The position numbers and the translations under genes are program-made. A DNA stretch of 64,000 nt from a virus: positions 1 to 64,000 of the IMG/VR virus record IMGVR_UViG_3300020419_001178; one strand, 5' to 3'. The notes under the pieces are model-generated. The model was not told where the DNA came from, did not search any database, and saw only the letters and a program-made list of their open reading frames with translations. Below, piece by piece: positions 1 through 64,000 of this stretch (position 1 is the first letter of the stretch; every line of letters starts with the position of its first letter).

Positions 1-789
1 GCTGACATCACAGGTGAAATAGGCTTTGATGAAAATGCTCAGGTCGTCGACGATGTACTTCACGGCGATGATCCAGAATATTTCGATCCGCAAGAAGCAA
101 CAACAGAGGCTGATATGCAACGTGGTTTGGGAAGTTTAGATAAATTTAGAGAATTATATAGAAAAGGTATTGGTTCAGATGATGATGAAGTAGTTTTACG
201 CGAATTAATAGAAGAAATTAATGATGATGCTTTACAAGATGATTTTCCAAAACTTAAATCTTTTATAAGTGCATCAGAGTATGACGACTCCGATATAGTG
301 GTAGCAAAAGATGTACCTGGAAATAGTGCTGATGAAAAAATTATGTCACTTATAAAAGCAATTGGTGATGATTCATGGGTAGAAGGTTTTGCTCAAAGGT
401 TAACAAAAGATTTTAGCATGAGTGATAACGAAGAACTTGATAGAATTAAAGAACTTGCTGGAGCAAGTATTGACGAAACCTACGACGGTAATGGCTTTGA
501 TGAAGCATATGGTGACATGTGGTATAACGAAGATGAAGACCTAGACGAAGCTGAGTATCAAGGACGTAAAGTTAAACTTGGTAAACCTATGCGAGGAGAT
601 GTCAAAAAATTTAAAGTTTATGTAAAAGACCCAAAAACAAAGAATGTTAAAAAAGTAAACTTTGGTGACCCTGATATGAAAATTAAAAAATCAAATCCAG
701 CACGTAGAAGAAGTTTTCGTGCTAGACACAACTGTGACAATCCAGGACCTAGAACGAAGGCACGTTATTGGTCATGTAGGAAATGGTAA
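1..789 (+). CDS. Partial conserved phage protein, basic Cys C-terminus
   Basis: The reading frame is open from the first base, so the true N-terminus lies upstream of the window; an internal ATG at 115 is not preferred. The visible 262 residues are mostly acidic (many Asp and Glu), and the last 75 are strongly basic, with the motif RRRSFRARHNCDNPGPRTKA followed by a C-W ending. I associate that tail with uncharacterised structural or internal proteins of marine T4-like phages (recall only). It ends at TAA and the next gene starts at once (TAAATG). Together with the downstream genes it forms a late block that I interpret as packaged internal proteins. Function unknown. Confidence 0.8.
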   Translation, partial: ADITGEIGFDENAQVVDDVLHGDDPEYFDPQEATTEADMQRGLGSLDKFRELYRKGIGSDDDEVVLRELIEEINDDALQDDFPKLKSFISASEYDDSDIVVAKDVPGNSADEKIMSLIKAIGDDSWVEGFAQRLTKDFSMSDNEELDRIKELAGASIDETYDGNGFDEAYGDMWYNEDEDLDEAEYQGRKVKLGKPMRGDVKKFKVYVKDPKTKNVKKVNFGDPDMKIKKSNPARRRSFRARHNCDNPGPRTKARYWSCRKW

Positions 790-1143
790 ATGAGAATAGA
801 CGAAATACATAATCCGATAGAAGATAAATTGCCATTTGATGTTGTAGATGATGTACATTTCCATCTATTAAATGATGACATGTTTTATAGAAAATATTAT
901 CTTCCTTGTATGGAAAAAATAAGAGCGGAAAAAAATGAAAAAGTGATTCAAGGTCATATGGATCCAATGATCCATAAAGGAATCAATCATTACGTGATCA
1001 AATATAATATTAACAAAACACCTACAGATTTAATGACTCCCGAAGATGTGAAGTCATTGAAGGACAGAGTTTTAGATCACGAAAAAAATCCTCCAAGGGA
1101 GATATCAAGTGCACCTGAGACAATTATTCGAAGCTCAAATTAA
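790..1143 (+). CDS. Hypothetical protein
   Basis: A 117-residue protein whose ATG abuts the stop of the previous gene, suggesting translational coupling. It begins MRIDEIHNPIED and is rich in Asp, His and Lys, with no membrane segment or recognisable catalytic motif. Its 3' end overlaps the GTG start of the nucleotidyltransferase gene by 35 bases. The first residues resemble the short charged leaders of its neighbours, but without a clean (L/I)xE cleavage motif. Function unknown. Confidence 0.7.
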   Translation: MRIDEIHNPIEDKLPFDVVDDVHFHLLNDDMFYRKYYLPCMEKIRAEKNEKVIQGHMDPMIHKGINHYVIKYNINKTPTDLMTPEDVKSLKDRVLDHEKNPPREISSAPETIIRSSN

Positions 1144-2053
1144 GACAGCAGTAATTGGTTATGGTAGGATGAATCCTCCTACTATAGGACATGCGGTTTT
1201 AGTCAATGCTATAAATGCAAAAGCAAAACAATATGATGGTGATCCAATGTTGTTTTTAAGCATGACGCAATCTCCTTTTTTGACACCAAAAGGTAAAACA
1301 AACAAACATTTTAAAACAGCAAATATTAAAAATCCATTAGATTGGAAAACAAAACTTGGATATGTTAATAAGTTTTTTGATATTCCTGTTAGCACAGATC
1401 CAAGCCTTAACACCATTATGAGTGTTATGAAATACTTAGAAAACAAAGGCTATGAAAAAGTAGTGCTTGTTTGTGGATCTGATAGAGTCAAAGAATTTGA
1501 AACACAAATATTACCTTACAACAACACACCAGATAAATCAGGAAATATTGCTTACAATATAAAAGAAGTTACTGTTGAACAAGGTGGATTTAGAGACGAA
1601 GAAGCAACCGATGCTAGTGGTATGAGTGCAAGTAAAATGCGTGAAGCGGCCGCACAAGGCGACTTTGAAAGTTTTAAACAAGGTGTTCCAGATCAAAGTG
1701 TAGCACAAAGAATGTTTGATGATGTACGCCGTGGACTTGGCTTCGAACATCAAGACGAAAGTTTAGACGAATACGAAGTAAAGCAACAAAAACCAAAGAT
1801 TGAAGTTTTAAATAATATTGCCGCAAGGAAAGATGGAACAGCTTTTCCTTTAAGTTGGAATGCTGGCAAAGGTGAAATTAAAGTAGGCGGAAAAATGTAC
1901 GTTGACCCTATAACTGCTAACAAGTTTGTGAATTTCTTTGATACAAATAAAGACAAACAAGATGCTATGACACAGGCATTGCGAAGTGCAACTACTACAG
2001 CTAAACTATTTGATGTATTAGGGTTTGATTATACTCTACGAATGGACAAGTAA
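1109..2053 (+). CDS. Cytidylyltransferase-like nucleotidyltransferase
   Basis: A 314-residue protein starting at GTG 1109, with AAGGGA (1095-1100) as ribosome binding site. After the leader MHLRQLFEA comes an HIGH-type nucleotidyltransferase core: GYGRMNPPTIGH near residues 18-29 (the T-x-G-H form of the signature), then VVLVCGSDR near 120 and an SASKMREAA segment near 180, resembling the C-terminal ISSTxIR-type motif. Such enzymes transfer a nucleotide to a phospho-substrate; the substrate cannot be predicted. The last 110 residues are an extension of unknown role. The L-F-E in the leader fits a T4 gp21-type prohead protease site, so the enzyme may be packaged in the capsid (inference). Confidence 0.8.
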   Translation: MHLRQLFEAQIKTAVIGYGRMNPPTIGHAVLVNAINAKAKQYDGDPMLFLSMTQSPFLTPKGKTNKHFKTANIKNPLDWKTKLGYVNKFFDIPVSTDPSLNTIMSVMKYLENKGYEKVVLVCGSDRVKEFETQILPYNNTPDKSGNIAYNIKEVTVEQGGFRDEEATDASGMSASKMREAAAQGDFESFKQGVPDQSVAQRMFDDVRRGLGFEHQDESLDEYEVKQQKPKIEVLNNIAARKDGTAFPLSWNAGKGEIKVGGKMYVDPITANKFVNFFDTNKDKQDAMTQALRSATTTAKLFDVLGFDYTLRMDK

Positions 2054-2265
2054 TGGATATTAAAACTCTTCAGAAACTTGCGGGTATAAATGAATTCAAA
2101 GGATATGAACCAGTCAGTTTAGAAAACCTTAGTCATACAGCAAACGCCCTAAAACAAAAAGAAAAGAAACTTGGTGTAAAGCCTGGTGATCCAGATTGGT
2201 TTAAACTATGGTTTACATTACCATATATGACAGGGCCTGCTCAGTTTAGAGGTAGAAAAAAGTGA
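2053..2265 (+). CDS. Small conserved protein with capsid-leader-like N-terminus
   Basis: A 70-residue protein; its ATG overlaps the stop of the upstream gene (TAATG). The N-terminus MDIKTLQKLAGINEF contains an I-N-E tripeptide fitting prohead protease specificity. The rest contains PGDPDWFKLWFTLPYMTG and a basic RGRKK end. I recall similar small proteins in marine T4-like phages, all without assigned function. It lies inside the putative packaged-protein block. Confidence 0.7.
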   Translation: MDIKTLQKLAGINEFKGYEPVSLENLSHTANALKQKEKKLGVKPGDPDWFKLWFTLPYMTGPAQFRGRKK

Positions 2266-5200
2266 AATTTGGTCATATAAAAAGTATTGAAAATAAAGTT
2301 CCTAAGCAGGGTAGTTTTAAACACTATCTTAGAAACGAAGAAGCCGCAGGCGTTGGTATTGTAACAAAACAAAACGCAACAGCTGACGTTCCTGTTGGTG
2401 GCGAATACATGAATGTAAAGAAACTTGGCTTAGGTAAAGGCAAGCCAAAAAAGCATCCAAAAAAAGTCCGTGGTTCTAAAACCAATGTGCTATTCAACTT
2501 GGGTATGGCCGAATCAATTGATGAAGTTACAGCCAAAGAACTAGGTAGTGAATCAGAAATATACGTTGATATGGACGGTGTTTTAGCAGACTTCTTTGGT
2601 GCTTGGAAAACATTGGTTGGTACAGACTGGCGAGAAATAAAAGACTTAGATAGTGCTTTACAAAAAATTAGGGACAAGGATGATTTTTGGTTAAACATTC
2701 CTATAACAAAAAACGCTATGAACTTACTTGGTTTAATTAAAGAATTAAAAGGCAAGTATAATATTTTAAGTGCTCCTTTACCAAACGATCCTAATTCAGA
2801 ACCACACAAACGAGAATGGATTAAAAAGAATCTATCTGCTTTTCCTCCTAGCAAAGTTATTATTACATCTAACAAAGCAGTACATGCCACACAACCAGAC
2901 GGTACACCAAACATACTGATTGATGATTTTGGAAAAAATGTAGAAAAATGGGAAGCGGCAGGCGGTGTTGGATTTAAACACAAGGATCACAAGTTTGAAA
3001 GGACTGTAAAAAATTTAAAAGCACATATGAATAACCCTGTAGAAGAAGCAGAGATGAGTAAAAGCTCTATTAAAAGTATACACAAGACAGCTGACAAAAT
3101 TAAAGATAAGCCCAAGGCTAAAAAGTCTATAGGAAACTGGGCAAAAGAAAGAGGAATGGATCCTGAAGGAGCAATTTACGCTATTGCTACAAATATGAAA
3201 AAGCGTAAACAAGGTAAGAAGATTACTGGCTTAGGTAAAGAATCATATAGTAGAGACGAGCTTCCGCAAATCGGAAAAAAACATTTAAAGAATATACCAC
3301 ACAACATGGAAACTATTGACGTAGAAAATTTAGTTCCAATACAAAAAGAAAGATTAAAAGAAAATCATACAGATCAGTTACTAAAAATATTGGAAGGAAG
3401 ATTTAATCCTATAGTAGTAGACTGCTACAATAGAATAGTAAACGGTCATCACAGATATGACATAGTAAAAATGTTAAAAATGGAAAGCATTACAGTTGCT
3501 AAACTTCCATTCACATTAGAATTTTTACTAGAAATAACTAGAAGAGACTTCTTAACAAAAGCAGGAAAAGTTGGAGCAGGACTAGGAGCGGCCGCATTGT
3601 ATTCTGCTTTACCTACGCCAGTAAAAGCAATGACTAAAGATTCAAAACCTAAAATTATTATGCACACGAGCATTGGTCGCGAGTTTGATTTATCTGACCG
3701 TGAAGATCCTGCAAAAGCAATTCTAGATCTGTATGCAAAAATAGAAAAAATATATGCTGATAGAGGAGAAACAATCCCTCAAGTTTGGGTTACACTAGAC
3801 GGCAAACAAGTTTGGGCACCTGCTGGTAGTATTCCTAATGCTAATAAAACTCTTTGGACTAAGGACAAAGCTAAAAAGTCGAATGATAGAGAAGACAAAA
3901 TTAACAAAGCGGCCCGAGACGCATGGGATAATGGAGAGAGATTAAGTACGGAATACAAAATGCATTTGATTAGATTTCGACATAGGTATAAGAAAAGCAC
4001 ACAAGAAAGCGTTGAAGAAGGCAATCTCATAGCAAATCCACAACGATCCGTTTTGGTTAGAAAAAAAGACGGATATGATCATTATAAAATATCAACCAAC
4101 ATGGCAAATATTAAAAACGTATCGCCAGAGGTTGCTAGAAGAAATAAGCCTGATATAATGATACAATTTTATGGTGGAGAAAAAGAAAAAAAATACATGA
4201 TGAAGAATCTTAAAAGATTAGGTTATGATGTACAAGACGCTGACGGTTATCGAGATACACATTTTGACGAGAACATAGAAGGATCTTACATGCTTAGAGT
4301 ACGTGAGAACTTTGCTGATGGTAAGAAAAAAGGTAAAAGCAGACCCGGTCGTGTAAAAAAATCTGGTGCTAGTTGTAAAGGATCAGTCACTAGTTTGAGA
4401 GCAAAAGCTAAAAAAGCATCAGGAGAACGTGCTAAGATGTATCACTGGTGTGCTAACATGAAGGGTGGTAAAAAGAAAACAGAATCTTTATATACTGAAC
4501 AAGAATTTTTACAAATCTTAAATGAAAGTACTCCTCAACAATTACAAGAAGGTATAAAAGATACATTACAGAAACTTCCAAAAAATTTATTATCAAAAGT
4601 AACACCCATAATTAAAAAGATTCCAAAGACTGCAAAAAATTTAACATTAATGGCAGTACTGCTGGGCACTATGGTAAACGCTGTAGCGGCCGGAGACATG
4701 GCAAAGGTAAACACTCCGCTTGATAAACTTAATAACATGACTACAATGAGTACTACAATGGACACAGGTACTGACGTTGGGCCTGGACATACAATGCCCG
4801 ACAATATCAAGGTATTGAAAATGCCAGCACCTCCACCAGCACCAGGCGCAGATACTCCAGATGGCACAGCAGACAATGGTACAAACACACAAACAGATAA
4901 AAACGGTAACCGTACTGTATCAAGTGGAGCAGGTACATATACATTTTCACCAGATGGCAAATTATTAAAGTATGAAACTCCTAAAATAAAAGGTTATCAA
5001 CAAATACATGATCTAGTTAAAAAAACAGTTACAGTTGATGCTAATACATCTGTAACAATGGACAAAGATTATGGTAACTTATCCAAAGCAGATAGAGAAA
5101 TACTAAAAAAGAATGATCCTAATTTTGATAAAAGTACATCCGTAATAGATACAAAAGCAACTTATGACATGAGCGGTAAACTTATAAGCAAAGATCATAC

Positions 5201-5402
5201 TGGTATGAAGTCTGGAGGAATGTCTATAGGTATTGATGGAGATGGTAGTAAAAATATTAAATATAATGCTGGAGGAGGCAAAGTATATAAGGCAAGTACT
5301 GCTGATATGCCAGCCGCAAAGGATACTTTGAAGAAAATGCAGAAAGATTTTAACATAGCAAATAGCCAAACAGGCGCATCGGTTGCTAATAAGAAAGGGT
5401 AA
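2262..5402 (+). CDS. Mosaic multidomain protein, possible capsid polyprotein
   Basis: A 1046-residue protein starting at GTG 2262, whose TGA overlap couples it to the previous gene. Visible modules: a basic segment (50-75); a HAD-type deoxynucleotidase-like domain (about 95-250) with YVDMDGVLADFF (D103, D105), ILSAP near 168 and ILIDDFGKN near 219; a basic WAKERGMDPEGA segment (near 295); a ParB/sulfiredoxin-like patch VNGHHRYD (393-400); a twin-arginine-like segment TRRDFLTKAG plus hydrophobic stretch ending PVKA (426-456); a Cys/Lys module GRVKKSGASCKGS to YHWCANMKGG (696-736); a hydrophobic stretch LMAVLLGTMVNAVAA (796-810); and a Thr/Gly/Asp-rich tail. Several (L/I)xE tripeptides (ILE 377, LLE 422, LNE 753, LQE 761) lie at module borders. 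I infer processing by a prohead protease. The nucleotidase call is fairly firm; the others are tentative. Confidence 0.75.
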   Translation: MKFGHIKSIENKVPKQGSFKHYLRNEEAAGVGIVTKQNATADVPVGGEYMNVKKLGLGKGKPKKHPKKVRGSKTNVLFNLGMAESIDEVTAKELGSESEIYVDMDGVLADFFGAWKTLVGTDWREIKDLDSALQKIRDKDDFWLNIPITKNAMNLLGLIKELKGKYNILSAPLPNDPNSEPHKREWIKKNLSAFPPSKVIITSNKAVHATQPDGTPNILIDDFGKNVEKWEAAGGVGFKHKDHKFERTVKNLKAHMNNPVEEAEMSKSSIKSIHKTADKIKDKPKAKKSIGNWAKERGMDPEGAIYAIATNMKKRKQGKKITGLGKESYSRDELPQIGKKHLKNIPHNMETIDVENLVPIQKERLKENHTDQLLKILEGRFNPIVVDCYNRIVNGHHRYDIVKMLKMESITVAKLPFTLEFLLEITRRDFLTKAGKVGAGLGAAALYSALPTPVKAMTKDSKPKIIMHTSIGREFDLSDREDPAKAILDLYAKIEKIYADRGETIPQVWVTLDGKQVWAPAGSIPNANKTLWTKDKAKKSNDREDKINKAARDAWDNGERLSTEYKMHLIRFRHRYKKSTQESVEEGNLIANPQRSVLVRKKDGYDHYKISTNMANIKNVSPEVARRNKPDIMIQFYGGEKEKKYMMKNLKRLGYDVQDADGYRDTHFDENIEGSYMLRVRENFADGKKKGKSRPGRVKKSGASCKGSVTSLRAKAKKASGERAKMYHWCANMKGGKKKTESLYTEQEFLQILNESTPQQLQEGIKDTLQKLPKNLLSKVTPIIKKIPKTAKNLTLMAVLLGTMVNAVAAGDMAKVNTPLDKLNNMTTMSTTMDTGTDVGPGHTMPDNIKVLKMPAPPPAPGADTPDGTADNGTNTQTDKNGNRTVSSGAGTYTFSPDGKLLKYETPKIKGYQQIHDLVKKTVTVDANTSVTMDKDYGNLSKADREILKKNDPNFDKSTSVIDTKATYDMSGKLISKDHTGMKSGGMSIGIDGDGSKNIKYNAGGGKVYKASTADMPAAKDTLKKMQKDFNIANSQTGASVANKKG

Positions 5403-5410
5403 ATAGTATT

Positions 5411-5629
5411 ATGCGTATAAGAGAACTAATAACTGAATATACTACTGCTACAACAACACAGGCAGGTAATATTGCATGTTTACCTAATCCAGTAATGGCG
5501 CACGGCCATAGACCTAAGGGAAAAAACGGATTACCGCAGGCTCCTCAAAAGAAAAATAAAGATGGCACAGCTAAAAACGCACTTGACATCAGTAACAATT
5601 TGATGGGTGGCAAAGCCATAAAGAGATAA
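5411..5629 (+). CDS. Small protein with protease-site leader
   Basis: A 72-residue protein beginning MRIRELITEYTTATTT. The leader resembles the capsid-targeting sequences of T4 internal proteins: about ten charged and hydrophobic residues ending in I-T-E. The remainder is Gly-, Asn- and Lys-rich and ends basic (KAIKR). The stop codon lies inside the late promoter box of the next gene (5625-5632). I infer a packaged or structural role. Confidence 0.65.
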   Translation: MRIRELITEYTTATTTQAGNIACLPNPVMAHGHRPKGKNGLPQAPQKKNKDGTAKNALDISNNLMGGKAIKR

Positions 5630-5632
5630 ATA
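5625..5632 (+). promoter_or_regulatory. T4-type late promoter box GATAAATA
   Basis: GATAAATA is one mismatch from the T4 late consensus TATAAATA. Using T4 geometry, transcription would start near 5638, 12 bases before the ATG at 5650, leaving AAGGACAC as ribosome binding site. Confidence 0.6.
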
Positions 5633-5649
5633 CTTAAAAGGACACGACA

Positions 5650-6669
5650 ATGAGAGAAAAGGACTTAAAAGAAGATTTAGCAACATTAGCTTACAAAGCC
5701 GAAGCTGATCATGAAGTTCAGATGGCTAGAGCTGATCTATACAAACTTGCCAAATATTCTATTAAATTACACGAAATGATGAAGGGTGTAACTGAGCAAG
5801 AAGGCTTAGAAGGTTGGGTCCAATCTAAAATTACTAAAGCGGCAGACTACATAGGGTCTGTATATCATTATCTAGATTATGAAACAAAATTTGATGAAAT
5901 GACCGAAGCTAAAAAGAAAATGGTCAAAGATCCTAAAACGGGTAAAATGGTTCCTAACTATGCTATAGACGGCAAAGGTAAAGACGACCTAACGAAGAAA
6001 AAAGTAAGTGAAAACAAAATTATGGATCCAGAAACTAAAAAAATGGTTCCAGAAAAAGATTACGTCATGAAATATGTAATGGCAAAACATCCGCAAGAAA
6101 CAAAAAAATTATTACAAAGTCAGGATCTAATGGACATATATGATACTGATTTATATATGGCTTTATTTGATTACTTTTCAGAAGATATGCCATATGGTAC
6201 ACAAAAAGGCAGAGATGGTGATCCTGTACAATATATGCAAGACGAATTAGATATGATGGGTATGTTTGATGGACGTGAAGGACCATTTGACATTTACAAC
6301 AAGACGCCTACTATGAAAGTATCACAGCCTGATAAGGATTTAAACACACCTGCTTTTCAAAGAATGAAAGCGGGAGATCCTCGTTACACAGACGATACAA
6401 ACAAAGAACAATATATTGAATCACTAAAAACAAAACTTGAAGATAATTTAAAGTCAAAAAAAAAATCTGAAGGTTCATTAGTACTAGAAGACTTTGTAGG
6501 AAAGTCTATTACTGAGGAACAATTTGACGAAGCGGCAGGGAAAAAAGATGCTTGTTATCACAAAGTTAAATCCAGATACAAAGTTTGGCCAAGTGCTTAT
6601 GCGTCTGGTGCTCTAGTTCAGTGCCGTAAGAAAGGCGCAAAAAACTGGGGTAGTAAAAGTGCATCTTAG
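5650..6669 (+). CDS. Conserved phage protein with C-terminal Cys module
   Basis: A 339-residue protein with a clear ribosome binding site (AAAGGA). The N-terminal 50 residues are predicted helical and charged. A lysine-rich middle carries a near-repeat, KMVKDPKTGKMVPNY and KIMDPETKKMVPEKD (about residues 95-135). The C-terminus has the conserved-looking module KKDACYHKVKSRYKVWPSAY followed by ALVQCRKKG, which I recall at the ends of many marine T4-like phage proteins without known function. L-K-E in the first ten residues could be a protease site. Probably internal or structural. Confidence 0.7.
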   Translation: MREKDLKEDLATLAYKAEADHEVQMARADLYKLAKYSIKLHEMMKGVTEQEGLEGWVQSKITKAADYIGSVYHYLDYETKFDEMTEAKKKMVKDPKTGKMVPNYAIDGKGKDDLTKKKVSENKIMDPETKKMVPEKDYVMKYVMAKHPQETKKLLQSQDLMDIYDTDLYMALFDYFSEDMPYGTQKGRDGDPVQYMQDELDMMGMFDGREGPFDIYNKTPTMKVSQPDKDLNTPAFQRMKAGDPRYTDDTNKEQYIESLKTKLEDNLKSKKKSEGSLVLEDFVGKSITEEQFDEAAGKKDACYHKVKSRYKVWPSAYASGALVQCRKKGAKNWGSKSAS

Positions 6670-7591
6670 AGAACTCATAAAAATAGTAGAACAGGCGGAT
6701 ACTCCTAGTTACGACAACTGGGATCATGACGAAGCTATATCATATTCACAGTATTTAGAAAAACATTTTGGTTCACCAGATGAATTTACTAATGAACAAG
6801 CTGTTTGGCATAACATAGACGGGTTCAAGAGAGTAGTTTGCCGAGATGAATATATTTTACATAGTTCACCTGCTCCACATTATGACTTTGTATATTCTTA
6901 CATTGACTTAGAAGTTGACGAAGATCTTTCAGACGAGTTAGCAAAATGTTCAGGTAGCATATTAATCGATCATTTGAAAAATGAAGTTGGTGCTAGATGC
7001 GGATCTCTTACAGCAAACGCTGTCACACTTAATTTTTGTTTAGATGTAGTATCAGGTAGAGTAGATCCTGTAAAAGATCAATACGAAGCACGTATTCTTG
7101 CTATGAAAGACATGTTTAAAAAGGGTGAAACATACAATTTAGATTGGTGGCCAGACACAGCAGGCGATGCTGATCCAGAAAATGAATACTATAAGGAACA
7201 TTACGATCTAACAACAGAAGGCACACGTTGTTGGAAAGGTTATAAGAAACATGGCATGAAGACAATGTTTGGTAAACGTGTACCTGACTGTAGAAAAAAT
7301 GAACATGTTGATTATTGTGTGAACTGTGGAGATCTTGTTTTTTCAGAAGACATGGACTTACATGAAGATCTAAAAAAATGGTTCAAACAAAAATGGGTTC
7401 GCTTTGGTCCAGACGGAAAAGTTCGTGGATCTTGCGGAGGAAAAAGTGAAGGTGAAGGAAAGCCAAAGTGTTTACCAGCCAGCAAGGCTTATGCTATGGG
7501 AAAGAAGAAAAGAAAAACTTCAGCATCTCGTAAGCGAAGAAAAGATCCCAATGCAGATAGACGTGGTAAGGCAAAAAACGTAAAAACTTAG
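6659..7591 (+). CDS. Conserved phage protein, basic C-terminal modules
   Basis: A 310-residue protein starting at GTG 6659, overlapping the previous gene by 11 bases. It begins MHLRELIKIVEQAD, a leader with an I-V-E tripeptide. Two Cys-containing modules follow: TRCWKGYKKHGMKTMFGKRV and then DYCVNCGDLVF, a CxxC knuckle that could bind zinc. The C-terminus is very basic (GKPKCLPASKAYAMGKKKRK and on), consistent with nucleic-acid contact. I infer a packaged DNA-associated protein; no enzymatic motif is seen. Confidence 0.7.
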   Translation: MHLRELIKIVEQADTPSYDNWDHDEAISYSQYLEKHFGSPDEFTNEQAVWHNIDGFKRVVCRDEYILHSSPAPHYDFVYSYIDLEVDEDLSDELAKCSGSILIDHLKNEVGARCGSLTANAVTLNFCLDVVSGRVDPVKDQYEARILAMKDMFKKGETYNLDWWPDTAGDADPENEYYKEHYDLTTEGTRCWKGYKKHGMKTMFGKRVPDCRKNEHVDYCVNCGDLVFSEDMDLHEDLKKWFKQKWVRFGPDGKVRGSCGGKSEGEGKPKCLPASKAYAMGKKKRKTSASRKRRKDPNADRRGKAKNVKT

Positions 7592-7600
7592 GAGAATACC

Positions 7601-7711
7601 ATGGAAAACTGTAAATGCGAAAAATGTAATCATACATGTCATTGTGATACAGAGTGCAAAGAGTGTGTTAATGATATATGTACTGGTTGTGTATGCCATC
7701 ACTGTAAATAG
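7601..7711 (+). CDS. Metallothionein-like Cys-rich peptide
   Basis: A 36-residue reading frame, shorter than usual gene-finder limits, with a strong ribosome binding site (GGAG at 7591-7594) and ATG 7601. It has eleven cysteines and four histidines, in CxC, CxxC and CxH arrangements (for example CKCEKCNHTCHC), with no hydrophobic core. This composition is typical of metallothioneins and other metal-binding peptides. It lies between the late block and the late promoter at 7729. Translation is supported by the ribosome binding site and composition only. A zinc-binding accessory peptide is the alternative. Confidence 0.65.
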   Translation: MENCKCEKCNHTCHCDTECKECVNDICTGCVCHHCK

Positions 7712-7728
7712 CTCATAAAATAATATCA

Positions 7729-7736
7729 GATAAATA
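7729..7736 (+). promoter_or_regulatory. T4-type late promoter box GATAAATA
   Basis: GATAAATA lies 8 bases before the ATG at 7745. With T4 late geometry the transcript would start near 7742, giving a leader of only about three bases and no Shine-Dalgarno sequence. Confidence 0.6.
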
Positions 7737-7744
7737 CATTTGAT

Positions 7745-8386
7745 ATGTCATTCTTAGTTCACAACACCCCTATTATACCAGTATTTGTAAAAAAAGAGTA
7801 TCTATATGATCTAGAAAAAGGACATGGAGAACTAACTCCTGGGCTTTGGATCACTGTAAAAAGCACTATGGGTAAGGCTTTGTATTTTGAAACATTACTC
7901 ACAGACTACGGTGCTTTATTTGATAAACTTCCTATATCAGCTTTTGTATGGAAAGAAGATTACGACAAAGATAATCAGCTTCCTTTAGATGTATTACAAA
8001 TATGGGATTGTTTTGACTATGATATTACTGTAACAAAGAAATCTATGCTGAGTAATTGTGAATTCTTTGGCAAAGATAAAAAAATGCATAAAGGCGAATA
8101 TATTTTTACAGTTGATAACGCACACAGAGACAAGAGCTTAATAGACACAAACTTTTCTGAACACGATCCTGAACATAAGTCTTTTAATATAATTAAATTA
8201 GACAACGGACAGTTTGCCGCACAACCTAATAACAGAGTTATTTTCACAGATCAAAGTTTAGTACCTTCAAACAGAAAGCAACCTGACTTTAAGGTTTGTA
8301 CCCAAAACTATACTGTAGAAAACACACCTAAATGGTCAGTAGGACATACCGACGAATGGCAATACAAGACGGAAGACGAAACCTAG
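7745..8386 (+). CDS. Conserved hypothetical protein of T4-like marine phages
   Basis: A 213-residue protein beginning MSFLVHNTPIIPVFVKKEYL. It lacks internal methionines near the N-terminus that could serve as a start, and the late box lies directly upstream, so a nearly leaderless message is likely. Conserved-looking blocks include GALFDKLPISAFVW and NIIKLDNGQFAAQPNNR. I recall similar proteins in cyanophages, always without function. No catalytic motif, signal peptide or membrane segment. It overlaps the next gene by about 30 bases. Confidence 0.75.
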   Translation: MSFLVHNTPIIPVFVKKEYLYDLEKGHGELTPGLWITVKSTMGKALYFETLLTDYGALFDKLPISAFVWKEDYDKDNQLPLDVLQIWDCFDYDITVTKKSMLSNCEFFGKDKKMHKGEYIFTVDNAHRDKSLIDTNFSEHDPEHKSFNIIKLDNGQFAAQPNNRVIFTDQSLVPSNRKQPDFKVCTQNYTVENTPKWSVGHTDEWQYKTEDET

Positions 8387-8994
8387 ACAAGCAATATCCT
8401 GATCATCCTGAGGATATTTTATGGCGAACAATTGATCCAGACGAATTGTGGGTATTAGATAAGCTAATACTTTCAAGAAAGATGGGTTATATTTGTGGAC
8501 CTACGGGAATGGATGTTCCAAAGCCTGATTGGTATATAGTTCGTCCATGTGTAAACGCAATGGGCTTGGGCTTAGGTGCTCAAAAAGTTTGGCTGGAAGA
8601 AGAAACCATGCATCTTCCGTTAGGATATTTTTGGTGTGAATGGTTTGACGGACGTCACTATTCTGTAGATTACAAATGGGGTAATCAAGTATTATGTGTT
8701 GAAGGATTTAAAGCAGAAGATACATTTACACATTGGGATAAATGGCTCAGAATTCACAAACATATTCCTGCTCCTGATGTTGTGTTAAATACTTTTATAA
8801 ACAAAGAAAATTTAAACTGCGAATACATAGGTGACAAATTGATCGAAGTACATTTAAGACAAAATACTGATTTTGATAATAATATTAACGAGTTTATTCC
8901 AGTATGGGAAGGACAAGATACAAAGCCTCCGAAAGGATATAGGTATATTGATTACCCAGATATCCACGGAAGGATTGGCGCCTTTGTAAAATGA
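8356..8994 (+). CDS. Conserved hypothetical protein
   Basis: A 212-residue protein. The frame also has an ATG at 8332, but ATG 8356 has a weak AGGA upstream and gives MAIQDGRRNLDKQYPDHPED, which looks like a natural N-terminus. Notable stretches are WYIVRPCVNAMGLGLGAQKV and YFWCEWFDGRHYSVDY. The glycine-rich stretch is weakly reminiscent of ATP-grasp folds, but I cannot support that. It is linked by a four-base ATGA overlap to the next small gene. Confidence 0.7.
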   Translation: MAIQDGRRNLDKQYPDHPEDILWRTIDPDELWVLDKLILSRKMGYICGPTGMDVPKPDWYIVRPCVNAMGLGLGAQKVWLEEETMHLPLGYFWCEWFDGRHYSVDYKWGNQVLCVEGFKAEDTFTHWDKWLRIHKHIPAPDVVLNTFINKENLNCEYIGDKLIEVHLRQNTDFDNNINEFIPVWEGQDTKPPKGYRYIDYPDIHGRIGAFVK

Positions 8995-9191
8995 GTGGTC
9001 CCTCACATAAGGAGGCCTGCGAGATGTTTTGGATAGTAAAAGGACATTTAAATACCTCCGATGAAACCATTTATAGTTGTTATGATTCTTACTTTAAGAG
9101 AATGTGGTGTAATTTACAAGGAGCAAGTGTCCAAGACTTAGGATATTTGGATGGTTTTGAAGAAGCATACGCAAATAAATTGGCAAAATAA
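8991..9191 (+). CDS. Small hypothetical protein
   Basis: A 66-residue soluble protein starting with ATGA overlap on the upstream stop. The sequence MSGPSHKEACEMFWIVKGHL shows no known motif. A strong early promoter begins four bases after its stop, so it is the last gene of its unit. Confidence 0.6.
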   Translation: MSGPSHKEACEMFWIVKGHLNTSDETIYSCYDSYFKRMWCNLQGASVQDLGYLDGFEEAYANKLAK

Positions 9192-9194
9192 CAC

Positions 9195-9223
9195 TTGACA
9201 AATAAACAAAAATACATTATAAT
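9195..9223 (+). promoter_or_regulatory. Consensus sigma-70 promoter
   Basis: TTGACA at 9195-9200 and TATAAT at 9218-9223 with a 17-bp spacer: a perfect host sigma-70 consensus. The predicted start near 9230 leaves a short leader containing AGGAG before the ATG at 9246. Confidence 0.9.
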
Positions 9224-9245
9224 TAGGCAACACTAGGAGAATATT

Positions 9246-9506
9246 ATGAGTGATAGAGTTTATGGACAAGATGAAAAGGCAAAACTAGAAAGACTAGTAA
9301 ATGAAGGCGCACAGGTTCTACAAGAAGTAGCTGACCTACAAGAAGGTTTGAAGGAAACTGTAAAAGCAGTTGCTGAAGAACTTAATGTTAAGACAGCAAC
9401 AATCAATAAGGCAATTAAGGTAGCACACAAAGGTGATTGGCATAAAGTTGCTGATGAATTTGAAGACCTTGAAACTCTTGTTGCTACTGTTGGAAAAGAC
9501 AAGTAA
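9246..9506 (+). CDS. dsbA: DsbA-like double-stranded DNA-binding protein
   Basis: An 86-residue, highly charged helical protein (MSDRVYGQDEKAKLERLVNE). Its size, its charge pattern and the segment ELNVKTATINKAIKVAHKGD are reminiscent of T4 DsbA, a small protein binding double-stranded DNA at late promoters. It has its own perfect early promoter and sits immediately upstream of DNA polymerase. The match is by pattern only, so another small DNA-binding or regulatory protein is possible. Confidence 0.55.
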   Translation: MSDRVYGQDEKAKLERLVNEGAQVLQEVADLQEGLKETVKAVAEELNVKTATINKAIKVAHKGDWHKVADEFEDLETLVATVGKDK

Positions 9507-9522
9507 GTAAATATAATTATAC

Positions 9523-9543
9523 GCCCTATACCAATTGGTGGGC
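9523..9543 (+). promoter_or_regulatory. Hairpin in the DNA polymerase leader
   Basis: GCCC (9523-9526) pairs with GGGC (9540-9543), and ACC/GGT (9530-9532 with 9537-9539) continues the stem over an AATT loop, with a TAT bulge on the 5' side. It lies 33 bases before the AGGAG of the polymerase gene. No U-run follows, so it is not a typical terminator. T4 gp43 represses its own translation by binding a leader hairpin, so an operator is possible. Confidence 0.4.
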
Positions 9544-9585
9544 ATGTAGCAAGGTTTGGTTGGCCACAAGCAACTAGGAGAACAA

Positions 9586-12258
9586 ATGAGTTACGTAGAC
9601 GCATATTTTGACAGGGACTCTGATATTATCAGGGTAGTTGAAAGAAAAGAAGGTAAGAGACTTTATACTGAATACCCGGTCAAATATACATTTTATTATG
9701 ATGACCCTAGAGGTAAACATAAAAGCATATACGGTGATCCTATAAGCCGTATAGTAAGTAAAAGCACAAAAGACTTCCGCAAAGAATTAGCAATAAACAA
9801 CAAACGTAAGTTATTTGAATCCGACATTAATCCTATATTCCAATGTCTAAGTGAAAACTATCTTAATCAAGATGCTCCTAAACCAAATGTAGCATTTTTT
9901 GATATTGAAACTGACTTTGATCCTGAACGTGGATTCGCAGACCCAAGCGATCCGTTTATGCCAATTACTGCTATTACTGTACACTTACAGTGGCTTGATG
10001 CTTTGATAACACTAGCAGTTCCGCCTAAAACACTTACAATGGAACAGGCTAAAGAAGAATGTAAAGAATGGGGACAAGACGTTATCCTTTTTGAAAAAGA
10101 AGGAGATATGTTACAATCGTTCTTAGATATAATTGAAGATAGTGATATTCTTACTGGTTGGAACAGTGAAGGTTATGATATTCCTTATACTGTAAACAGA
10201 GTAAAACGTGTATTAAGCAAAGATGATACAAGACGTTTTTGTTTATGGAAACAACTTCCTAAGAAACGTGAGTATGAGAAGTATGGTAAATCAGCGGAAA
10301 CCTATGACCTAGTAGGTAGAGTACATTTAGATAGTTTAGAATTATATCGTAAATACACATATGAAGAAAGACATACTTACAGACTTGATGCCATTGGAGA
10401 ACTTGAAGTTGGCGAAAAGAAGACTGTTTATGAAGGTACCCTCGATCAACTTTATAACAATGACTTCCGAACGTTCATTGAATACAACAGACAAGATGTT
10501 GCACTACTGGACAAGCTGGACAAAAAACTAAGGTTTATAGATCTTAGTAACGAACTTGCTCATGCGAATACTGTTTTGCTACAGACCACTATGGGTGCTG
10601 TCGCAGTTACAGAACAAGCTATAGTTAACGAAGCACATAGACGTGGTATGCGAGTGCCAAACAGGCCTAAACGTGATCCTGAATCTTCGACGGCGGCTGG
10701 TGCTTATGTTGCTTTTCCTAAAAAAGGATTACATAAATGGATTGGATCAATGGACTTGAATTCACTGTATCCGTCCGTCATTAGAGCACTTAACATGGAT
10801 CCAGCAACCATTGTCGGACAACTCCGTCCAACACTTACTGAAGAATACTTAAATGAAGCAATGAATTTACAGAAAAAATCATTTGCTGGAGCATGGGAAG
10901 GAAAGTTTGGAACTTTAGAATATGAAGCAGTGATGGCAGAAAAACGTGATGTTGCTATTACATTAGACTGGGAAAATGGAAAAGAAGACATTCTTAGTGG
11001 TGCTGAAATATATAAGATGATCTTCGAAAGTAATAAGCCTTGGATGCTATCGTCTAATGGTACAATTTTTACTACAGAGCATGAAGGTATAATTCCTGGA
11101 CTACTTAAACGTTGGTATAGTGAACGTAAAGAGCTACAAGGTCAGCTTAAGAAAGCAAAAGATGCCGATAACAAGATTGAAGTAGAATATTGGGACAAGC
11201 GACAACTTGTTAAAAAAATTAACCTAAATAGTTTGTATGGTGCTATACTTAATCCAGGCTGTAGATTCTTTGATAAACGTATCGGACAGTCTACTACACT
11301 ATCAGGTAGAACTATTGTTAAACACATGTCAGCAGAAGTGAATAAAGTTATTACTGGTACTTATGATCACGTTGGTGATGCTGTCATATACGGAGATACT
11401 GACTCTGTATATTTTAGTGCTTATCCAATTCTTAAAAAAGATATTGACGCTGGTAAGATTCCTTGGTCAAAAGAAAACGTAATTACATTATATGATCAAG
11501 TAGCTGAAGCGGCAAATTCAACATTTGATAAGTTTATGGCTGAAGCATTTCATTGTCCTAAAAGTAGAGCAGAAGTTATTGCGGCAGGTAGAGAAATTGT
11601 TGCTGAAAGCGGATTGTATATTACTAAGAAACGTTATGCGGCATTGGTTTATGATTTGGAAGGTTTTAGAACAGACACAGAAGGTAAGCCTGGAAAAGTA
11701 AAAGCAATGGGCTTAGACTTGCGTAGATCAGATACTCCAGTGTTCATGCAAGACTTCTTAAGTGAACTTTTATTAATGGTGTTAACAGATAAAACTGAAA
11801 AAGAAATACTGAATAGAATTACAGAATTTAGAGCTGACTTTAAGCAACGTCCGGGATACGAGAAAGGATCTCCTAAGAGAGCAAATAAAGTTGGACACTA
11901 TAGAAGGTTAGAAGAAAAACAAGGCAAGGCAAATATGCCCGGACATGTTAGAGCAAGTATCAATTGGAATACACTAAAACGTATGAACGGGGACAAGTAT
12001 TGCCAAGAAATAGTTGACGGTATGAAGGTTATCGTTTGTAAACTGAAACAAAATCCACTAGGATATACAAGTGTTGCTTATCCAACTGATGAATTACGAA
12101 TACCAGATTGGTTTAAAGCACTTCCTTTTGATAATGACGCAATGGAGGAAACAATTATAGATAATAAATTAGATAATCTTATTGGTGTTCTCAATTATCA
12201 TTTAGAAGATACTAAACAACACAATACTTTCAACACACTTTTTGACTTTGGAGAATGA
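9586..12258 (+). CDS. 43: Family B DNA polymerase, gp43-like
   Basis: An 890-residue replicative DNA polymerase with 3'-5' proofreading, close in length to T4 gp43 (898). ATG 9586 is chosen for its AGGAG (9576-9580); an upstream TTG in frame lacks one. Exonuclease motifs are FFDIETDFDP (D106, E108), TGWNSEGYDIPY and YNRQDVALLD. Polymerase motif A is SMDLNSLYPSVI (D390), motif B is KKINLNSLYGA and motif C is YGDTDSVYF (D604, D606), followed by KKRYAALV. All catalytic acids are present, so the enzyme should be active. It follows the DsbA-like gene in one transcript. Confidence 0.95.
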   Translation: MSYVDAYFDRDSDIIRVVERKEGKRLYTEYPVKYTFYYDDPRGKHKSIYGDPISRIVSKSTKDFRKELAINNKRKLFESDINPIFQCLSENYLNQDAPKPNVAFFDIETDFDPERGFADPSDPFMPITAITVHLQWLDALITLAVPPKTLTMEQAKEECKEWGQDVILFEKEGDMLQSFLDIIEDSDILTGWNSEGYDIPYTVNRVKRVLSKDDTRRFCLWKQLPKKREYEKYGKSAETYDLVGRVHLDSLELYRKYTYEERHTYRLDAIGELEVGEKKTVYEGTLDQLYNNDFRTFIEYNRQDVALLDKLDKKLRFIDLSNELAHANTVLLQTTMGAVAVTEQAIVNEAHRRGMRVPNRPKRDPESSTAAGAYVAFPKKGLHKWIGSMDLNSLYPSVIRALNMDPATIVGQLRPTLTEEYLNEAMNLQKKSFAGAWEGKFGTLEYEAVMAEKRDVAITLDWENGKEDILSGAEIYKMIFESNKPWMLSSNGTIFTTEHEGIIPGLLKRWYSERKELQGQLKKAKDADNKIEVEYWDKRQLVKKINLNSLYGAILNPGCRFFDKRIGQSTTLSGRTIVKHMSAEVNKVITGTYDHVGDAVIYGDTDSVYFSAYPILKKDIDAGKIPWSKENVITLYDQVAEAANSTFDKFMAEAFHCPKSRAEVIAAGREIVAESGLYITKKRYAALVYDLEGFRTDTEGKPGKVKAMGLDLRRSDTPVFMQDFLSELLLMVLTDKTEKEILNRITEFRADFKQRPGYEKGSPKRANKVGHYRRLEEKQGKANMPGHVRASINWNTLKRMNGDKYCQEIVDGMKVIVCKLKQNPLGYTSVAYPTDELRIPDWFKALPFDNDAMEETIIDNKLDNLIGVLNYHLEDTKQHNTFNTLFDFGE

Positions 12259-12259
12259 T

Positions 12260-12472
12260 ATGATACACACAATACAACAATTAATGGACAAAGTAAGTGC
12301 TATGCATGGCTTGGCTGTACAAGCACATAGGGAAAAATATAAAACACATACAAAAGAATATGATGTTGATCTTGTAACACATTTAGTTGAACAAATTCAA
12401 GCTATGGCTGGAGACATTTATAACGATAGAACTCCACACCCTAAGCTACAAGCAAAGAAGGAGAAGAAATAA
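12260..12472 (+). CDS. Small hypothetical protein
   Basis: A 70-residue helical protein starting at ATG 12260 with GGAG 12250-12253; the polymerase stop lies just upstream. An in-frame TTG at 12242 is less likely. The sequence is MIHTIQQLMDKVSAMHGLAV, ending in a Lys/Glu-rich tail. No motif recognised. It is probably cotranscribed with the polymerase. Confidence 0.6.
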   Translation: MIHTIQQLMDKVSAMHGLAVQAHREKYKTHTKEYDVDLVTHLVEQIQAMAGDIYNDRTPHPKLQAKKEKK

Positions 12473-12473
12473 A

Positions 12474-12896
12474 TTGAATATATTTGCTAAAATTAGTGAA
12501 CGATTGCCAGAGTTTTGTCTGAGCCATTGGTTACTGAGAATACCACTAGCAATAGTTTTTATTCAGCAGGGATTAGATAAAATTCCAGTTGATATAGACA
12601 CAGCTGATTCATTTGGATTGCCTTATCTAGTATGGTGGGTAGTTGCTTATGGTGAATTAGGAGCGGGTATAGGATTACTTGCGGGCGGACTTATGGCAAA
12701 CAAGTGGTTAGAAAATTGGCCATGGATGGGTGATACCGTTACTAGATTCAGTGGTATTACAATCAGTTGTATTATGACCGGAGTGATTTGGGTAGGAGAA
12801 CCTGAAAGTTTTTGGGACGTAATTTTATACGACAATCTACATGTATTTTTATGGGTAGGTGGTGTATTTTTTGCTTTAAGGGGAAATAGAACATGA
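12474..12896 (+). CDS. DoxX-like membrane protein
   Basis: A 140-residue protein, probably starting at TTG 12474 behind AAGGAGAAG (12458-12466); a longer frame from 12387 overlaps the previous gene. It contains LLRIPLAIVFIQQGLDKIP, the N-terminal signature of DoxX-type proteins, and about four hydrophobic segments, so it should be an inner-membrane protein. DoxX relatives occur with quinone or thiol oxidoreductases. Its role during infection is unknown. It is coupled by ATGA to the next membrane protein gene. Confidence 0.65.
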   Translation: MNIFAKISERLPEFCLSHWLLRIPLAIVFIQQGLDKIPVDIDTADSFGLPYLVWWVVAYGELGAGIGLLAGGLMANKWLENWPWMGDTVTRFSGITISCIMTGVIWVGEPESFWDVILYDNLHVFLWVGGVFFALRGNRT

Positions 12897-13174
12897 GTGA
12901 TCCGAATCAACCATACCATAACAAAGGCTTTGGAATATCCTTCATGTGGATAATTTTAGTTGTCTTTATTTTTCCTTTAGTCGCTATGATGAGCATGGAC
13001 GATACATGGAGTAGATTTTTAAAAAAGTACGGAGATCCTATTACAACAAATTGTTGGGAAAATAGCAAACATGAAAAAGTTTGTTCAGTACCTACTGAAG
13101 GTGCTAAATTGGCAGACTGTAAGTTTTTAAGGAACTTTTGTATAGAAGAAGTATATAGATGGAGAGCGAAATGA
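12893..13174 (+). CDS. Single-pass membrane protein with Cys-rich outer domain
   Basis: A 93-residue protein, ATGA-coupled to the DoxX-like gene. One strong transmembrane segment (FMWIILVVFIFPLVAMMSM, about residues 18-36) is followed by a hydrophilic domain with four cysteines (CWENSKHEKVCS, then C...C), suggesting disulfides on the periplasmic side. Possibly partner of the DoxX-like protein. Family not recognised. Confidence 0.6.
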   Translation: MSDPNQPYHNKGFGISFMWIILVVFIFPLVAMMSMDDTWSRFLKKYGDPITTNCWENSKHEKVCSVPTEGAKLADCKFLRNFCIEEVYRWRAK

Positions 13175-13257
13175 TTATATCAGACGCAGAAACAATGTTA
13201 TTAACATTAGTACTAGGTGGACTATTTTATGCTTACCTATGTTGGAGAAATTTATGA
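13171..13257 (+). CDS. Tiny membrane peptide
   Basis: A 28-residue frame with ATG in the ATGA of the previous stop and its own stop in the ATGA of the next start, preceded by GGAGAG. The sequence is hydrophobic (TMLLTLVLGGLFYAYLCW), making one transmembrane helix. The tight coupling on both sides supports translation. Function unknown. Confidence 0.5.
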   Translation: MIISDAETMLLTLVLGGLFYAYLCWRNL

Positions 13258-14024
13258 AACTTACTTTAATTGGATTCGGTTTTGTAGGTAAAGCAGTACA
13301 TAATTTATTACAAGATCATTATGATGTAAAGGTAGTAGATCCACAATATAATAATAATGTTATTACAGAAGATTCAGATGGCTATATTGTTTGTGTTCCA
13401 ACACCAAGCTCACCTAATCTTAATGCTTGTGACATGAGCATAGTTTGGGACGTCATAAAAAAATGTCCTGACGATAAACCTATATTAATTAAAAGTACTA
13501 TAAGCCTTGAAGGTTATCAAGAAATTAAGTCTTGGAACAAACGAATTACATTTAGTCCTGAATTTTTGACAGCCGCGAATGCTAACGAAGACTTTAAGAA
13601 TCAAACCAATATGTTATTTGGAGGCTATGATACAGACTTTTGGTATGATATATTCATTTTAGTCAAAGGATTTAAACCTGTATATGGAACCGTTGAAGAA
13701 CTTATAATGGCAAAATATTTAAGAAATAGTTTTTTAGCTACCAAAGTTGCGTTCTTTAATGAAGTTTATGATTTCTGTAAATCAACAAATATTGAATATG
13801 AGAATGTTGCTGATTTAGTAGGCATTGATGATAGAATTACGAAAAGCCATATGATGATTCCTGGACCAGATGGTAGCAGAGGATTTGGCGGTGCTTGTTT
13901 CCCAAAAGATACAAAAGCCCTTTTACATACTTTTTCAAGTTATAATAAACCGTTTACTATATTAAAAGAGGTAGTAGACTCAAACGAAAGGACAATCAAT
14001 GAACATTCTGATAACAGGTCATGA
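13254..14024 (+). CDS. UDP-sugar/GDP-mannose dehydrogenase-like protein
   Basis: A 256-residue NAD-dependent nucleotide-sugar dehydrogenase-like enzyme. Start ATG 13254 (ATGA overlap, GGAG 13243-13246). A Rossmann motif LIGFGFVGKAV is at residues 4-14; SPEFLTAANA and KYLRNSFLATKVAFFNE follow; the catalytic cysteine motif GFGGACFPKDTKAL is near residues 205-220. Family members (UDP-glucose 6-dehydrogenase) oxidise a sugar C6 alcohol to a carboxylate. It is shorter than the usual 390-450 residues because the C-terminal domain is missing. First of three nucleotide-sugar genes. Confidence 0.8.
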   Translation: MKLTLIGFGFVGKAVHNLLQDHYDVKVVDPQYNNNVITEDSDGYIVCVPTPSSPNLNACDMSIVWDVIKKCPDDKPILIKSTISLEGYQEIKSWNKRITFSPEFLTAANANEDFKNQTNMLFGGYDTDFWYDIFILVKGFKPVYGTVEELIMAKYLRNSFLATKVAFFNEVYDFCKSTNIEYENVADLVGIDDRITKSHMMIPGPDGSRGFGGACFPKDTKALLHTFSSYNKPFTILKEVVDSNERTINEHSDNRS

Positions 14025-14715
14025 GGGATTTATAGGCACAGAATTATGGAAAAGATTATCTACTAAACATGATTTAATGGGATTAGATATAAAAAGTGGA
14101 GACGATATACTTACATGTGAGCTTCCACACCCTAGTGTAGTAGAAATGGTAATACATTTAGCAGGTATAGGTGGAGTCAGAGAAAGTCTTGCTGATCCTC
14201 AAAAGTATTGGAATAACAATGTTGAAGGCACAAAAAGACTTCTTAATTATTATCCTAATGCTAGAATTTGTGTGGCAGGATCTAGTTCACAGTACGAACC
14301 TCACCTAAATCCATATGCGGCAAGTAAAAATATTATAGAATATATACCTCACGATAATTGCTGTTTTATGAGATTCCATACAGTTTATGGACCTATTCCT
14401 AGAGCTAATATGTTTTTCGATAAACTATTAAACAACAAACTAGAGTATGTTACAAATCATAAAAGAGACTTTATACACATTGAAGATCTTTGTGAAGCAA
14501 TTGAAATAATAATGAATAGTAAAACCGTAGGTTCGTTAGATGTTGGTACAGGAGTTTGTGTAAGTATTCACAACATTAGACCTGACTTACCTGTAAAACT
14601 AAATACTGTTGGTGAAAGAAAGATCACACAGGCAAATACAAAAAAACTTAGAGATTTAGGTTTTACACACAAGCATACCGTAGAAGGCTTTTTAAAAGAA
14701 AGAGGCATTAAATGA
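13999..14715 (+). CDS. NAD-dependent epimerase/dehydratase, extended SDR
   Basis: A 238-residue extended short-chain dehydrogenase. GHEGFIGTELW at residues 7-17 is the glycine-rich NAD site (GxxGxxG). ASSSQYE-type serine and YAASKNIIEY (YxxxK) give the catalytic triad; FHTVYGP is typical of sugar-nucleotide epimerases. It overlaps the upstream dehydrogenase by 26 bases and the downstream cytidylyltransferase by 4, so the three are an operon. It is shorter than standard GalE (about 330 residues). Substrate unknown. Confidence 0.8.
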   Translation: MNILITGHEGFIGTELWKRLSTKHDLMGLDIKSGDDILTCELPHPSVVEMVIHLAGIGGVRESLADPQKYWNNNVEGTKRLLNYYPNARICVAGSSSQYEPHLNPYAASKNIIEYIPHDNCCFMRFHTVYGPIPRANMFFDKLLNNKLEYVTNHKRDFIHIEDLCEAIEIIMNSKTVGSLDVGTGVCVSIHNIRPDLPVKLNTVGERKITQANTKKLRDLGFTHKHTVEGFLKERGIK

Positions 14716-15119
14716 AAATAGGCTTTACTTGTTCTACATTTGACTTACTACATGCCGGCCATGTAGTTATGTTAAGAGAAGCAAAAGAACAATGCGACTA
14801 TCTAATTTGCGGTCTTCAGGTTGATCCTAGCTTAGACAGAAAAGATAAGAATTCCCCAGTACAAACTTTAGTAGAAAGATACAGCCAATTACATGCTTGT
14901 AAGTATGTAAATGAAATTGTCCCATATCAAACCGAAACAGATTTAGAAGATATATTGGAAATGTTCAATATAAATGTAAGAATATTGGGTGAAGAATATC
15001 GAGAAAAGGATTTTACAGGTAAAGATATCTGTGAGAAAAGAGGTATACAACTATACTTCAATACAAGAGATCACCGTTTTAGCAGTAGTGATCTAAGAAA
15101 AAGAGTAAAAAACTGTTGA
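14712..15119 (+). CDS. Cytidylyltransferase, TagD-like
   Basis: A 135-residue protein of the size of glycerol-3-phosphate cytidylyltransferase. GFTCSTFDLLHAGHVVMLRE has the HxGH nucleotide-binding motif (residues 15-18), and HRFSSSDLRKR matches the C-terminal RxxxxSTxxxR-type motif. It would make a CDP-activated alcohol or sugar phosphate. Operon partner of the dehydrogenase and epimerase. The next promoter starts inside its last codons (15116). Confidence 0.85.
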   Translation: MKIGFTCSTFDLLHAGHVVMLREAKEQCDYLICGLQVDPSLDRKDKNSPVQTLVERYSQLHACKYVNEIVPYQTETDLEDILEMFNINVRILGEEYREKDFTGKDICEKRGIQLYFNTRDHRFSSSDLRKRVKNC

Positions 15120-15144
15120 CAAATAATGACAAATATCGTATACT
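15116..15144 (+). promoter_or_regulatory. Sigma-70 promoter
   Basis: TTGACA 15116-15121 and TATACT 15139-15144 with a 17-bp spacer. The predicted start near 15151 leaves a 13-base leader containing AGGAG before ATG 15164. Confidence 0.85.
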
Positions 15145-15163
15145 ATAAAATAGGAGAAGCAAT

Positions 15164-15898
15164 ATGAAAGATATTTTACAAGACGTAGTCGCAAAAACAC
15201 ATGCCCTTGGGTTTTTAAACTTGGTAAAGGTTACAGGTGATGAAACGTCTACAACAATCGAATCAATGGCTGAAGATAGAAGTGTAATTCTGACAGCCAA
15301 TACAAAAGACAAAGTAGAAGAGTTTGGTGCTAATGTATTTGGCATGCCAAACATGGATAAGTTGGCATTACATTTAAAAAATCCAGAATATCAAAAGAAT
15401 AGTAAATTAACAATTACTAAAGCACAAAGGAATGGAGTTGAAGTTCCTACAGGTATTCATTTTGAAAACGAAGCAGGAGACTTTCAAAACGATTTTAGAT
15501 TTATGGTAGCAGAAATCATAAACGAAAAACTTAAAAGTGTTAAATTTAAAGGTGCGTCTTGGGACGTTAACTTTACTCCATCTCTAGCATCTATTACTAG
15601 AATGAAACTACAAAGTGCCGCACACACAGAAGAAACTGTTTTTACTGTCAAAGTTGAAGACAAGGACTTAATGTTTTACTTTGGTGATGCTAATACACAC
15701 GCAGGTAAGTTTGTATTCCAAAATGCTATTGAAGGAGACCTAAAGCATACTTGGGCTTATCCAGTAGCACAGGTACAAGCTATACTTAACCTGGATGGAA
15801 CAATAACAATGTCACTCAGTGATCAAGGAGCAATGCAGATCGCAGTTGACAGTGGAATGGCAACTTATAATTACATTTTGCCAGCACAAAGCAAATAG
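15164..15898 (+). CDS. 45: Sliding clamp, gp45-like (probable)
   Basis: A 244-residue protein, similar in length to T4 gp45 (228), with its own early promoter. It looks like a two-domain beta-rich protein: MAEDRSVILTANTK in the N-terminal half, and AYPVAQVQAILNLDGTITMS plus ATYNYILPAQ near the C-terminus fit the clamp fold. T4 gp45 is the processivity ring of gp43 and the activator of late transcription. The call rests on length, position in a replication block and fold pattern, without a diagnostic motif, so another structural protein is possible. Confidence 0.55.
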   Translation: MKDILQDVVAKTHALGFLNLVKVTGDETSTTIESMAEDRSVILTANTKDKVEEFGANVFGMPNMDKLALHLKNPEYQKNSKLTITKAQRNGVEVPTGIHFENEAGDFQNDFRFMVAEIINEKLKSVKFKGASWDVNFTPSLASITRMKLQSAAHTEETVFTVKVEDKDLMFYFGDANTHAGKFVFQNAIEGDLKHTWAYPVAQVQAILNLDGTITMSLSDQGAMQIAVDSGMATYNYILPAQSK

Positions 15899-15905
15899 GA
15901 GTTTT

Positions 15906-16100
15906 ATGACCGATGATAGATCAGAAGACGCAACATATGAAAATGAGAATAGCACAGTAACAATACCTCTTAAGGAGTACGACAAGTTGAGAGAAAAGCA
16001 AAAGTATATTACAGATAAAGATATGATTTCTGTAGTAGATAAAATTGAAGAACTTGTTAGAGCTTTAAGGAAACACATTGTAAGGACGGACTTAGATTGA
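15906..16100 (+). CDS. Small acidic coiled-coil protein
   Basis: A 64-residue protein with AGGAG (15897-15901) and ATG 15906; a longer frame back to 15819 overlaps the clamp and lacks a ribosome binding site. The sequence is charged and helical (VDKIEELVRALRKHIVR). Unknown function. Its stop overlaps the TTG start of dpdA. Confidence 0.6.
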   Translation: MTDDRSEDATYENENSTVTIPLKEYDKLREKQKYITDKDMISVVDKIEELVRALRKHIVRTDLD

Positions 16101-17557
16101 ACACAAACCTAACTAACGAACAAAAGGATTACGCAATATTTTTGCCAGCTTTAAGCGGCTTCTATGCTACCTTTGTTGGCAAACAACGTAGAGAGGAATA
16201 TGTTGAGAAAACACGTATTCCTAAATGCTTTCCTAATGAAGTAGAAAGTTTGAACTGGCTAAATCCAAATAAGTCTATGTTTAACTATCATTGGAGTTTA
16301 TATTCGGCAGGACATGCTGACTTAGATGTTAATAAAGATGCTCCTAAGGAAGATATGGTAAGAGATAGAGATCATAAAAATAGTTGGCTTTTAGGCGATA
16401 GTGGTGGTTTTCAAATAGGTAAAGGTGTTTGGGAAGGCGACTGGAAGGATCCTAATTGTCCTAAAGCAATGAAGAAACGTACACAAGTTCTTACGTGGAT
16501 GGATGCTTATATGGACTATGGAATGATACTTGATATTCCTGCTTGGGTGTCAAGATCAGAAGCAGGACAAAAGGCAACAGGCATAACAACTTATCAAGAA
16601 GCAGTAAATGCCACACGTATTAATAACGATTACTTTATGAAAAATCGTAATGGTAACTGTAAGTTCTTAAATGTATTACAAGGTGAGAATCATGCTGACG
16701 CAGAAGATTGGTATCAGCAAATGAAAGATTACTGTGATCCTGTTAAGTATCCTGACACACACTTTAATGGATGGTCGATGGGTGGTCAGAACATGTGTGA
16801 TATCCATCTAGTCTTAAAAAGATTGGTAGCATTACGTTTTGATGGATTACTTGAAAAAGGTGTACATGACTTTATGCACTTCTTAGGTACAAGTAAATTA
16901 GAATGGGCAACGTTACTAACTGATATACAAAGAGCAGTTCGAAAATATCACAATGAAAATTTTACAATTACATTTGATTGTGCTTCTCCTTTTCTTGCTA
17001 CTGCTAATGGACAACTGTATATACAAACTGAAACTGAAGACAGAACTAAATGGGTATACAGAATGGTACCAAGCATTGATGATAAGAAGTATGCTACTGA
17101 TACACGTAACTTTAGAGATGCTGTTTTACAAGATGGAATATTCAAAAACTTTACAGATAGTCCAATAACAAAGAATTTAGAAGTAAAAGATATTTGTATA
17201 TATGCTCCAGGAGATTTAAATAAAATAGGCAAAGAAGGAAAAACTAGTTGGGATAGCTTTTCTTATGCTATACAGATGGCTCACAATGTTTGGAGCCACA
17301 TTAATGCCGTACAAGAAGCAAACAGAAAATATGATTCAGGAACAACTCCCGCAATGCTTGTTGATGAATCATTTGACAGAATTCTATTTAGAGATGTTAT
17401 TGAAGCAATCTTCGCAACATCAAATAGAGATGAAGCAGAAGCAGTTATAGAAGAATTTAATAAATTTTGGTTATCTATTATAGGTACACGTGGTGCCGTA
17501 GGTAAAAAGACAGTTAATGCTTCAACACAATTTGGAAACCTATTCGAGGAGGTATAA
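16097..17557 (+). CDS. dpdA: DpdA-like DNA 7-deazaguanine transglycosylase
   Basis: A 486-residue protein starting at TTG 16097 (TTGA overlap). It carries tRNA-guanine-transglycosylase signatures: LLGDSGGFQIGKG (D101 to Q106), VLQGENHADAEDWY and GWSMGGQNM in the substrate site, and FDCASPFLATANGQ (D294), which parallels the catalytic FDCxxPTRxARNG of Tgt. The Cys zinc motif of canonical Tgt is not evident. Phage DpdA enzymes exchange guanine in DNA for a 7-deazaguanine. The queuosine-type precursor genes nearby (QueD-like, FolE, QueE) support this over a tRNA role. Confidence 0.85.
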   Translation: MNTNLTNEQKDYAIFLPALSGFYATFVGKQRREEYVEKTRIPKCFPNEVESLNWLNPNKSMFNYHWSLYSAGHADLDVNKDAPKEDMVRDRDHKNSWLLGDSGGFQIGKGVWEGDWKDPNCPKAMKKRTQVLTWMDAYMDYGMILDIPAWVSRSEAGQKATGITTYQEAVNATRINNDYFMKNRNGNCKFLNVLQGENHADAEDWYQQMKDYCDPVKYPDTHFNGWSMGGQNMCDIHLVLKRLVALRFDGLLEKGVHDFMHFLGTSKLEWATLLTDIQRAVRKYHNENFTITFDCASPFLATANGQLYIQTETEDRTKWVYRMVPSIDDKKYATDTRNFRDAVLQDGIFKNFTDSPITKNLEVKDICIYAPGDLNKIGKEGKTSWDSFSYAIQMAHNVWSHINAVQEANRKYDSGTTPAMLVDESFDRILFRDVIEAIFATSNRDEAEAVIEEFNKFWLSIIGTRGAVGKKTVNASTQFGNLFEEV

Positions 17558-17558
17558 T

Positions 17559-17741
17559 ATGGGAACAGGTAGAGCAAGTAAAAAAAGTAAAAAACTTTTG
17601 AACTTACACAATTATCTACACAATAAGGTGGAAGAAGTTGAAGTTGAAAGAAACGGCGATAGAACATGGCAGACAAAAGAACATTTAATCAGACTTAAGA
17701 AACAAAAGTTGGCAATAAAGGACAGGTTAAAAAATGAATAG
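17559..17741 (+). CDS. Small charged protein, DUF465-like
   Basis: A 60-residue protein with a strong GAGGAGGT (17545-17552) and ATG 17559. The C-terminal KEHLIRLKKQKLAIKDRL resembles the short coiled coil of DUF465/YdcH-type proteins. It directly follows dpdA and overlaps the next gene by eight bases. Function unknown. Confidence 0.6.
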   Translation: MGTGRASKKSKKLLNLHNYLHNKVEEVEVERNGDRTWQTKEHLIRLKKQKLAIKDRLKNE

Positions 17742-18279
17742 AGATTATAACAACGGTCGACAAGAGAATATAGATTACTTTGTTGGCAAAGAAGTAGAAA
17801 AGACTCCGGCATTTGATAAAGATACGTTATTTGTAGTAGGTATCAAACCTGTTAAGGACATAATAAAATTAGCAACAAGAAATAACTGTGATCATATTTA
17901 CTTAGGAGCCAATCAAAGTTTTCATGTTACAGGAGACACTGGAACCGAAGAAGAAAGTCAAAGCTGGGATGAAATGGTTACAGAACTTTTAAAAGCAGGT
18001 CTTTGGGTTACATTAGACTATGATGTAAGATACCATGAATATGTTATTGAAAGTGGATATAACGAACACGATAATTTTATAAGTATGATTTCAGTAAAAT
18101 TGCCTTATGTTAAACAATTAAACTATAACGCATGTATTAAGGTTGACGACAATACATTTAAAGGTACTAATCCTGGAGTTTGGGTATCCTATGTACAAGA
18201 ACATTTGGATAGAAATAAGTTTACAGATTGGGAAAAATATACCCAAGATAAGCCAATTAAGGTTGACAGTGAGCATTAA
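17734..18279 (+). CDS. Hypothetical protein
   Basis: A 181-residue soluble protein (MNRDYNNGRQENIDYFVGKE), mixed alpha/beta by eye, with hydrophobic strands LFVVGIKPVKDI and ISMISVKLPYV. No diagnostic motif. A promoter for the next gene begins inside its last codons. The surrounding genes make a role in DNA modification conceivable but unsupported. Confidence 0.65.
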   Translation: MNRDYNNGRQENIDYFVGKEVEKTPAFDKDTLFVVGIKPVKDIIKLATRNNCDHIYLGANQSFHVTGDTGTEEESQSWDEMVTELLKAGLWVTLDYDVRYHEYVIESGYNEHDNFISMISVKLPYVKQLNYNACIKVDDNTFKGTNPGVWVSYVQEHLDRNKFTDWEKYTQDKPIKVDSEH

Positions 18280-18291
18280 AGGTAGTATACT
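18263..18291 (+). promoter_or_regulatory. Sigma-70 promoter
   Basis: TTGACA 18263-18268 and TATACT 18286-18291, 17-bp spacer, predicted start near 18298. An ATG directly after the -10 box (18292) would lie upstream of the transcript start, so the ATG at 18373 is the better start of the next gene. Confidence 0.8.
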
Positions 18292-18372
18292 ATGTTTGGG
18301 AATGTTGAACAAGATGAAGAGCCAGTTAGATATTACGACTGGATGCTTTGGAAAATGAGGAAAGAGGCAAAT

Positions 18373-18756
18373 ATGAAAACAGAAGCAAAAAGAATGATTT
18401 GGGTAACTTTTACTAAAGAAGGTATCCATAAGTATCCTGCGGCACTGGATGATCCAAGTCTTGCTACAGGTGATGAATATGACGTAAGTTTTTTAGGTTA
18501 CCCACACAGACACATATTCCATTTTAAGGTAGCAATATCTGTTACACATAATGATAGAGATATTGAATTTATACAATTTAAACGTTGGTTAATGAAACTA
18601 TATGAAGGTGAATTAAATGTAGATTACAAGAGTTGTGAAATGATGTCCGATGATTTGTATGATAAGATTACAGAAAAATATCCTAACAGAGAAGTACATA
18701 TTGATATTTCAGAGGACGGTGAGAACGGTGCTCACATTGAATACCCTAGCTACTAA
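18373..18756 (+). CDS. queD: QueD-like T-fold protein (6-carboxytetrahydropterin synthase candidate)
   Basis: A 127-residue protein, the size of E. coli QueD (121). Start ATG 18373 with GAGG 18364-18367; the longer frame from 18292 precedes the predicted transcript start. It fits a T-fold layout: GIHKYPAAL (H19) and GYPHRHIFHFKV (H45, H47) could be the three zinc histidines, IEFIQFKRWL parallels the conserved DFxxLK, SCEMMSDDLY (E89) the TxEN helix and DISEDGEN (E114) the pterin-binding glutamate. HRH replaces the usual HGH. FolE, QueE and DpdA are encoded nearby. A divergent member at best, so moderate confidence. Confidence 0.55.
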   Translation: MKTEAKRMIWVTFTKEGIHKYPAALDDPSLATGDEYDVSFLGYPHRHIFHFKVAISVTHNDRDIEFIQFKRWLMKLYEGELNVDYKSCEMMSDDLYDKITEKYPNREVHIDISEDGENGAHIEYPSY

Positions 18757-18767
18757 GGAGAAATAAA

Positions 18768-19025
18768 GTGAAAAAGGGTCAATACTTTAACCAGAATCCA
18801 AAGATTGTACAAATCTTTGACGATTTAGAACAATACAAAAAGTTTTGCCAGACTGCGTTTGGTTATGGCCATGATGGTTATGTTTATAACGAAAAAGATC
18901 TTTATAATGACAAGAGTCGTGCTTGGCGTGCCTTTTGTAATTTTAAGAAAGGTAAAAAACGTCCATACTTTAAAAAGTTTGATAAGAAGTTTCAAGGACG
19001 TTACTATAGTAAAAGGAGACACTAA
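18768..19025 (+). CDS. Small basic protein
   Basis: An 85-residue protein starting at GTG 18768 behind AAGGAG (18755-18760). It is strongly basic at the C-terminus (KKGKKRPYFKKFDKKFQGRY) with aromatic residues, suggesting nucleic-acid binding. The stop overlaps the next start (TAATG). Function unknown. Confidence 0.6.
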   Translation: MKKGQYFNQNPKIVQIFDDLEQYKKFCQTAFGYGHDGYVYNEKDLYNDKSRAWRAFCNFKKGKKRPYFKKFDKKFQGRYYSKRRH

Positions 19026-20092
19026 TGGCGATTTATATCGTAGATATTGAAGCAGTAGATACACGTTACACAAAGCAATGGAAAGAGTTTCTTCCAAAGC
19101 AACTAAGACATGCTACAAATCACGATGTGAAAGTTATAAGTGGAGGAGATACTCCCCAGGCAACAACACCCGGGGCGTTTCTTAACTTTGGTGGTACTAA
19201 CGTTTACAAAAGTAAGCAGTTAGAACAAATAGGCGAGATGTTCTGTAATGGAAAAGTTAAAAATGGCGATTATTTTCTCTATACCGATGCTTGGAATCCT
19301 ACAGTTATTCAACTACGGTATATGGCAGAACTATTGGGTGTTGACATTCGCATTGGTGGGTTGTGGCATGCTGGTAGTTATGATCCACAAGATTTTTTAG
19401 GTAGACTAATAGGTGATAAACCGTGGGTAAGACATGCTGAAAGAAGTATGTATGCTTGTTATGATCATAACTTTTTTGCTACACAATTCCATATTGATAT
19501 GTTTCTTGATACATTTAAACACAAAGGCAGTGATCTACAATGGATACAGGTTGATGAATCTAAAGTTAAAAGAGTAGGTTGGCCGATGGAATACTTAAAA
19601 GGCAGTTTGACATCCTATAAGAAGATGGAAAAAATTAATTCAATTGTTTTCCCTCACAGGCTTGCTCCAGAAAAACAATTAGACATATTTAAAGATTTAA
19701 GAGACAGCTTACCAGAGTATGAATTTGTAATCTGTCAGGAAAGACAACTTACAAAGAATGAATATCATAATATATTAGGTGAAGCTAAGATAGTGTTTAG
19801 TGCTAACTTACAAGAGACATTAGGTATAAGCTGGTACGAAGGAGCATTAGTTGGTGCTCTTCCTTTGGTTCCTGATAGATTAAGTTATAGTGAAATGGCA
19901 ATTCCAGATTTTAAGTATCCTAGTATATGGACAAAGAACTTTGATCAATATCAAAGATACAAACCACAATTGATTGCTAAGATTAAAGATCTAATGGAAT
20001 ACTATGATGAATACTTACAACCATTAGAAAAACAAATATTTCAATTGAAACAATTCTTTCACGGAGAAAGATTGTATGAGAGTATAAAATAA
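19025..20092 (+). CDS. GT-B glycosyltransferase
   Basis: A 355-residue glycosyltransferase of the GT-B type. The C-terminal half has IVFPHRLAPEKQLDIFKDL and then ANLQETLGISWYEGALVGAL, matching the donor-binding E-x7-E region of family-4-like transferases. T4 relatives use GT-B enzymes to glucosylate DNA, but this could also act on a surface glycan or protein. It is ATG-coupled to a small basic protein upstream. Acceptor unknown. Confidence 0.75.
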   Translation: MAIYIVDIEAVDTRYTKQWKEFLPKQLRHATNHDVKVISGGDTPQATTPGAFLNFGGTNVYKSKQLEQIGEMFCNGKVKNGDYFLYTDAWNPTVIQLRYMAELLGVDIRIGGLWHAGSYDPQDFLGRLIGDKPWVRHAERSMYACYDHNFFATQFHIDMFLDTFKHKGSDLQWIQVDESKVKRVGWPMEYLKGSLTSYKKMEKINSIVFPHRLAPEKQLDIFKDLRDSLPEYEFVICQERQLTKNEYHNILGEAKIVFSANLQETLGISWYEGALVGALPLVPDRLSYSEMAIPDFKYPSIWTKNFDQYQRYKPQLIAKIKDLMEYYDEYLQPLEKQIFQLKQFFHGERLYESIK

Positions 20093-20433
20093 TGGATGAT
20101 GAAAATAAAATTACTATAGATATTACAAAGCCAGATGATAATTATACTACTCATATAGGAGGAATGACAATTAGTCCTTGTCCTTCTATGTATACTACAG
20201 ATTTAAATGATACCGGTACTGAGTTCGCTTATAATACTACGTATACAAGCACTGACGGTTATACAATTACTCTTCCAGGCCTAGATGACAGTTTACAAGA
20301 TACTTGGCCCGCTGAATATAGGGTAAAAGAAATGATAGAAAAGTATCCTGCTTTAAAAATACAGTATGAAAAATTTATTGAGATTTATAATTTGATAAAA
20401 GATGATCATAAGGATGATTTGGATGTTATCTAA
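20092..20433 (+). CDS. Hypothetical acidic protein
   Basis: A 113-residue acidic protein (TAATG overlap with the glycosyltransferase). The first 65 residues are Thr/Asp-rich with MTISPCPSMYTTDLND; the C-terminus is helical and ends in Asp/Lys. No known motif. Confidence 0.6.
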   Translation: MDDENKITIDITKPDDNYTTHIGGMTISPCPSMYTTDLNDTGTEFAYNTTYTSTDGYTITLPGLDDSLQDTWPAEYRVKEMIEKYPALKIQYEKFIEIYNLIKDDHKDDLDVI

Positions 20434-20926
20434 GTTGTTTGAAAAATTAGGAAGAAAAAGGGTTATCACAGATAGAAGTGGTACAATACCTTATCTCATA
20501 CGTTATTATGTATTTTTAAAGGAAAGAAAGAATTTTCCGTTTAACATTACACTTCATAAGGTACTTGTAAGTGACGAACCTGTATTACATGATCATCCTT
20601 GGAACTGGGGAGCAGTAATTTTAAAAGGTGGTTATTGGGAACATATTCCAATCATTTCACAGGAAGGAGCAGTAGTAGGTAGCACAAAGGAGTGGCGTGG
20701 TCCTGGACACATTAGATTTAGAAAGGCGGAAGACTTACACTGGTTAGAATTAGAAAAAGACAAAAACGGAAAAGAGATTCCTTGTTGGAGTTTATTCTTA
20801 ATGGGTAAGAAAAGAACCGAATGGGGATTTGTAGATTGGGTACCAGCAACAAAAGATAATTGGAGAGAAGCAGGATATAAATGGGTACACAACGAAACAT
20901 ATTTGAAGGAAAAACAAAATGGTTAA
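20423..20926 (+). CDS. Cupin-fold protein
   Basis: A 167-residue protein; ATG 20423 (AAGGATG upstream) is chosen over ATG 20402. DEPVLHDHPWNWGAVILKGG contains the HxH of a cupin metal site, and GPGHIRFRKAEDLHWLEL could supply the second motif with its histidine. Cupins include isomerases and dioxygenases, so activity is not predictable. It overlaps both neighbours, within an operon of small enzymes. Confidence 0.65.
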   Translation: MLSKLFEKLGRKRVITDRSGTIPYLIRYYVFLKERKNFPFNITLHKVLVSDEPVLHDHPWNWGAVILKGGYWEHIPIISQEGAVVGSTKEWRGPGHIRFRKAEDLHWLELEKDKNGKEIPCWSLFLMGKKRTEWGFVDWVPATKDNWREAGYKWVHNETYLKEKQNG

Positions 20927-21452
20927 AAAGCATTATTATTCGTGGAAAGATGTTGAACGTAGTTGTGTAAGCATAGTAAACCAAATGTATACAGATCAGT
21001 GGAGACCTGATTATATTGTAGGTATCACCAGAGGTGGTAATATTCCTGCTACTATTATAAGCAACATGACTGGAATACCTTGCGAAGCCATAAAAGTAAG
21101 TTTAAGAGACGACAGTAAACTTGAAAGCAATACCTGGATGGCTGAAGATGCGTTTGGAAAATTCCAACAAGGACAACCAAGGAACGAGTCAAAAAATATA
21201 TTAATAGTAGATGACATTAATGATACAGGAGCAACATTCAATTGGATTGTTGACGACTGGCAAAAAAGTTGTAACCCAGAGGATACTGGCTGGCGTGATG
21301 TGTGGTGTGAAAATGTACGTTTCGCAGTACTGACAGATAATTCAGCAAGTGATTTTAAATTTATGGTAAACTATTCAACCCACGAGGTTAACAAAGCAGA
21401 AGAAGATGTTTGGTTAGTATATCCTTGGGAAAGAGTAGGTACATATGATTGA
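20919..21452 (+). CDS. Purine-type phosphoribosyltransferase
   Basis: A 177-residue type I phosphoribosyltransferase. YIVGITRGGNIPATIIS (about residues 32-48) and ILIVDDINDTGATFNWI (about 94-110) are the phosphate loop and the PRPP-binding motif with the double acid. Such enzymes join a purine base to PRPP (xanthine-guanine or hypoxanthine type). It could salvage guanine for nucleotide or 7-deazaguanine synthesis (inference). Confidence 0.8.
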   Translation: MVKKHYYSWKDVERSCVSIVNQMYTDQWRPDYIVGITRGGNIPATIISNMTGIPCEAIKVSLRDDSKLESNTWMAEDAFGKFQQGQPRNESKNILIVDDINDTGATFNWIVDDWQKSCNPEDTGWRDVWCENVRFAVLTDNSASDFKFMVNYSTHEVNKAEEDVWLVYPWERVGTYD

Positions 21453-22029
21453 CGCACAATTAATTTTTCCTACGAAAGTATATAGATCCAAGTTTGAAGA
21501 TTCACAAGAGTTACAAAAAGATATTGTCCCTTTGTTGCTAGATCAAGAAAAGAAGGATACATCTCCTGTAAGGTATTCTGCTAACGGTTATACTTCTTAT
21601 GGTGCTAACACAAATATATTAAGTTTACCACAATTAAGCAAATTAAAAGATTTTATAAATGAAATAGTTTTAAAATGCCATGATGAAACTATGCTAGAAG
21701 GTACTCCTGTTCTTGAGTCCAGTTGGTATAGTATTATGAGAAAGCATACATACCACGAAGAACATCATCACTTACCTAGTGTATGGAGCGGTGTTTACTA
21801 TGTACAAGCTGATCAGACTCACCCCGGACTGACATTTGTAAATCGTAATCAAAAAGGACATTGGCCAAGAACAGGTGTAAAAGGATTGACAGAATTTAAT
21901 TCTCCTGAAGTAACTTGTTCAGCTGAAACAGGAAGTGTAATTATATTTCCTAGTCATGTACTACATAAAGTACACCAACAAACTATTGACAAAGATAGGA
22001 TAATGATAAGTTTTAATTATGGAATATAA
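21445..22029 (+). CDS. 2-oxoglutarate/Fe(II) oxygenase-like protein
   Basis: A 194-residue protein resembling small 2OG-Fe(II) oxygenases of the TIGR02466 type. YHEEHHHLPSVWSGVYYVQA holds the proximal histidines, and IIFPSHVLHKVHQQ with the following DRIMISFNYGI gives the distal histidine and the arginine that would bind 2-oxoglutarate. Substrate unknown. It overlaps the phosphoribosyltransferase by 8 bases and the HIT-like gene by 11. Confidence 0.7.
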   Translation: MIDAQLIFPTKVYRSKFEDSQELQKDIVPLLLDQEKKDTSPVRYSANGYTSYGANTNILSLPQLSKLKDFINEIVLKCHDETMLEGTPVLESSWYSIMRKHTYHEEHHHLPSVWSGVYYVQADQTHPGLTFVNRNQKGHWPRTGVKGLTEFNSPEVTCSAETGSVIIFPSHVLHKVHQQTIDKDRIMISFNYGI

Positions 22030-22378
22030 AGACATACCTTGGACAGACATATTGATTGATTCAAAAGAATTTACAGTTTTTAGAGACGGATATCCAGTAA
22101 CAGAAGGACACATTCTTTTTGTACCTAAAGGTAATAGTTGGGAATCTCTCGTAAAGTGTTTCGAAGCCGCATACAAATGGGGCTACGATTGGGTTGAACG
22201 TGGATATTGTGATGCGTTCAACATAGGACAAAATGTGGGCAAAGAAGCAGGTCAAACTGTTATGTATCCACACGTTCATTTAATTCCCAGACGTGAAGGC
22301 GATATGGGAGATCCACGCGGCGGCGTTAGACACGTGATACCTAGTAAGGGAAACTACAGGAAGGAAAAGCAAGTATGA
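22019..22378 (+). CDS. HIT-family-like protein
   Basis: A 119-residue protein of HIT-superfamily size, with VFRDGYPVTEGHILFVPKG and the histidine motif QTVMYPHVHLIPRREGD. The canonical HxHxH has its first histidine replaced by tyrosine, while the last two remain. HIT proteins hydrolyse or transfer nucleotides. The C-terminus GDPRGGVRHVIP is an extra conserved-looking stretch. Confidence 0.75.
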   Translation: MEYKDIPWTDILIDSKEFTVFRDGYPVTEGHILFVPKGNSWESLVKCFEAAYKWGYDWVERGYCDAFNIGQNVGKEAGQTVMYPHVHLIPRREGDMGDPRGGVRHVIPSKGNYRKEKQV

Positions 22379-22584
22379 AGGTTGGTGAAGCTATAATTAA
22401 TGCGGCTAAGAAACAAGCAGAAGGCGAAGTTGCTGTGCATTTGGCTAACATTGAAGTTTATAAAACAATGCCAGCAGGTATTGGTGAACATTCAGATGTT
22501 ACTGAGGCAGTTATCGCAGAGCTTGATAAATTAGCGGCCGCACAAGACAGACTTGACATGATTGAAAAATATTTTAATGGCTAG
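22375..22584 (+). CDS. Small conserved phage protein
   Basis: A 69-residue protein (ATGA overlap) of the type MKVGEAIINAAKKQAEGEVA, which I recall in marine T4-like phages. Helical and soluble. An Ala-Ala-Ala run near residues 53-55 is spelled GCGGCCGCA (22534-22542). Function unknown. Confidence 0.7.
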   Translation: MKVGEAIINAAKKQAEGEVAVHLANIEVYKTMPAGIGEHSDVTEAVIAELDKLAAAQDRLDMIEKYFNG

Positions 22585-23404
22585 AACATTATTCATTGGC
22601 GATAGTCATTCGCATGGTTATTTCGAAATGGGTGGTAAAATTCATTCATGGGAAAGTAATAATTATGCTGAGATTTATGCTAATGATAATAACAAACAAA
22701 CTGTAATATACAGTATGCCAGGCGGGTGTAATAGAAAATATCCCGCCTGGCTAAAAACAATGCTTGATAGATATGATGATATTGATGAAGTCTTCATACA
22801 ATCAACATATTGGAACAGATTTTTATTATCATGCTCCAAGAATCTAGGAGTAGGAGAAGAGACAGATTCTAGCCTATACTTAGACAACGACCAACCTAAA
22901 GATAGTTTAATTGATAGATATACTGATCATAGAATTACAGATGACTATATAGAAATGATCGAACAGACTAGAAAAGAAAATTACGAAGAATTTAAAGGTT
23001 TTGCCTTTAATGATATGAAAGTAGGATATGACTTTCAACCATTTCATGAAAAATATTCATATACAAAACTATGGCACGAACTTGTAAGTCCTTTACAATA
23101 CAAAGATTATTGTATAGACCTGTTAGCTATAGATACTATGTGTAAAAATAAAAATATTAAATGGTACTTGTGGAGTATAAATGATAGAGTGTTTATACCA
23201 CAAAATATAGACTATTACGGAAAACTATCTTGTGTAAGAGCTCCTATGAGTGCTGAAGCTTTCTTTAAAAGTAAAATGGATATAGATATTGAAACAGATC
23301 ACTATCGATTAGATAGCGAACATTACATAAGAGAGATACACAATAAGATAGCAAGACAATATTTTGGCTATGTGAAGGATACCAATAATGAAAATAACAC
23401 TTGA
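22577..23404 (+). CDS. SGNH/GDSL hydrolase-like protein
   Basis: A 275-residue protein; ATG 22577 overlaps the previous stop. LFIGDSHSHGYFEMGGK at the N-terminus is an SGNH block I (GDSxS), SMPGGCNRKYP provides the glycine block, and LDSEHYIREIH (DxxH) the C-terminal catalytic pair. Family members are esterases, lipases or acyl-transferring enzymes acting on lipids or polysaccharides. A second SGNH-like gene lies at 46405-47103. Confidence 0.65.
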   Translation: MARTLFIGDSHSHGYFEMGGKIHSWESNNYAEIYANDNNKQTVIYSMPGGCNRKYPAWLKTMLDRYDDIDEVFIQSTYWNRFLLSCSKNLGVGEETDSSLYLDNDQPKDSLIDRYTDHRITDDYIEMIEQTRKENYEEFKGFAFNDMKVGYDFQPFHEKYSYTKLWHELVSPLQYKDYCIDLLAIDTMCKNKNIKWYLWSINDRVFIPQNIDYYGKLSCVRAPMSAEAFFKSKMDIDIETDHYRLDSEHYIREIHNKIARQYFGYVKDTNNENNT

Positions 23405-23429
23405 CAAAAACCTAAATAACATATATAAT
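23401..23429 (+). promoter_or_regulatory. Consensus sigma-70 promoter
   Basis: TTGACA 23401-23406, TATAAT 23424-23429, 17-bp spacer: a perfect consensus. Predicted start near 23436. It overlaps the end of the SGNH-like gene and drives folE. Confidence 0.85.
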
Positions 23430-23474
23430 AAACAGAAAAAGTGGCAATCCACTGCCTTAACATCGGAGAAGAAA

Positions 23475-24161
23475 TTGAGTAAAAGTGATCAAATTGTAGA
23501 AAAACTAAAAAAATCAGGTATTAGATACTGGGCGGGTGATAACATCAGTCAAATATTAGAGCCCGGTGATAAAGAAGAACTTATTGAAGAACTAACACCA
23601 AAGTTTGAAGCAGTACTAGATAGTCTAGTTATTGATCGGTTTAATGATCCTAACAGTATGGACACTGGTAGACGACTAGCAAAAATGTATATAAATGAAA
23701 TTATGAGTGGCAGGTATGAACCTATGCCTAATGCTACTGCTTTTCCTAATCATGTAGATGATGGTTATAAAGGTATGTTAGTTGTGCGTTCAGAAATTAA
23801 AAGTATGTGTTCGCATCATCATCAGCCAGTTTCAGGTGTAGCATACATAGGTATTATCGCCGCAGAAACACTTATAGGACTTTCTAAATATACACGTATC
23901 GCACAATGGTGTGCCAGAAGAGGTACATTACAAGAAGAACTTAATAATGTAATTGCTAATGAAATACAAAAAGCAACAGGTAGTGGGAACATAGGCGTTT
24001 ACTTACAAGCAACACACGGTTGTTGTGAGAATAGAGGAATAGGTGCTCATAGTAGTTTAACACAAACCACTGTACTAAGAGGAGCATTTAACGAGGATCC
24101 AGGAACTAAAAAGGAGTTTATGGATAATATTAAATTACAACAGGAGTTCGCTCCTAGGTAG
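23475..24161 (+). CDS. folE: GTP cyclohydrolase I
   Basis: A 228-residue enzyme converting GTP to dihydroneopterin triphosphate, the first step of 7-deazaguanine (preQ0) and folate synthesis. An in-frame ATG at 23388 lies upstream of the promoter (23401-23429), so TTG 23475 with GGAGAAG (23465-23471) is preferred. Zinc and active-site motifs are MCSHHHQPVSGVAYIGI and ATHGCCENRGIGAHSS, with LIGLSKYTRIAQWCARR between. Given DpdA, the QueD-like protein and QueE nearby, a role in DNA base modification is more likely than folate synthesis. Confidence 0.9.
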   Translation: MSKSDQIVEKLKKSGIRYWAGDNISQILEPGDKEELIEELTPKFEAVLDSLVIDRFNDPNSMDTGRRLAKMYINEIMSGRYEPMPNATAFPNHVDDGYKGMLVVRSEIKSMCSHHHQPVSGVAYIGIIAAETLIGLSKYTRIAQWCARRGTLQEELNNVIANEIQKATGSGNIGVYLQATHGCCENRGIGAHSSLTQTTVLRGAFNEDPGTKKEFMDNIKLQQEFAPR

Positions 24162-24171
24162 AAAGGTAGAT

Positions 24172-24378
24172 ATGAATTTAAATCATTTTTCAGTTAGTAT
24201 AGTTAAAAGTATTTTTAGAATCGTAGCAGGTGGATTACTATCCTATGGAGGCTACGTTTTTTGGTCGGCAAATATGTACAGTGATATCTTTATAGCAGAG
24301 TCAGGTTTTGTTATAATGTTATCAGGTGGAGCATTTGTCATAGCAGAAGCATTAGGAATAATTGAGGAGATAGTCTAA
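24172..24378 (+). CDS. Small two-pass membrane protein
   Basis: A 68-residue hydrophobic protein with two predicted membrane segments (IVAGGLLSYGGYVFW and FVIMLSGGAFVIAEALGII), behind AAAGGTAG. It lies between folE and queE and is coupled (TAATG) to another membrane peptide. Function unknown. Confidence 0.6.
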   Translation: MNLNHFSVSIVKSIFRIVAGGLLSYGGYVFWSANMYSDIFIAESGFVIMLSGGAFVIAEALGIIEEIV

Positions 24379-24491
24379 TGAAGTTAAGTGAATTTAGAAA
24401 AAAGTTTGGTGAAGGTACAGATTTCGACCTTGACTATGGTAAACTTTTTATTATTGCTATTTGTATCTATATAGCTTTTCAGGTTAGTTAG
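24378..24491 (+). CDS. Tiny single-pass membrane peptide
   Basis: A 37-residue frame with TAATG overlap on the previous stop and GAGG upstream. The N-terminal half is charged (MKLSEFRKKFGEG) and the C-terminal half is a membrane helix (LFIIAICIYIAFQV). The QueE start follows two bases after its stop. Translation is supported by coupling only. Confidence 0.5.
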   Translation: MKLSEFRKKFGEGTDFDLDYGKLFIIAICIYIAFQVS

Positions 24492-24493
24492 AT

Positions 24494-25396
24494 ATGGAAA
24501 AAGCAGAAAAGAAAGTATATTACAGTGAAATATTTCACTCTATACAAGGAGAAGGACATTATACAGGTGTGCCTACTGCTTGGATACGTTTCTTTCTGTG
24601 TAATTTACAATGTAGTGGCTTTGGACAAATAGATCCTACTAATCCAGAAACATATGATCTTCCGTTTTTAGATTACGATGTAAGTCAAGTAAAGAGAGTT
24701 GAAGACTTGCCTGTGTGGGAAAAAGGTTGTGATAGTTCATATACTTGGGCAAAAAAGTATAAACACTTAATGGGGCATGAAGTTCCTAGTACATTAGCAA
24801 ATAGGATTGTAGATATACTAAGAACAGATTCTAATCCAGAAGGTTTGTTTTTACATCCTGTTAGTAAACAAAGACAACATCTATGTTTTACAGGCGGTGA
24901 GCCTTTAATGATAACAGGACAGACAGCAAGTATTGGTATATATGAAGAATTAGAAAAACAAGGTAACTTGCCTAGTTCGATGACTTTTGAAACTAACGGT
25001 ACACAAAAGTTGAGAGATCCTTTTAAAGATTGGGTGAAAAGGATAGATGAAGAAGTGTTCTTTAGTTGTAGTCCTAAGTTATGGACAGTAGCAGGCGAGG
25101 AGGCTAAAAAAGCAATCATACCAGAGGTAGTAGGTGAGTATGCTGAACTATCTAAAGCAGGGCAACTAAAATTTGTCGTTGGTAGTGAACAACAACAATG
25201 GGATGAAATGGAATCTGTTGTAGAACAATTTAAAGCACAAGGTGTTGATTGGCCTATATGGGTAATGCCTGTAGGAGCAAGAGAAGAAGAACAGAGTGCG
25301 ACAGCAGGTGATGTAGCAAAAATGGCATTTCAAAGAGGATATAATGTGGCGGCAAGAGTACATGTTTATCTATTTGGAAACGCAATAGGAACGTAA
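24494..25396 (+). CDS. queE: 7-carboxy-7-deazaguanine synthase (radical SAM)
   Basis: A 300-residue QueE-like radical SAM enzyme, making 7-carboxy-7-deazaguanine from 6-carboxytetrahydropterin. FHSIQGEGHYTGVPTAWIRF is the typical QueE N-terminus; GEP appears in CFTGGEPLMITG and FETNGTQ follows. The cluster cysteines are C36 and C40 (LCNLQCSG) and then C79 (GCDSSYTW), so the usual CxxxCxxC is split as C-x3-C-x38-C, while the residues after the third cysteine match the QueE CDSxxTW motif. Functional partner of FolE, the QueD-like protein and DpdA. QueC, which would make preQ0, is not seen in the window. Confidence 0.85.
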   Translation: MEKAEKKVYYSEIFHSIQGEGHYTGVPTAWIRFFLCNLQCSGFGQIDPTNPETYDLPFLDYDVSQVKRVEDLPVWEKGCDSSYTWAKKYKHLMGHEVPSTLANRIVDILRTDSNPEGLFLHPVSKQRQHLCFTGGEPLMITGQTASIGIYEELEKQGNLPSSMTFETNGTQKLRDPFKDWVKRIDEEVFFSCSPKLWTVAGEEAKKAIIPEVVGEYAELSKAGQLKFVVGSEQQQWDEMESVVEQFKAQGVDWPIWVMPVGAREEEQSATAGDVAKMAFQRGYNVAARVHVYLFGNAIGT

Positions 25397-25406
25397 AGGA
25401 GGTGAT

Positions 25407-25796
25407 ATGAAAGATATCATTAATAAGATAAAAGGTCTTGGTAAAAAGAAAGAGGAAGTTAAAAAACCTCTCAGTGCTGAAGAAGAAAGAAGAGCAGTAC
25501 TAGCCAAAGAAAAAGAAGCGGCATCTAAGGATGGTAAACCTTGGGTTGGTGTTTTAGATACAAAAGTAAATCCAGATAATATTAAGAATGGATTTTTTGA
25601 ACTTGATTGGAACAATGAATTCATAGAACAGTTACTTGATGCTGGATATACTGGTGAATCAAATGAACAAATTGTTGATGCTTGGTTTAAAACTATAGCT
25701 AGACAAGTTCTTGAAGAAGGTGGAGAAGATCCCGAAAGAGGTTCAGGATTTATAGATACTACCAAAATTGATGAAGAAAAAACAAAAGTTTCTTGA
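25407..25796 (+). CDS. Conserved hypothetical protein of T4-like phages
   Basis: A 129-residue charged protein behind AAAGGAGGTGAT, a near-perfect ribosome binding site. The basic N-terminus is followed by GFFELDWNNEFIEQLLDAGY and DAWFKTIARQVLEEGG, a block I recall from marine T4-like phages without function. Its end overlaps the promoter of the nuclease gene. Confidence 0.7.
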   Translation: MKDIINKIKGLGKKKEEVKKPLSAEEERRAVLAKEKEAASKDGKPWVGVLDTKVNPDNIKNGFFELDWNNEFIEQLLDAGYTGESNEQIVDAWFKTIARQVLEEGGEDPERGSGFIDTTKIDEEKTKVS

Positions 25797-25821
25797 CAAA
25801 TTAACTTTTAGAAAGTATAGT
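25793..25821 (+). promoter_or_regulatory. Sigma-70 promoter giving a predicted leaderless mRNA
   Basis: TTGACA 25793-25798 and TATAGT 25816-25821, 17-bp spacer. The predicted start, seven bases after the -10 box, is 25828, exactly the A of the ATG of the downstream nuclease. Confidence 0.75.
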
Positions 25822-25827
25822 AATACT

Positions 25828-26814
25828 ATGACTTATATACTTGTAGATACAGCGAATACATTTTTCCGTGCTAGACATGTGATCCGAGGAGACTTAGAAA
25901 CAAAGATTGGCATGGCATTACATATCACATTAGGCGGCATAAGAAAGGCATATCAAGACTTTGATGGTGCTCATGTTGTCTTTTGTTTAGAAGGACGTAG
26001 TTGGCGTAAAGATTATTACGAGCCTTATAAAAGAAACAGAAGTGATGCTCGTGCGGCACAGACAGAAAGAGAACAAGAAGAAGATAAAGTATTCTGGGAA
26101 ATATTTGATGAATTTAATAAATTTGTACATAACAAAACAAATTGTTCTGTTTTACACAATCCGCAATTAGAGGCAGATGATCTTATTGCTGGTTGGGTTC
26201 AAGCACACCCTAACGATAATCATGTTATTATTTCTACTGATGGGGACTTTGCTCAATTGATAGCTAGTAATGTAAGCCAATATAACGGAGTATCTAATAC
26301 TATTATTACACACGAAGGATACTTTGATGACAAGAAAAGATTGCCTGTTATTGATAAGAAGACAGGCAAAGAAAAGCCTGCTCCTGATCCGGAATGGTTA
26401 TTGTTTGAAAAGTGTATGAGAGGTGATACAAGTGATAACGTGTTCAGTGCTTACCCTGGCGTAAGAACAAAAGGTACTAAAAACAAAGTAGGACTTATGG
26501 AAGCCTACGCAGATAGGAAAAGCAAAGGCTTTAATTGGAATAACTTAATGTTACAACGTTGGATGGATCATAAAGGCGATGAACATAGAGTACTTGATGA
26601 TTACAATAGAAACGTTGTGTTATGTGACTTATCAGCACAACCTGGTAATATTAGATCAATTATAAATGATGTTGTTGAAGATGCTATAGAAAAACCTAAG
26701 AGCATATCACAGGTAGGATTACATCTTATGAAGTTTTGTGCTAAACATGATTTACAAAAGATAGCAGATAACGTTCAACAATATGCTGAACCACTACAGG
26801 CAAAATATTCATAA
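25828..26814 (+). CDS. rnh: 5'-3' exonuclease / flap endonuclease (RNase H-like)
   Basis: A 328-residue member of the 5'-nuclease family, comparable to T4 RNase H (305). ATG 25828 gives MTYILVDTANTFFRARH with the first metal-binding Asp; an earlier ATG at 25768 lies upstream of the promoter. YYEPYKRNR, PQLEADDLIAGW and ISTDGDFAQLIA give the remaining conserved acids and the basic helix. It would remove RNA primers and flaps during phage replication. No Shine-Dalgarno precedes the ATG. Confidence 0.85.
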   Translation: MTYILVDTANTFFRARHVIRGDLETKIGMALHITLGGIRKAYQDFDGAHVVFCLEGRSWRKDYYEPYKRNRSDARAAQTEREQEEDKVFWEIFDEFNKFVHNKTNCSVLHNPQLEADDLIAGWVQAHPNDNHVIISTDGDFAQLIASNVSQYNGVSNTIITHEGYFDDKKRLPVIDKKTGKEKPAPDPEWLLFEKCMRGDTSDNVFSAYPGVRTKGTKNKVGLMEAYADRKSKGFNWNNLMLQRWMDHKGDEHRVLDDYNRNVVLCDLSAQPGNIRSIINDVVEDAIEKPKSISQVGLHLMKFCAKHDLQKIADNVQQYAEPLQAKYS

Positions 26815-26824
26815 GGAGGTATAA

Positions 26825-27304
26825 ATGACAATAAAAGCAAAACCAATATTAAAAAATAAGTTTTGGATTATTGAAAACAACGGACAAAGAATAGGCACAC
26901 TTTCTAAACAGGAAGATAAAAGATACATGTATAGTTGTGCTACAGGTACTGAATACTTTACTGACACAAAGAGCTTTAATAGTTATATAGGCGGAGTAAG
27001 TTGGGATAAAACAAGTATTTCAGATGCTGGAAGTATTTCAAAAGAAATACATGGATTTTCAACTTCGACTAAACCACATAATGTAGTTTACAATGTACAA
27101 AAGAAACTTCCACTTTTTACAAAGAGTAAAAAGTCAAAAAGTTTATATTGTGCTGGTTACTATGTAATTAAATTTGACAAAGGCTGGGTAAGAAGTTTTT
27201 GTCCTAAGTTAGTAACTCTTGAAACATATGACTATAAGGGTCCTTTCAAGACTGAATTTACTATGAGAGAGGAACTTAAAAATGCAAACAAAAGAAGCAA
27301 TTAA
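26825..27304 (+). CDS. Conserved hypothetical protein
   Basis: A 159-residue basic protein behind AAGGAGG. MTIKAKPILKNKFWIIENNG and the following GTLSKQEDKRYMY suggest a small beta-rich N-terminal domain; the C-terminal half contains AGYYVIKFDKGWVRSFCPK. I recall relatives in marine T4-like phages; no function is assigned. It overlaps the next gene by 23 bases. Confidence 0.65.
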   Translation: MTIKAKPILKNKFWIIENNGQRIGTLSKQEDKRYMYSCATGTEYFTDTKSFNSYIGGVSWDKTSISDAGSISKEIHGFSTSTKPHNVVYNVQKKLPLFTKSKKSKSLYCAGYYVIKFDKGWVRSFCPKLVTLETYDYKGPFKTEFTMREELKNANKRSN

Positions 27305-27527
27305 TACTATTCCTATACAAAAGTTTATTCAACAAGTAAAAATTGCTGATTCAGGTCAGCACAAAGAAATAAAAATGAATATTCAAGAAGCAAAAAATCT
27401 TATGTATTCATTAAGCATTCTAGTTGCTAATAATCAAGGTCGATTAGAACAGTTGATTGTAGATAACAAATCTACAGGAGAAGAGACTGTAACTATAGCA
27501 ATGGATGGTGGTACTAATTGGAAGTAA
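27282..27527 (+). CDS. Small hypothetical protein
   Basis: An 81-residue helical protein (NIQEAKNLMYSLSILVANNQ) ending in TIAMDGGTNWK. ATG 27282 lies inside the upstream gene behind GAGAGGAAC. No motif recognised. Confidence 0.55.
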   Translation: MQTKEAINTIPIQKFIQQVKIADSGQHKEIKMNIQEAKNLMYSLSILVANNQGRLEQLIVDNKSTGEETVTIAMDGGTNWK

Positions 27528-27550
27528 ACCGATAGTATAACCTAAAAAGA

Positions 27551-27558
27551 GATAAATA
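27551..27558 (+). promoter_or_regulatory. T4-type late promoter box GATAAATA
   Basis: GATAAATA, with a predicted start near 27564 and a 24-base leader containing AAGGATA before ATG 27588. Confidence 0.55.
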
Positions 27559-27587
27559 TATACGTATATAATTTTAAGGATACGTAT

Positions 27588-27878
27588 ATGAGTAGACCAA
27601 AACCAACAGTAATATTAGAGAACATTGATAAGAATAATTATAAATGTGAACAAATATTAAAGGCTGATGCGATATGGGCCGTCTTTTTTAAAAAGGCACC
27701 ATTCAACCTAAAAACCTCTAATGCTTTAACAAATTATCCTGGACCCAAATATAAAAAGGTGTCCTTCTCCAATCCAGGACATGCTCATAATCTAGCTAAA
27801 AAGCTGAATGAGATGTTCAAATGTGAAGATTTTTCCGTTTATAAATTAACTGACGGAGAAGTGGTTACGGATGAATGA
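27588..27878 (+). CDS. Conserved hypothetical protein
   Basis: A 96-residue protein, MSRPKPTVILENIDKNNYKC, with the block GPKYKKVSFSNPGHAHNLAK. It follows a late box, although flanking units use sigma-70 promoters. Related sequences occur, as I recall, in cyanophages; function unknown. It overlaps the next gene by four bases. Confidence 0.7.
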   Translation: MSRPKPTVILENIDKNNYKCEQILKADAIWAVFFKKAPFNLKTSNALTNYPGPKYKKVSFSNPGHAHNLAKKLNEMFKCEDFSVYKLTDGEVVTDE

Positions 27879-28258
27879 ACTGGAAAGAAACATACACTAA
27901 GATCTTCCTAAAACAGGCTGATATTGCTATTAGTGAAACTTCGCTAAAACAATACATGCCTACTTGGTGGCAAAATACTAGAGGAAAAGAGACTGGCGGA
28001 TTACGACTTACCGACGACGGTTTTGATTTTTTGGTTGAAAAAATAGATCTACAAATGTATGAAATTCCTTTTCCAAAAGATTTCACAATGACAACACAAA
28101 CTGTGATATTCTTGGATCAATTTATTAATTGTCCTTATTATCTTTCCCCAAGAAGTATATTTGTAACGGACGAAAAGAAGTCTATGGAACTACATCTTTT
28201 CTCCGGAGACCTCCGAAAATATGGATTAGTAAAAGCAATTCAACGCCAAAAAAAATAA
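27875..28258 (+). CDS. Conserved hypothetical protein
   Basis: A 127-residue protein, MNWKETYTKIFLKQADIAIS, with the blocks GGLRLTDDGFDFLVEKIDL and KSMELHLFSGDLRKYGLVKA. Its small size and place behind a late promoter recall T4 late-transcription accessory genes, but no motif proves this. Uncharacterised phage core-like protein. Confidence 0.7.
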   Translation: MNWKETYTKIFLKQADIAISETSLKQYMPTWWQNTRGKETGGLRLTDDGFDFLVEKIDLQMYEIPFPKDFTMTTQTVIFLDQFINCPYYLSPRSIFVTDEKKSMELHLFSGDLRKYGLVKAIQRQKK

Positions 28259-28277
28259 TATTTTGGTAAAAAAGAGG

Positions 28278-28305
28278 TTGACTTTTATTTGTTCTGTGCT
28301 ATAAT
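28278..28305 (+). promoter_or_regulatory. Sigma-70 promoter
   Basis: TTGACT 28278-28283 and TATAAT 28300-28305 with a 16-bp spacer. The predicted start near 28312 leaves a 40-base leader with AAAGGAG before ATG 28352. Confidence 0.75.
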
Positions 28306-28351
28306 GTATACATAGTTAGAAATTAGGCACTGACAAATAAAGGAGTACAAT

Positions 28352-29440
28352 ATGGACAATATAGCATTAAGAACAGTATCACCCAACGGAGCAAAAAGAA
28401 GTATCCGTAGGGCATTCAAAAAGAAAAGACCACTTTTTATTTGGGGACCTCCAGGCATTGGTAAGTCTGAAGTAGTTCATCAAATAGGTGACGAATATAA
28501 AAAAGCATTAGTAATTGATATAAGACTTTCATTATGGGAACCTACAGACATCAAAGGTATTCCTTATTTTGATAGCAATGCCGGTACAATGGTATGGGCA
28601 CCACCTTCAGAACTTCCTGATGCGGAAACCGCTAAGAAGTATGAAATAGTCATTTTATTTATGGACGAAATGAACTCTGCTCCTCCGGCTGTACAGGCGG
28701 CGGCTTATCAGCTTATTCTTAACAGACGTGTAGGCACTTATCATTTGCCAGAGAACGTTGTTATTGTAGCGGCTGGTAACAGAGATGCTGACAAAGGTGT
28801 TACTTATAGAATGCCTGCTCCGTTGGCAAACAGGTTCATTCACTTAGAAATGAAAGTAGACTTTGATGATTGGTTTCAGTGGGCGGCTGAGCATAAACTT
28901 CATCAAGACGTCGTAGGTTATTTAAATTTTAGCAAGAAGGACTTGTATGACTTTGATCCAAAAAGCCCAAGTCGTTCATTTGCTACACCGCGTTCTTGGT
29001 CATTTGTTTCCGAGCTTATCGAAGACGATGATGATGAGAATACCACTACCGATTTGGTAAGTGGTGCCGTAGGCGAAGGACTTGCCGTTAAGTTCATGGC
29101 GCATCGTAAGGTTGCTTCAAAACTTCCTAAACCCACTGACATCCTAGATGGCAAGGTTAAGGATTTAGAGACTAAAGAAATCAGTGCCATGTATTCCTTG
29201 ACAGTCTCTTTATGCTATGAACTGAAAGAAGCCTGTGATAAAAAGGATAAAAAGTTTGATACGAAAGTTAATAACTTCCTTAGATTCGCAATGGACAACT
29301 TTGATACAGAATTGGTTGTTATGGGTATAAAGTTAGCCCTCACACAATACTCACTTCCAATAGACCCAGATGAGGTCGACTGTTTCGATGAATTCCATAA
29401 CAGGTTTGGTAAGTACGTAACTGCGGCTCAAAGTGCTTAA
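28352..29440 (+). CDS. MoxR-type AAA+ ATPase
   Basis: A 362-residue AAA+ ATPase. Walker A is IWGPPGIGKSE (P-loop at residues 32-39), Walker B is VILFMDEMNSAPPAVQAAAY, sensor I lies near VIVAAGNRDAD and an arginine-finger region follows at PLANRFIHLEM. This is the MoxR/RavA pattern, whose members remodel or activate targets together with a VWA-domain partner. Exactly such a partner is the next gene. It has its own early promoter and a terminator after the stop. Confidence 0.85.
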   Translation: MDNIALRTVSPNGAKRSIRRAFKKKRPLFIWGPPGIGKSEVVHQIGDEYKKALVIDIRLSLWEPTDIKGIPYFDSNAGTMVWAPPSELPDAETAKKYEIVILFMDEMNSAPPAVQAAAYQLILNRRVGTYHLPENVVIVAAGNRDADKGVTYRMPAPLANRFIHLEMKVDFDDWFQWAAEHKLHQDVVGYLNFSKKDLYDFDPKSPSRSFATPRSWSFVSELIEDDDDENTTTDLVSGAVGEGLAVKFMAHRKVASKLPKPTDILDGKVKDLETKEISAMYSLTVSLCYELKEACDKKDKKFDTKVNNFLRFAMDNFDTELVVMGIKLALTQYSLPIDPDEVDCFDEFHNRFGKYVTAAQSA

Positions 29441-29454
29441 TAGCACTAGGAGTT

Positions 29455-29486
29455 TGGGCGTCTCCTTTAAAAAACGCCCATTTTTT
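29455..29486 (+). terminator. Rho-independent terminator
   Basis: TGGGCGT (29455-29461) pairs with ACGCCCA (29474-29480) over a 12-base loop and is followed by six T. It separates the MoxR gene from the promoter of the VWA gene. Confidence 0.85.
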
Positions 29487-29489
29487 CAC

Positions 29490-29518
29490 TTGACAAATGA
29501 TGAAAAATGTTGTATATT
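29490..29518 (+). promoter_or_regulatory. Sigma-70 promoter
   Basis: TTGACA 29490-29495, TATATT 29513-29518, 17-bp spacer. Predicted start near 29525, with CGGAGAGG in the leader before ATG 29550. Confidence 0.85.
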
Positions 29519-29549
29519 AAATATATAATAAGGCAATACGGAGAGGCAC

Positions 29550-30818
29550 ATGACTATAGATACTAAAGGATTTGAACCAAAAGAGCTTACAGTAGATGAG
29601 CTTAAAGCAATGAGAGAAGACGTTGCTGATAGAATAATTGTAGCAAGAGTAGGATTACTACTTAGACACCCATTCTTTGGTAACATGGCTACAAGACTTA
29701 TTGTTAAAAACTGTGATGACTGGTGTCCTACTGCCGCAACAGACGGTAAACATTTATTTTATAATACACAATTCTTTAATGCTTTATCTAATAAAGAGAT
29801 AGAGTTTGTTATAGCACATGAGATACTTCATTGTGTTTTTGACCATATTATTAGACGTGAAGAAAGAGATCCAGAAATTTATAATATCGCTTGTGACTAT
29901 ATTGTAAATAATACATTGGTAAGAGATAAAATTGGTGATCCAGTAAAAATGATTCCTATTTTTCAAGACTGGAAATATGATGGTTGGCAATCAGAAGCAG
30001 TATATGATGACATATACGAGAAGGCTAAAGAGAACGGTAAGCAATTCTTAAAACAATTAGGCGAACTTTTAGACGAGCATATTGACTGGGAGAAAAAACC
30101 AGGGCAAAGTAAAAAAGGTAATGGTTCTAAAAACGGACAACGTCCGCATTATACAAAAGATGAAATGAAAAAAATTAGAGATCAAATAAAAGAAAACATG
30201 ATCTCTGCGGCACAATCCGCTGGTGCTGGTAATGTTCCTGCTGAAATAGAAAGAATGATAAAGGAACTTACTGAACCTAAAATGAATTGGAAAGAAATAC
30301 TAAGACAACAAATTCAGGCAACTGTAAGAAATGATTATACATTTAGTAGACCTAGTAGAAAAGGTTGGCATAGTGGTGTTGTTTTACCAGGTATGAATTT
30401 TGATCAACAGATAGATTGTGCTATTGGCTTTGATATGTCAGGTTCTATTGGAGACGATCAAGCTAAATTATTCCTATCTGAAGTAAAAGGTATAATGGAT
30501 GAATTTAAAGAATACAATTTAAAACTATGGTGTTTTGATACTAATGTATATGCTGAAAAAGATTATTCTAGTTCAGATGGAGAAGACTTTTCTAAGTATC
30601 AACCAGTAGGAGGTGGCGGTACTGACTTTATGGTTAATTGGGAATATATGAAAGAACACGATATACAACCTAAGAAGTTTATTATGTTTACAGACGGTTA
30701 TCCATTTGGTAGTTGGGGTGATGAAGATTATTGTGATACTGTATTTGTTATACATGGACATCACGATAGAAACTTTGTAGCACCGTTTGGAATAACTGCT
30801 CATTACGAGGATGCCTAA
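29550..30818 (+). CDS. VWA-domain protein with metallopeptidase-like domain
   Basis: A 422-residue protein of the DUF2201 type. The N-terminal domain has FVIAHEILHCVFDH (H90, E91, H94), a zincin HExxH motif. The C-terminal VWA domain has AIGFDMSGSIGDDQ (MIDAS DxSxS, D295) and GGGGTDFMV with the MIDAS threonine. Such proteins pair with MoxR ATPases, and the ATPase is the gene upstream, although a terminator and a second promoter separate them. Whether it cleaves or only binds a target is unknown. Confidence 0.8.
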   Translation: MTIDTKGFEPKELTVDELKAMREDVADRIIVARVGLLLRHPFFGNMATRLIVKNCDDWCPTAATDGKHLFYNTQFFNALSNKEIEFVIAHEILHCVFDHIIRREERDPEIYNIACDYIVNNTLVRDKIGDPVKMIPIFQDWKYDGWQSEAVYDDIYEKAKENGKQFLKQLGELLDEHIDWEKKPGQSKKGNGSKNGQRPHYTKDEMKKIRDQIKENMISAAQSAGAGNVPAEIERMIKELTEPKMNWKEILRQQIQATVRNDYTFSRPSRKGWHSGVVLPGMNFDQQIDCAIGFDMSGSIGDDQAKLFLSEVKGIMDEFKEYNLKLWCFDTNVYAEKDYSSSDGEDFSKYQPVGGGGTDFMVNWEYMKEHDIQPKKFIMFTDGYPFGSWGDEDYCDTVFVIHGHHDRNFVAPFGITAHYEDA

Positions 30819-30824
30819 TAATAT

Positions 30825-31106
30825 ATGAAACTAAAGCATAAATTATCCCCTCAAGACTATTTTAGGTTTAGAAGATTAAAACATCAGCCTCCCCATTTGG
30901 CTATAATAGATTTACCTGTGAAATATAATATCCAAAATGCTATTGAAAATTGGATAGACAGCAACTTAAAGAACAGGTATTTTATTGGAAAATCTATAGG
31001 ATTAACCAAGGATAATAATGTGGATCAAGTACTAAGAGTAGGATTTGAAGATCCAAAAGAGCTGTCATTTTTCGTTTTAGCTTGTCCACTTTTGAAGTAC
31101 AAGTAA
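30825..31106 (+). CDS. Small basic hypothetical protein
   Basis: A 93-residue protein, MKLKHKLSPQDYFRFRRLKH, mixed alpha/beta, ending PLLKYK. It starts seven bases after the VWA gene without an obvious ribosome binding site. No motif recognised. Confidence 0.55.
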   Translation: MKLKHKLSPQDYFRFRRLKHQPPHLAIIDLPVKYNIQNAIENWIDSNLKNRYFIGKSIGLTKDNNVDQVLRVGFEDPKELSFFVLACPLLKYK

Positions 31107-31146
31107 ATACTGAGCAGATAATTACTATATAGAAGGAGTATAAAAT

Positions 31147-31440
31147 ATGTCTGAAAACACAACTGTACCAGGTACAAACCCCGCAGAAGCACCTGCTGGA
31201 GCACCAGCTCAAGGCACACCGCCAACTGGAGCCCCTGTAGAACTAACTGTACAAGATCTTGGAGTAATTAAATCCATTATCGATGTTGCTTCACAGAGGG
31301 GTGCTTTTAGAGCAAATGAAATGGAAGCCGTTGGCAAAACTTTTAACAAACTTGACTCATTCCTTTCAACTGTTCAAAAGGCAGAAGAAGAAGCAAAAAA
31401 AGCCAACGAAGGAAAAGAAGAGTCTAAAGGAGACAAATAA
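31147..31440 (+). CDS. Small conserved protein with Pro/Ala-rich N-terminus
   Basis: A 97-residue protein behind AAGGAG. The first 35 residues are a flexible Pro/Ala/Gly linker, then LTVQDLGVIKSIIDVASQRG and a helical FNKLDSFLSTV, with a Lys/Glu tail. I recall this gene next to the following one in cyanophages. Function unknown. Confidence 0.65.
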   Translation: MSENTTVPGTNPAEAPAGAPAQGTPPTGAPVELTVQDLGVIKSIIDVASQRGAFRANEMEAVGKTFNKLDSFLSTVQKAEEEAKKANEGKEESKGDK

Positions 31441-32096
31441 TGGCTGATATAAAACACGTAGGTAGACTTAAAGCCAACCAGAGAAAGGTTGTTGTCGCTT
31501 ACAAAGTCATCCCAAATGAAGATCCAGCAGTAAGTGCATTAGTGATTGATACGGCAACATTAGAAGATGCTGATCACGATGCTTTAATTAATACTGTCCA
31601 AGGTAACGCAGGCCAATCGGCATTTGAATTTGCTGAAGTAATGGCAAGAAGCACATTACCAGATGGTTCGAACATGTTAGCTAGATTCCATGCTACTGGA
31701 AAATTAGTTAAGGTTCCGCACACTTCAATTGAAATGATGCCTAATCCAAACGCAACTGTAGGATTAGATGAACTGGTTAAAATTATTGCTGAACAAAGAG
31801 GCACAACTGTAGCAGGTTTGGCTATGAAAAATCCAAACGAATTGCCAGAAGGCACAACTATTACAGAAGCTGGTTCAGTAAACGAGATGCCAAAGGCATC
31901 AAACGTACTAGCAGAATCACAGGCGGCAAATATTCAAGCCCCGAACAACGCGGCATTGACAGATGAGCAATTGGCGGCAAGCTATAGATCTCAAGCTGAT
32001 AGACTTTATAAAGAAGCAAAAAGTCTAAGAGAACAAGCTGAAGAGCTAGTTCCTACTACTAAGAAAAGCAAAGCCAGTGTCAAAGCGGCTTCCTGA
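31440..32096 (+). CDS. Conserved phage protein
   Basis: A 218-residue protein (TAATG coupled). MADIKHVGRLKANQRKVVVA, then ALVIDTATLEDADHDALINT, and a C-terminal Ala/Glu/Lys helix. It resembles, from memory, a conserved cyanophage protein of unknown function. Several Ala-Ala pairs are spelled GCGGCA. Confidence 0.7.
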   Translation: MADIKHVGRLKANQRKVVVAYKVIPNEDPAVSALVIDTATLEDADHDALINTVQGNAGQSAFEFAEVMARSTLPDGSNMLARFHATGKLVKVPHTSIEMMPNPNATVGLDELVKIIAEQRGTTVAGLAMKNPNELPEGTTITEAGSVNEMPKASNVLAESQAANIQAPNNAALTDEQLAASYRSQADRLYKEAKSLREQAEELVPTTKKSKASVKAAS

Positions 32097-32394
32097 TGAT
32101 GTAATTAAGCATTGGCCAGACGTTTTCAAAGATATTGATATACATACTATCCCCATAAACTATCTTAGTTCTATAAAGGTAGAATTTAAAAAAGGTAGAG
32201 TGTGGGAGATAGATTGTAACGCAAAAAGAGAAACCGGTGCTGATCTAGACAAAAGCATATCAGATTTATTCAAAGAGTACGGAGAAGATATATTACACGT
32301 TGATTTTAGGCTTAACACGCCTAAACTTAAGAGAGATATAGAAAAACGTACTAGAGCATTCTTAAAAAACCCCAGAAAAAAGAGAACACGATAA
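32077..32394 (+). CDS. Small conserved basic protein
   Basis: A 105-residue protein starting at GTG 32077 inside the previous gene. MSKRLPDDVIKHWPDVFKDI, then VEFKKGRVWEIDCNAK, ending in a basic tail (KNPRKKRTR). I recall homologues in T4-like cyanophages. No function known. Confidence 0.65.
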   Translation: MSKRLPDDVIKHWPDVFKDIDIHTIPINYLSSIKVEFKKGRVWEIDCNAKRETGADLDKSISDLFKEYGEDILHVDFRLNTPKLKRDIEKRTRAFLKNPRKKRTR

Positions 32395-32405
32395 TTGATT
32401 AATGT

Positions 32406-32413
32406 GATAAATA
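32406..32413 (+). promoter_or_regulatory. T4-type late promoter box GATAAATA
   Basis: GATAAATA, predicted start near 32419, with TAGGAG in the leader before ATG 32441 of the tail-fibre-like gene. Confidence 0.65.
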
Positions 32414-32440
32414 TATACAACAACGAATTAGGAGTATTAG

Positions 32441-33538
32441 ATGGGTACTTTAAGACTTAAAAGAGGGACTAAAGAAGCACTGCAAACCAACCCCGGTTTT
32501 ACACCCGCGGAAGGTGAACTTGTTTATACAACAGACAGTAAAGAAGTATTTGTAGGTGATGGAGCCACACAAGGTGGTGTAGCAGTTTCAGTATCCACAC
32601 AAAACCTAGAAGACTTAGGTAACGTTCAAGCACTAGCGGCGCAAAAAGACCAAATTTTAGTATATACAGGGTCTCAATGGGCGGCAACAAACAATCCAGC
32701 AGTAGACATACGTGGTAACATATATGGTGATGATTCCACACTATTAGTTGATGCTATCAACGGAAAAATAGTAGGACCAGTAGAAACTTCAACAGTAGCG
32801 GCAACTACACTAACAGGAAACCTTACAGGTGATACTAACGGATCACATACAGGCGGAGTGGTTGGTGATGTTGTAGGTAATGTAGTAGGAACTATCACTG
32901 GCTCATTAACAGGTACTATGACAGGTTCAGTATTTGGTGATGACAGTTCAGGACTACTAGTTGACGGTATTAACAATCAAATTACTGGCTCCATTAATGC
33001 TATGAATGTTTCAACATTTGATAACACAATTAACATTGGTACTAAATCAGCCAATCCAGCTTTTAATTATAATACAACATCAACAAACGGTTCTTTTCCA
33101 CAGTCAACTATACAGATTAGAAATGTACACAATGATGTAACAGCAGACGAATTAGGTATTTTCAGATCCAGAGGAGTTTTAGGAGCAAGAACAACTGTAC
33201 AAGCAAATGATGTAATTGGTGGATTTGGTTGGTCAGCATATGACGGAGCATCAGTTTTAATTGGTGCGAACATGAATAGTGTTATTAATAGTGTTTCTAC
33301 AAATAACCTATCAGCAGATTTAATTATTAGAACAAGAAACGGTGCTATATCAACATATGGCGAAGCAATGAGAATTAAAGCAGATAAAGGTGTGACAACA
33401 GCAAGTTACGTCCAGTTTGGTAGTTTGACAACTACACAAAGAGATGCTTTGACTCCTGCTAATGGGATGGTAATTTACAATTCAAGTGATAATAAATTCC
33501 AAGGCTATGAAAACGGTGCTTGGGTTAATTTAATTTAA
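32441..33538 (+). CDS. Tail-fibre-like structural protein
   Basis: A 365-residue structural protein. The N-terminus LRLKRGTKEALQTNPGFTPA and GELVYTTDSKEVFVGDG match the small attachment module of many phage fibres. Residues about 122-185 are an imperfect TGxxTGxxxG repeat (for example GTITGSLTGTMTGSVFGDD), suggesting a beta-helical shaft. The C-terminus NGMVIYNSSDNKFQGYENGA is a common fibre-tip motif. It sits next to the accessory island, as host-range genes often do. Confidence 0.8.
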   Translation: MGTLRLKRGTKEALQTNPGFTPAEGELVYTTDSKEVFVGDGATQGGVAVSVSTQNLEDLGNVQALAAQKDQILVYTGSQWAATNNPAVDIRGNIYGDDSTLLVDAINGKIVGPVETSTVAATTLTGNLTGDTNGSHTGGVVGDVVGNVVGTITGSLTGTMTGSVFGDDSSGLLVDGINNQITGSINAMNVSTFDNTINIGTKSANPAFNYNTTSTNGSFPQSTIQIRNVHNDVTADELGIFRSRGVLGARTTVQANDVIGGFGWSAYDGASVLIGANMNSVINSVSTNNLSADLIIRTRNGAISTYGEAMRIKADKGVTTASYVQFGSLTTTQRDALTPANGMVIYNSSDNKFQGYENGAWVNLI

Positions 33539-34109
33539 ATAACTTACCCTTATCATACAATTCAACAATTTCGTTAAAAGGTATATCTGTACTAAATTGA
33601 CAGTGGAATCTATAGTCGTTTGTTTCATTTGTAGCATTATGATACTCTAACAAATTAAAGATTACAGCAGTATGATCTGTATAATTTATAGTTTCTTGTA
33701 ATTTAAATTTAGCATTATCGTAATCACTGTATTCTCCTTCTTCTAAGGTCCAAAACTTTGTTGGGCCAAAGCTACTTATAGTCAATGGGTATACAGGAAT
33801 GCTTATAACACTTACTCTTGGAACAAAAGGATTCTTTTGGTCAACATGTATCTTTCCTATAGTAAAAGGTGTTTGTCCTAGTATTTCATAATGTACATCA
33901 ACTAAAAATTTCTTGCCTATCTCATCCATTAGTTCTGTAGGAATAAGATCTCTAGGACAATACCAATTCCAGTCAGTCTTTCCATACTTGTCTGGCTTTG
34001 TGCCAGTGTAAGCGAAACTGTCTTTATGATTAAGTATATGATCTGCTAACTTAGATCTTGTTTCTTTACTAAAAGTTAACTCTTTAATGTGCTGAAAATA
34101 TGGTCTCAT
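33525..34109 (-). CDS. 2OG-oxygenase-like protein
   Basis: A 194-residue protein read leftward, with GGAG before its ATG. IGKIHVDQKNPFVPRVSVIS supplies a possible HxD, and YHNATNETNDYRFHCQFSTD a distal histidine and arginine, the order of a double-stranded beta-helix Fe(II) oxygenase. The match is weaker than for its relatives in the island. Last gene of the five-gene unit starting at 37342; it overlaps the convergent fibre gene by 14 bases. Confidence 0.5.
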   Translation of the reverse strand: MRPYFQHIKELTFSKETRSKLADHILNHKDSFAYTGTKPDKYGKTDWNWYCPRDLIPTELMDEIGKKFLVDVHYEILGQTPFTIGKIHVDQKNPFVPRVSVISIPVYPLTISSFGPTKFWTLEEGEYSDYDNAKFKLQETINYTDHTAVIFNLLEYHNATNETNDYRFHCQFSTDIPFNEIVELYDKGKLFKLN

Positions 34110-34684
34110 TTATTACTCCGTAGTGGATAATTATTTTTAATTTTTTCTTTTATTTCATCAAAAGTATTATGGGTAAACCGTAACTTAAATAATATCCTAT
34201 CTTGATCTTTTTGAACTGGAACACTATGATTGATACTTACATTTAACAATGCAACATCATAGTATTCATCAGCATGTCCCTCAAAATTTATAGGAGTTTG
34301 TTCTCCTTCTAGGATAAAATTTATAGCACATAAAGTGCCTACATCAGTATGTACAGGCACTTCAGAACCTTGTGTCTGCGTTAAAAAGTTTGCTTTGATT
34401 GTATCAGTTTCACAAATCTTTTTGAATAAAGATGTTAATCGTCTACTCTCTGAGAGATCAAATTCTGTGACTTTAGGTTCTCTTGAAGCATTCCACGACC
34501 TTTGCTCTGTCCACCATTTGTTATTTTTTTCAATAAATGACATATCGTCATTGTAATCCAATCCTTCATTATATATCCATGTCAAGGTATCTTTATTAAT
34601 TGGTTGGTACTGAAATACCTTAGACTCTTCTAACAGCTTTTTCTTATCATGATCTACTACAAATTTAAAAATACAATCTTCCAT
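34106..34684 (-). CDS. 2OG-Fe(II) oxygenase-like protein
   Basis: A 192-residue protein with EVPVHTDVGTLCAINFILEG (HxD), LLNVSINHSVPV (distal His) and DRILFKLRFTH (Arg), a complete candidate facial triad of a 2OG-dependent oxygenase. It is ATGA-coupled to its downstream neighbour and follows the adenylating enzyme. Substrate unknown; hydroxylation of a small molecule or amino-acid residue is plausible. Confidence 0.65.
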   Translation of the reverse strand: MEDCIFKFVVDHDKKKLLEESKVFQYQPINKDTLTWIYNEGLDYNDDMSFIEKNNKWWTEQRSWNASREPKVTEFDLSESRRLTSLFKKICETDTIKANFLTQTQGSEVPVHTDVGTLCAINFILEGEQTPINFEGHADEYYDVALLNVSINHSVPVQKDQDRILFKLRFTHNTFDEIKEKIKNNYPLRSNK

Positions 34685-34685
34685 T

Positions 34686-35387
34686 TTAATTTTTCCTACC
34701 TAAGTAATACATCCTATTACCCATATCTAAAGCTACTATATCTCCAGTCGCAAACCAGTCATCATATATACTTGTTGATCCTTTCACATGTAACTCATGA
34801 TCAATTATCTTCCAATCACAATAATATGTATCTCCTAAAATTGTATATCCTTCGAAACATCTTTCCTTTACATAGTTAACTTTATCTATACTATCAAATT
34901 CTATGTTAATTGTTATAGGACCTATTTCACTCATTCCCCAGTTAGGTTGTACAATAGCTCCTTTAGAAACAAAAGCTTCTATCATATCCCAAGATACAGG
35001 ATCACTGCCGCCTAATATTCTTTTACCTGTCAAATCACAATCTTTAAATCCTTTAGTATTCATTACTGCTGTCATTTGTGCTGGTGCTAAAAATGTATGG
35101 GTATAATTTTTAAAAATGTCTAAAAACTTAAATGGATTAAATTTCATTGCTGTCACTTCTGCGTTTACACTAAAAGCCGGTAAACTTTGTGCTAATAATC
35201 CGCCAGCATGGGTCATACGTGTCACTGTAAGTATCTTACTTGTTACTGATATCTTTTGGGCATCAACTGCTATACGATTTGCTTCTTTAAGGTTTTCTGG
35301 TGTTCTAAAAATGTCCTTGGACGGGCCTGTTGTCCCACTACTAGAAATGGTTACACCATTTTCTAATACGTGCTGAAAATCAACCAT
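34686..35387 (-). CDS. Miniature adenylate-forming (ANL) enzyme
   Basis: A 233-residue ANL-superfamily-like protein; ATG 35387 with GGAG upstream is chosen, overlapping the GMP reductase stop by eight bases. It has ITISSSGTTGPSK-like ATP loop residues (SSSGTTGPSK, 15-24), PNWGMSEIGPITINIE (the GxTE-like block) and DWFATGDIVALD (the TGD motif). Standard ANL enzymes have 500-600 residues; here most of the N-terminal region and the C-terminal lid domain are missing. It would activate a carboxylic acid as an acyl-adenylate if active. Confidence 0.75.
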   Translation of the reverse strand: MVDFQHVLENGVTISSSGTTGPSKDIFRTPENLKEANRIAVDAQKISVTSKILTVTRMTHAGGLLAQSLPAFSVNAEVTAMKFNPFKFLDIFKNYTHTFLAPAQMTAVMNTKGFKDCDLTGKRILGGSDPVSWDMIEAFVSKGAIVQPNWGMSEIGPITINIEFDSIDKVNYVKERCFEGYTILGDTYYCDWKIIDHELHVKGSTSIYDDWFATGDIVALDMGNRMYYLGRKN

Positions 35388-36420
35388 TTTCGTATTTCTC
35401 CAAGCTATTATTAATTTGATTTTTGACTTTAATGAACGTACAAAGCTCATATAAGCGGTTTATATGCTCTGCGCCTACATACGTACAAGTACTCCGTAAA
35501 CCCCCTTGTAACTGCTTTAAAATGCGTTTAATAGGCCCTTTACAGGGTATTAATAGGTCTCTGCCTTCGTTAGGTTTGTAATCCATTTCGTCTGGATTTG
35601 TTCTGTCATACATTTTGGTACTTCCTAGCCCATACAAGTTTACAAACCGTTTTCCGTCAATTTCAATTACATTATCACACTCGTCACTTCCACTAACCAT
35701 GCCTGCTATCATAACTATTTTAGCTCCCGCTCCAATTGCTTTGGCTACGTCTCCTGGAGTTACACACCCTCCATCAGAAATAATATCTAACCCAAACTTT
35801 GTTGCTTCAGGATAACAATCCATAATAGCACTTAATTGTGGTACTCCTACTCCTACTTCAGATCTTGTCTTACAAGCGGCTCCACTACCTACACCTACTT
35901 TTATTAAATTTGCTCCTGCCATTGCTAATTTTTTAATTACTTCGGGCGTAGCTATGTTTCCCGCACAGATTTTAATGTGCGGAAATTTTTTTCTAAACTG
36001 TGTAATAGTTTCTAACATACCTTCTACATTAGCATACACATTAGCAATGTCAATATTGATTAGTCCAATGTCGGGAAACTGTGAAATAATTTCTATAGTC
36101 TTTTCCCTGTCTTTAAGACGAACACCACTTGTAATAGCAATGTATCTTCTATCACTTATTGATCGTAAGTGTTTTAGATGTTCTTCTAACTTATATTCTT
36201 TGTGTATGAAAGTAAAAAATCTCATCGGTGTAAGTATGTTTGCTATCTTATAGGTACCTGTGCTTGTCATATTAGCAACAGCTATAGGATGTACAGTGGT
36301 ATCCAACCAATCTATTTCTATTTGTATATCTTTTCTCGTAAGAGATTTTGTTGCTTCTTTAGGCTCTATTAAAACATCTTTAAAATCTAATTTTATTTCT
36401 TCTTTAACTTTAGTATTCAT
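35380..36420 (-). CDS. guaC: GMP reductase / IMP dehydrogenase family
   Basis: A 346-residue enzyme, the length of E. coli GuaC (347). KLDFKDVLIEPK-type N-terminus (LDFKDVLIEP), AGNIATPEVIKKLAMAGANL and KVGVGSGAACKTR with the catalytic Cys (C183), followed by ISDGGCVTPGDVAKAIGAGA. No CBS domains, unlike IMP dehydrogenase, so GMP reductase (GMP to IMP, NADPH) is preferred. It is the second gene of a late unit behind a radical SAM gene. Confidence 0.8.
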   Translation of the reverse strand: MNTKVKEEIKLDFKDVLIEPKEATKSLTRKDIQIEIDWLDTTVHPIAVANMTSTGTYKIANILTPMRFFTFIHKEYKLEEHLKHLRSISDRRYIAITSGVRLKDREKTIEIISQFPDIGLINIDIANVYANVEGMLETITQFRKKFPHIKICAGNIATPEVIKKLAMAGANLIKVGVGSGAACKTRSEVGVGVPQLSAIMDCYPEATKFGLDIISDGGCVTPGDVAKAIGAGAKIVMIAGMVSGSDECDNVIEIDGKRFVNLYGLGSTKMYDRTNPDEMDYKPNEGRDLLIPCKGPIKRILKQLQGGLRSTCTYVGAEHINRLYELCTFIKVKNQINNSLEKYENG

Positions 36421-37342
36421 TTTCGTTTAATTTCACATGTTCGTAAAAAGGAGCTAACTTCCAATCTTTTGTAATTCTGCCTCTACGAATACTTCCAGGG
36501 TCAGGAATACCTACTTCATTATCTGTATCCCAATCTGTTATTTTTACCCATTGCCCTTTATATCTTTCTTTGTTAGTTGGATCTAAAGGAAATTCTATTG
36601 TTCCAGGTTCTACTACATTACTATATCTATGGGGCTTGCCGTAATGACTCCAAATGTAATCTTCTGTATGACCTAGTTGGTCAGCACATAGTTTGACCAT
36701 GTCAGCCATCTTTAAATTTTCATCTGCTTCTTTTTGATACCTTCCAAGTTGTCCTACATTCTTAAAACGCAAAGTTATATCAGGAACTTTTTCTCTAGTA
36801 ATTAACTCAAGAGCCGCCGCTGGTGCTTGTTCATTTATACCTTTAACTAAAATTATTCCTGCGTTCATGTTAAATTTATCTTTACAATTTTTAAATGCTT
36901 TAATTTTTTTTGTAGCACATCTCATTTCGTCTATTTGCTCGTACCAGTCATCATTTTCTATTCCGTTTAGACTCATATAAACATGCTTTAATCCAGTAGC
37001 TTCTATCTTGTTAACAAAGGATTCACTTGACATTCTAAGTCCATTTGTAATTAAAATACAGTTATGTCCGTGTTTGAATCCAATGTTTATAAAATCTATT
37101 AGTTGTGGATGGAGTGTTGGTTCGGCTCCTACTATACGTATCATAATTGGGTTAGGAAGTTTGGCAATAAATTCTTCATATGGTTTAATTTCCATATCTG
37201 GTATGAATCTGTTTGGAACGTAGCAGTTTTTACATTCCATATTACAGCGATGAGTGATATCGGCCACAACATCAAAAAAAGAATTATTCTCCGGCTCGAT
37301 CTCATAATAATTTAGGTTATCAAGATTTATCTGTTTTGTCAT
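36410..37342 (-). CDS. Radical SAM enzyme
   Basis: A 310-residue radical SAM protein with the cluster motif ITHRCNMECKNCYVP (CxxxCxxC, about residues 33-40), followed by IRIVGAEPTLHPQLIDF in the place of GGEP, and ILITNGLRM. It belongs to the MoaA/NifB/PqqE-like group. First gene of a five-gene leftward unit behind a late promoter at 37363-37370. Substrate unknown. Confidence 0.85.
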   Translation of the reverse strand: MTKQINLDNLNYYEIEPENNSFFDVVADITHRCNMECKNCYVPNRFIPDMEIKPYEEFIAKLPNPIMIRIVGAEPTLHPQLIDFINIGFKHGHNCILITNGLRMSSESFVNKIEATGLKHVYMSLNGIENDDWYEQIDEMRCATKKIKAFKNCKDKFNMNAGIILVKGINEQAPAAALELITREKVPDITLRFKNVGQLGRYQKEADENLKMADMVKLCADQLGHTEDYIWSHYGKPHRYSNVVEPGTIEFPLDPTNKERYKGQWVKITDWDTDNEVGIPDPGSIRRGRITKDWKLAPFYEHVKLNENEY

Positions 37343-37362
37343 ATAGGCACTCTTTTACAAAG

Positions 37363-37370
37363 TATTTATA
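37363..37370 (-). promoter_or_regulatory. T4-type late promoter box TATAAATA
   Basis: A perfect TATAAATA on the minus strand, predicted start near 37357, serving the five-gene unit 37342-33525. It is back-to-back with the plus-strand box at 37374. Confidence 0.7.
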
Positions 37371-37373
37371 GGA

Positions 37374-37381
37374 TATAAATA
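37374..37381 (+). promoter_or_regulatory. T4-type late promoter box TATAAATA
   Basis: A perfect TATAAATA five bases before ATG 37387. With T4 geometry (-13 to -6) the start falls on the A of the ATG, predicting a leaderless late transcript. Confidence 0.7.
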
Positions 37382-37386
37382 TACGT

Positions 37387-38082
37387 ATGTATGATGTGAA
37401 CAAATGGCAAGAATTATATACTCCGCACACCGACTATCAAAAAAGTCAGCATAGTGTAGTCAGTTTACCTGACAAGTATGATATAGACTTGAAAGAAATA
37501 GATAAAGGAATTGATACTGTATTAAGTAATTATGAAATGGTTGCTTATACTGTAGACACACCGGTAGGAAAAATACAAGTTCCAGGATACTACGGACTTT
37601 GCTTTAAAACTAAACCTAAATCAAATGACCCTTTAGGTGAAGGATTGACAAGTAATATCCATTCTCACTCTAATATGAATCATCCAGTAGATATCGAATA
37701 TACTGAAAAAAGTCCAGCTTGGTTTCCCTATTTAGATGAAATAACAAAAAAGTTTAGAGGACAAGTTACGCAGATTAGACTTATAAAATTGGAAGCAGGA
37801 CATGACTTGTTAAGTAGAGAAAAAACTTCCCACATTGACTATCCATGGTATAGAGGTATAAGGATTCATATTTGTCTAACACCTGATGTTGATTATGTAT
37901 GGAGAGTTTTAGATAAAGATTATCATTTTCAAAGATCTAGCAAAATGAATTATTTAGATACAGGTAAACCTCACGGTGCCGTAAATAATCATAATGACAA
38001 AGATAGATATGTTTTAAATATAAATTTAGCACCAAAATTAGATTTACATATTGACGAGCAAATAGAAAAACAAATTATTTAA
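37387..38082 (+). CDS. Aspartyl/asparaginyl hydroxylase-like oxygenase
   Basis: A 231-residue protein, the only plus-strand gene between two leftward units. TSHIDYPWYRGIRIHICLTP (HxD) and GKPHGAVNNHNDKDRYVLNI (distal His and Arg) match the aspartyl/asparaginyl beta-hydroxylase fold. No Shine-Dalgarno precedes it and a late promoter predicts a leaderless message. Its end overlaps the convergent radical SAM gene by eight bases. Confidence 0.7.
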   Translation: MYDVNKWQELYTPHTDYQKSQHSVVSLPDKYDIDLKEIDKGIDTVLSNYEMVAYTVDTPVGKIQVPGYYGLCFKTKPKSNDPLGEGLTSNIHSHSNMNHPVDIEYTEKSPAWFPYLDEITKKFRGQVTQIRLIKLEAGHDLLSREKTSHIDYPWYRGIRIHICLTPDVDYVWRVLDKDYHFQRSSKMNYLDTGKPHGAVNNHNDKDRYVLNINLAPKLDLHIDEQIEKQII

Positions 38083-39583
38083 AAATATTTAATTTTCTTT
38101 GTTTATATTCTTCTATTCTATCTCTGTTTGTTTGACTATACTTCCTTTTTATATACATCTCGTCTAAACTTAAACTTAAAAGTTCATCAGTATCTTCAAA
38201 TTTTCCTATATATTCCGTGATATCAAAGTTAGAAATTTTTTGCTTGAAAAAATAATCTTTGTGATACATTTCTCCAAACTCTGAAGCCTCTTTAAAGTTG
38301 GTTATATCACTTTCCCAAATTAACGCCCTATTATCAAGTTTGTTATTAAGCCTACCCATAGGATCTGCTTTAAACGGAACGTTGTATCCTTTTTTTATTG
38401 ACCAATCAATTATCTCTTTATTTTTAGTCGGAAAGTATCCAAATTTTTGTGCGTCTACACTAAAGTCACTGTGTGTCTTTGTATCTGGGTCGTCACTAAT
38501 ATGTAAGCCCCAATAAAAGAAACTATCCCAATTTTTATCTAACCAGTCTAAGCTATCATACCAAGACTTAACAGGCTCATTAGGCAATCCAGCTATCATT
38601 CCAATTGTGCCTCTATATAAACCTAACCTAGCATTAAACTCATCTCTTATCCATAGTAAACCTTCTTTTATCTTATCGGGATGCATTCCTTTTCCTATAG
38701 CTTTTGCCGCTTCTGGATGAAATGTTTCTATTCCATAAAAATGCCCCCAACATCTTGCTCTCACTAATAATGCGATTTGTTGTGGTCTTGAAATCACTAA
38801 ATCTAATCTAATAAAACAAGTAAAGTTAGGCTCAAAGGGTAAACGTTCTACAGCTAAAGCTAGTTTTTCTATCTTACTATCTCTATCATTAAACGTATCG
38901 TCACTAATAATATAGTTGGTTGTTCCCCATTTCTCATAATTGTGCATCATTTCATTATACAAATCATCCTGTGTCCTACTATAGTCTTCTTTCACCCCTA
39001 AGAAGGCGTAATTACAATACTTACATTTGAATCTACATCCTCTACTTGTTTCTAATGTAAGAGCTTCATGGGGTTCTATGAAATCATTTGGATGGTACAC
39101 ACAATCATATTTGTCTATGTCTAATCCTTTATAATGATGATTAGCATCTATCAATAGACTATTAGGTGCCCAATCAGGATATTTTCCTATAGGTTTAGGT
39201 CCATTGTTAAACATCCATTCTAACACAGGAGTAATACTATGTTCGCTATAACCAAATACCATACAGTCTGCTCCATAATCCATTTGGTAAGGTTTAGGAC
39301 CTCCCATTAAGATTTTGGCCTTAGGGTATTCTTTTTTTAAAAAAGTAATTTTATCGTTGACCATTTCGTCCATCATCCATAAATTACCAAAGGCAAGTAA
39401 ATCAACTTCGTAAGGCAACGAGTCAATAAATTGTTTCACTTCTTTGTTTGACCATCTAGACAGCCAATCTATTACTTCGACAGTCCATCCTTGAGAACGC
39501 ATCATATCGGCAATTTTATACGCACCCATGGTACGTCTAATTATATCGTCACCACTTTCATTAAAAATTACTGCGTAATTCAT
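38075..39583 (-). CDS. B12-binding-type radical SAM enzyme
   Basis: A 502-residue protein; ATG 39583 overlaps the methyltransferase stop, and the longer frame to 39622 is not needed. The N-terminal 140 residues look like a Rossmann cobalamin-binding domain (DLLAFGNLWMMDEM, AKILMGGPKPYQMDYGADC). Then ETSRGCRFKCKYCNYAFLG carries CxxxCxxC, with ISDDTFNDRDSKI and GLPNEPVKSW typical of B12 radical SAM proteins. These often methylate unactivated carbons or rearrange rings. Last gene of an eight-gene leftward unit. Confidence 0.85.
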   Translation of the reverse strand: MNYAVIFNESGDDIIRRTMGAYKIADMMRSQGWTVEVIDWLSRWSNKEVKQFIDSLPYEVDLLAFGNLWMMDEMVNDKITFLKKEYPKAKILMGGPKPYQMDYGADCMVFGYSEHSITPVLEWMFNNGPKPIGKYPDWAPNSLLIDANHHYKGLDIDKYDCVYHPNDFIEPHEALTLETSRGCRFKCKYCNYAFLGVKEDYSRTQDDLYNEMMHNYEKWGTTNYIISDDTFNDRDSKIEKLALAVERLPFEPNFTCFIRLDLVISRPQQIALLVRARCWGHFYGIETFHPEAAKAIGKGMHPDKIKEGLLWIRDEFNARLGLYRGTIGMIAGLPNEPVKSWYDSLDWLDKNWDSFFYWGLHISDDPDTKTHSDFSVDAQKFGYFPTKNKEIIDWSIKKGYNVPFKADPMGRLNNKLDNRALIWESDITNFKEASEFGEMYHKDYFFKQKISNFDITEYIGKFEDTDELLSLSLDEMYIKRKYSQTNRDRIEEYKQRKLNIFK

Positions 39584-40203
39584 TTTACCTTTGCTACCAT
39601 ATTCCAACATGGGTAAGCCCAATAATCGCTGAAAGATGGTAATGTTTCCTTTTCTAATAATACAATATTAAAATTTTTAAAAGTATTTAATAAATCTTGT
39701 TCTTCTAATTGCGGAGGAGTATATTCAACACTTCCTAATTTATTTTCTAATCTACCTGATTGATTACAGTAAACTCCGTTTTTCATTAAAACCTTTTGTA
39801 CTATATTTGCGTACTGTTCTCTATATTCGTGTGGTACAAAATGATATAATCCAAAATCTATTATTACATCATATTTGTTCTCTGTGTTTAATTCAAATAA
39901 ATCAATACATTGAAATACACAATCACTTTGTTTTTTCTTAGCATTATCTATTGCTTTGTCAGAAATATCAATTCCATGTACTTCATATCCCATTTTGCTT
40001 AAAGGTATGCTATTACGACCTTCTCCGCAACCTAAATCTAAAATTTTACTTTCCTTAGGAAAATAACTTATGAACTTTTCCAACACACTTGCTGGTGCTT
40101 TCCCCCATGCTGGATTTCCTGCTTCATAAATAGTGTTCCAAAAATTAGGTAACTTAATCTCATAGTCTTCGAGATGCTTGTTAACAGGATATTGTGTTGA
40201 CAT
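39580..40203 (-). CDS. SAM-dependent methyltransferase
   Basis: A 207-residue class I methyltransferase: KILDLGCGEGRNSIPLSKMG (motif I, about 54-73), VHGIDISDKAIDNAKKK (motif II) and YDVIIDFGLYHFVPHEYR (post-II). The proximity to a B12 radical SAM enzyme and oxygenases suggests tailoring of a common product. Overlaps its neighbours by one to four bases. Confidence 0.85.
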   Translation of the reverse strand: MSTQYPVNKHLEDYEIKLPNFWNTIYEAGNPAWGKAPASVLEKFISYFPKESKILDLGCGEGRNSIPLSKMGYEVHGIDISDKAIDNAKKKQSDCVFQCIDLFELNTENKYDVIIDFGLYHFVPHEYREQYANIVQKVLMKNGVYCNQSGRLENKLGSVEYTPPQLEEQDLLNTFKNFNIVLLEKETLPSFSDYWAYPCWNMVAKVK

Positions 40204-40772
40204 CAGGTAAGGTCCGCAACTGCCTCTGCGTATGGCGCTTCATATGCCCAACTAAAGATTACCCTCATTGAATCAGTAGTGTTTATTATTTGATGTGGCA
40301 TTTTAGTATTAATTAGAGTGGGCATTACAGTGACATGTTCACAGGCAAGTTCCGCATTTTCAACATAAGTTAACCATTCGTTAGATTGCCATATACCTTT
40401 TTTATCGCCAAATTGATCATAAATTGATTCTGCTATATCTCCGTTTTTAAAAAACTTTGTAATCTTTGAGCTGTCGCAGTTGTGAACAGGTATACTTATT
40501 GCTGAACTCCTGTGTGCGTCAATGTGTATAGGCCAAGAACCTTTACTACACTTCATTAGCTTTATAAAACTTTTTAATTTAGGATATTTTGCTCGTATTC
40601 CGCTCAGATATTCGTCTGCTTCAACATCAACAACTTTTACATCTGTGTATAATGCTAATGCTTCAACATCTGATAAGCTCTTCCATTCATCGGTAAGCAT
40701 GTCATCTGCTATACCTTTCATGTAATCTAAATCTACAAATCCGGGTAGCTCTGTTAAATATGGTTCTTTCAT
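40203..40772 (-). CDS. 2OG-oxygenase-like protein
   Basis: A 189-residue protein with PIHIDAHRSSAISIPVHNCD (HxD) and KMPHQIINTTDSMRVIFSWA (distal His, Arg), matching the beta-helix Fe(II) oxygenase triad order. Related in layout to the next gene and to 42901-43518. Substrate unknown. It is the sixth gene of the leftward unit. Confidence 0.6.
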   Translation of the reverse strand: MKEPYLTELPGFVDLDYMKGIADDMLTDEWKSLSDVEALALYTDVKVVDVEADEYLSGIRAKYPKLKSFIKLMKCSKGSWPIHIDAHRSSAISIPVHNCDSSKITKFFKNGDIAESIYDQFGDKKGIWQSNEWLTYVENAELACEHVTVMPTLINTKMPHQIINTTDSMRVIFSWAYEAPYAEAVADLT

Positions 40773-41296
40773 AATGTTTTACCTTTCAATTTTTTTTCAA
40801 ATATTTGGCAAACATCTTCGTACGTTTCTTCAAAGCACAACTGAAACACTATTCTTGTATCGTTGTTCTCTGTGAAGTAAACATTATGATAATGTCCCCC
40901 AGTATTTAATATTGCTCCGTACCCTTCATAATTGATACTGGCTACTTTATTTAGTGACTCGTCATAGAACCAAGTTTCACCACAATTTTCTGTTAAAGGA
41001 AAACTAATTACTGTCTGTCGGGGGATATATGTTCCTTCAAATTCATTATGTCTATTTTTATCTTTATGGATTTTACTTCCTGATTCATTTACTTTTAGTA
41101 GCTGACAAACACAATTTAATCCTGTTTTGTTGAACTTTTGTATTGTACTAGGAAATTTGAAGAAACTTATTTTGTAACTTATATCTACAAAAGCATCAGG
41201 CTTTAAAGCTATAGCTAATAATTCGTTTTTAGTCTGTTCACTAATAATGTTAGGAATAACTCTATAATACGGATCATAACTTTGTAGCATATTCAT
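40769..41296 (-). CDS. 2OG-oxygenase-like protein
   Basis: A 175-residue protein with GSKIHKDKNRHNEFEG (HxD), GGHYHNVYFTENNDTRIVFQ (distal His and Arg) and beta-rich surroundings. It is paired with 40203-40772 (ATGA coupled). Two tandem candidate oxygenases suggest sequential oxidations or a divergent pair. Confidence 0.6.
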   Translation of the reverse strand: MNMLQSYDPYYRVIPNIISEQTKNELLAIALKPDAFVDISYKISFFKFPSTIQKFNKTGLNCVCQLLKVNESGSKIHKDKNRHNEFEGTYIPRQTVISFPLTENCGETWFYDESLNKVASINYEGYGAILNTGGHYHNVYFTENNDTRIVFQLCFEETYEDVCQIFEKKLKGKTL

Positions 41297-42110
41297 CTTT
41301 TTTAATTTCGTATTTGCTTATAAGTAAGTCAGTGACAGATCCTGTAATCGTTGTAGGAGTCACACCGCCACTTGAACTAGTAATAAAAACCTCATCTGCT
41401 GACAAAAATAGTTCTGTAGTTATAGGCATTCTTTGAAAATTTATATCTTGTTCATTTGCTATATCCTCAACTACACTCATTGTAATACCTTTTAGAACAT
41501 TTTTGTTAGAAGTCATTATGACTTTATCTTTTACAATACCTACATTGAACCCAGGGCCTTCAGTAACTAGTCCGTCAGTATCTACTAACACAGTCGTATC
41601 AAATCCGGTTGGACAATTCATTTGACTCATTGTTAATTCTATCCAAGCCATGTTCTTATATTGTTGTCCGTAGTAATCGTCGTTTACTCTGTGTGTTTTT
41701 TTATCCAAGTATAATTTAACCATCGGTGTTGATGCTATAGGATAACTAGGTTTAATATACATGGCAAAATTTATAGGACAATTTTCTAAATCTCTTGGAT
41801 TTCCACTAGAAGGATATCCACGCCAAATTATAAACCATACAAATGCATTCTCAATAGGATTACGTTTAGCAAGTTCTTTAATTACTTCTAAAGTATCTAC
41901 ATTTGGAATAGTTAGTCCGTAACGTTTAGCACTATTCTGAAATCTTTTTAAGTGCCTTTCATAACAAAATGCTTTTCCTTTATACACAGGCATTACATCA
42001 TAAGTAGCATCACAATGGATAAAACCAAAATCTAATATGCTAGGTCCTATATCTTTTAACGGCAGGAATTCACCGTTTTTATATGCTATTAAGTCTAATA
42101 CATTATTCAT
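41274..42110 (-). CDS. Class IV PLP aminotransferase
   Basis: A 278-residue aminotransferase of the branched-chain/D-amino-acid/aminodeoxychorismate-lyase fold. ATG 42110 is chosen over TTG 42113. FIHCDATYDVMPVYKGKAFC, YERHLKRFQNSAKRYG, the lysine in QQYKNMAWIELTMSQM, VTEGPGFNVGIV and LKGITMSVVEDIA are the family blocks. It transfers amino groups to or from 2-oxo acids. It overlaps the oxygenase gene downstream. Confidence 0.85.
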   Translation of the reverse strand: MNNVLDLIAYKNGEFLPLKDIGPSILDFGFIHCDATYDVMPVYKGKAFCYERHLKRFQNSAKRYGLTIPNVDTLEVIKELAKRNPIENAFVWFIIWRGYPSSGNPRDLENCPINFAMYIKPSYPIASTPMVKLYLDKKTHRVNDDYYGQQYKNMAWIELTMSQMNCPTGFDTTVLVDTDGLVTEGPGFNVGIVKDKVIMTSNKNVLKGITMSVVEDIANEQDINFQRMPITTELFLSADEVFITSSSGGVTPTTITGSVTDLLISKYEIKKDEYATKL

Positions 42111-42360
42111 CAAAATTTACCTTTTTAAGTTGCGGATCGTCAGGCAATTTTTTCTTAAGTTCCTTTAATCTATTAATTCGCCATTCTAATAATTTAAAAT
42201 CAAGAACCCAAGGAAAAATAGCGTGAATAAGACTACCGATTGTTACTCCAAGTAGAAAAAAGAATTCAGCTATGGCTAATTTAAAGTGCCACCAATACCC
42301 TGCATCTTCTCTACCTGCTTTTGCTTTTGCTTCTTGTAAGTGTTTAGGATTGTACCACAT
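42103..42360 (-). CDS. Small membrane-associated protein, DUF6356-like
   Basis: An 85-residue protein, MWYNPKHLQEAKAKAGREDA, with a hydrophobic middle (FFFLLGVTIGSLIHAIFPWV) and a charged helical C-terminus. The layout (H, hydrophobic, HAxFP) resembles DUF6356 proteins, but this is from memory. It overlaps both neighbours in the eight-gene unit. Confidence 0.55.
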   Translation of the reverse strand: MWYNPKHLQEAKAKAGREDAGYWWHFKLAIAEFFFLLGVTIGSLIHAIFPWVLDFKLLEWRINRLKELKKKLPDDPQLKKVNFDE

Positions 42361-42904
42361 AATTTCCTTTCAACAAACTTCTACGTCTATTATACTCATT
42401 TATATTTAAATGCCAAATTGTTTGCTCACAGTTATATAATTCCATATCGCAATGTTTATCAAGTATTCCTTGCCTTGCTAATAGACCCATTAATCTATGA
42501 TTGCGGGCCGCTTTACCGTTTGAATGTTCTCGGTAAATGTTTGTAGTAATATATAGCTTGTCTGTAGGACAATAATCTATAAAGCGAGGAATAAATTCTC
42601 TTTGAGTAACGCTGTTCCAATCACCCTTTCCTAATCCTTTGAAGTTACTATCATGAGGTAGTTCACAACCTCTAAATAAAATTCTCCAAGCATCTTCGCC
42701 TACTTCCGGCAACGGATGACATCCGGCTACTGCTATTATATTTCCATTTTTTAAAGCACAAAAATATTCTCCCCATTCTTTTGTTTTTTCAAATCTCATT
42801 TCTTTCAGACTACTGTTATTAACATAGCCTAATTCTTTTGCTTTTTCACAAAAGGTTTCTAACTTAGAGATGAGATCATCAGTGATTATTTTTACTTCAA
42901 TCAT
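42344..42904 (-). CDS. GNAT-like acyltransferase (tentative)
   Basis: A 186-residue protein whose centre, KNGNIIAVAGCHPLPEVG, then AWRILFRGCELP, and YITTNIYREHSNGKAARNHR, resembles GNAT strands beta-4/beta-5, but the acetyl-CoA loop is not clear. Second gene of the eight-gene leftward unit. Other folds are possible. Confidence 0.45.
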   Translation of the reverse strand: MIEVKIITDDLISKLETFCEKAKELGYVNNSSLKEMRFEKTKEWGEYFCALKNGNIIAVAGCHPLPEVGEDAWRILFRGCELPHDSNFKGLGKGDWNSVTQREFIPRFIDYCPTDKLYITTNIYREHSNGKAARNHRLMGLLARQGILDKHCDMELYNCEQTIWHLNINEYNRRRSLLKGNYVVQS

Positions 42905-43518
42905 AGTGGCATTAAATTTGTTACTATTTCTTCTGCTGTTTTTTTATTAAGTTCAAGATTAACAACTAACCAATAACTATCTTCATTTGTACTATTAAAT
43001 AATTGATGTACCTTTGCTGTATTTAAAAAGTACAAATGACCTAAACGCCAATTTAAAATTTTATCTTCTAGTATAAATGTACAAGGATTTTTCATTGGAC
43101 ATATTAATCTACAACTATCTAAATTAAGATGCCTAAAATCTCTATGGGTAGGAAAATATCCGCCAGGGGCTAATTTTAAAATATGTGTCCTAAAAAAATT
43201 ACCTTCAAATGGTTTTAAAAAATCTTTTATACTGTTACTTTTCGTATACGCATCTGTATACACATTAAAATCTTGCTCTTCATAATTTGTATTATTTTCT
43301 TGATTGTATTCGTGTAAACTATCTAGATCTGGTATTCCAGATAACCCGCCGTCTAAACTGGTTAGGCTTAATCCGTATCTAGCAATAGGTTTTCTAGGAT
43401 TGTATTTGACATAGTCAAAGTTTTCTTCTGTCCATTTTATGTATGCTCTGCTATCAAAATTGAAACCTAGCCTAATAAAATCACCATATTGTGTTATTGT
43501 TTGATACAAGCCAGACAA
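42901..43518 (-). CDS. Aspartyl/asparaginyl hydroxylase-like oxygenase
   Basis: A 205-residue protein. The frame can start at TTG 43530, but TTG 43518 has GGAGGATA just upstream and is preferred. LAPGGYFPTHRDFRHLNLDS (HxD) and FLNTAKVHQLFNSTNEDSYW with a following VVNLEL match aspartyl/asparaginyl hydroxylase-like oxygenases. First gene of an eight-gene unit behind a minus-strand late box. Confidence 0.65.
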   Translation of the reverse strand: MSGLYQTITQYGDFIRLGFNFDSRAYIKWTEENFDYVKYNPRKPIARYGLSLTSLDGGLSGIPDLDSLHEYNQENNTNYEEQDFNVYTDAYTKSNSIKDFLKPFEGNFFRTHILKLAPGGYFPTHRDFRHLNLDSCRLICPMKNPCTFILEDKILNWRLGHLYFLNTAKVHQLFNSTNEDSYWLVVNLELNKKTAEEIVTNLMPL

Positions 43519-43540
43519 GATATCCTCCAAATTCTATTCA

Positions 43541-43548
43541 TATAAATA
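43541..43548 (+). promoter_or_regulatory. T4-type late promoter box TATAAATA
   Basis: A perfect TATAAATA on the plus strand; the predicted start near 43554 gives a 27-base leader containing AAAGG before ATG 43581. It overlaps a minus-strand box (43547-43554). Confidence 0.65.
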
Positions 43549-43554
43549 TTTATT
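43547..43554 (-). promoter_or_regulatory. T4-type late promoter box AATAAATA
   Basis: AATAAATA on the minus strand, one mismatch from consensus, predicted start near 43541. It serves the eight-gene leftward unit and overlaps the opposite box by two bases. Confidence 0.55.
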
Positions 43555-43580
43555 GAACGTATGTAAAGGTTTTAGTCAAT

Positions 43581-44459
43581 ATGAATAGACAAACTCAGCT
43601 AGAAAATCAAATAAAATTTATGAATTATGACCGTAGTAAAAACATGGACGTAATTCGTAACATGCAAAAATGTCAAAGGAATTGGGACTACTCTAAAAAA
43701 ATATGGGACGAAATAGTCGAATATTTACTATGGATTGCAGAAAATAGTCCTTCCAAACAATGGGAAGCCTATTACGATGTGTATTGGAGTGCTGACAGGA
43801 AAGTAGTACAAGAAATATCCAGGTATACCTGGGGGTGTACACATAGCAGAAATCCTCCTAGCACATGGAGAAATGCTCAAGCTAATGCTAATATGTATAT
43901 GTTATTTGTTGCCAAAGAGCCTGAAACGCAAGAGAATTGTAACCCCGACGGAACTTTAAAATCTAACACTAAAAATTCTAGATGGGAAAATGCTTATGTC
44001 AGTATAGGTATAGCAATGGGGCTTGTTATGCATGCCGCTCATAAATTAGATATGGTTACAGGTTGTAATAAGAGTCACGGTGATATAAATGGCGACATGT
44101 TCTGGGAAAAAAGGCTTGGAATCTTGGATGATGTAAAAGCAGGCAGGAAAAAGATTGCTTATGGCATAGGCATAGGATATCCACAAGCAGACAAAGAAAG
44201 ATGGCAAACAGATGAGACAGAATTAGCAATAGGTGCTGGCAACGGAGATACATTAACAACTTTAAATGAAAAAGATCCTAATTGGGTAGATAAACATATT
44301 GATACAGGAAAAACCGTCAGGAAAATTAAGATAGTAAACATAAAAGAAAACTCAGAAGCAGTTGACCCTTATGGCAATTTACATCCACTACCTCTTACAA
44401 GTGATATTAAAATTAACACACAAAAAATACGCAAAATTAATGTGACGGAGATTAAATGA
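43581..44459 (+). CDS. Nitroreductase-like flavoprotein
   Basis: A 292-residue protein. NAYVSIGIAMGLVMHAAHKL and then IAYGIGIGYPQADKERW fit the FMN-binding helix and GxGxP region of nitroreductase-family proteins. These reduce or oxidise small molecules with FMN, including oxidation in azoline-forming pathways. The first 120 residues are unusual. First of three plus-strand genes. Confidence 0.6.
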   Translation: MNRQTQLENQIKFMNYDRSKNMDVIRNMQKCQRNWDYSKKIWDEIVEYLLWIAENSPSKQWEAYYDVYWSADRKVVQEISRYTWGCTHSRNPPSTWRNAQANANMYMLFVAKEPETQENCNPDGTLKSNTKNSRWENAYVSIGIAMGLVMHAAHKLDMVTGCNKSHGDINGDMFWEKRLGILDDVKAGRKKIAYGIGIGYPQADKERWQTDETELAIGAGNGDTLTTLNEKDPNWVDKHIDTGKTVRKIKIVNIKENSEAVDPYGNLHPLPLTSDIKINTQKIRKINVTEIK

Positions 44460-45340
44460 TAAACATAGTTGTTACAAGCAAACCTTGTGATGGTTTGTTT
44501 TACTATAGTTACGAATACAAATCAGCTTTAAAAAGTATAGGTATGCCTGTACAAGTTATAGTAATTACACATAGAAAATTTAAGGAACAAGATTATTTAG
44601 ACAGCATAAATGAAAAATATATTCATTGTGAAGATTTATTTTTCAACGATTTTAATCCTGAAGAAAATGACACAACTTTAATCATGGGTAGAAGCATGAT
44701 GACATTAGGTTATCAGGATTTCAAAGAATATACGGAATCTCAACAGGAAACTTTGAAAAAAGTTTTTAGTAAAAATCTAATAGCTGTATATTCCGAAAAT
44801 CATCCTACTAGATATCATCAAGCTATCGGATTTTTTAATCCTGCGAAAATAATAGATTTATGCGACACTGATGTGTATCCAGAAGGGCCTACAGAATTAC
44901 ATTTTGAGAAACATATTAATTTTACAATTCACAAAGATATAATAGATGATATTAAGTTTGATCATTTGTTTTTAGGAACTAACGACAAATACTATGCTAC
45001 TATAAATTCAATAATTAAAGACTATCCTGATCATGGAATTATTACATACGATGAAGATTATATAAATGAAAACAATAATAATGTTTTTGCTCCAGTCAAA
45101 AATATTATGGGAATGTTTAAAACTTATGTATATACTAAGGATACTTTTGATCCAGCACCAAGAATATTTCAAGAATGTAGATATTTTGGTAAGGAAGTAA
45201 TTTATCAAAGAGATAAAAGTATAAAAGATGGAGGTAGTGTGTATTGGGATAGAGGCTTGAAAGATCCTGATATATCTAATATAGCAACAGCAATACAGCA
45301 ATTTGCGGGTCAACGAAATGTGCCTGTAAAGAAGGGATAG
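44456..45340 (+). CDS. GT-B-like glycosyltransferase (tentative)
   Basis: A 294-residue protein whose C-terminal half ends in PAPRIFQECRYFGKEVIYQR, reminiscent of the donor-site region of GT-B enzymes, and whose N-terminus INIVVTSKPCDGLFYYSYEY looks like a Rossmann half. No decisive motif. ATGA-coupled to the nitroreductase-like gene and followed by a sugar-type aminotransferase. Confidence 0.45.
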   Translation: MINIVVTSKPCDGLFYYSYEYKSALKSIGMPVQVIVITHRKFKEQDYLDSINEKYIHCEDLFFNDFNPEENDTTLIMGRSMMTLGYQDFKEYTESQQETLKKVFSKNLIAVYSENHPTRYHQAIGFFNPAKIIDLCDTDVYPEGPTELHFEKHINFTIHKDIIDDIKFDHLFLGTNDKYYATINSIIKDYPDHGIITYDEDYINENNNNVFAPVKNIMGMFKTYVYTKDTFDPAPRIFQECRYFGKEVIYQRDKSIKDGGSVYWDRGLKDPDISNIATAIQQFAGQRNVPVKKG

Positions 45341-45342
45341 TA

Positions 45343-46416
45343 ATGATATCATACGACGGATGGGATAGAGAGTACCAAAAAAATAGATCAGCGTACCTAG
45401 ACATATTTGAAAGTTTTATGTCGCAACTTAATTATGAGAACGCAGAAGATTTCGAAAAACAAATAGCAGAATACGTAGGTAGGAAACATGTCGTATCCGT
45501 AGCTTGTGCTACTGATGCCTTAGGCTTTTCTTTAATGAGTCACGGTATAGGTCCAGGTGACGAAGTTTTGGTAACAGACTTCAGCTGGATTTCGACATCT
45601 TCATGTATAAGTATGACCGGTGCCACTCCTGTTTTCTGTGATATAGATTTAGATTCGTATCATATGAGTTTTGAAAGTATAAAACGCATGGTAAGTCCTA
45701 AGACAAAAGCAATAGTATATACACATCTATTTGGAAACATGGTTGATGTCACTGAAATAATAGAATTTTGTACGGAGAAAAAAATATTCTTTATTGAAGA
45801 TGCCGCACAATCGTTAGGTTCTAGTTACAATAAAGTAAAAGCAGGTAGCATAGGACATTGTAGTTCCTTTAGTTTTAACACAAATAAAGTGATCGCAGGC
45901 ATAAACGGTGGTGGTGTGTTTATGACTGATAATGAAGATATAGCTAATATTGTTAGAAAACTAAGAAGACACGGAAAAGACAAGGATTTTGAAATGATTG
46001 GTTACAATTCTAGATTGTATGTTTTCAATTCTATGATTATAAAACAAAGAATGAAAAATATTGTTGAAACGCAAAAAACGAGACAAGAAATAGCCCAAAG
46101 ATATAATGATGCTTTTAAAGACTTACCTGTAATTACACAAAAGCCTAGTGGCATATTAGATCATAATTTTCACAAATATACTGTAAGATTTGAAAATAAA
46201 GAAATTAGAAAAAAAGTTAAAAAGGAACTGAGTTTATCCATACACTACGAACGTCCTTTATCAGAAAACTCTATGTATGAACATTTAAAATATAGAAAAG
46301 ACGATTGTAAAAATGCTAAATTAGTAGCAGATACTATTGTATCACTTCCAATACATGCTTGGTTAAAAGAAGAAGAAATAAATCAAATTATAGATAAAGT
46401 AAAATCAAGTTTCTAG
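45343..46416 (+). CDS. DegT/DnrJ/EryC1 PLP aminotransferase
   Basis: A 357-residue sugar aminotransferase. SVACATDALGFSLMSHGIGP, GDEVLVTDFSWISTSSCIS, IFFIEDAAQSLGSSYNK (PLP-binding Asp) and SFNTNKVIAGINGGGVF with the Schiff-base lysine are the family blocks. Such enzymes aminate keto-sugars on nucleotide diphosphates. With nearby glycosyltransferases this supports synthesis of an amino sugar. The C-terminus overlaps the convergent SGNH-like gene. Confidence 0.9.
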   Translation: MISYDGWDREYQKNRSAYLDIFESFMSQLNYENAEDFEKQIAEYVGRKHVVSVACATDALGFSLMSHGIGPGDEVLVTDFSWISTSSCISMTGATPVFCDIDLDSYHMSFESIKRMVSPKTKAIVYTHLFGNMVDVTEIIEFCTEKKIFFIEDAAQSLGSSYNKVKAGSIGHCSSFSFNTNKVIAGINGGGVFMTDNEDIANIVRKLRRHGKDKDFEMIGYNSRLYVFNSMIIKQRMKNIVETQKTRQEIAQRYNDAFKDLPVITQKPSGILDHNFHKYTVRFENKEIRKKVKKELSLSIHYERPLSENSMYEHLKYRKDDCKNAKLVADTIVSLPIHAWLKEEEINQIIDKVKSSF

Positions 46417-47103
46417 TTTAATAAATGATAAGATATCTCTTGCGGCTACCATGTGAGATCCACGTCCTGGATGTAGGTTGTCTAACGCTATGTCAATAAA
46501 AAAAGATTTGTTTTTCAGCCTCATTAAATTTACATTATTCCAAGAATAATCTAAATCTTTGTAATTGTTTTCGCACGTCACATGATAATTTTTTATTCCG
46601 ATTCTATCTAAATGATATTTTGCCATATTCATTCTTACAATAGAATCATAAGCAGTATCTACATCTGTATGAAATTTTTCATAGTATAATAATGTATCTT
46701 CTAGGTTGGTTCCATTTGGCGCTCTTCTGCTTGTTCCTATTTTTTCAACGTCCATTGGCATAAATCTTTGAATTGCTCCGCCTCTCCAATCCTGTCTTTC
46801 TTTTTCTAAAAATACACAGTACCGATCAAAGTAACTCCACATTACTACAACTATATCACCTTTTACATATTTTGTATGTAGAATGATGTCTAATATATGT
46901 TTATTAGATGCTCCTGGCACAGCAAAATTTACACATTTTCGTCCTAAATCATCTGACACTAGTCTAGGCCAAGCGTATTTACTAGGTTTTTGTCCGTGTG
47001 ATCCTTTTTGCTTCATGGTAGGTTGTCCATTTTTGTCTACCCAACAATCAGTAAGTCCTTCACCATACGTGTTACTACAACCAAATGCTACTAATCTGTT
47101 CAT
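46405..47103 (-). CDS. SGNH hydrolase-like protein
   Basis: A 232-residue protein: VAFGCSNTYGEGLTDCW (block I with Ser in CSNTYG), NFAVPGASNKHILD (blocks II/III) and ALDNLHPGRGSHMVAARD (block V DxxHPG). It resembles the SGNH proteins found in phage and surface-glycan gene clusters. It stands alone on the minus strand between plus units, perhaps adding or removing an acyl group. Confidence 0.7.
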   Translation of the reverse strand: MNRLVAFGCSNTYGEGLTDCWVDKNGQPTMKQKGSHGQKPSKYAWPRLVSDDLGRKCVNFAVPGASNKHILDIILHTKYVKGDIVVVMWSYFDRYCVFLEKERQDWRGGAIQRFMPMDVEKIGTSRRAPNGTNLEDTLLYYEKFHTDVDTAYDSIVRMNMAKYHLDRIGIKNYHVTCENNYKDLDYSWNNVNLMRLKNKSFFIDIALDNLHPGRGSHMVAARDILSFIKLET

Positions 47104-47148
47104 GCTTATATTTACCTGCCAGGCTTTAATGTATTTTATTTTGCGAAT

Positions 47149-47156
47149 AATAAATA
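47149..47156 (+). promoter_or_regulatory. T4-type late promoter box AATAAATA
   Basis: AATAAATA, one mismatch from consensus, with a predicted start near 47162 and a 12-base leader to ATG 47174 without a strong Shine-Dalgarno. Confidence 0.5.
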
Positions 47157-47173
47157 TTCAAGTAAGAGTGTAA

Positions 47174-48019
47174 ATGAGAAAACCTATATCATTAAAAGAA
47201 CTTAAAGGTTCACAATACAGAACAGTGGATTTTTATCTTTCAAAATCCTGTAATAAATCGTGCCACTACTGTACTGCTTGGACTCTTGAAATGAGATACC
47301 TACACACAAATATGGATTTGGTGCGTACTATCCTAAAAGGATTATCTCCTTACAAAACAAGAATATGTTTACTTGGAGGAGAACCAGGGCTTATAAAAAA
47401 TCTTGACGAAATAATAGCAGAGATAAAGAAACATGACAATTTGATACCACAGGTATTATCAAATAGTCTAGTTAGAAAATTTTATCCACACATACTTGAA
47501 GACCCTGAAATCATTTATATAGAACATTTAGTATTAGACTTTTATGAAGATAAAATAGAAAAACTAGGCAACTGGCCGTTTTTGCCAAGAAATGATAAAA
47601 ACAATTATAATTTAATAATAGAAACTCCTGGTTATTTCAAATACAGAGATAGATTTGATCTTACAGAAATAGATCACGAAAATACAGAATTTAAAGAATA
47701 TAATTCTAGATCACCTGACTTCCATAGTGATCACGATATAATACAAGCACCAGAGATAGAACGGAGAATATGTGCTAAATTTCCGCAGGTTCCTGTTTTT
47801 GATTTTGAAATACAAAAGATCAGGCACTGCAGTAGGAAAGCAATTGACGGTTCTAGAGAATTTGATATAACTGTAGAAAATATACAAAAAATGATGGAAT
47901 ATAAATTATTTGACTTTGAAAAATATTGTACTACTTGTATGGATATTATTCCTCCTAGACCAGAGGCTAGGAGATTAGAAATACTAGAAAAATTAGCATT
48001 GGAAAAAACACCAGCATGA
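47174..48019 (+). CDS. Radical SAM enzyme
   Basis: A 281-residue radical SAM protein: FYLSKSCNKSCHYCTAWTLE (CxxxCxxC), CLLGGEPGLIKNLDEI (GGEP) and C-terminal cysteines in IRHCSRK and YCTTCMD that could hold an auxiliary cluster. First gene of a three-gene plus-strand unit with the carbamoyltransferase. Substrate unknown. Confidence 0.8.
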   Translation: MRKPISLKELKGSQYRTVDFYLSKSCNKSCHYCTAWTLEMRYLHTNMDLVRTILKGLSPYKTRICLLGGEPGLIKNLDEIIAEIKKHDNLIPQVLSNSLVRKFYPHILEDPEIIYIEHLVLDFYEDKIEKLGNWPFLPRNDKNNYNLIIETPGYFKYRDRFDLTEIDHENTEFKEYNSRSPDFHSDHDIIQAPEIERRICAKFPQVPVFDFEIQKIRHCSRKAIDGSREFDITVENIQKMMEYKLFDFEKYCTTCMDIIPPRPEARRLEILEKLALEKTPA

Positions 48020-49530
48020 ACATATATTCAGTAGCTTTAAATATTCATGACCATAATACATACGACGGAACATTTCACAACCAAGTTGAGAGACATAACA
48101 GGATTAAACATAATCTAAATTATGAATGGTCACATGACCCTAGTCCTAGTAAAAAATTTTTTAATGAACATGTATTAGACAAATTTAAAAGTAGAGACGA
48201 AAATAATATATTTGCATTCACAGTATCTAACTTAGGCCAAGAATTTGTAACAGATTTAATTGATGAAAACTTTCCAAATAAAGACTTTTTAAAATTTAAA
48301 CCCAAAAGTTTATGGGAACCATTTCATAACGAGTTTGTTTACTACATTGACCATCATCAATCACATGCTACCTATGCCTTTCTTACTTCGGGATATCCAG
48401 AATCTGATATACTTGCTATAGATGGAAGAGGTTGGCAATTTAATTGTATTTTTATAGGAAAAGATGGTATTATAAAAGACCTATCAAAAAAGATTCCTAT
48501 TGGAGGACTATGGAATAGATTAGCTCAAGACATAGGGTTTAAGTATCTTGACGCAGGCAAAGTAATGGGATTAGCAGGATACGGAAAGTATAATTATCAG
48601 ACAGATGCTATGATTGAAACTTATTTAATGAATCCTAATCATACACTACCTAGTTTTGCTACTGAAGTAATTAAAAATAATAAAAGAGAAGATATAGCTT
48701 ATACATTACAGTTTAAAACTATAGAACTTATAAAAAAGTACGTGTATCCACTTAAGACTTGTGATAATATTTGTGTAGCGGGCGGAGTAGCATACAATGG
48801 TTACATGAACGAAGAACTGACAAAGCACTATAAAAATGTACACATTCCTCCAGCTATAGGAGATGAAGGTCAGGCCTTAGGCACTTATATGCATGCCGAC
48901 TATTATCTAAATGATAATATACATAAGCCTAGTGTGTTTTCTGGCAAGGAACATGTTATAGATACAAATCTGTTTACAGGAATGAGCTTTGAAAAATGGC
49001 CATTTGAAAAATTAGTAAGTATGGTAGCAGAAGAAATTGCTAACGGTAAAATAGTAGGATGGTATCAAGGAAAATCTGAAAGTGGAAATAGAGCTTTAGG
49101 TAATAGAAGCATACTAGCCGATCCACGCAATCCTAATATAAAAGATATCATAAACAGTAAAATTAAGAAACGCGAAGACTTTAGACCATTTGCTCCTAGT
49201 GTTTTAGAAGAACATTATCAAGAATATTTTGACACCAGTCAACCTAGTCCATACATGTCTAGAATTATGCCAGTCAAAGTAGATACAGTACCTGGAATTA
49301 CACATGTAGATGGTACTGCTAGAATACAAACAGTGAATAGATCATTCAATAAACGATATTATGACTTAATTACTGCTTTTTATAAACATACAGGAATACC
49401 TATGCTTTTGAACACCAGTTTTAATTGCCAGGAACCTATAGTAGAAACACCAGCAGATGCTTTACGTACTTTTAAAAATTGTGGTTTAGACTTATTAGTA
49501 TTAGGAGATTATTTAATATGGAAGTTATAA
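48016..49530 (+). CDS. NodU/CmcH-type carbamoyltransferase
   Basis: A 504-residue carbamoyltransferase using carbamoyl phosphate and ATP. VYYIDHHQSHATYAF (metal His), ILAIDGRGWQFNCIFIGKDG, VAGGVAYNGYMNE, GDEGQALGTYMHADYY, SESGNRALGNRSILADPRN and IPMLLNTSFNCQEPIVETP match the ASKHA/NodU core and the C-terminal domain. Length fits the family (about 500-600). It carbamoylates a hydroxyl, as in nodulation factors, antibiotics or, in some phages, hydroxymethyl bases. Coupled to a radical SAM gene. Confidence 0.9.
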   Translation: MNIYSVALNIHDHNTYDGTFHNQVERHNRIKHNLNYEWSHDPSPSKKFFNEHVLDKFKSRDENNIFAFTVSNLGQEFVTDLIDENFPNKDFLKFKPKSLWEPFHNEFVYYIDHHQSHATYAFLTSGYPESDILAIDGRGWQFNCIFIGKDGIIKDLSKKIPIGGLWNRLAQDIGFKYLDAGKVMGLAGYGKYNYQTDAMIETYLMNPNHTLPSFATEVIKNNKREDIAYTLQFKTIELIKKYVYPLKTCDNICVAGGVAYNGYMNEELTKHYKNVHIPPAIGDEGQALGTYMHADYYLNDNIHKPSVFSGKEHVIDTNLFTGMSFEKWPFEKLVSMVAEEIANGKIVGWYQGKSESGNRALGNRSILADPRNPNIKDIINSKIKKREDFRPFAPSVLEEHYQEYFDTSQPSPYMSRIMPVKVDTVPGITHVDGTARIQTVNRSFNKRYYDLITAFYKHTGIPMLLNTSFNCQEPIVETPADALRTFKNCGLDLLVLGDYLIWKL

Positions 49531-50162
49531 ATGAAAACTATTGGAAAGTATGGTGGGAAGCTATACAACACAGTCATGAGATAAAAGATATACTTTACAG
49601 CGTTGGTCCTGATCAAATGGATTCAAAAGTTCATCTTGTTGATAGTATTCCGTTAGATGAAATGAAAAAGTTTAACGATTTAAAAATACACTTATATGGT
49701 GGTTGGTATGGATATCCTCTAATTAATCTTTTACTTAATAAATTTTTAAATATAGAACATATAACAAATATAGACTTAGACGAAAAAGCATTAGATCTAT
49801 CAAGAAAATACACCCACGCTATGAGCTTAGAGAACAAAGTCTTTTTTAAACACAGAGATGTTAAAGATAAAATAGAAACATCTTACTATAAAGACAAAGA
49901 TGTAAGATTAGTTATTAATACATCAAGCGAACACATGGCAGATCTGCCTGATTTAATAGCAAATAAAGATTACACTCCTAATTGTGTATTTGCTTTACAA
50001 AGTAATAATATGTTTCATGTAAAAGATCAACATATAAACTGTTCAAATAATTTAGATGAATTCGTAAGTAAAACTGGGCTTACTAAGATATGGTTTGCTG
50101 ACACTTACAAAATGTCAAACGGATATGAAAGATATACTGTTATTGGCAATCATCGAACTTAG
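49518..50162 (+). CDS. Class I methyltransferase-like protein
   Basis: A 214-residue protein; ATG 49518 with TTAGGAG is chosen over an earlier frame start. KIHLYGGWYGYPLINLLL is motif I-like, ITNIDLDEKALDLSRKYTHA motif II-like and VRLVINTSSEHMADL a post-II segment. The catalytic residues are not diagnostic. Possibly a methyltransferase of the carbamoyltransferase unit. It ends against a convergent gene. Confidence 0.6.
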   Translation: MEVINENYWKVWWEAIQHSHEIKDILYSVGPDQMDSKVHLVDSIPLDEMKKFNDLKIHLYGGWYGYPLINLLLNKFLNIEHITNIDLDEKALDLSRKYTHAMSLENKVFFKHRDVKDKIETSYYKDKDVRLVINTSSEHMADLPDLIANKDYTPNCVFALQSNNMFHVKDQHINCSNNLDEFVSKTGLTKIWFADTYKMSNGYERYTVIGNHRT

Positions 50163-50829
50163 ATTTTAACCAATCAAAATCATTTATTAACCGAAGATCA
50201 GACCCCCTAGAAAAGCCAAACTCCATACCAGCATTAGCACCTCGAATCGCATCTTCACGAAATCTTCCATTACCTGTTGTGGTCCATACTTTAAGTCTTT
50301 CATTAGTTTCTCCTTCTTGTTGTCTATCTATCACTTTACTACTTAATTTAGCACATTCTCTAAAAGCACTTTTCCATGTATTAAATGAATCAGTATCGAA
50401 AGCTGTTATGTTACTTACTTGATCAAATACAATGAAGTTGTCTGAAATGCTTGTTGTCATATCATAACTGTTTACATCCATATTCTTTGTTAAGTTTGTT
50501 GGAAGTAACTTGACTCCACCGTAACCATAAGTAAGATTGTTTACAGGATTCATACTTTTGTATACATGAACAATATTTTCAATTTTTGAAGTTACAAAAT
50601 AATTAAACATAAAGTCTTCTGTAATTACTGCGTCACCATCTACTACAAAAAAATATCTTGTATTAGCTTTTTTAGCCGCTTCTATATGAGCTTTGTGTAT
50701 TCCTTTAACCCCGTCTATCCTTTTAACTCTATCTCCAAAAACTCCTGACGTATTAAATCTATTATACAAATCATTATAATTTTTATCTGCGTGAGGCTCG
50801 TTATAACTTATAAAAACTATATCATGCAT
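50140..50829 (-). CDS. GT-A-like glycosyltransferase
   Basis: A 229-residue protein related to 52183-53082: both start DI(V/I)F(I/L)SY(N/D)EPxAxKNY and share a VVDGDAVIT or TVDGDNTI acid motif (DxD-like), plus YGYGGVKLLP and YGNGGLKCWP. These suggest GT-A nucleotide-sugar transferases. Last gene of the leftward unit from 55713, coupled to the radical SAM gene by eight bases. Confidence 0.65.
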   Translation of the reverse strand: MHDIVFISYNEPHADKNYNDLYNRFNTSGVFGDRVKRIDGVKGIHKAHIEAAKKANTRYFFVVDGDAVITEDFMFNYFVTSKIENIVHVYKSMNPVNNLTYGYGGVKLLPTNLTKNMDVNSYDMTTSISDNFIVFDQVSNITAFDTDSFNTWKSAFRECAKLSSKVIDRQQEGETNERLKVWTTTGNGRFREDAIRGANAGMEFGFSRGSDLRLINDFDWLKSKFDDCQ

Positions 50830-52186
50830 TTTTTATTTCCTTGTAAAATTCTTTGTATTCTGGAAATGTTTTTACAAAATTTAGATCTCTTCTTTTGTCA
50901 TATTCATTAACAAATTTGTAAAACAACTTTTGTGATTGTCTTTGCTCTTCTTTAAATTCTTTGTTTTTAAATCTATACAAAACGTCAGCTATAATTCTTT
51001 TTAGCTTGGCTGTTTCTATATCTCCAAAGCCACCAAGATTAGTATTTTCAATCATAAAATCTACTGCTGGAATTAAATGTGTTTTAACCAATTCTTCACT
51101 TGCTACTTTTACATCTAAAAATCCAGGATTACGCACATACGGAATATCAACCTTTATTCTATGATCTTCTCGGTGTTTCCTATAATATGTAGTTTTAAGA
51201 TGTAATATCCAGATTAAAAAATTTTTAAATGTTGGTAAACTTAAAATATTAAAGGCACTCATAAAGCTGATTCTACTGTTTGTATTCCTAGCAAAATATT
51301 CAATATTATCCTTAAACAAATACCAATCCATACCATAACGACTATATTCTGCTTGAGCTCCACTGCTTTCCGCACTTGTAAATAACGTAAACTGTTTAAT
51401 ACTTTTTTTATTTTCTAATTCATTAATACTTTTAGTAAATTTTTTCCATAAATCTTTTGGAGGACATCCATTAGAATTAATAGCAAAATCCAAATGCGGT
51501 TGTGGATTTTCAATCAAATAATTAATAACCTTTTGTGTATGCTTACTCAACAATGGTTCACCACCTGTGATCCTAAAAACTTTCATATGTTTTACTGCTT
51601 CAGGAAACCATTTCCAAAATGCTTCTATATAAGGATTGTGTTCTCTTTCGAGTATTTGTACTTCTTCAGGATCTATAGCATTATATTTCCATATTCCTAA
51701 ATCGTAATGTCCTTCTTGTTTTACTTCTTCTGCCCATTTACTGCTAAAGGCAGGCCCACAGTAAGAACATTTAAAATTACATACATTGCTAAAACTTATT
51801 TCAACATATCTAGGATAAAAGTCTTCATGACCTGTTGAGTTAGAGATACTATCAAAATCATCCCAACTAAAGTGATCAGCACTTTTGTATATTCTATCAC
51901 TAAATTTATCGGTGTTATCTTCAATTCTCCAACAGTAATCACATTCCTCAGGACGTTCATTATTGAGCATTCTACGTCTTGTATTTTTTTTAAACTCTGT
52001 ATTATGTAAAACGTTTGGATTATTTTTTAAATCATCTAAAGGAATCTTGTGAGCTTTGACATGATGACAACTATGGTTTATTCCTGACCCTAAGTGTATG
52101 GTTACCTGTGTCCATTTTGCTAAACAAAATCCACAACCTACTTCATTAAGTTTATCTTTTACTTCAGCCGGATTAGCTCTTATCAT
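50822..52186 (-). CDS. Twitch/SPASM-type radical SAM enzyme
   Basis: A 454-residue radical SAM protein. Cysteines in GCGFCLAKW, SCHHVKAHK and ECDYCWRIED precede the core, where SNVCNFKCSYCGPAFSS holds CxxxCxxC and RITGGEPLLSKHTQKV the GGEP. The extra N-terminal cysteines suggest auxiliary clusters of the twitch/SPASM kind. Flanked by the two paralogous glycosyltransferase-like genes, with overlaps of 4 and 8 bases, so the three likely act together. Confidence 0.85.
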   Translation of the reverse strand: MIRANPAEVKDKLNEVGCGFCLAKWTQVTIHLGSGINHSCHHVKAHKIPLDDLKNNPNVLHNTEFKKNTRRRMLNNERPEECDYCWRIEDNTDKFSDRIYKSADHFSWDDFDSISNSTGHEDFYPRYVEISFSNVCNFKCSYCGPAFSSKWAEEVKQEGHYDLGIWKYNAIDPEEVQILEREHNPYIEAFWKWFPEAVKHMKVFRITGGEPLLSKHTQKVINYLIENPQPHLDFAINSNGCPPKDLWKKFTKSINELENKKSIKQFTLFTSAESSGAQAEYSRYGMDWYLFKDNIEYFARNTNSRISFMSAFNILSLPTFKNFLIWILHLKTTYYRKHREDHRIKVDIPYVRNPGFLDVKVASEELVKTHLIPAVDFMIENTNLGGFGDIETAKLKRIIADVLYRFKNKEFKEEQRQSQKLFYKFVNEYDKRRDLNFVKTFPEYKEFYKEIKNA

Positions 52187-53082
52187 GATATAAATGATCT
52201 ACCATAATTTTGATTGACAGTTTTAAAAAATGTGCTTTGTTCTTCGTTTAACTGTAATACAGAAATAGGTAGCTGTAGTTGATTTATCAATTCAGTTCCT
52301 AAATTCCATATTTCGTTGTGTAGAATATCACCAGGTAACTCATCTCGGTTACCCCAAATTTCTTCTAAATGGTCGAAGTCTCTTACATTTATATAATCCC
52401 AGTCTGTGAGTAATGTCATTTGTAAGCCTTCTCTTGCTCCGTATATTGCCCAATCTCCGTTTTCAACATCACTACCAACCATAGTCCAGATGTAAAGCAT
52501 GTTTAAGTTCTTTGGATGACCTTGTAAAAATTGTTCATGTGTAGGTCTTACTCCTCTATCTGTAGCTAATTTTACTCCTTCTCTAAATCCTGCTCTCCAT
52601 GCTTGTTTAGGAGTAGTGTTGTTATGTGTCAAACTAAAACAGCTATTCTGTTGGATATATCGTGCGTCCCAACAAAAATCTACCTTAGCATGGATATTAT
52701 CAGGATCAGCATTTTCATGTGTTTTCATGTTTAGAACATATTCTTTAGGCCAGCACTTTAGACCTCCGTTTCCATACATCAGTCCATTAATAACATTTTT
52801 GCCACACCAGCTTATAACACTATTAGACAAGTTTTCATTCTCTTCAAGGTCTATTACTTGATCTAAAAATTCTTGCTTTATAGTATTATCGCCATCTACA
52901 GTTATAAATCTATCAGTTTCACTTAATTTAGCACAGGCTTTATGTGCCGCATCGGACCCTTTTATCCCATGTACACGTTTGGCCCAAGGAACCTTGGTCA
53001 ATAAGTCTGCGTAATTTTTTTCAGCATTTGGTTCATCATAACTTAAAAAAATTATATCTAGTTCTGCTATTTTAATTTTCAT
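52183..53082 (-). CDS. GT-A-like glycosyltransferase
   Basis: A 299-residue protein, paralogue of 50140-50829, with ELDIIFLSYDEPNAEKNYAD, DRFITVDGDNTIKQ (DxD-like) and QAWRAGFREGVKLATDRG. It flanks the same radical SAM gene on the other side. Acceptor and donor unknown. Confidence 0.65.
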   Translation of the reverse strand: MKIKIAELDIIFLSYDEPNAEKNYADLLTKVPWAKRVHGIKGSDAAHKACAKLSETDRFITVDGDNTIKQEFLDQVIDLEENENLSNSVISWCGKNVINGLMYGNGGLKCWPKEYVLNMKTHENADPDNIHAKVDFCWDARYIQQNSCFSLTHNNTTPKQAWRAGFREGVKLATDRGVRPTHEQFLQGHPKNLNMLYIWTMVGSDVENGDWAIYGAREGLQMTLLTDWDYINVRDFDHLEEIWGNRDELPGDILHNEIWNLGTELINQLQLPISVLQLNEEQSTFFKTVNQNYGRSFIS

Positions 53083-53249
53083 AAATCACCTCTTATCACA
53101 CTATCTCCAAACATTAAATATATTAACGTTTCGTATTTTTCGTCTATTTCAACCCATAATTCTCCTACGAATTCATTTGTAAAAGCTCTACAAGGAAATG
53201 CTTTTTGAATTCCGTAATATGGTCCAAGATGTTTACAAATAATTTTCAT
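53079..53249 (-). CDS. Small hypothetical protein
   Basis: A 56-residue frame not covered by longer ORFs. ATG at 53249, inside the end of the upstream gene, and TGA 53079-53081 overlapping the ATG of the next gene, so it is coupled on both sides. MKIICKHLGPYYGIQKAFPC, then WVEIDEKYETLIYLMFGDS. Beta-rich by eye. Unknown function. Confidence 0.5.
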   Translation of the reverse strand: MKIICKHLGPYYGIQKAFPCRAFTNEFVGELWVEIDEKYETLIYLMFGDSVIRGDL

Positions 53250-53760
53250 TAGTTTCTCTGGTTACACAATCAGCGAATACATTTTTTGTATATACGCTGT
53301 AAGTTTCAATGTTATTGAAAGGAAACATTTCTTTTGATCCTATCTTAAAAGTAAAAGTATTTAACAAGTAATGTGGGTCTCCTTTTTTTGTAACATAAAA
53401 AGTTATTTCATTTAAGTTCTTTGGTGTGTCTAATGTTTTAACATAACACTTGTTCCTACTTCTATCAACAACAAATTCTATGTCATGGAATTCATCTTTG
53501 GGTTTATATAATTCATTAAGCAAAAAAGTCTGTTGTTCTTGATCAACATTTTTCTTTAATTCAAAGGATTTATTTCTTTTATTATACTGGACTGCCCAAT
53601 TTATAAAATTCTCTTTAAGCGTTTGAAATGGTTTAGCTTGATCATCAGTAATTTCAATATGTTCATAATTAGAATTAATATTAGGACCTATACTAAAAAT
53701 TTCTCCGCTTTCCTTATTGAAGCAAACGTATTGTTGTGTTTTCACTTTGATATCAGCCAT
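53233..53760 (-). CDS. Hypothetical protein
   Basis: A 175-residue soluble protein, MADIKVKTQQYVCFNKESGE, with beta-rich and lysine-rich parts (NKRNKSFELKKN). It overlaps the GT gene upstream by 8 bases. It could be a structural or fibre-assembly component rather than a pathway enzyme. No motif recognised. Confidence 0.6.
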   Translation of the reverse strand: MADIKVKTQQYVCFNKESGEIFSIGPNINSNYEHIEITDDQAKPFQTLKENFINWAVQYNKRNKSFELKKNVDQEQQTFLLNELYKPKDEFHDIEFVVDRSRNKCYVKTLDTPKNLNEITFYVTKKGDPHYLLNTFTFKIGSKEMFPFNNIETYSVYTKNVFADCVTRETNENYL

Positions 53761-54553
53761 ATGCTTTTTCTAACCTTTCACAAAAGCTATTTTCAGTATA
53801 ATGTAATATTCCATGTTGTAAATAGTTACCTATCTTAAGTTGCTTATCATTGTTAAAATAATAGGGTATAGATTCAGTCCAATCTTGTTGTGCTACTTGC
53901 CAATCCTGTACTTGCGACTTCATATGAACAAAACTTGCGGGAGCAAATATATAATTTTCTATATTCTCGTCTAATAAAGTAATGGCATGATTAAGATCCA
54001 TACTGCTAACCTTAGGAGTTAGTTTCGGAGTATATATTTTGTAATAATCTTTATAATTTCTACAAACATGTTCTAGTTTTAAGTAATATTTCAAAGCTAC
54101 ATCATTTTGTTGGAAGTAATGAAAAGCACAGTATACATTAGGAATATTATTTTCAACAAATGTTTTCCTATAATAGTTGTTTGTTACTAATTTGTTTTTA
54201 TATGTTCTAACATTACTTGTAAAACATACGTCATAATTACTCAAATAATTCCACCAATGGCTAATATCGCTTAAGAATAGCATGTCCGTATCTAGTAATA
54301 CTGTTTCTTTGTAAGGTGTACTGTGAAAAGCCTTCCATCTAATATCTGTTCTATAAAAATCAACTTTATTTCTATCCGAAATTGGAATATCTATAATTTT
54401 ATCAAATACATCCGTATATTCATCTGGAACCTTATCTCCAGTTAGTAGAGAAACATTGTTAATTGTTTGGGTATGTTTAATACTTTTAGCACAAAGGTAA
54501 GCCTGTTTTATATATTCAGTACCTGTCGCTATAATTATATAACCTTTAGACAT
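53753..54553 (-). CDS. GT-A glycosyltransferase-like protein
   Basis: A 266-residue protein with the DxD motif in TVLLDTDMLFLSDISHWW and an N-terminal Rossmann-like strand (GYIIIATGTEYIKQAYLCA), typical of GT8-like retaining transferases. Related to its neighbour 54546-55376 (both have DVFDKII and VLDTD). A duplicated pair near the tail genes suggests modification of host receptor glycan or a tail fibre. Confidence 0.7.
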   Translation of the reverse strand: MSKGYIIIATGTEYIKQAYLCAKSIKHTQTINNVSLLTGDKVPDEYTDVFDKIIDIPISDRNKVDFYRTDIRWKAFHSTPYKETVLLDTDMLFLSDISHWWNYLSNYDVCFTSNVRTYKNKLVTNNYYRKTFVENNIPNVYCAFHYFQQNDVALKYYLKLEHVCRNYKDYYKIYTPKLTPKVSSMDLNHAITLLDENIENYIFAPASFVHMKSQVQDWQVAQQDWTESIPYYFNNDKQLKIGNYLQHGILHYTENSFCERLEKAYG

Positions 54554-55376
54554 TCAAATGTCTTTCCAAACTAAACTTATTCATCACATGAATATTCATA
54601 TCTTTGACAGTAGATAGTATGTACTCATTTGTTATATTTTGTTTTTGCGTCAAAAATGTTAAAGTGTCATCTTTAATCTTATGTAATACATCTCTATCTA
54701 ATGTGTAATACATTTTTCCAGGTAGTGACTTTGTCCAGGAACCTTCTTCAAATCCATTCATAATGTGTATACCTATACTAAAAAGATGATCATTTCTAAA
54801 ATTGCGACTTCCTAAATCGTACACATCACTATAGTATTTCCAATTATCGTAAAGATGTTTTAACAGATCAAAAAATATCTTGTTTTCTTTACTCTTAGTA
54901 AAATAAAAACAAGTAGCCCAATAGAAAGGAATTCCTTTATCGTTTATATAATCAAATTCACTGTAGTTTCTCCATTGGCATAAGTCTACTCCGTGTTTGT
55001 AAATCTGAAAATCATAATCTAAGTCAAAAGCATGTTTAAAATTATCATTACAAATTATATAATCTGTATCTAATACTAATGTTTTGTCATATGGGCTTAG
55101 ATAATACGCATTATGTCTTTCGTTATTTTTAAAATGTAGGCTTTGAGAATAACCAAACCCGTCATTATATCGTTTTTGATTATCCTGTGCGTCATTTATT
55201 GTTATAATTTTATCAAAGACATCGTGATACTGTAAATCTATTTTATCAAATGTAGATGTTACTAAAGACACAGGTAAATTTAAATGCCTTTTTGAACGAT
55301 AGGCAAGTTCTATTGCTTGTTTTATATAATCAATAGAACCATTATTGTTAGCAAAACAGATAATTCCATTAGACAT
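54546..55376 (-). CDS. GT-A glycosyltransferase-like protein
   Basis: A 276-residue paralogue of 53753-54553, with GIICFANNNGSIDYIKQAIE, DVFDKIITIND and the DxD motif in KTLVLDTDYIICNDNFK. Overlaps of 8 bases on each side show it belongs to the unit from 55713. Confidence 0.7.
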   Translation of the reverse strand: MSNGIICFANNNGSIDYIKQAIELAYRSKRHLNLPVSLVTSTFDKIDLQYHDVFDKIITINDAQDNQKRYNDGFGYSQSLHFKNNERHNAYYLSPYDKTLVLDTDYIICNDNFKHAFDLDYDFQIYKHGVDLCQWRNYSEFDYINDKGIPFYWATCFYFTKSKENKIFFDLLKHLYDNWKYYSDVYDLGSRNFRNDHLFSIGIHIMNGFEEGSWTKSLPGKMYYTLDRDVLHKIKDDTLTFLTQKQNITNEYILSTVKDMNIHVMNKFSLERHLNV

Positions 55377-55713
55377 CTACTAAACCTTTTACACTACGTC
55401 TAGTACTAAGAATCTTATAATCTTCGTTATACTGATTTGTTGCTTCAGTGTATTTCTGAATCAATGCCTCAGTAAAATCATTAAGGTCATTAATCTCAAT
55501 AGGAGTTTGGTTATCATCAACTATAATAGTTTTAGTAGTTTTATTTAAAAGCATAGAACAGAAGTTTAACATCTCTCTGTTTGCTGTAAACGTTCCACCA
55601 AGATAGTAAATAATTAGGTTTTCTTGATACTTTTCGGACAGAATTCTCTTTTGATTATTCAGTGTTACAGAATAATTCGAAAACTCTAACGCTTTTTCAA
55701 GAGATTCTTCCAT
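55369..55713 (-). CDS. Conserved phage protein beside tail genes
   Basis: A 114-residue charged helical protein, MEESLEKALEFSNYSVTLNN, ending KILSTRRSVKGLVDV. AGGAG precedes the ATG, and a weak late-like box (ATTAAATA, 55740-55747 minus) lies upstream. I recall similar proteins adjacent to fibre genes in T4-like marine phages; function unknown. It marks the edge of the accessory island. Confidence 0.7.
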   Translation of the reverse strand: MEESLEKALEFSNYSVTLNNQKRILSEKYQENLIIYYLGGTFTANREMLNFCSMLLNKTTKTIIVDDNQTPIEINDLNDFTEALIQKYTEATNQYNEDYKILSTRRSVKGLVDV

Positions 55714-55748
55714 AATTATACTCCTAGTTAATGTATAACTATTTAATC

Positions 55749-56663
55749 TTACAGAGCGTTGGTGGTATTGAAAGTTGGCGCCGGTATATTGACGCTGTTA
55801 ATGTTATTTGGTCTGTTTTGTTGTGCTGTGCTTGACGTTGTTGCTGTTACTGCCTCATCAAAATTTGGATTTGGACCTTTATCTTCATTAAATGTAACTT
55901 TGAAATATAAAACAGCCGAACTTTTGTATGCCTCTATTAAATAATCATTGGCACTATACGCACTTGCTGTTTTATTAAAAATGGTTACATAAGATCCTGG
56001 CAAATTGTTATAACCATAACTAGTTCCAACCGAACCGTTACTTGTAGAACTCCTACCAAAAACCACTGTACCAACTGATGACATCAAACTTCGCCAGTCA
56101 TTGTTAATTGGAGTATTTCCCGATCCAATTACACCACTTAAATTAATAGTTCCGCCAGCATTAAAAAATATTCGCATATGATCAATACCACTAATCGTAG
56201 TTTGACTTCCATCTCCGTTAGTAACAGAGTATCCACCGAATGTAACAGTAAAATAATGATCAATATCAGTTGACCAAGATGCTGATCTTGAACTTGTTAC
56301 TCCTGATTCTAATCCTAATTGGCTTGCCGCAACACTTAATCTAGATGCCTGTGCTGTAATACTTAATGATTCGTACTGAGCATATCCTTCTTTTGATGTT
56401 GCGTTAGAATCTTCAACTGTATCGCCTACTGAAGGAGGAGCAACCTCGCTTGGTAAACTTCCTGTTTGGTGAATTCTAATTTTTGTCAGGTCTGTGTCTA
56501 GGTTGACCATATCTTGAGCTGTAACTGTGTTACCTACTACAACAGTTTGACTGGTTACTGCTTGTCCGTATCCTTCGTCTCCTGCTCCTAATCCTAAAAC
56601 TGCCGCTACTCTTGCTCTAATATTGTTATATCGTGCCGCGGTAATTGTATCGCCTACTGCCAT
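55749..56663 (-). CDS. Virion structural protein, probable tail fibre or decoration
   Basis: A 304-residue Ser/Thr/Gly-rich protein, MAVGDTITAARYNNIRARVA, a common N-terminus of phage structural proteins. The middle has HYFTVTFGGYSVTNGDGS and MRIFFNAGGTINLSG, beta-rich, like decoration or fibre domains. It is the last member of the leftward structural block. Confidence 0.7.
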   Translation of the reverse strand: MAVGDTITAARYNNIRARVAAVLGLGAGDEGYGQAVTSQTVVVGNTVTAQDMVNLDTDLTKIRIHQTGSLPSEVAPPSVGDTVEDSNATSKEGYAQYESLSITAQASRLSVAASQLGLESGVTSSRSASWSTDIDHYFTVTFGGYSVTNGDGSQTTISGIDHMRIFFNAGGTINLSGVIGSGNTPINNDWRSLMSSVGTVVFGRSSTSNGSVGTSYGYNNLPGSYVTIFNKTASAYSANDYLIEAYKSSAVLYFKVTFNEDKGPNPNFDEAVTATTSSTAQQNRPNNINSVNIPAPTFNTTNAL

Positions 56664-56679
56664 TTTACTTCCTTATATT

Positions 56680-58158
56680 TTATAACTTCAAAATACATTC
56701 TACTAAAGTTTCTTCGTGTCTGTCATTGCTTTCTAAAGCAATACCTATCATGTCGCCGTTTCCGTCAACACTAGCTGTACCGTTATTAGCAATATATACA
56801 GACTCCCCTTTATTTACCGGACCTGTTATTCTTACAGGTACTCTTCCGACTAAGGCTACTGCTTGTCCTTCAGCTTCTGAATTCATTAAATATGCTGGTT
56901 TCATACTGATCACTCCAATACAAATTGCGTCATCACCTTCACATGCTGTAGCTTCTTTTTCTCCGCCAATCGTAATAAGCGTTCCTACAGGGTAATTTTG
57001 ATCAGTTTCGTATTTTTCAGCCAAGTCAGCATATCTAGCTTGTGTTGAAATACCATTGAAAACGTTTGCGGCTATATTACCACTTGAATCTCTTACTGCT
57101 ACAGTATTATTAGTAGCACTTGTATCACCTGTTCTAAAATTACTACCTACCTGTAAGTTTGTTGCGTTTGTTGCCAATCCAATAAATGAAGTAGCATACA
57201 TTGATCTAAATTTGTAATTGGTATCACCTATGTCATAAGTGGTTGTTGCTGTAGGAATAAGTCCTGCCGCTTGTACATGGAATGGTTCAGTAGTAACACC
57301 ACCACTTGATTTGACTTTAAATCTAATTTTTTGTCCAACTGTGTTATCAATTACTGCTTCGTCACCACTTCCTGATGTATCAATCTTAATTGCTAAATCG
57401 TTAGCATCACCAACTGTTAAACCTGCGTCTGTAAATCTTACAATACTGTTAAAATTTGCCGCACCTGATAAAGCATAATCACTAGCTGGTAAACCGTTTA
57501 ACTTATCTGCGTTAGTTGCTGTGCCGTAAAATCTAAATGTTCCACTTGTTACTCCATCAGTTCCTGATGTAGTATTTCTAAGTGTTAATCCCTGTCTTAC
57601 AACATCAAATCCTGTAATAACATTTTGCGGATCTGTAGCATCTATTGTAAATTCTGAATTACTAATAATAAAGACAACTCCGTCTTCTACAGTACCTTTA
57701 ATAATTGTTCTATTGTTTTGACTAGAGTCTCTAACTTGCCCTGTAACCATAGCAGAAACTGTAGCACCAATACTTTGAGGACCAATTAAAACAAATCCTC
57801 CAGCGGCATTTTGTGCGTATAATTGATTATTTCCACTATCCCACCAAAAATCACCAGTGGTTAATCCTACAGGTTGTGTTCCACTTACTTCTGCTCCACC
57901 TGTAGATCTAAATTTTGTACCATCGTAAAACTTCAGTTTGCTTCCTGAACTATCAAACCAAATCTGTCCTGTTAAGGGTGATGCTGGTTGATTAGCACTT
58001 GAAAAGTTTTCAAGTAAGTGTACAAAGTTTTCGTTTTGTATTTCCCCGTAGCCAGCATAGTTTTTACCAACTAGCTTTAGAGATGTGCTTTGATCAATAG
58101 TACCATCTTCAACAGTTGCTAACTGCGATCCGTTTGTTAAGTTTATTACGTATGCCAT
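56680..58158 (-). CDS. Tail-fibre-family protein (paralogue 3)
   Basis: A 492-residue protein. The first 125 residues (NYAGYGEIQNENFVHLLENF, LTGQIWFDSSGSKLKFYDG) match the N-terminal modules of the two genes upstream. The C-terminal block ARYADLAEKYETDQNYPVGT and following GGEKEATACEGDD is a conserved fibre C-terminus I recall from phages. It has its own late box (58184-58191). Confidence 0.8.
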   Translation of the reverse strand: MAYVINLTNGSQLATVEDGTIDQSTSLKLVGKNYAGYGEIQNENFVHLLENFSSANQPASPLTGQIWFDSSGSKLKFYDGTKFRSTGGAEVSGTQPVGLTTGDFWWDSGNNQLYAQNAAGGFVLIGPQSIGATVSAMVTGQVRDSSQNNRTIIKGTVEDGVVFIISNSEFTIDATDPQNVITGFDVVRQGLTLRNTTSGTDGVTSGTFRFYGTATNADKLNGLPASDYALSGAANFNSIVRFTDAGLTVGDANDLAIKIDTSGSGDEAVIDNTVGQKIRFKVKSSGGVTTEPFHVQAAGLIPTATTTYDIGDTNYKFRSMYATSFIGLATNATNLQVGSNFRTGDTSATNNTVAVRDSSGNIAANVFNGISTQARYADLAEKYETDQNYPVGTLITIGGEKEATACEGDDAICIGVISMKPAYLMNSEAEGQAVALVGRVPVRITGPVNKGESVYIANNGTASVDGNGDMIGIALESNDRHEETLVECILKL

Positions 58159-58183
58159 CTATAACCCCTAATCATGTTATATG

Positions 58184-58191
58184 TATTTATA
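58184..58191 (-). promoter_or_regulatory. T4-type late promoter box TATAAATA
   Basis: A perfect TATAAATA on the minus strand, predicted start near 58178, 20-base leader with AGGGG before ATG 58158. Confidence 0.65.
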
Positions 58192-60022
58192 TTAAATTGC
58201 CCGGAGTTAGGTCTTGTACATAACCCCAGCTACCCCCATTTATCCTAAATAATTTTAAAGATCTTTGTACTGTAGATGTAATAGCACCTGTCACATCGTT
58301 AAATGTAGCATCTCCTATTACAGATACACTACCGCTATCACTTCCACCACCATCTAATTGTTGTACAACCACTAAACTTTTGTTGAAACTTGCGTTTAAG
58401 TTTGCCGCTGAAAGCGTTGCTGTAGCGCCAGTAGTGGCTGTACAGTGAACTCTAGCTTCACAACCTTCTACTTTTCCTCCTGCTGGAGCAATATCCTGTA
58501 TAATAGTTGCTATATTAGTATTTAGATTAGCGCCTGAACCTAATCCTGTTATATCTAAAGCCAAAGCAATCACTTCTGTGCCTATAGCTGTATCAACATA
58601 ATTTTTCGTTGTAACGTCAGTTGTTCCTGTAGGGTCTGATACTCCAGTAATTTTTCTTGGAGTAACAAAATTCATATTACCTGCTAGTGTTAAATTTAAA
58701 CCATTTCCACTACCGTCTACAACACCTGTGCTAACTCCTATACCGCCTGTAAAGCTGATGTTTCCAATGTTAGCTGTAGTTAAGTTACCAATAGATGTAA
58801 TACCTGGAGCCTGTGTTCCGTCTATAACATCTACACCGTTATATTTTAATTTACCTGTACCAGTAAAGTTTATACTATTACCTGTAGTCCAAGCGTTTGT
58901 AGATTGTCTCCACAACCATTCTTTATCTCCACCAGATGATTTAACAATAATACCTGCTGAATCTATCTGTGTATCGTTTAACAATGTACTGTCTGAACCT
59001 AATCCTAATTCTATGTTCTTATCTTCAACTCTTAATGTAGCTGAATCTATAGTTGTAGTTGATCCTGCCACTGTTAAATTACCAGAAACTTTTACATCTC
59101 CTGTGACATCTAATGTAGCACTAGGACTTGAATTGTAAATACCAACTTTACTATCTGTAGAATTAATTGTTATAGCATCTCGCTTACCTAAACTAGTAGT
59201 CATTCTAATAATGTAGTTTTCACCACTAACATTATTCTCTGATACAACACCAAGATTAGTTACTTTTAAAACATTGTTATCAGTCAATCCAACTGTAAGT
59301 CCGTTATTGTTTCTTATACTTAAAGCGCCACTTGTAGAATCGTCTGAGTCACTAGCTAAAAACTGTGCCGCTGTTCTAACAACACCCTGTGAATCAACAA
59401 GTGATGATGTTCTAGATGCCGTTCCAGCATACACAAAGTCTGAGTCTACAACGTTAAAACCTTTAACAACGTTTCCTGTGAAACTAGGAATTGTATCAAT
59501 GTTCTGAGGTGTAAAAGCAATTTTACTCCATAGTCCAACAAGTGTTCCTCCAACCCAATACTTTACAATAGTTCTACTTGTACCTGTGTTATCAAGAACA
59601 GTTACAACTTGTGGACCTGATCGTCCTTGGAACGCATTATATATAGGTCCTGCTAGTTCTAAGTCTGTACCATCAAAAAAGTAAAGTTGGTTAGCTTCGT
59701 TGTTTATCCATAAATCTCCAGCAACCATACTAGGCTGTGTTGATTGTACAAGAGGTCCGCCGCCTGTTGTCCAAGCAGTTCCGGTATATACTTTTAATCT
59801 AGATGTAGATGTATCCCACCAAATCTGTCCTGCTAAAGGTGTGCTAGGAGCAGATGAATTAGCAAAGTTTTCTAACAAGTGAACAAAGTTTTCATTTATA
59901 GATTCGCCAAACCCTGCGTAATTTTTTCCAATAAGTGAAATATCAGTTGTTGTAGTATCTATCTGTCCGTCTGCTAGATTAACAAGTAACGTTCCACTAG
60001 TTTTATTAATTTGATATGCCAT
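58187..60022 (-). CDS. Tail-fibre-family protein (paralogue 2)
   Basis: A 611-residue protein with the shared N-terminal module (NYAGFGESINENFVHLLENF, LAGQIWWDTSTSRLKVYTG). The middle has ATLDVTGDVKVSGNLTVAGS repeats, as in trimeric fibres. The C-terminus lacks a collar domain, so its role differs from that of the upstream paralogue. It overlaps the upstream stop by one base. Confidence 0.8.
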   Translation of the reverse strand: MAYQINKTSGTLLVNLADGQIDTTTTDISLIGKNYAGFGESINENFVHLLENFANSSAPSTPLAGQIWWDTSTSRLKVYTGTAWTTGGGPLVQSTQPSMVAGDLWINNEANQLYFFDGTDLELAGPIYNAFQGRSGPQVVTVLDNTGTSRTIVKYWVGGTLVGLWSKIAFTPQNIDTIPSFTGNVVKGFNVVDSDFVYAGTASRTSSLVDSQGVVRTAAQFLASDSDDSTSGALSIRNNNGLTVGLTDNNVLKVTNLGVVSENNVSGENYIIRMTTSLGKRDAITINSTDSKVGIYNSSPSATLDVTGDVKVSGNLTVAGSTTTIDSATLRVEDKNIELGLGSDSTLLNDTQIDSAGIIVKSSGGDKEWLWRQSTNAWTTGNSINFTGTGKLKYNGVDVIDGTQAPGITSIGNLTTANIGNISFTGGIGVSTGVVDGSGNGLNLTLAGNMNFVTPRKITGVSDPTGTTDVTTKNYVDTAIGTEVIALALDITGLGSGANLNTNIATIIQDIAPAGGKVEGCEARVHCTATTGATATLSAANLNASFNKSLVVVQQLDGGGSDSGSVSVIGDATFNDVTGAITSTVQRSLKLFRINGGSWGYVQDLTPGNLI

Positions 60023-62112
60023 TAGCCGCCAACTCCTGAGTAAATTATATATTTGACTGTCAAGAAAGGATTCAGTACATTAAACGGTGTACCTAATTCT
60101 GTAATATCAAATGTTTCAAATTGTTCCAATCCAGTATTTTGATTGTATGTTATATTTCTTCTATTCAACAATCCTCCTGAAGAAGTTCTAGCTTGACCTG
60201 CCTGGTTACCAGTTGGCGCATCATATATAATTGTATCCGCATCCTGTGGTGTACCACTGTCATCTAGTATGACATAAAATTGTGCGCCTTTAGGCGATCT
60301 TAAATCGTGTTCGTGTTCAGGTAAGTTTTTAACATCAATGGATCTACTTTCAACTCCAGATGCTAATCCAACTGTATCAGCATTTACGTCTGTAACTCTA
60401 TTAGCACTTGTTCCTCCAAGGTTGTCAGCACCTAATGGAAATCTACCTCTAAAGTCTGGTAATCCAAAAAATCCAGAAGCAACTTGGCTTTGATCTTTAA
60501 ATTGAAATTGTACAGCGTTGTATAATGATAGATAATCTGCTATTCTTTTTTCACTTCCATCACATAGTAACCAACCTGCTGGAAGATTAACTCCTCCAAA
60601 CGGCACTATTGTTCCTACAGGAATAACTGGAACACTACTTACTAAAGCACTTTGTGATATCTTAAATACTCCTGTGCTATCCCCAGACACTCTGTTTATT
60701 ATTACTTCATCATCTTGTCTAGGTGCTGTAGCTAAAGTTTTGTTTGCTATAAATGTATTACTAATAGCTGTTGTAAATACTTTAGTTGTTCCGCCAGTAC
60801 TACCGTCAAATGTAATTTGATTTGAACTAACATCTCCAGATAATTGGAAAGTTGATGCTGTAGTTAATTTATTAGCGTTTGCTGATCCACCTGTAACTGT
60901 ACCTGTTACGTTACCAACAATATCTCCTCTAAATTGAACAGCATGTACTGTTTGCCATCTTTTGTCTGATGCTCCTAAATTATATGTTTGCGTAGCACTA
61001 GGTTCTATTGTTCCTGCTGTAGTTGTTCCTGCTATATTAACATTATTTCCTACCCAAAGTTTTTTAGCAATTCCTACGCCACCTGAAATTTTTACTGACC
61101 CTGTTCCAATACTTGTACTATCAGTAGTACCCTGAATGATTAAATTATTACTAGCTTGTATAGAACCACTAACATCTAATGCTTCTGCTGGAGTAATTGT
61201 GTTAATACCTACTTTTTCAGTTGAGTCTATTCTTAATACGTTTTTCTGTAGACCGTCATCGTTTTTAATTTTAAAATCTAATGGAGCACCCTGTGTTTGG
61301 TTTACCATCTGTCCTGTACCGTTACTTACAGCTATATCGATAGTATTAGTTACTCCGATTCTTAAACCTTTATCATTACTAATTATTAATTGTTCATTAG
61401 TAGTACTTGTTACATCACTTCTTAAAAATTTACTTGCCGCAACAGGTAGTTCATTAGCAGATACAACTAAATTTTCTGCTTTTTCACTTGTACCGTAAAA
61501 CTTGCCTATTCCTGCTCCTGATATATTAGCAGTTGATAAATTTAATCCAGGTTGAATAATTGAAAATCCTACAATAGTACTTTTAGGAGAAAATGATCTA
61601 GTTGAATAAATTGCTATAGGATTACCTTGAACTTCAATTTGTAGAACAGTATAATTAACTTCGTCTTTACCAGTAACAGTCGTAGGCTTTGCTCCTGTTA
61701 GCAAACCGTCACTATACTCTGGTCCTACTAGTGTCCAAGCACTTCCTGTAAAAATATATAATTGATTGTTATCTGTGTCAGCCCATAAGTCTCCTGTAAG
61801 TGATGTAGATACAGATGGAGAATTATTACCTTTTTTAAGTCCGCCGGCGTTCACCCATGATGTTCCGTCATAAAGTTTTAACGAATTGACGCCTGTTGTC
61901 GTATCGTACCAAAGTTGACCTTGTATAGGATTTCTTGGTGCTGTTGTATTAGAAAAGTTTTCAAGTATCTTTAAAAAACTTTCGGCGATGACTGAACCGT
62001 AACTTGTTGTATTTCTACCGGGAATGTCCAAACTAGTCGTTTGGTTGATTGTACTATCCTCGATAGATATAGTACCTTTGTTAGTGTCCGAATAATTAAT
62101 TGAGTATGCCAT
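60022..62112 (-). CDS. Tail fibre protein with collar domain, gp12-like (paralogue 1)
   Basis: A 696-residue protein with the shared N-terminal module (TTSYGSVIAESFLKILENFS, IQGQLWYDTTTGVNSLKLY). Near the C-terminus, VGTIVPFGGVNLPAGWLLCD and FFGLPDFRGRFPLGADNLGG form a phage collar domain of the T4 gp12 short-fibre type. It is likely the receptor-contact or short-fibre protein, followed by two shorter relatives. Confidence 0.85.
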   Translation of the reverse strand: MAYSINYSDTNKGTISIEDSTINQTTSLDIPGRNTTSYGSVIAESFLKILENFSNTTAPRNPIQGQLWYDTTTGVNSLKLYDGTSWVNAGGLKKGNNSPSVSTSLTGDLWADTDNNQLYIFTGSAWTLVGPEYSDGLLTGAKPTTVTGKDEVNYTVLQIEVQGNPIAIYSTRSFSPKSTIVGFSIIQPGLNLSTANISGAGIGKFYGTSEKAENLVVSANELPVAASKFLRSDVTSTTNEQLIISNDKGLRIGVTNTIDIAVSNGTGQMVNQTQGAPLDFKIKNDDGLQKNVLRIDSTEKVGINTITPAEALDVSGSIQASNNLIIQGTTDSTSIGTGSVKISGGVGIAKKLWVGNNVNIAGTTTAGTIEPSATQTYNLGASDKRWQTVHAVQFRGDIVGNVTGTVTGGSANANKLTTASTFQLSGDVSSNQITFDGSTGGTTKVFTTAISNTFIANKTLATAPRQDDEVIINRVSGDSTGVFKISQSALVSSVPVIPVGTIVPFGGVNLPAGWLLCDGSEKRIADYLSLYNAVQFQFKDQSQVASGFFGLPDFRGRFPLGADNLGGTSANRVTDVNADTVGLASGVESRSIDVKNLPEHEHDLRSPKGAQFYVILDDSGTPQDADTIIYDAPTGNQAGQARTSSGGLLNRRNITYNQNTGLEQFETFDITELGTPFNVLNPFLTVKYIIYSGVGG

Positions 62113-62723
62113 TATTCATTAAATCCTGTCAAGCTCTGTACTCTGACTGTGTAGTCAATTTGTACTAATCTATTTAAACTTTTTTGTACTGGGTGGAAGA
62201 CCACATGCGTAAGTAATCTACCTGTTCCTGATGCGTTGTAACTGACCAGTCCTAGTTCGTCAAATACATACAAACTATTACTATTCGTAGCATTATCAAC
62301 AGCATCTTGTCCTGTTGGTTCACCATAGTCAAGTAAACATGTAACTAATATGTCTGTGTAGTTTGTTCCGCTAACATGTCTTGATTCTATCTTGTTTCTA
62401 GCAGGATCAGTGTTATTAACACTTCTATCATCTACTACTTTAACAAAAGTTTGATTATAAAGACTAGCATTTGTACCTGTGGAATTTGGTGTAAGGTATG
62501 TAATTATACCTGTTGGGTCAATGCTTGTACCACCATTTCCAAATGCCATCTGATATATGAACCCTTCGCCTGCGTTTCCTAAACTTTCAGCTAATGAAAT
62601 ACTCATATTCTCATAATGGATAGCATTACGCTTATCAACAATAATCTCACCATTTGTTGGGTCAAATATCTTGATATGCCCTTGTAAAAGCACCCCGTTA
62701 TTTTCTTTAAAATTGTCTATCAT
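62112..62723 (-). CDS. Conserved structural protein, baseplate periphery
   Basis: A 203-residue protein, LLQGHIKIFDPTNGEIIVDK, then IYQMAFGNGGTSIDPTGIIT and HVVFHPVQKSLNRLVQIDYT. The layout is common in structural genes near baseplate wedges of T4-like marine phages. It overlaps the collar-domain gene by one base, and the late box at 62742 lies upstream of it. Confidence 0.7.
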   Translation of the reverse strand: MIDNFKENNGVLLQGHIKIFDPTNGEIIVDKRNAIHYENMSISLAESLGNAGEGFIYQMAFGNGGTSIDPTGIITYLTPNSTGTNASLYNQTFVKVVDDRSVNNTDPARNKIESRHVSGTNYTDILVTCLLDYGEPTGQDAVDNATNSNSLYVFDELGLVSYNASGTGRLLTHVVFHPVQKSLNRLVQIDYTVRVQSLTGFNE

Positions 62724-62741
62724 ATCACTTTCCTACAACTG

Positions 62742-62749
62742 TATTTATT
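62742..62749 (-). promoter_or_regulatory. T4-type late promoter box AATAAATA
   Basis: AATAAATA on the minus strand, predicted start near 62736, with AGGA in the 13-base leader to ATG 62723. It lies at the end of the upstream structural gene. Confidence 0.55.
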
Positions 62750-64000
62750 TTGGTAGCTCCACCTTTTCCGCCTTAAAGAAACGTGCTACCAAACTTTCCG
62801 CATCATTTAAGGATTGTCCGCTTTCTGTCCATAGTGTACCTGTACGCCTAATGACTTGTATTTTAGCTAAATTTGCCGGTGTAGTGGTCAAAGTAAGCTG
62901 ATTTGTAGTGCCATCAACACTAAATTGAGCAGGTGATGTTATATCTGCTTCAGGTGAATCCTGATTTAGTGTAACATCGAACATCTGTATACTATTTTTT
63001 CTTAATCTTTTTCCAGCAACAAAAACTTCAAACTCATTTACTGAGCTAGGAATAAAGGATAATTCAAAAATACTTGTAGAACCGTCACCTACATAGTCTT
63101 CAGTCAATGTAGTATCTGCATATGGTGCTGTTTGCTGTAATCCTTGATTATATACGTCACTACCTGTAAGGTGTACCTCTGGCGCACCTGTTCCAAGTGT
63201 TGCTCTTTGAATTTGTTTCAATACATTACCTTGTTTAATTAAGAATGTTATTCTTTCTCCGTTAATGAATAAGATACCTGGTATTCCGCTATTTTTATCC
63301 GGAGCACTAATTGTAGTAGCATCAACTAGCAAGATTTGTTTATCTGTGACTTTTAAATCTTCAGCAAGTTTCAACGGAGCAACATCACCTAATCTTTTAT
63401 AGATATTTCTATTTAATATATCCTTAAATTGACTAAAGCCAAATTTAGGTGCTATAGGTCCATCTGAACTGTATTGTATTACTTCTACTACATCGTTGTC
63501 TGATAAAATACCTTCATACTTAACAAAGTTTTTATCATCTGTCAAGTAGTAGTCAACACTAGGAGTTTGTAGTTCTCCGTTAACAATAAACCAAATATAT
63601 TGAGCATCAATAGCAGGCTTACGTAATTGTACTAATCCTGCCTTTAAGTGATTGTATTGTATATGGTCTTCGCTTCCAACACTTAAGGTTGATCTTGCTA
63701 TGACATCAAAGTTTTGTCTTTCAAAATCCTGAATATCGTGTTTGCTATATGTAGTGATTTTTACTGTTTCTCCAATAGTAGGCGCAACATCTAGTTTCAG
63801 CACACCTGGTGTTTCTACCCAAGTATTTTGATTGTTAATTACTTCAACTGCTCCAAAAGCATATTCACCATCTGTTCTAATATACACTTCTAAAATATCG
63901 CCTGGTTGTCCTATTCCAGGTTCAAGTATAATACTACTATTAGCTGGACGTATATTAAATTCTGTAGCAATTTTTAATTCAGTTCCGTTTAATGTTGCTA
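62745..64000 (-). CDS. Partial large structural protein
   Basis: The frame is open beyond the right end of the window, so the N-terminus is missing; 417 codons of sense sequence are visible. It is beta-rich with GDSTSIFELSFIPSSVNEF-like segments (YVGDGSTSIFELSFIPSS), GILFINGERITFLIKQGN and QVIRRTGTLWTESGQSLND. Such sequences occur in long tail or baseplate proteins of T4-like marine phages. It ends in a short Lys/Glu tail. Exact role unknown. Confidence 0.75.
   Translation of the reverse strand, partial: ATLNGTELKIATEFNIRPANSSIILEPGIGQPGDILEVYIRTDGEYAFGAVEVINNQNTWVETPGVLKLDVAPTIGETVKITTYSKHDIQDFERQNFDVIARSTLSVGSEDHIQYNHLKAGLVQLRKPAIDAQYIWFIVNGELQTPSVDYYLTDDKNFVKYEGILSDNDVVEVIQYSSDGPIAPKFGFSQFKDILNRNIYKRLGDVAPLKLAEDLKVTDKQILLVDATTISAPDKNSGIPGILFINGERITFLIKQGNVLKQIQRATLGTGAPEVHLTGSDVYNQGLQQTAPYADTTLTEDYVGDGSTSIFELSFIPSSVNEFEVFVAGKRLRKNSIQMFDVTLNQDSPEADITSPAQFSVDGTTNQLTLTTTPANLAKIQVIRRTGTLWTESGQSLNDAESLVARFFKAEKVELPK

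Follow-up and report, generated by a model that had tools for sequence, protein, structure and literature searches.

Tail-gene islands of a similar kind are already known from pelagimyophages (PMC7029224). In the available portion of that study, the host recognition cluster of these T4-like marine phages, situated between VrlC and gp14, is large and variable amid tail-fibre genes and combines GT8-type glycosyltransferases with added radical SAM cassettes. Both features recur in the island described here, as its flanks are conserved and its cargo is variable in relatives, the phage has a gp23-like capsid protein, the GT266 protein matches glycogenin, and four radical SAM proteins are encoded. 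However, the GNAT-sm85-AT4-AMPb core and the promoter-bearing exchange seen in the island are not described for the pelagimyophage cluster in that portion of PMC7029224, and a literature search found no described cluster of such make-up; the core is apparently undescribed. The capsid protein and polymerase also do not place the carrier with the pelagimyophages (near the cyanomyophages), their nearest relatives among the matches listed being Sinorhizobium phage Phosso, Atu_ph07 and Vibrio 2.275.O, together with large Vibrio, Pseudomonas and Erwinia phages. Glycans are borne by mycobacteriophage capsid and tail proteins (Freeman et al. 2023, cited in PMC12619734), but those phages are unrelated to the present one, for which virion glycosylation would be a prediction. 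An unusual chemical decoration, of either the phage tail or the host surface, is the probable output of the island. Tentatively, we favour the reading that this late modular biosynthetic locus decorates tail fibres with a tailored acyl-amine or amino-sugar group, which is possible rather than probable.

Layout and late promoters of the island

The window, i.e. the whole 64,000-nucleotide stretch analysed, belongs to the 145.7-kb contig of a marine T4-like bacterial virus with a late-switched enzyme gene set amid tail-fibre genes. The enzyme island that a sequence-only reading had placed at 33,525-55,713, with about 25 genes, is borne out with 28 ORFs (Table 1), and tail-fibre and virion genes follow on its right at 55,749-62,112. 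An assembly chimera was excluded because independent contigs, at 72-98% identity, show the identical gene order. The same reading had treated the 22 kb as one pathway, which was rejected because the island consists of three layers with different distributions rather than a single unit: a right block (50.1-55.7 kb), in which glycosyltransferases accompany a twitch radical SAM enzyme; a cassette on the left (33.5-43.5 kb), with a recurring core and swappable tailoring genes; and a middle part (43.6-50.1 kb) found chiefly in close relatives.

The element TATAAATA occurs four times in the 64-kb window, where 12.8 copies were expected, and six times in 143 kb, with all six copies intergenic and 6-33 bp upstream of a co-directional gene. 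This position immediately upstream of genes points to T4-type late transcription, and the probable late expression of the island is supported. Three of the four window copies lie at strand switches inside the island, in agreement with the earlier proposal of strand-switching units with their own late promoters; no copy was found on the same strand in the interval from tf492 to GT229.

Table 1. Features of the island and its flanks, with the evidence for each assignment
Feature	Position	Strand	Evidence
Mtd_N-domain tail-fibre-type protein, left flank	32441..33538	+	PF18454 9e-11
2OGa, 2OG-Fe(II) oxygenase-like	33525..34109	-	H88-x-D90, H157, R167 conserved, 17 homologues; no Pfam match
2OGb, 2OG-Fe(II) oxygenase-like	34106..34684	-	H112-x-D114, H153, R163 conserved, n=5
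AMPb, half-size ANL adenylating enzyme, core	34686..35387	-	PF00501; alignments; AF2 pLDDT 93.6; Foldseek 3ipl 2.7e-14
GMPR, GMP reductase-like	35380..36420	-	PF00478 1.7e-58; Cys183 invariant
rSAM1, radical SAM	36410..37342	-	PF04055 6.9e-13; C33, C37, C40 conserved, n=18
Late promoter element TATAAATA, rSAM1 unit	37363..37370	-
Late promoter element TATAAATA, AspH1	37374..37381	+
AspH1, Asp/Asn hydroxylase-like, between B12rS and rSAM1	37387..38082	+	PF05118 weak; H149-x-D151, H196, R207 conserved
B12rS, B12-binding radical SAM	38075..39622	-	PF04055 1.3e-15, PF02310 7.5e-6; C196, C200, C203 conserved, n=26
MT1, SAM methyltransferase	39580..40203	-	PF13649 4.9e-16
2OGc, 2OG-oxygenase-like	40203..40772	-	HxD in all listed homologues except one
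2OGd, 2OG-oxygenase-like	40769..41296	-	H77-x-D79, H137, R148 invariant
AT4, class IV transaminase, core	41274..42113	-	PF01063 6e-33; K153 invariant
sm85, small single-TM protein, DUF6356-like, core	42103..42360	-	PF19883 2.8e-4, below cut-off; hydropathy; alignment
GNAT-fold acyltransferase, core	42344..42904	-	AF2 pLDDT 85.9; Foldseek 6.6e-6 prob 1.00; profile 3t9y 2.6e-4
AspH2, Asp/Asn beta-hydroxylase-like	42901..43530	-	PF05118 3.8e-5; H129-x-D131, R141, H175 conserved, n=37; PDB beta-hydroxylase 3e-5
Late promoter element TATAAATA, NTR-GT294-DegT	43541..43548	+
AATAAATA, AspH2	43554	-
NTR, weakly nitroreductase-like	43581..44459	+	PF00881 E 0.018, below cut-off
GT294, protein in GT neighbourhood	44456..45340	+	PHROG unknowns only
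DegT-family sugar aminotransferase	45343..46416	+	PF01041 2.5e-87
GDSL/SGNH hydrolase-like	46405..47103	-	PF00657 0.0026, below cut-off; S10, D208, H211 conserved
rSAM2, radical SAM	47174..48019	+	PF04055 3.6e-9; C26, C30, C33
Carbamoyltransferase, NodU type	48016..49530	+	PF16861 1e-67, PF02543 3e-17 (N and C domains)
MT2, weak methyltransferase-like	49479..50162	+	PF01564 6.6e-5
GT229, GT-A-like, DxD	50140..50829	-	Homologous to GT299; D63/D65 invariant
rSAM3, N-terminal-twitch radical SAM	50822..52186	-	NF033640 2.3e-91; CX3CX2C and four N-terminal Cys invariant
GT299, GT-A-like, DxD	52183..53082	-	Homologous to GT229
hyp175	53233..53760	-	In 25/38 right-flank relatives
GT266, GT8-like glycosyltransferase	53753..54553	-	Glycogenin 6e-7; D88 and D90 of DTD invariant
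GT276, GT-like with DxD	54546..55376	-	D103/D105 conserved, n=50
hyp114	55369..55713	-	In 38/38 right-flank relatives
tf304, adjoins tail-fibre genes, directly upstream of GT block	55749..56663	-
tf492, tail-fibre protein	56680..58158	-	phrog_19602 3e-9
TATAAATA ahead of tf492	58184-58191

The left cassette and its four-gene core

The core of the left cassette comprises the GNAT acyltransferase, the small membrane protein sm85, the class IV transaminase AT4 and the half-size adenylating enzyme AMPb. AMPb, which should start at 35,387 (233 aa; the listed ORF start at 35450 is too long), has the fold and ATP-site motifs of ANL acyl/aryl-CoA ligases (MenE, FadD; short form PDB 4gs5), with S17, G18, W150, G151, M152, E154, D216 and R231 of the ATP site (P-loop, NWGMSE, TGD, R) invariant in 32 sequences. 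In all 32 aligned homologues ~150 residues are missing from the start, as is the C-terminal domain bearing the usual catalytic lysine, and the activity may therefore differ; the Foldseek alignment to 3ipl gives a TM-score of 0.78 over the query and 0.42-0.52 over 3ipl. PDB 4gs5 also starts late but has 350-358 residues. A half-size protein of 214 aa from an uncultured Caudovirales phage (BFVD A0A6J5L770, AMP-dependent synthetase/ligase) has an AMPb-like fold (TM 0.80) at just 20% identity. The profile of AT4 is nearest to fold-IV amine transaminases (6fte, 2e-49), its best matches being the (R)-selective enzymes of PLP fold IV, with the catalytic Lys and EGPGF conserved; it also matches BCAT and D-amino-acid transaminases. 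For the predicted GNAT structure, 170 Foldseek matches at E 0.001 or better were obtained.

The taxonomic distribution of the core is narrow. Protein searches of 50,697 deposited phage records found neither AMPb nor GNAT, AT4 and GMP reductase have only distant matches (<60% identity) in deposited phages, and the left third of the island has no DNA match among them. A bacterial origin of the core was rejected, as AMPb has only three matches in 84,980 prokaryote genomes, GNAT is missing from 288 of 289 alphaproteobacterial genomes, and the matches are confined to MAG contigs, at least two of which carry a T4-like DNA polymerase. The four-gene core is thus found essentially only in uncultivated phages. 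It is conceivable but rather unlikely that an amide-forming pathway arose within these phages themselves, built on a half-size adenylating enzyme that the searched cellular genomes did not yield, and that swaps of tailoring enzymes (halogenases and B12-radical SAM enzymes among them) diversify its product for a non-standard decoration of tail fibres.

AMPb was found in 45 dereplicated loci. In the 37 with at least 8 kb upstream, ORF clustering recovered GNAT in 30, sm85 in 27 and AT4 in 27, in the order GNAT-sm85-AT4-insert-AMPb; in a scan with sm85 that was independent of AMPb, AMPb was present in 22 of 26 loci, the other four contigs ending before its position. Accumulation at a tolerant site of unrelated auxiliary genes that share no pathway is very improbable: it would suit the middle part, with its restriction largely to close relatives, and the inserts between AT4 and AMPb, which differ among loci, but core order and linkage recur across many loci at 40-95% identity and catalytic motifs are conserved.

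The left cassette is mobile in its own right. AMPb distances correlate with those of GNAT (0.60) and GMPR (0.66), weakly with AT4 (0.22) and at 0.38-0.39 with backbone genes, against 0.72 for the backbone with itself. In loci L255-L261, AMPb and GNAT lie directly behind a tail-fibre gene. The swappable genes are 2OG oxygenases, B12-radical SAM, methyltransferase and GMP reductase, and cassettes of relatives add a Trp_halogenase-family protein (1e-73), a QueC-like ATPase, a B12-radical SAM and a longer AMP-binding protein. AspH1 with its divergent late promoters interrupts the B12rS-rSAM1 pair, which elsewhere overlaps by 4 nt; one promoter-bearing insertion has split an ancestral operon, and modular exchange, which the first reading had suggested, is therefore shown. 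Its refuting case, genes scattered independently in relatives, was not observed, as the core genes travel together. Such a fixed core with swapped tailoring enzymes resembles bacterial natural-product clusters, and a viral counterpart might release a late-acting metabolite, inhibitor or signal; this is quite unlikely, as neither an exporter nor a carrier protein or condensing enzyme could be identified and the locus is coupled to the tail-fibre site.

The right block and the possible product

In all 38 comparable relatives the first genes of the right block are present, and the block lies directly behind the tail-fibre genes and shares their strand; it thus accompanies the tail fibres throughout the group. 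Many phages with this block lack the left cassette, so the two need not form one pathway. rSAM3 scores 306.8 bits against NF033640 (N_Twi_rSAM; curated cut-off 170), and neither it, in 50,697 phage records, nor GT299, in deposited phages, had a protein match. Among the five GT-like proteins proposed earlier, GT266 resembles GT8 glycogenin and GT276 has a conserved DxD; GT299 and GT229 have an invariant DxD yet matched no solved structure, GT294 has no assignment, and these three are candidate glycosyltransferases, not proven ones.

The candidate products of the first reading, an amino-sugar glycan, a tail decoration or a small molecule, are plausible. For the decoration of tail fibres, AMPb would activate a carboxylic acid to an acyl-adenylate, AT4 would provide the amine and the GNAT enzyme would form the amide. 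The group would be varied by the swappable oxygenases, B12-radical SAM enzyme and methyltransferases, to which relatives would add halogenases. The product may then be mounted, most likely on the fibres, by the adjoining glycosyltransferases, whose genes follow the tail-fibre genes in the same orientation, and DegT and the carbamoyltransferase may tailor the sugar in the present phage; the outcome could be a fast-changing chemical coat by which the fibre is hidden or its receptor binding altered. The conserved core protein sm85, single-TM in every homologue aligned (hydropathy), suggests work at the membrane, for which a host-envelope target would fit better than the fibre. The same chemistry would then act on host LPS or capsule and block co-infection or the sticking of progeny to lysed debris, a somewhat unlikely reading. 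Both DegT and the carbamoyltransferase are enzymes typical of surface glycans, but the late promoters and the site directly behind the tail-fibre genes better fit virion-directed action, and the familiar superinfection-exclusion genes of T4 belong to its early set. The GT8 glycosyltransferases of pelagimyophage tail islands were interpreted as acting on the host envelope in the available portion of PMC7029224. DNA hypermodification was also considered, and set aside on position and late promoters. Should the tail-fibre reading be true, phages would carry natural-product-style clusters of their own, not host-derived metabolic genes, that vary the host-binding surface; the locus also provides a delimited set of genes for experiment, and its minimal adenylating enzyme is of interest to biochemists.

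Enzyme families and active sites

Family models confirm four radical SAM proteins (PF04055 at 36,410, 38,075, 47,174 and 50,822), including the predicted B12 and twitch types, as well as the AMP-binding, IMPDH/GMPR, class IV and DegT aminotransferase, carbamoyltransferase and methyltransferase proteins. Other assignments held in part: MT1 is well matched and MT2 weakly, the nitroreductase-like protein is a weak match, and GMPR is nearest to GMP reductase within the IMPDH/GMPR family and keeps the catalytic Cys but scores 303.6 bits against the cut-off of 397 for the NCBIfam equivalog NF003470. Where five or six 2OG-oxygenase-like proteins had been proposed, six were counted, with a Pfam match above cut-off for one (42,901), a weak match for another (37,387) and the HxD...H...R motif for the other four; this motif is conserved in homologues of 2OGa, 2OGb, 2OGd, AspH1 and AspH2. 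Inactive enzymes across the set are unsupported, as catalytic motifs are conserved in homologues.

Direct action of the radical SAM, 2OG and GNAT enzymes on amino acids of the tail fibres or of some other protein is quite improbable as well. Members of the Asp/Asn hydroxylase family and the distant match of B12rS to C-methyltransferase families would suit it, but the transaminase, adenylating enzyme and GMP reductase would be left unexplained, and no conserved precursor peptide was noticed. A defence or viperin role was rejected, since rSAM1, rSAM2 and rSAM3 score at most 38.7 bits against the NF038283 cut-off of 180 and the PADLOC matches reflect local radical SAM similarity only. Three genes had been missed by the first reading, namely those for the GNAT enzyme (42,344), the DUF6356-like protein (42,103) and the GDSL protein (46,405).

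Setting of the island and its gene content

The virus record comprises 145,741 bases, the window being its bases 1-64,000. Within the island are 28 open reading frames; on its left a gene of tail-fibre type encodes an Mtd_N domain, and on its right lie tail-fibre genes. GC content is 0.29-0.34 in the island, lower than the roughly 0.35-0.37 of the flanks. The major capsid protein shares 71% identity with its counterpart in Sinorhizobium phage Phosso, identity to the capsid proteins of large phages of Vibrio, Pseudomonas, Xanthomonas and Erwinia being 65-68%, and the DNA polymerase relatives agree with this placement; judged from these proteins, the source virus is a T4-like phage with no close relative among deposited phages. 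Family models largely bear out the assignments made in the sequence-only reading, although support is weak for the nitroreductase and for the second methyltransferase; motif conservation, not Pfam, supports four of the six oxygenases, and its gene inventory had overlooked three genes, two of them core members.

Positions of the features discussed
Feature	Source	Position
Biosynthetic island	window	33,525-55,713
Middle part	window	43.6-50.1 kb
TATAAATA copies at strand switches	window	37.36-37.38 and 43.54 kb
60-codon open frame	window	53,079-53,261 (-)
Candidate deazaguanine-type genes	window	16,097-25,396
Second cargo region (L180)	G000 (this genome)	130,721-138,742
AMPb homologue, altered P-loop	L183	8958-9671
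TctA family transporter	L239	4083-5519
TctA family transporter	L249	5915-6970
QueC-like ATPase	L247	8870-9514
474-aa AMP-binding protein	L248	3078-4502

A core cassette restricted to phages in the data searched

Scanning with AMPb, the half-size adenylating enzyme of the left cassette, gave 57 viral loci; some contigs occur more than once among the pooled loci, so the count to rely on is the 45 left after dereplication at 95%. A separate scan with the small membrane protein sm85 gave 26 loci, 22 of which have AMPb, the contig ending first in the other four. The gene order is GNAT acyltransferase, sm85, class IV transaminase AT4, an insert and AMPb, the insert ranging from zero genes up to 2OGd, 2OGc, MT1, B12rS, rSAM1 and GMPR; other phages carry Trp_halogenase-family, SPASM radical SAM or other B12-radical SAM genes there. 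Minimal cassettes consist only of GNAT and AMPb, as in L255-L261, where a tail-fibre gene is directly followed by AMPb and GNAT on the same strand. A TctA family transporter gene (2.8e-95), adjoined by a possible solute-binding protein, lies near the cassette in phage contigs, with similar genes in 18 loci; elsewhere a QueC-like ATPase adjoins GNAT, and a longer AMP-binding protein lies downstream of AMPb.

AMPb, GNAT, rSAM3 and GT299 had no match in 50,697 phage records. Among 84,980 prokaryote genomes, scanned with conserved peptide patterns that very distant relatives would escape, AMPb matched three, every one in a metagenome-assembled bin, and in two cases (L181, L183) the bin contains T4-like polymerase genes, located on contigs length-compatible with the match contigs. 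A further 288 alphaproteobacterial genomes gave no match to GNAT. In the data searched the core is restricted to phages, and no description of it was found in open-licence papers.

The 32 aligned AMPb homologues have common ends and invariant ATP-site residues, and the confident model (pLDDT 93.6) corresponds to the middle portion of MenE-type enzymes, which rules out a broken gene; on alignment and model, AMPb is a conserved half enzyme. A similar half-size protein from an uncultured phage is present in BFVD. One homologue has an altered P-loop (SSGTKSQMGN), possibly reflecting changed activity. GNAT has the GNAT fold, AT4 is nearest to fold-IV amine transaminases, and sm85 has a single hydrophobic segment in all aligned homologues.

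Module exchange and late promoters

The full middle set (NTR, GT294, DegT, GDSL, rSAM2, carbamoyltransferase and MT2) is confined to close relatives, its individual genes being scattered in others. Where the oxygenase-like AspH1 is missing, the radical SAM genes B12rS and rSAM1 have a 4-nt overlap (56 nt at one locus) and no late promoter, whereas loci with AspH1 have an insert of 730-752 bp carrying it on the opposite strand with late promoter elements, mostly as a divergent pair. Apparently, therefore, AspH1 with its own promoters split an ancestral B12rS-rSAM1 operon and re-promoted the downstream half. AMPb distances correlate more strongly with those of GNAT (0.60) and GMPR (0.66) than with the backbone proteins hyp218 (0.38) and VWA (0.39), which correlate with each other at 0.72, and AT4 is looser (0.22 with AMPb); these Mantel tests were run on related sequences and are only indicative.

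The late promoter element TATAAATA is rarer than expected (4 copies in 64 kb versus 12.8), and across 143 kb of the genome each of its six copies is intergenic, 6-33 bp upstream of a same-strand gene. Three sit at strand switches and one precedes the tail-fibre gene tf492, while variants AATAAATA precede AspH2 and rSAM2. Because no additional TATAAATA occurs on the same strand from tf492 down to GT229, the glycosyltransferase block and the tail-fibre genes probably share one transcript. The genome has a second cargo region, preceded by a TATAAATA of its own, which encodes a carbamoyltransferase (PF02543, PF16861), a Trp_halogenase-family protein (1.2e-90) and a DUF6445 protein.

For the right block, 38 relatives have enough sequence past tf304. 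Both hyp114 and GT276 are present in all of them, the GT8-like GT266 in 37, GT299 and GT229 in 36 each, the twitch radical SAM rSAM3 in 27 and hyp175 in 25; gene order and orientation are kept and match those of the tail-fibre genes. GT299 is homologous to GT229, with an invariant DxD, and neither matched a solved structure. The gap between hyp175 and GT299 that holds a 60-codon frame, possibly a remnant, is present here and in L003 but in none of the other relatives compared.

Proposed product and target

Beyond the composition, conservation, promoter elements and modularity of the locus, which were shown, a pathway may be proposed in which AMPb would activate an acid, AT4 would supply the amine and GNAT would form the amide, with tailoring by oxygenases, radical SAM enzymes and methyl transfer; glycosyltransferases would mount the product. 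The main rival target is the host envelope, for which the membrane protein sm85 in the core speaks; late expression and gene placement make the tail fibre the preferred target. Comparable islands among the tail genes, carrying radical SAM cassettes along with glycosyltransferases, were described for pelagimyophages (PMC7029224), and mycobacteriophages are known to glycosylate their virions, according to work cited in PMC12619734. Outside the island, TGT/DpdA-like, GTP cyclohydrolase I-like and QueE-like radical SAM proteins, recognized by reading of the sequence only, suggest 7-deazaguanine DNA modification.
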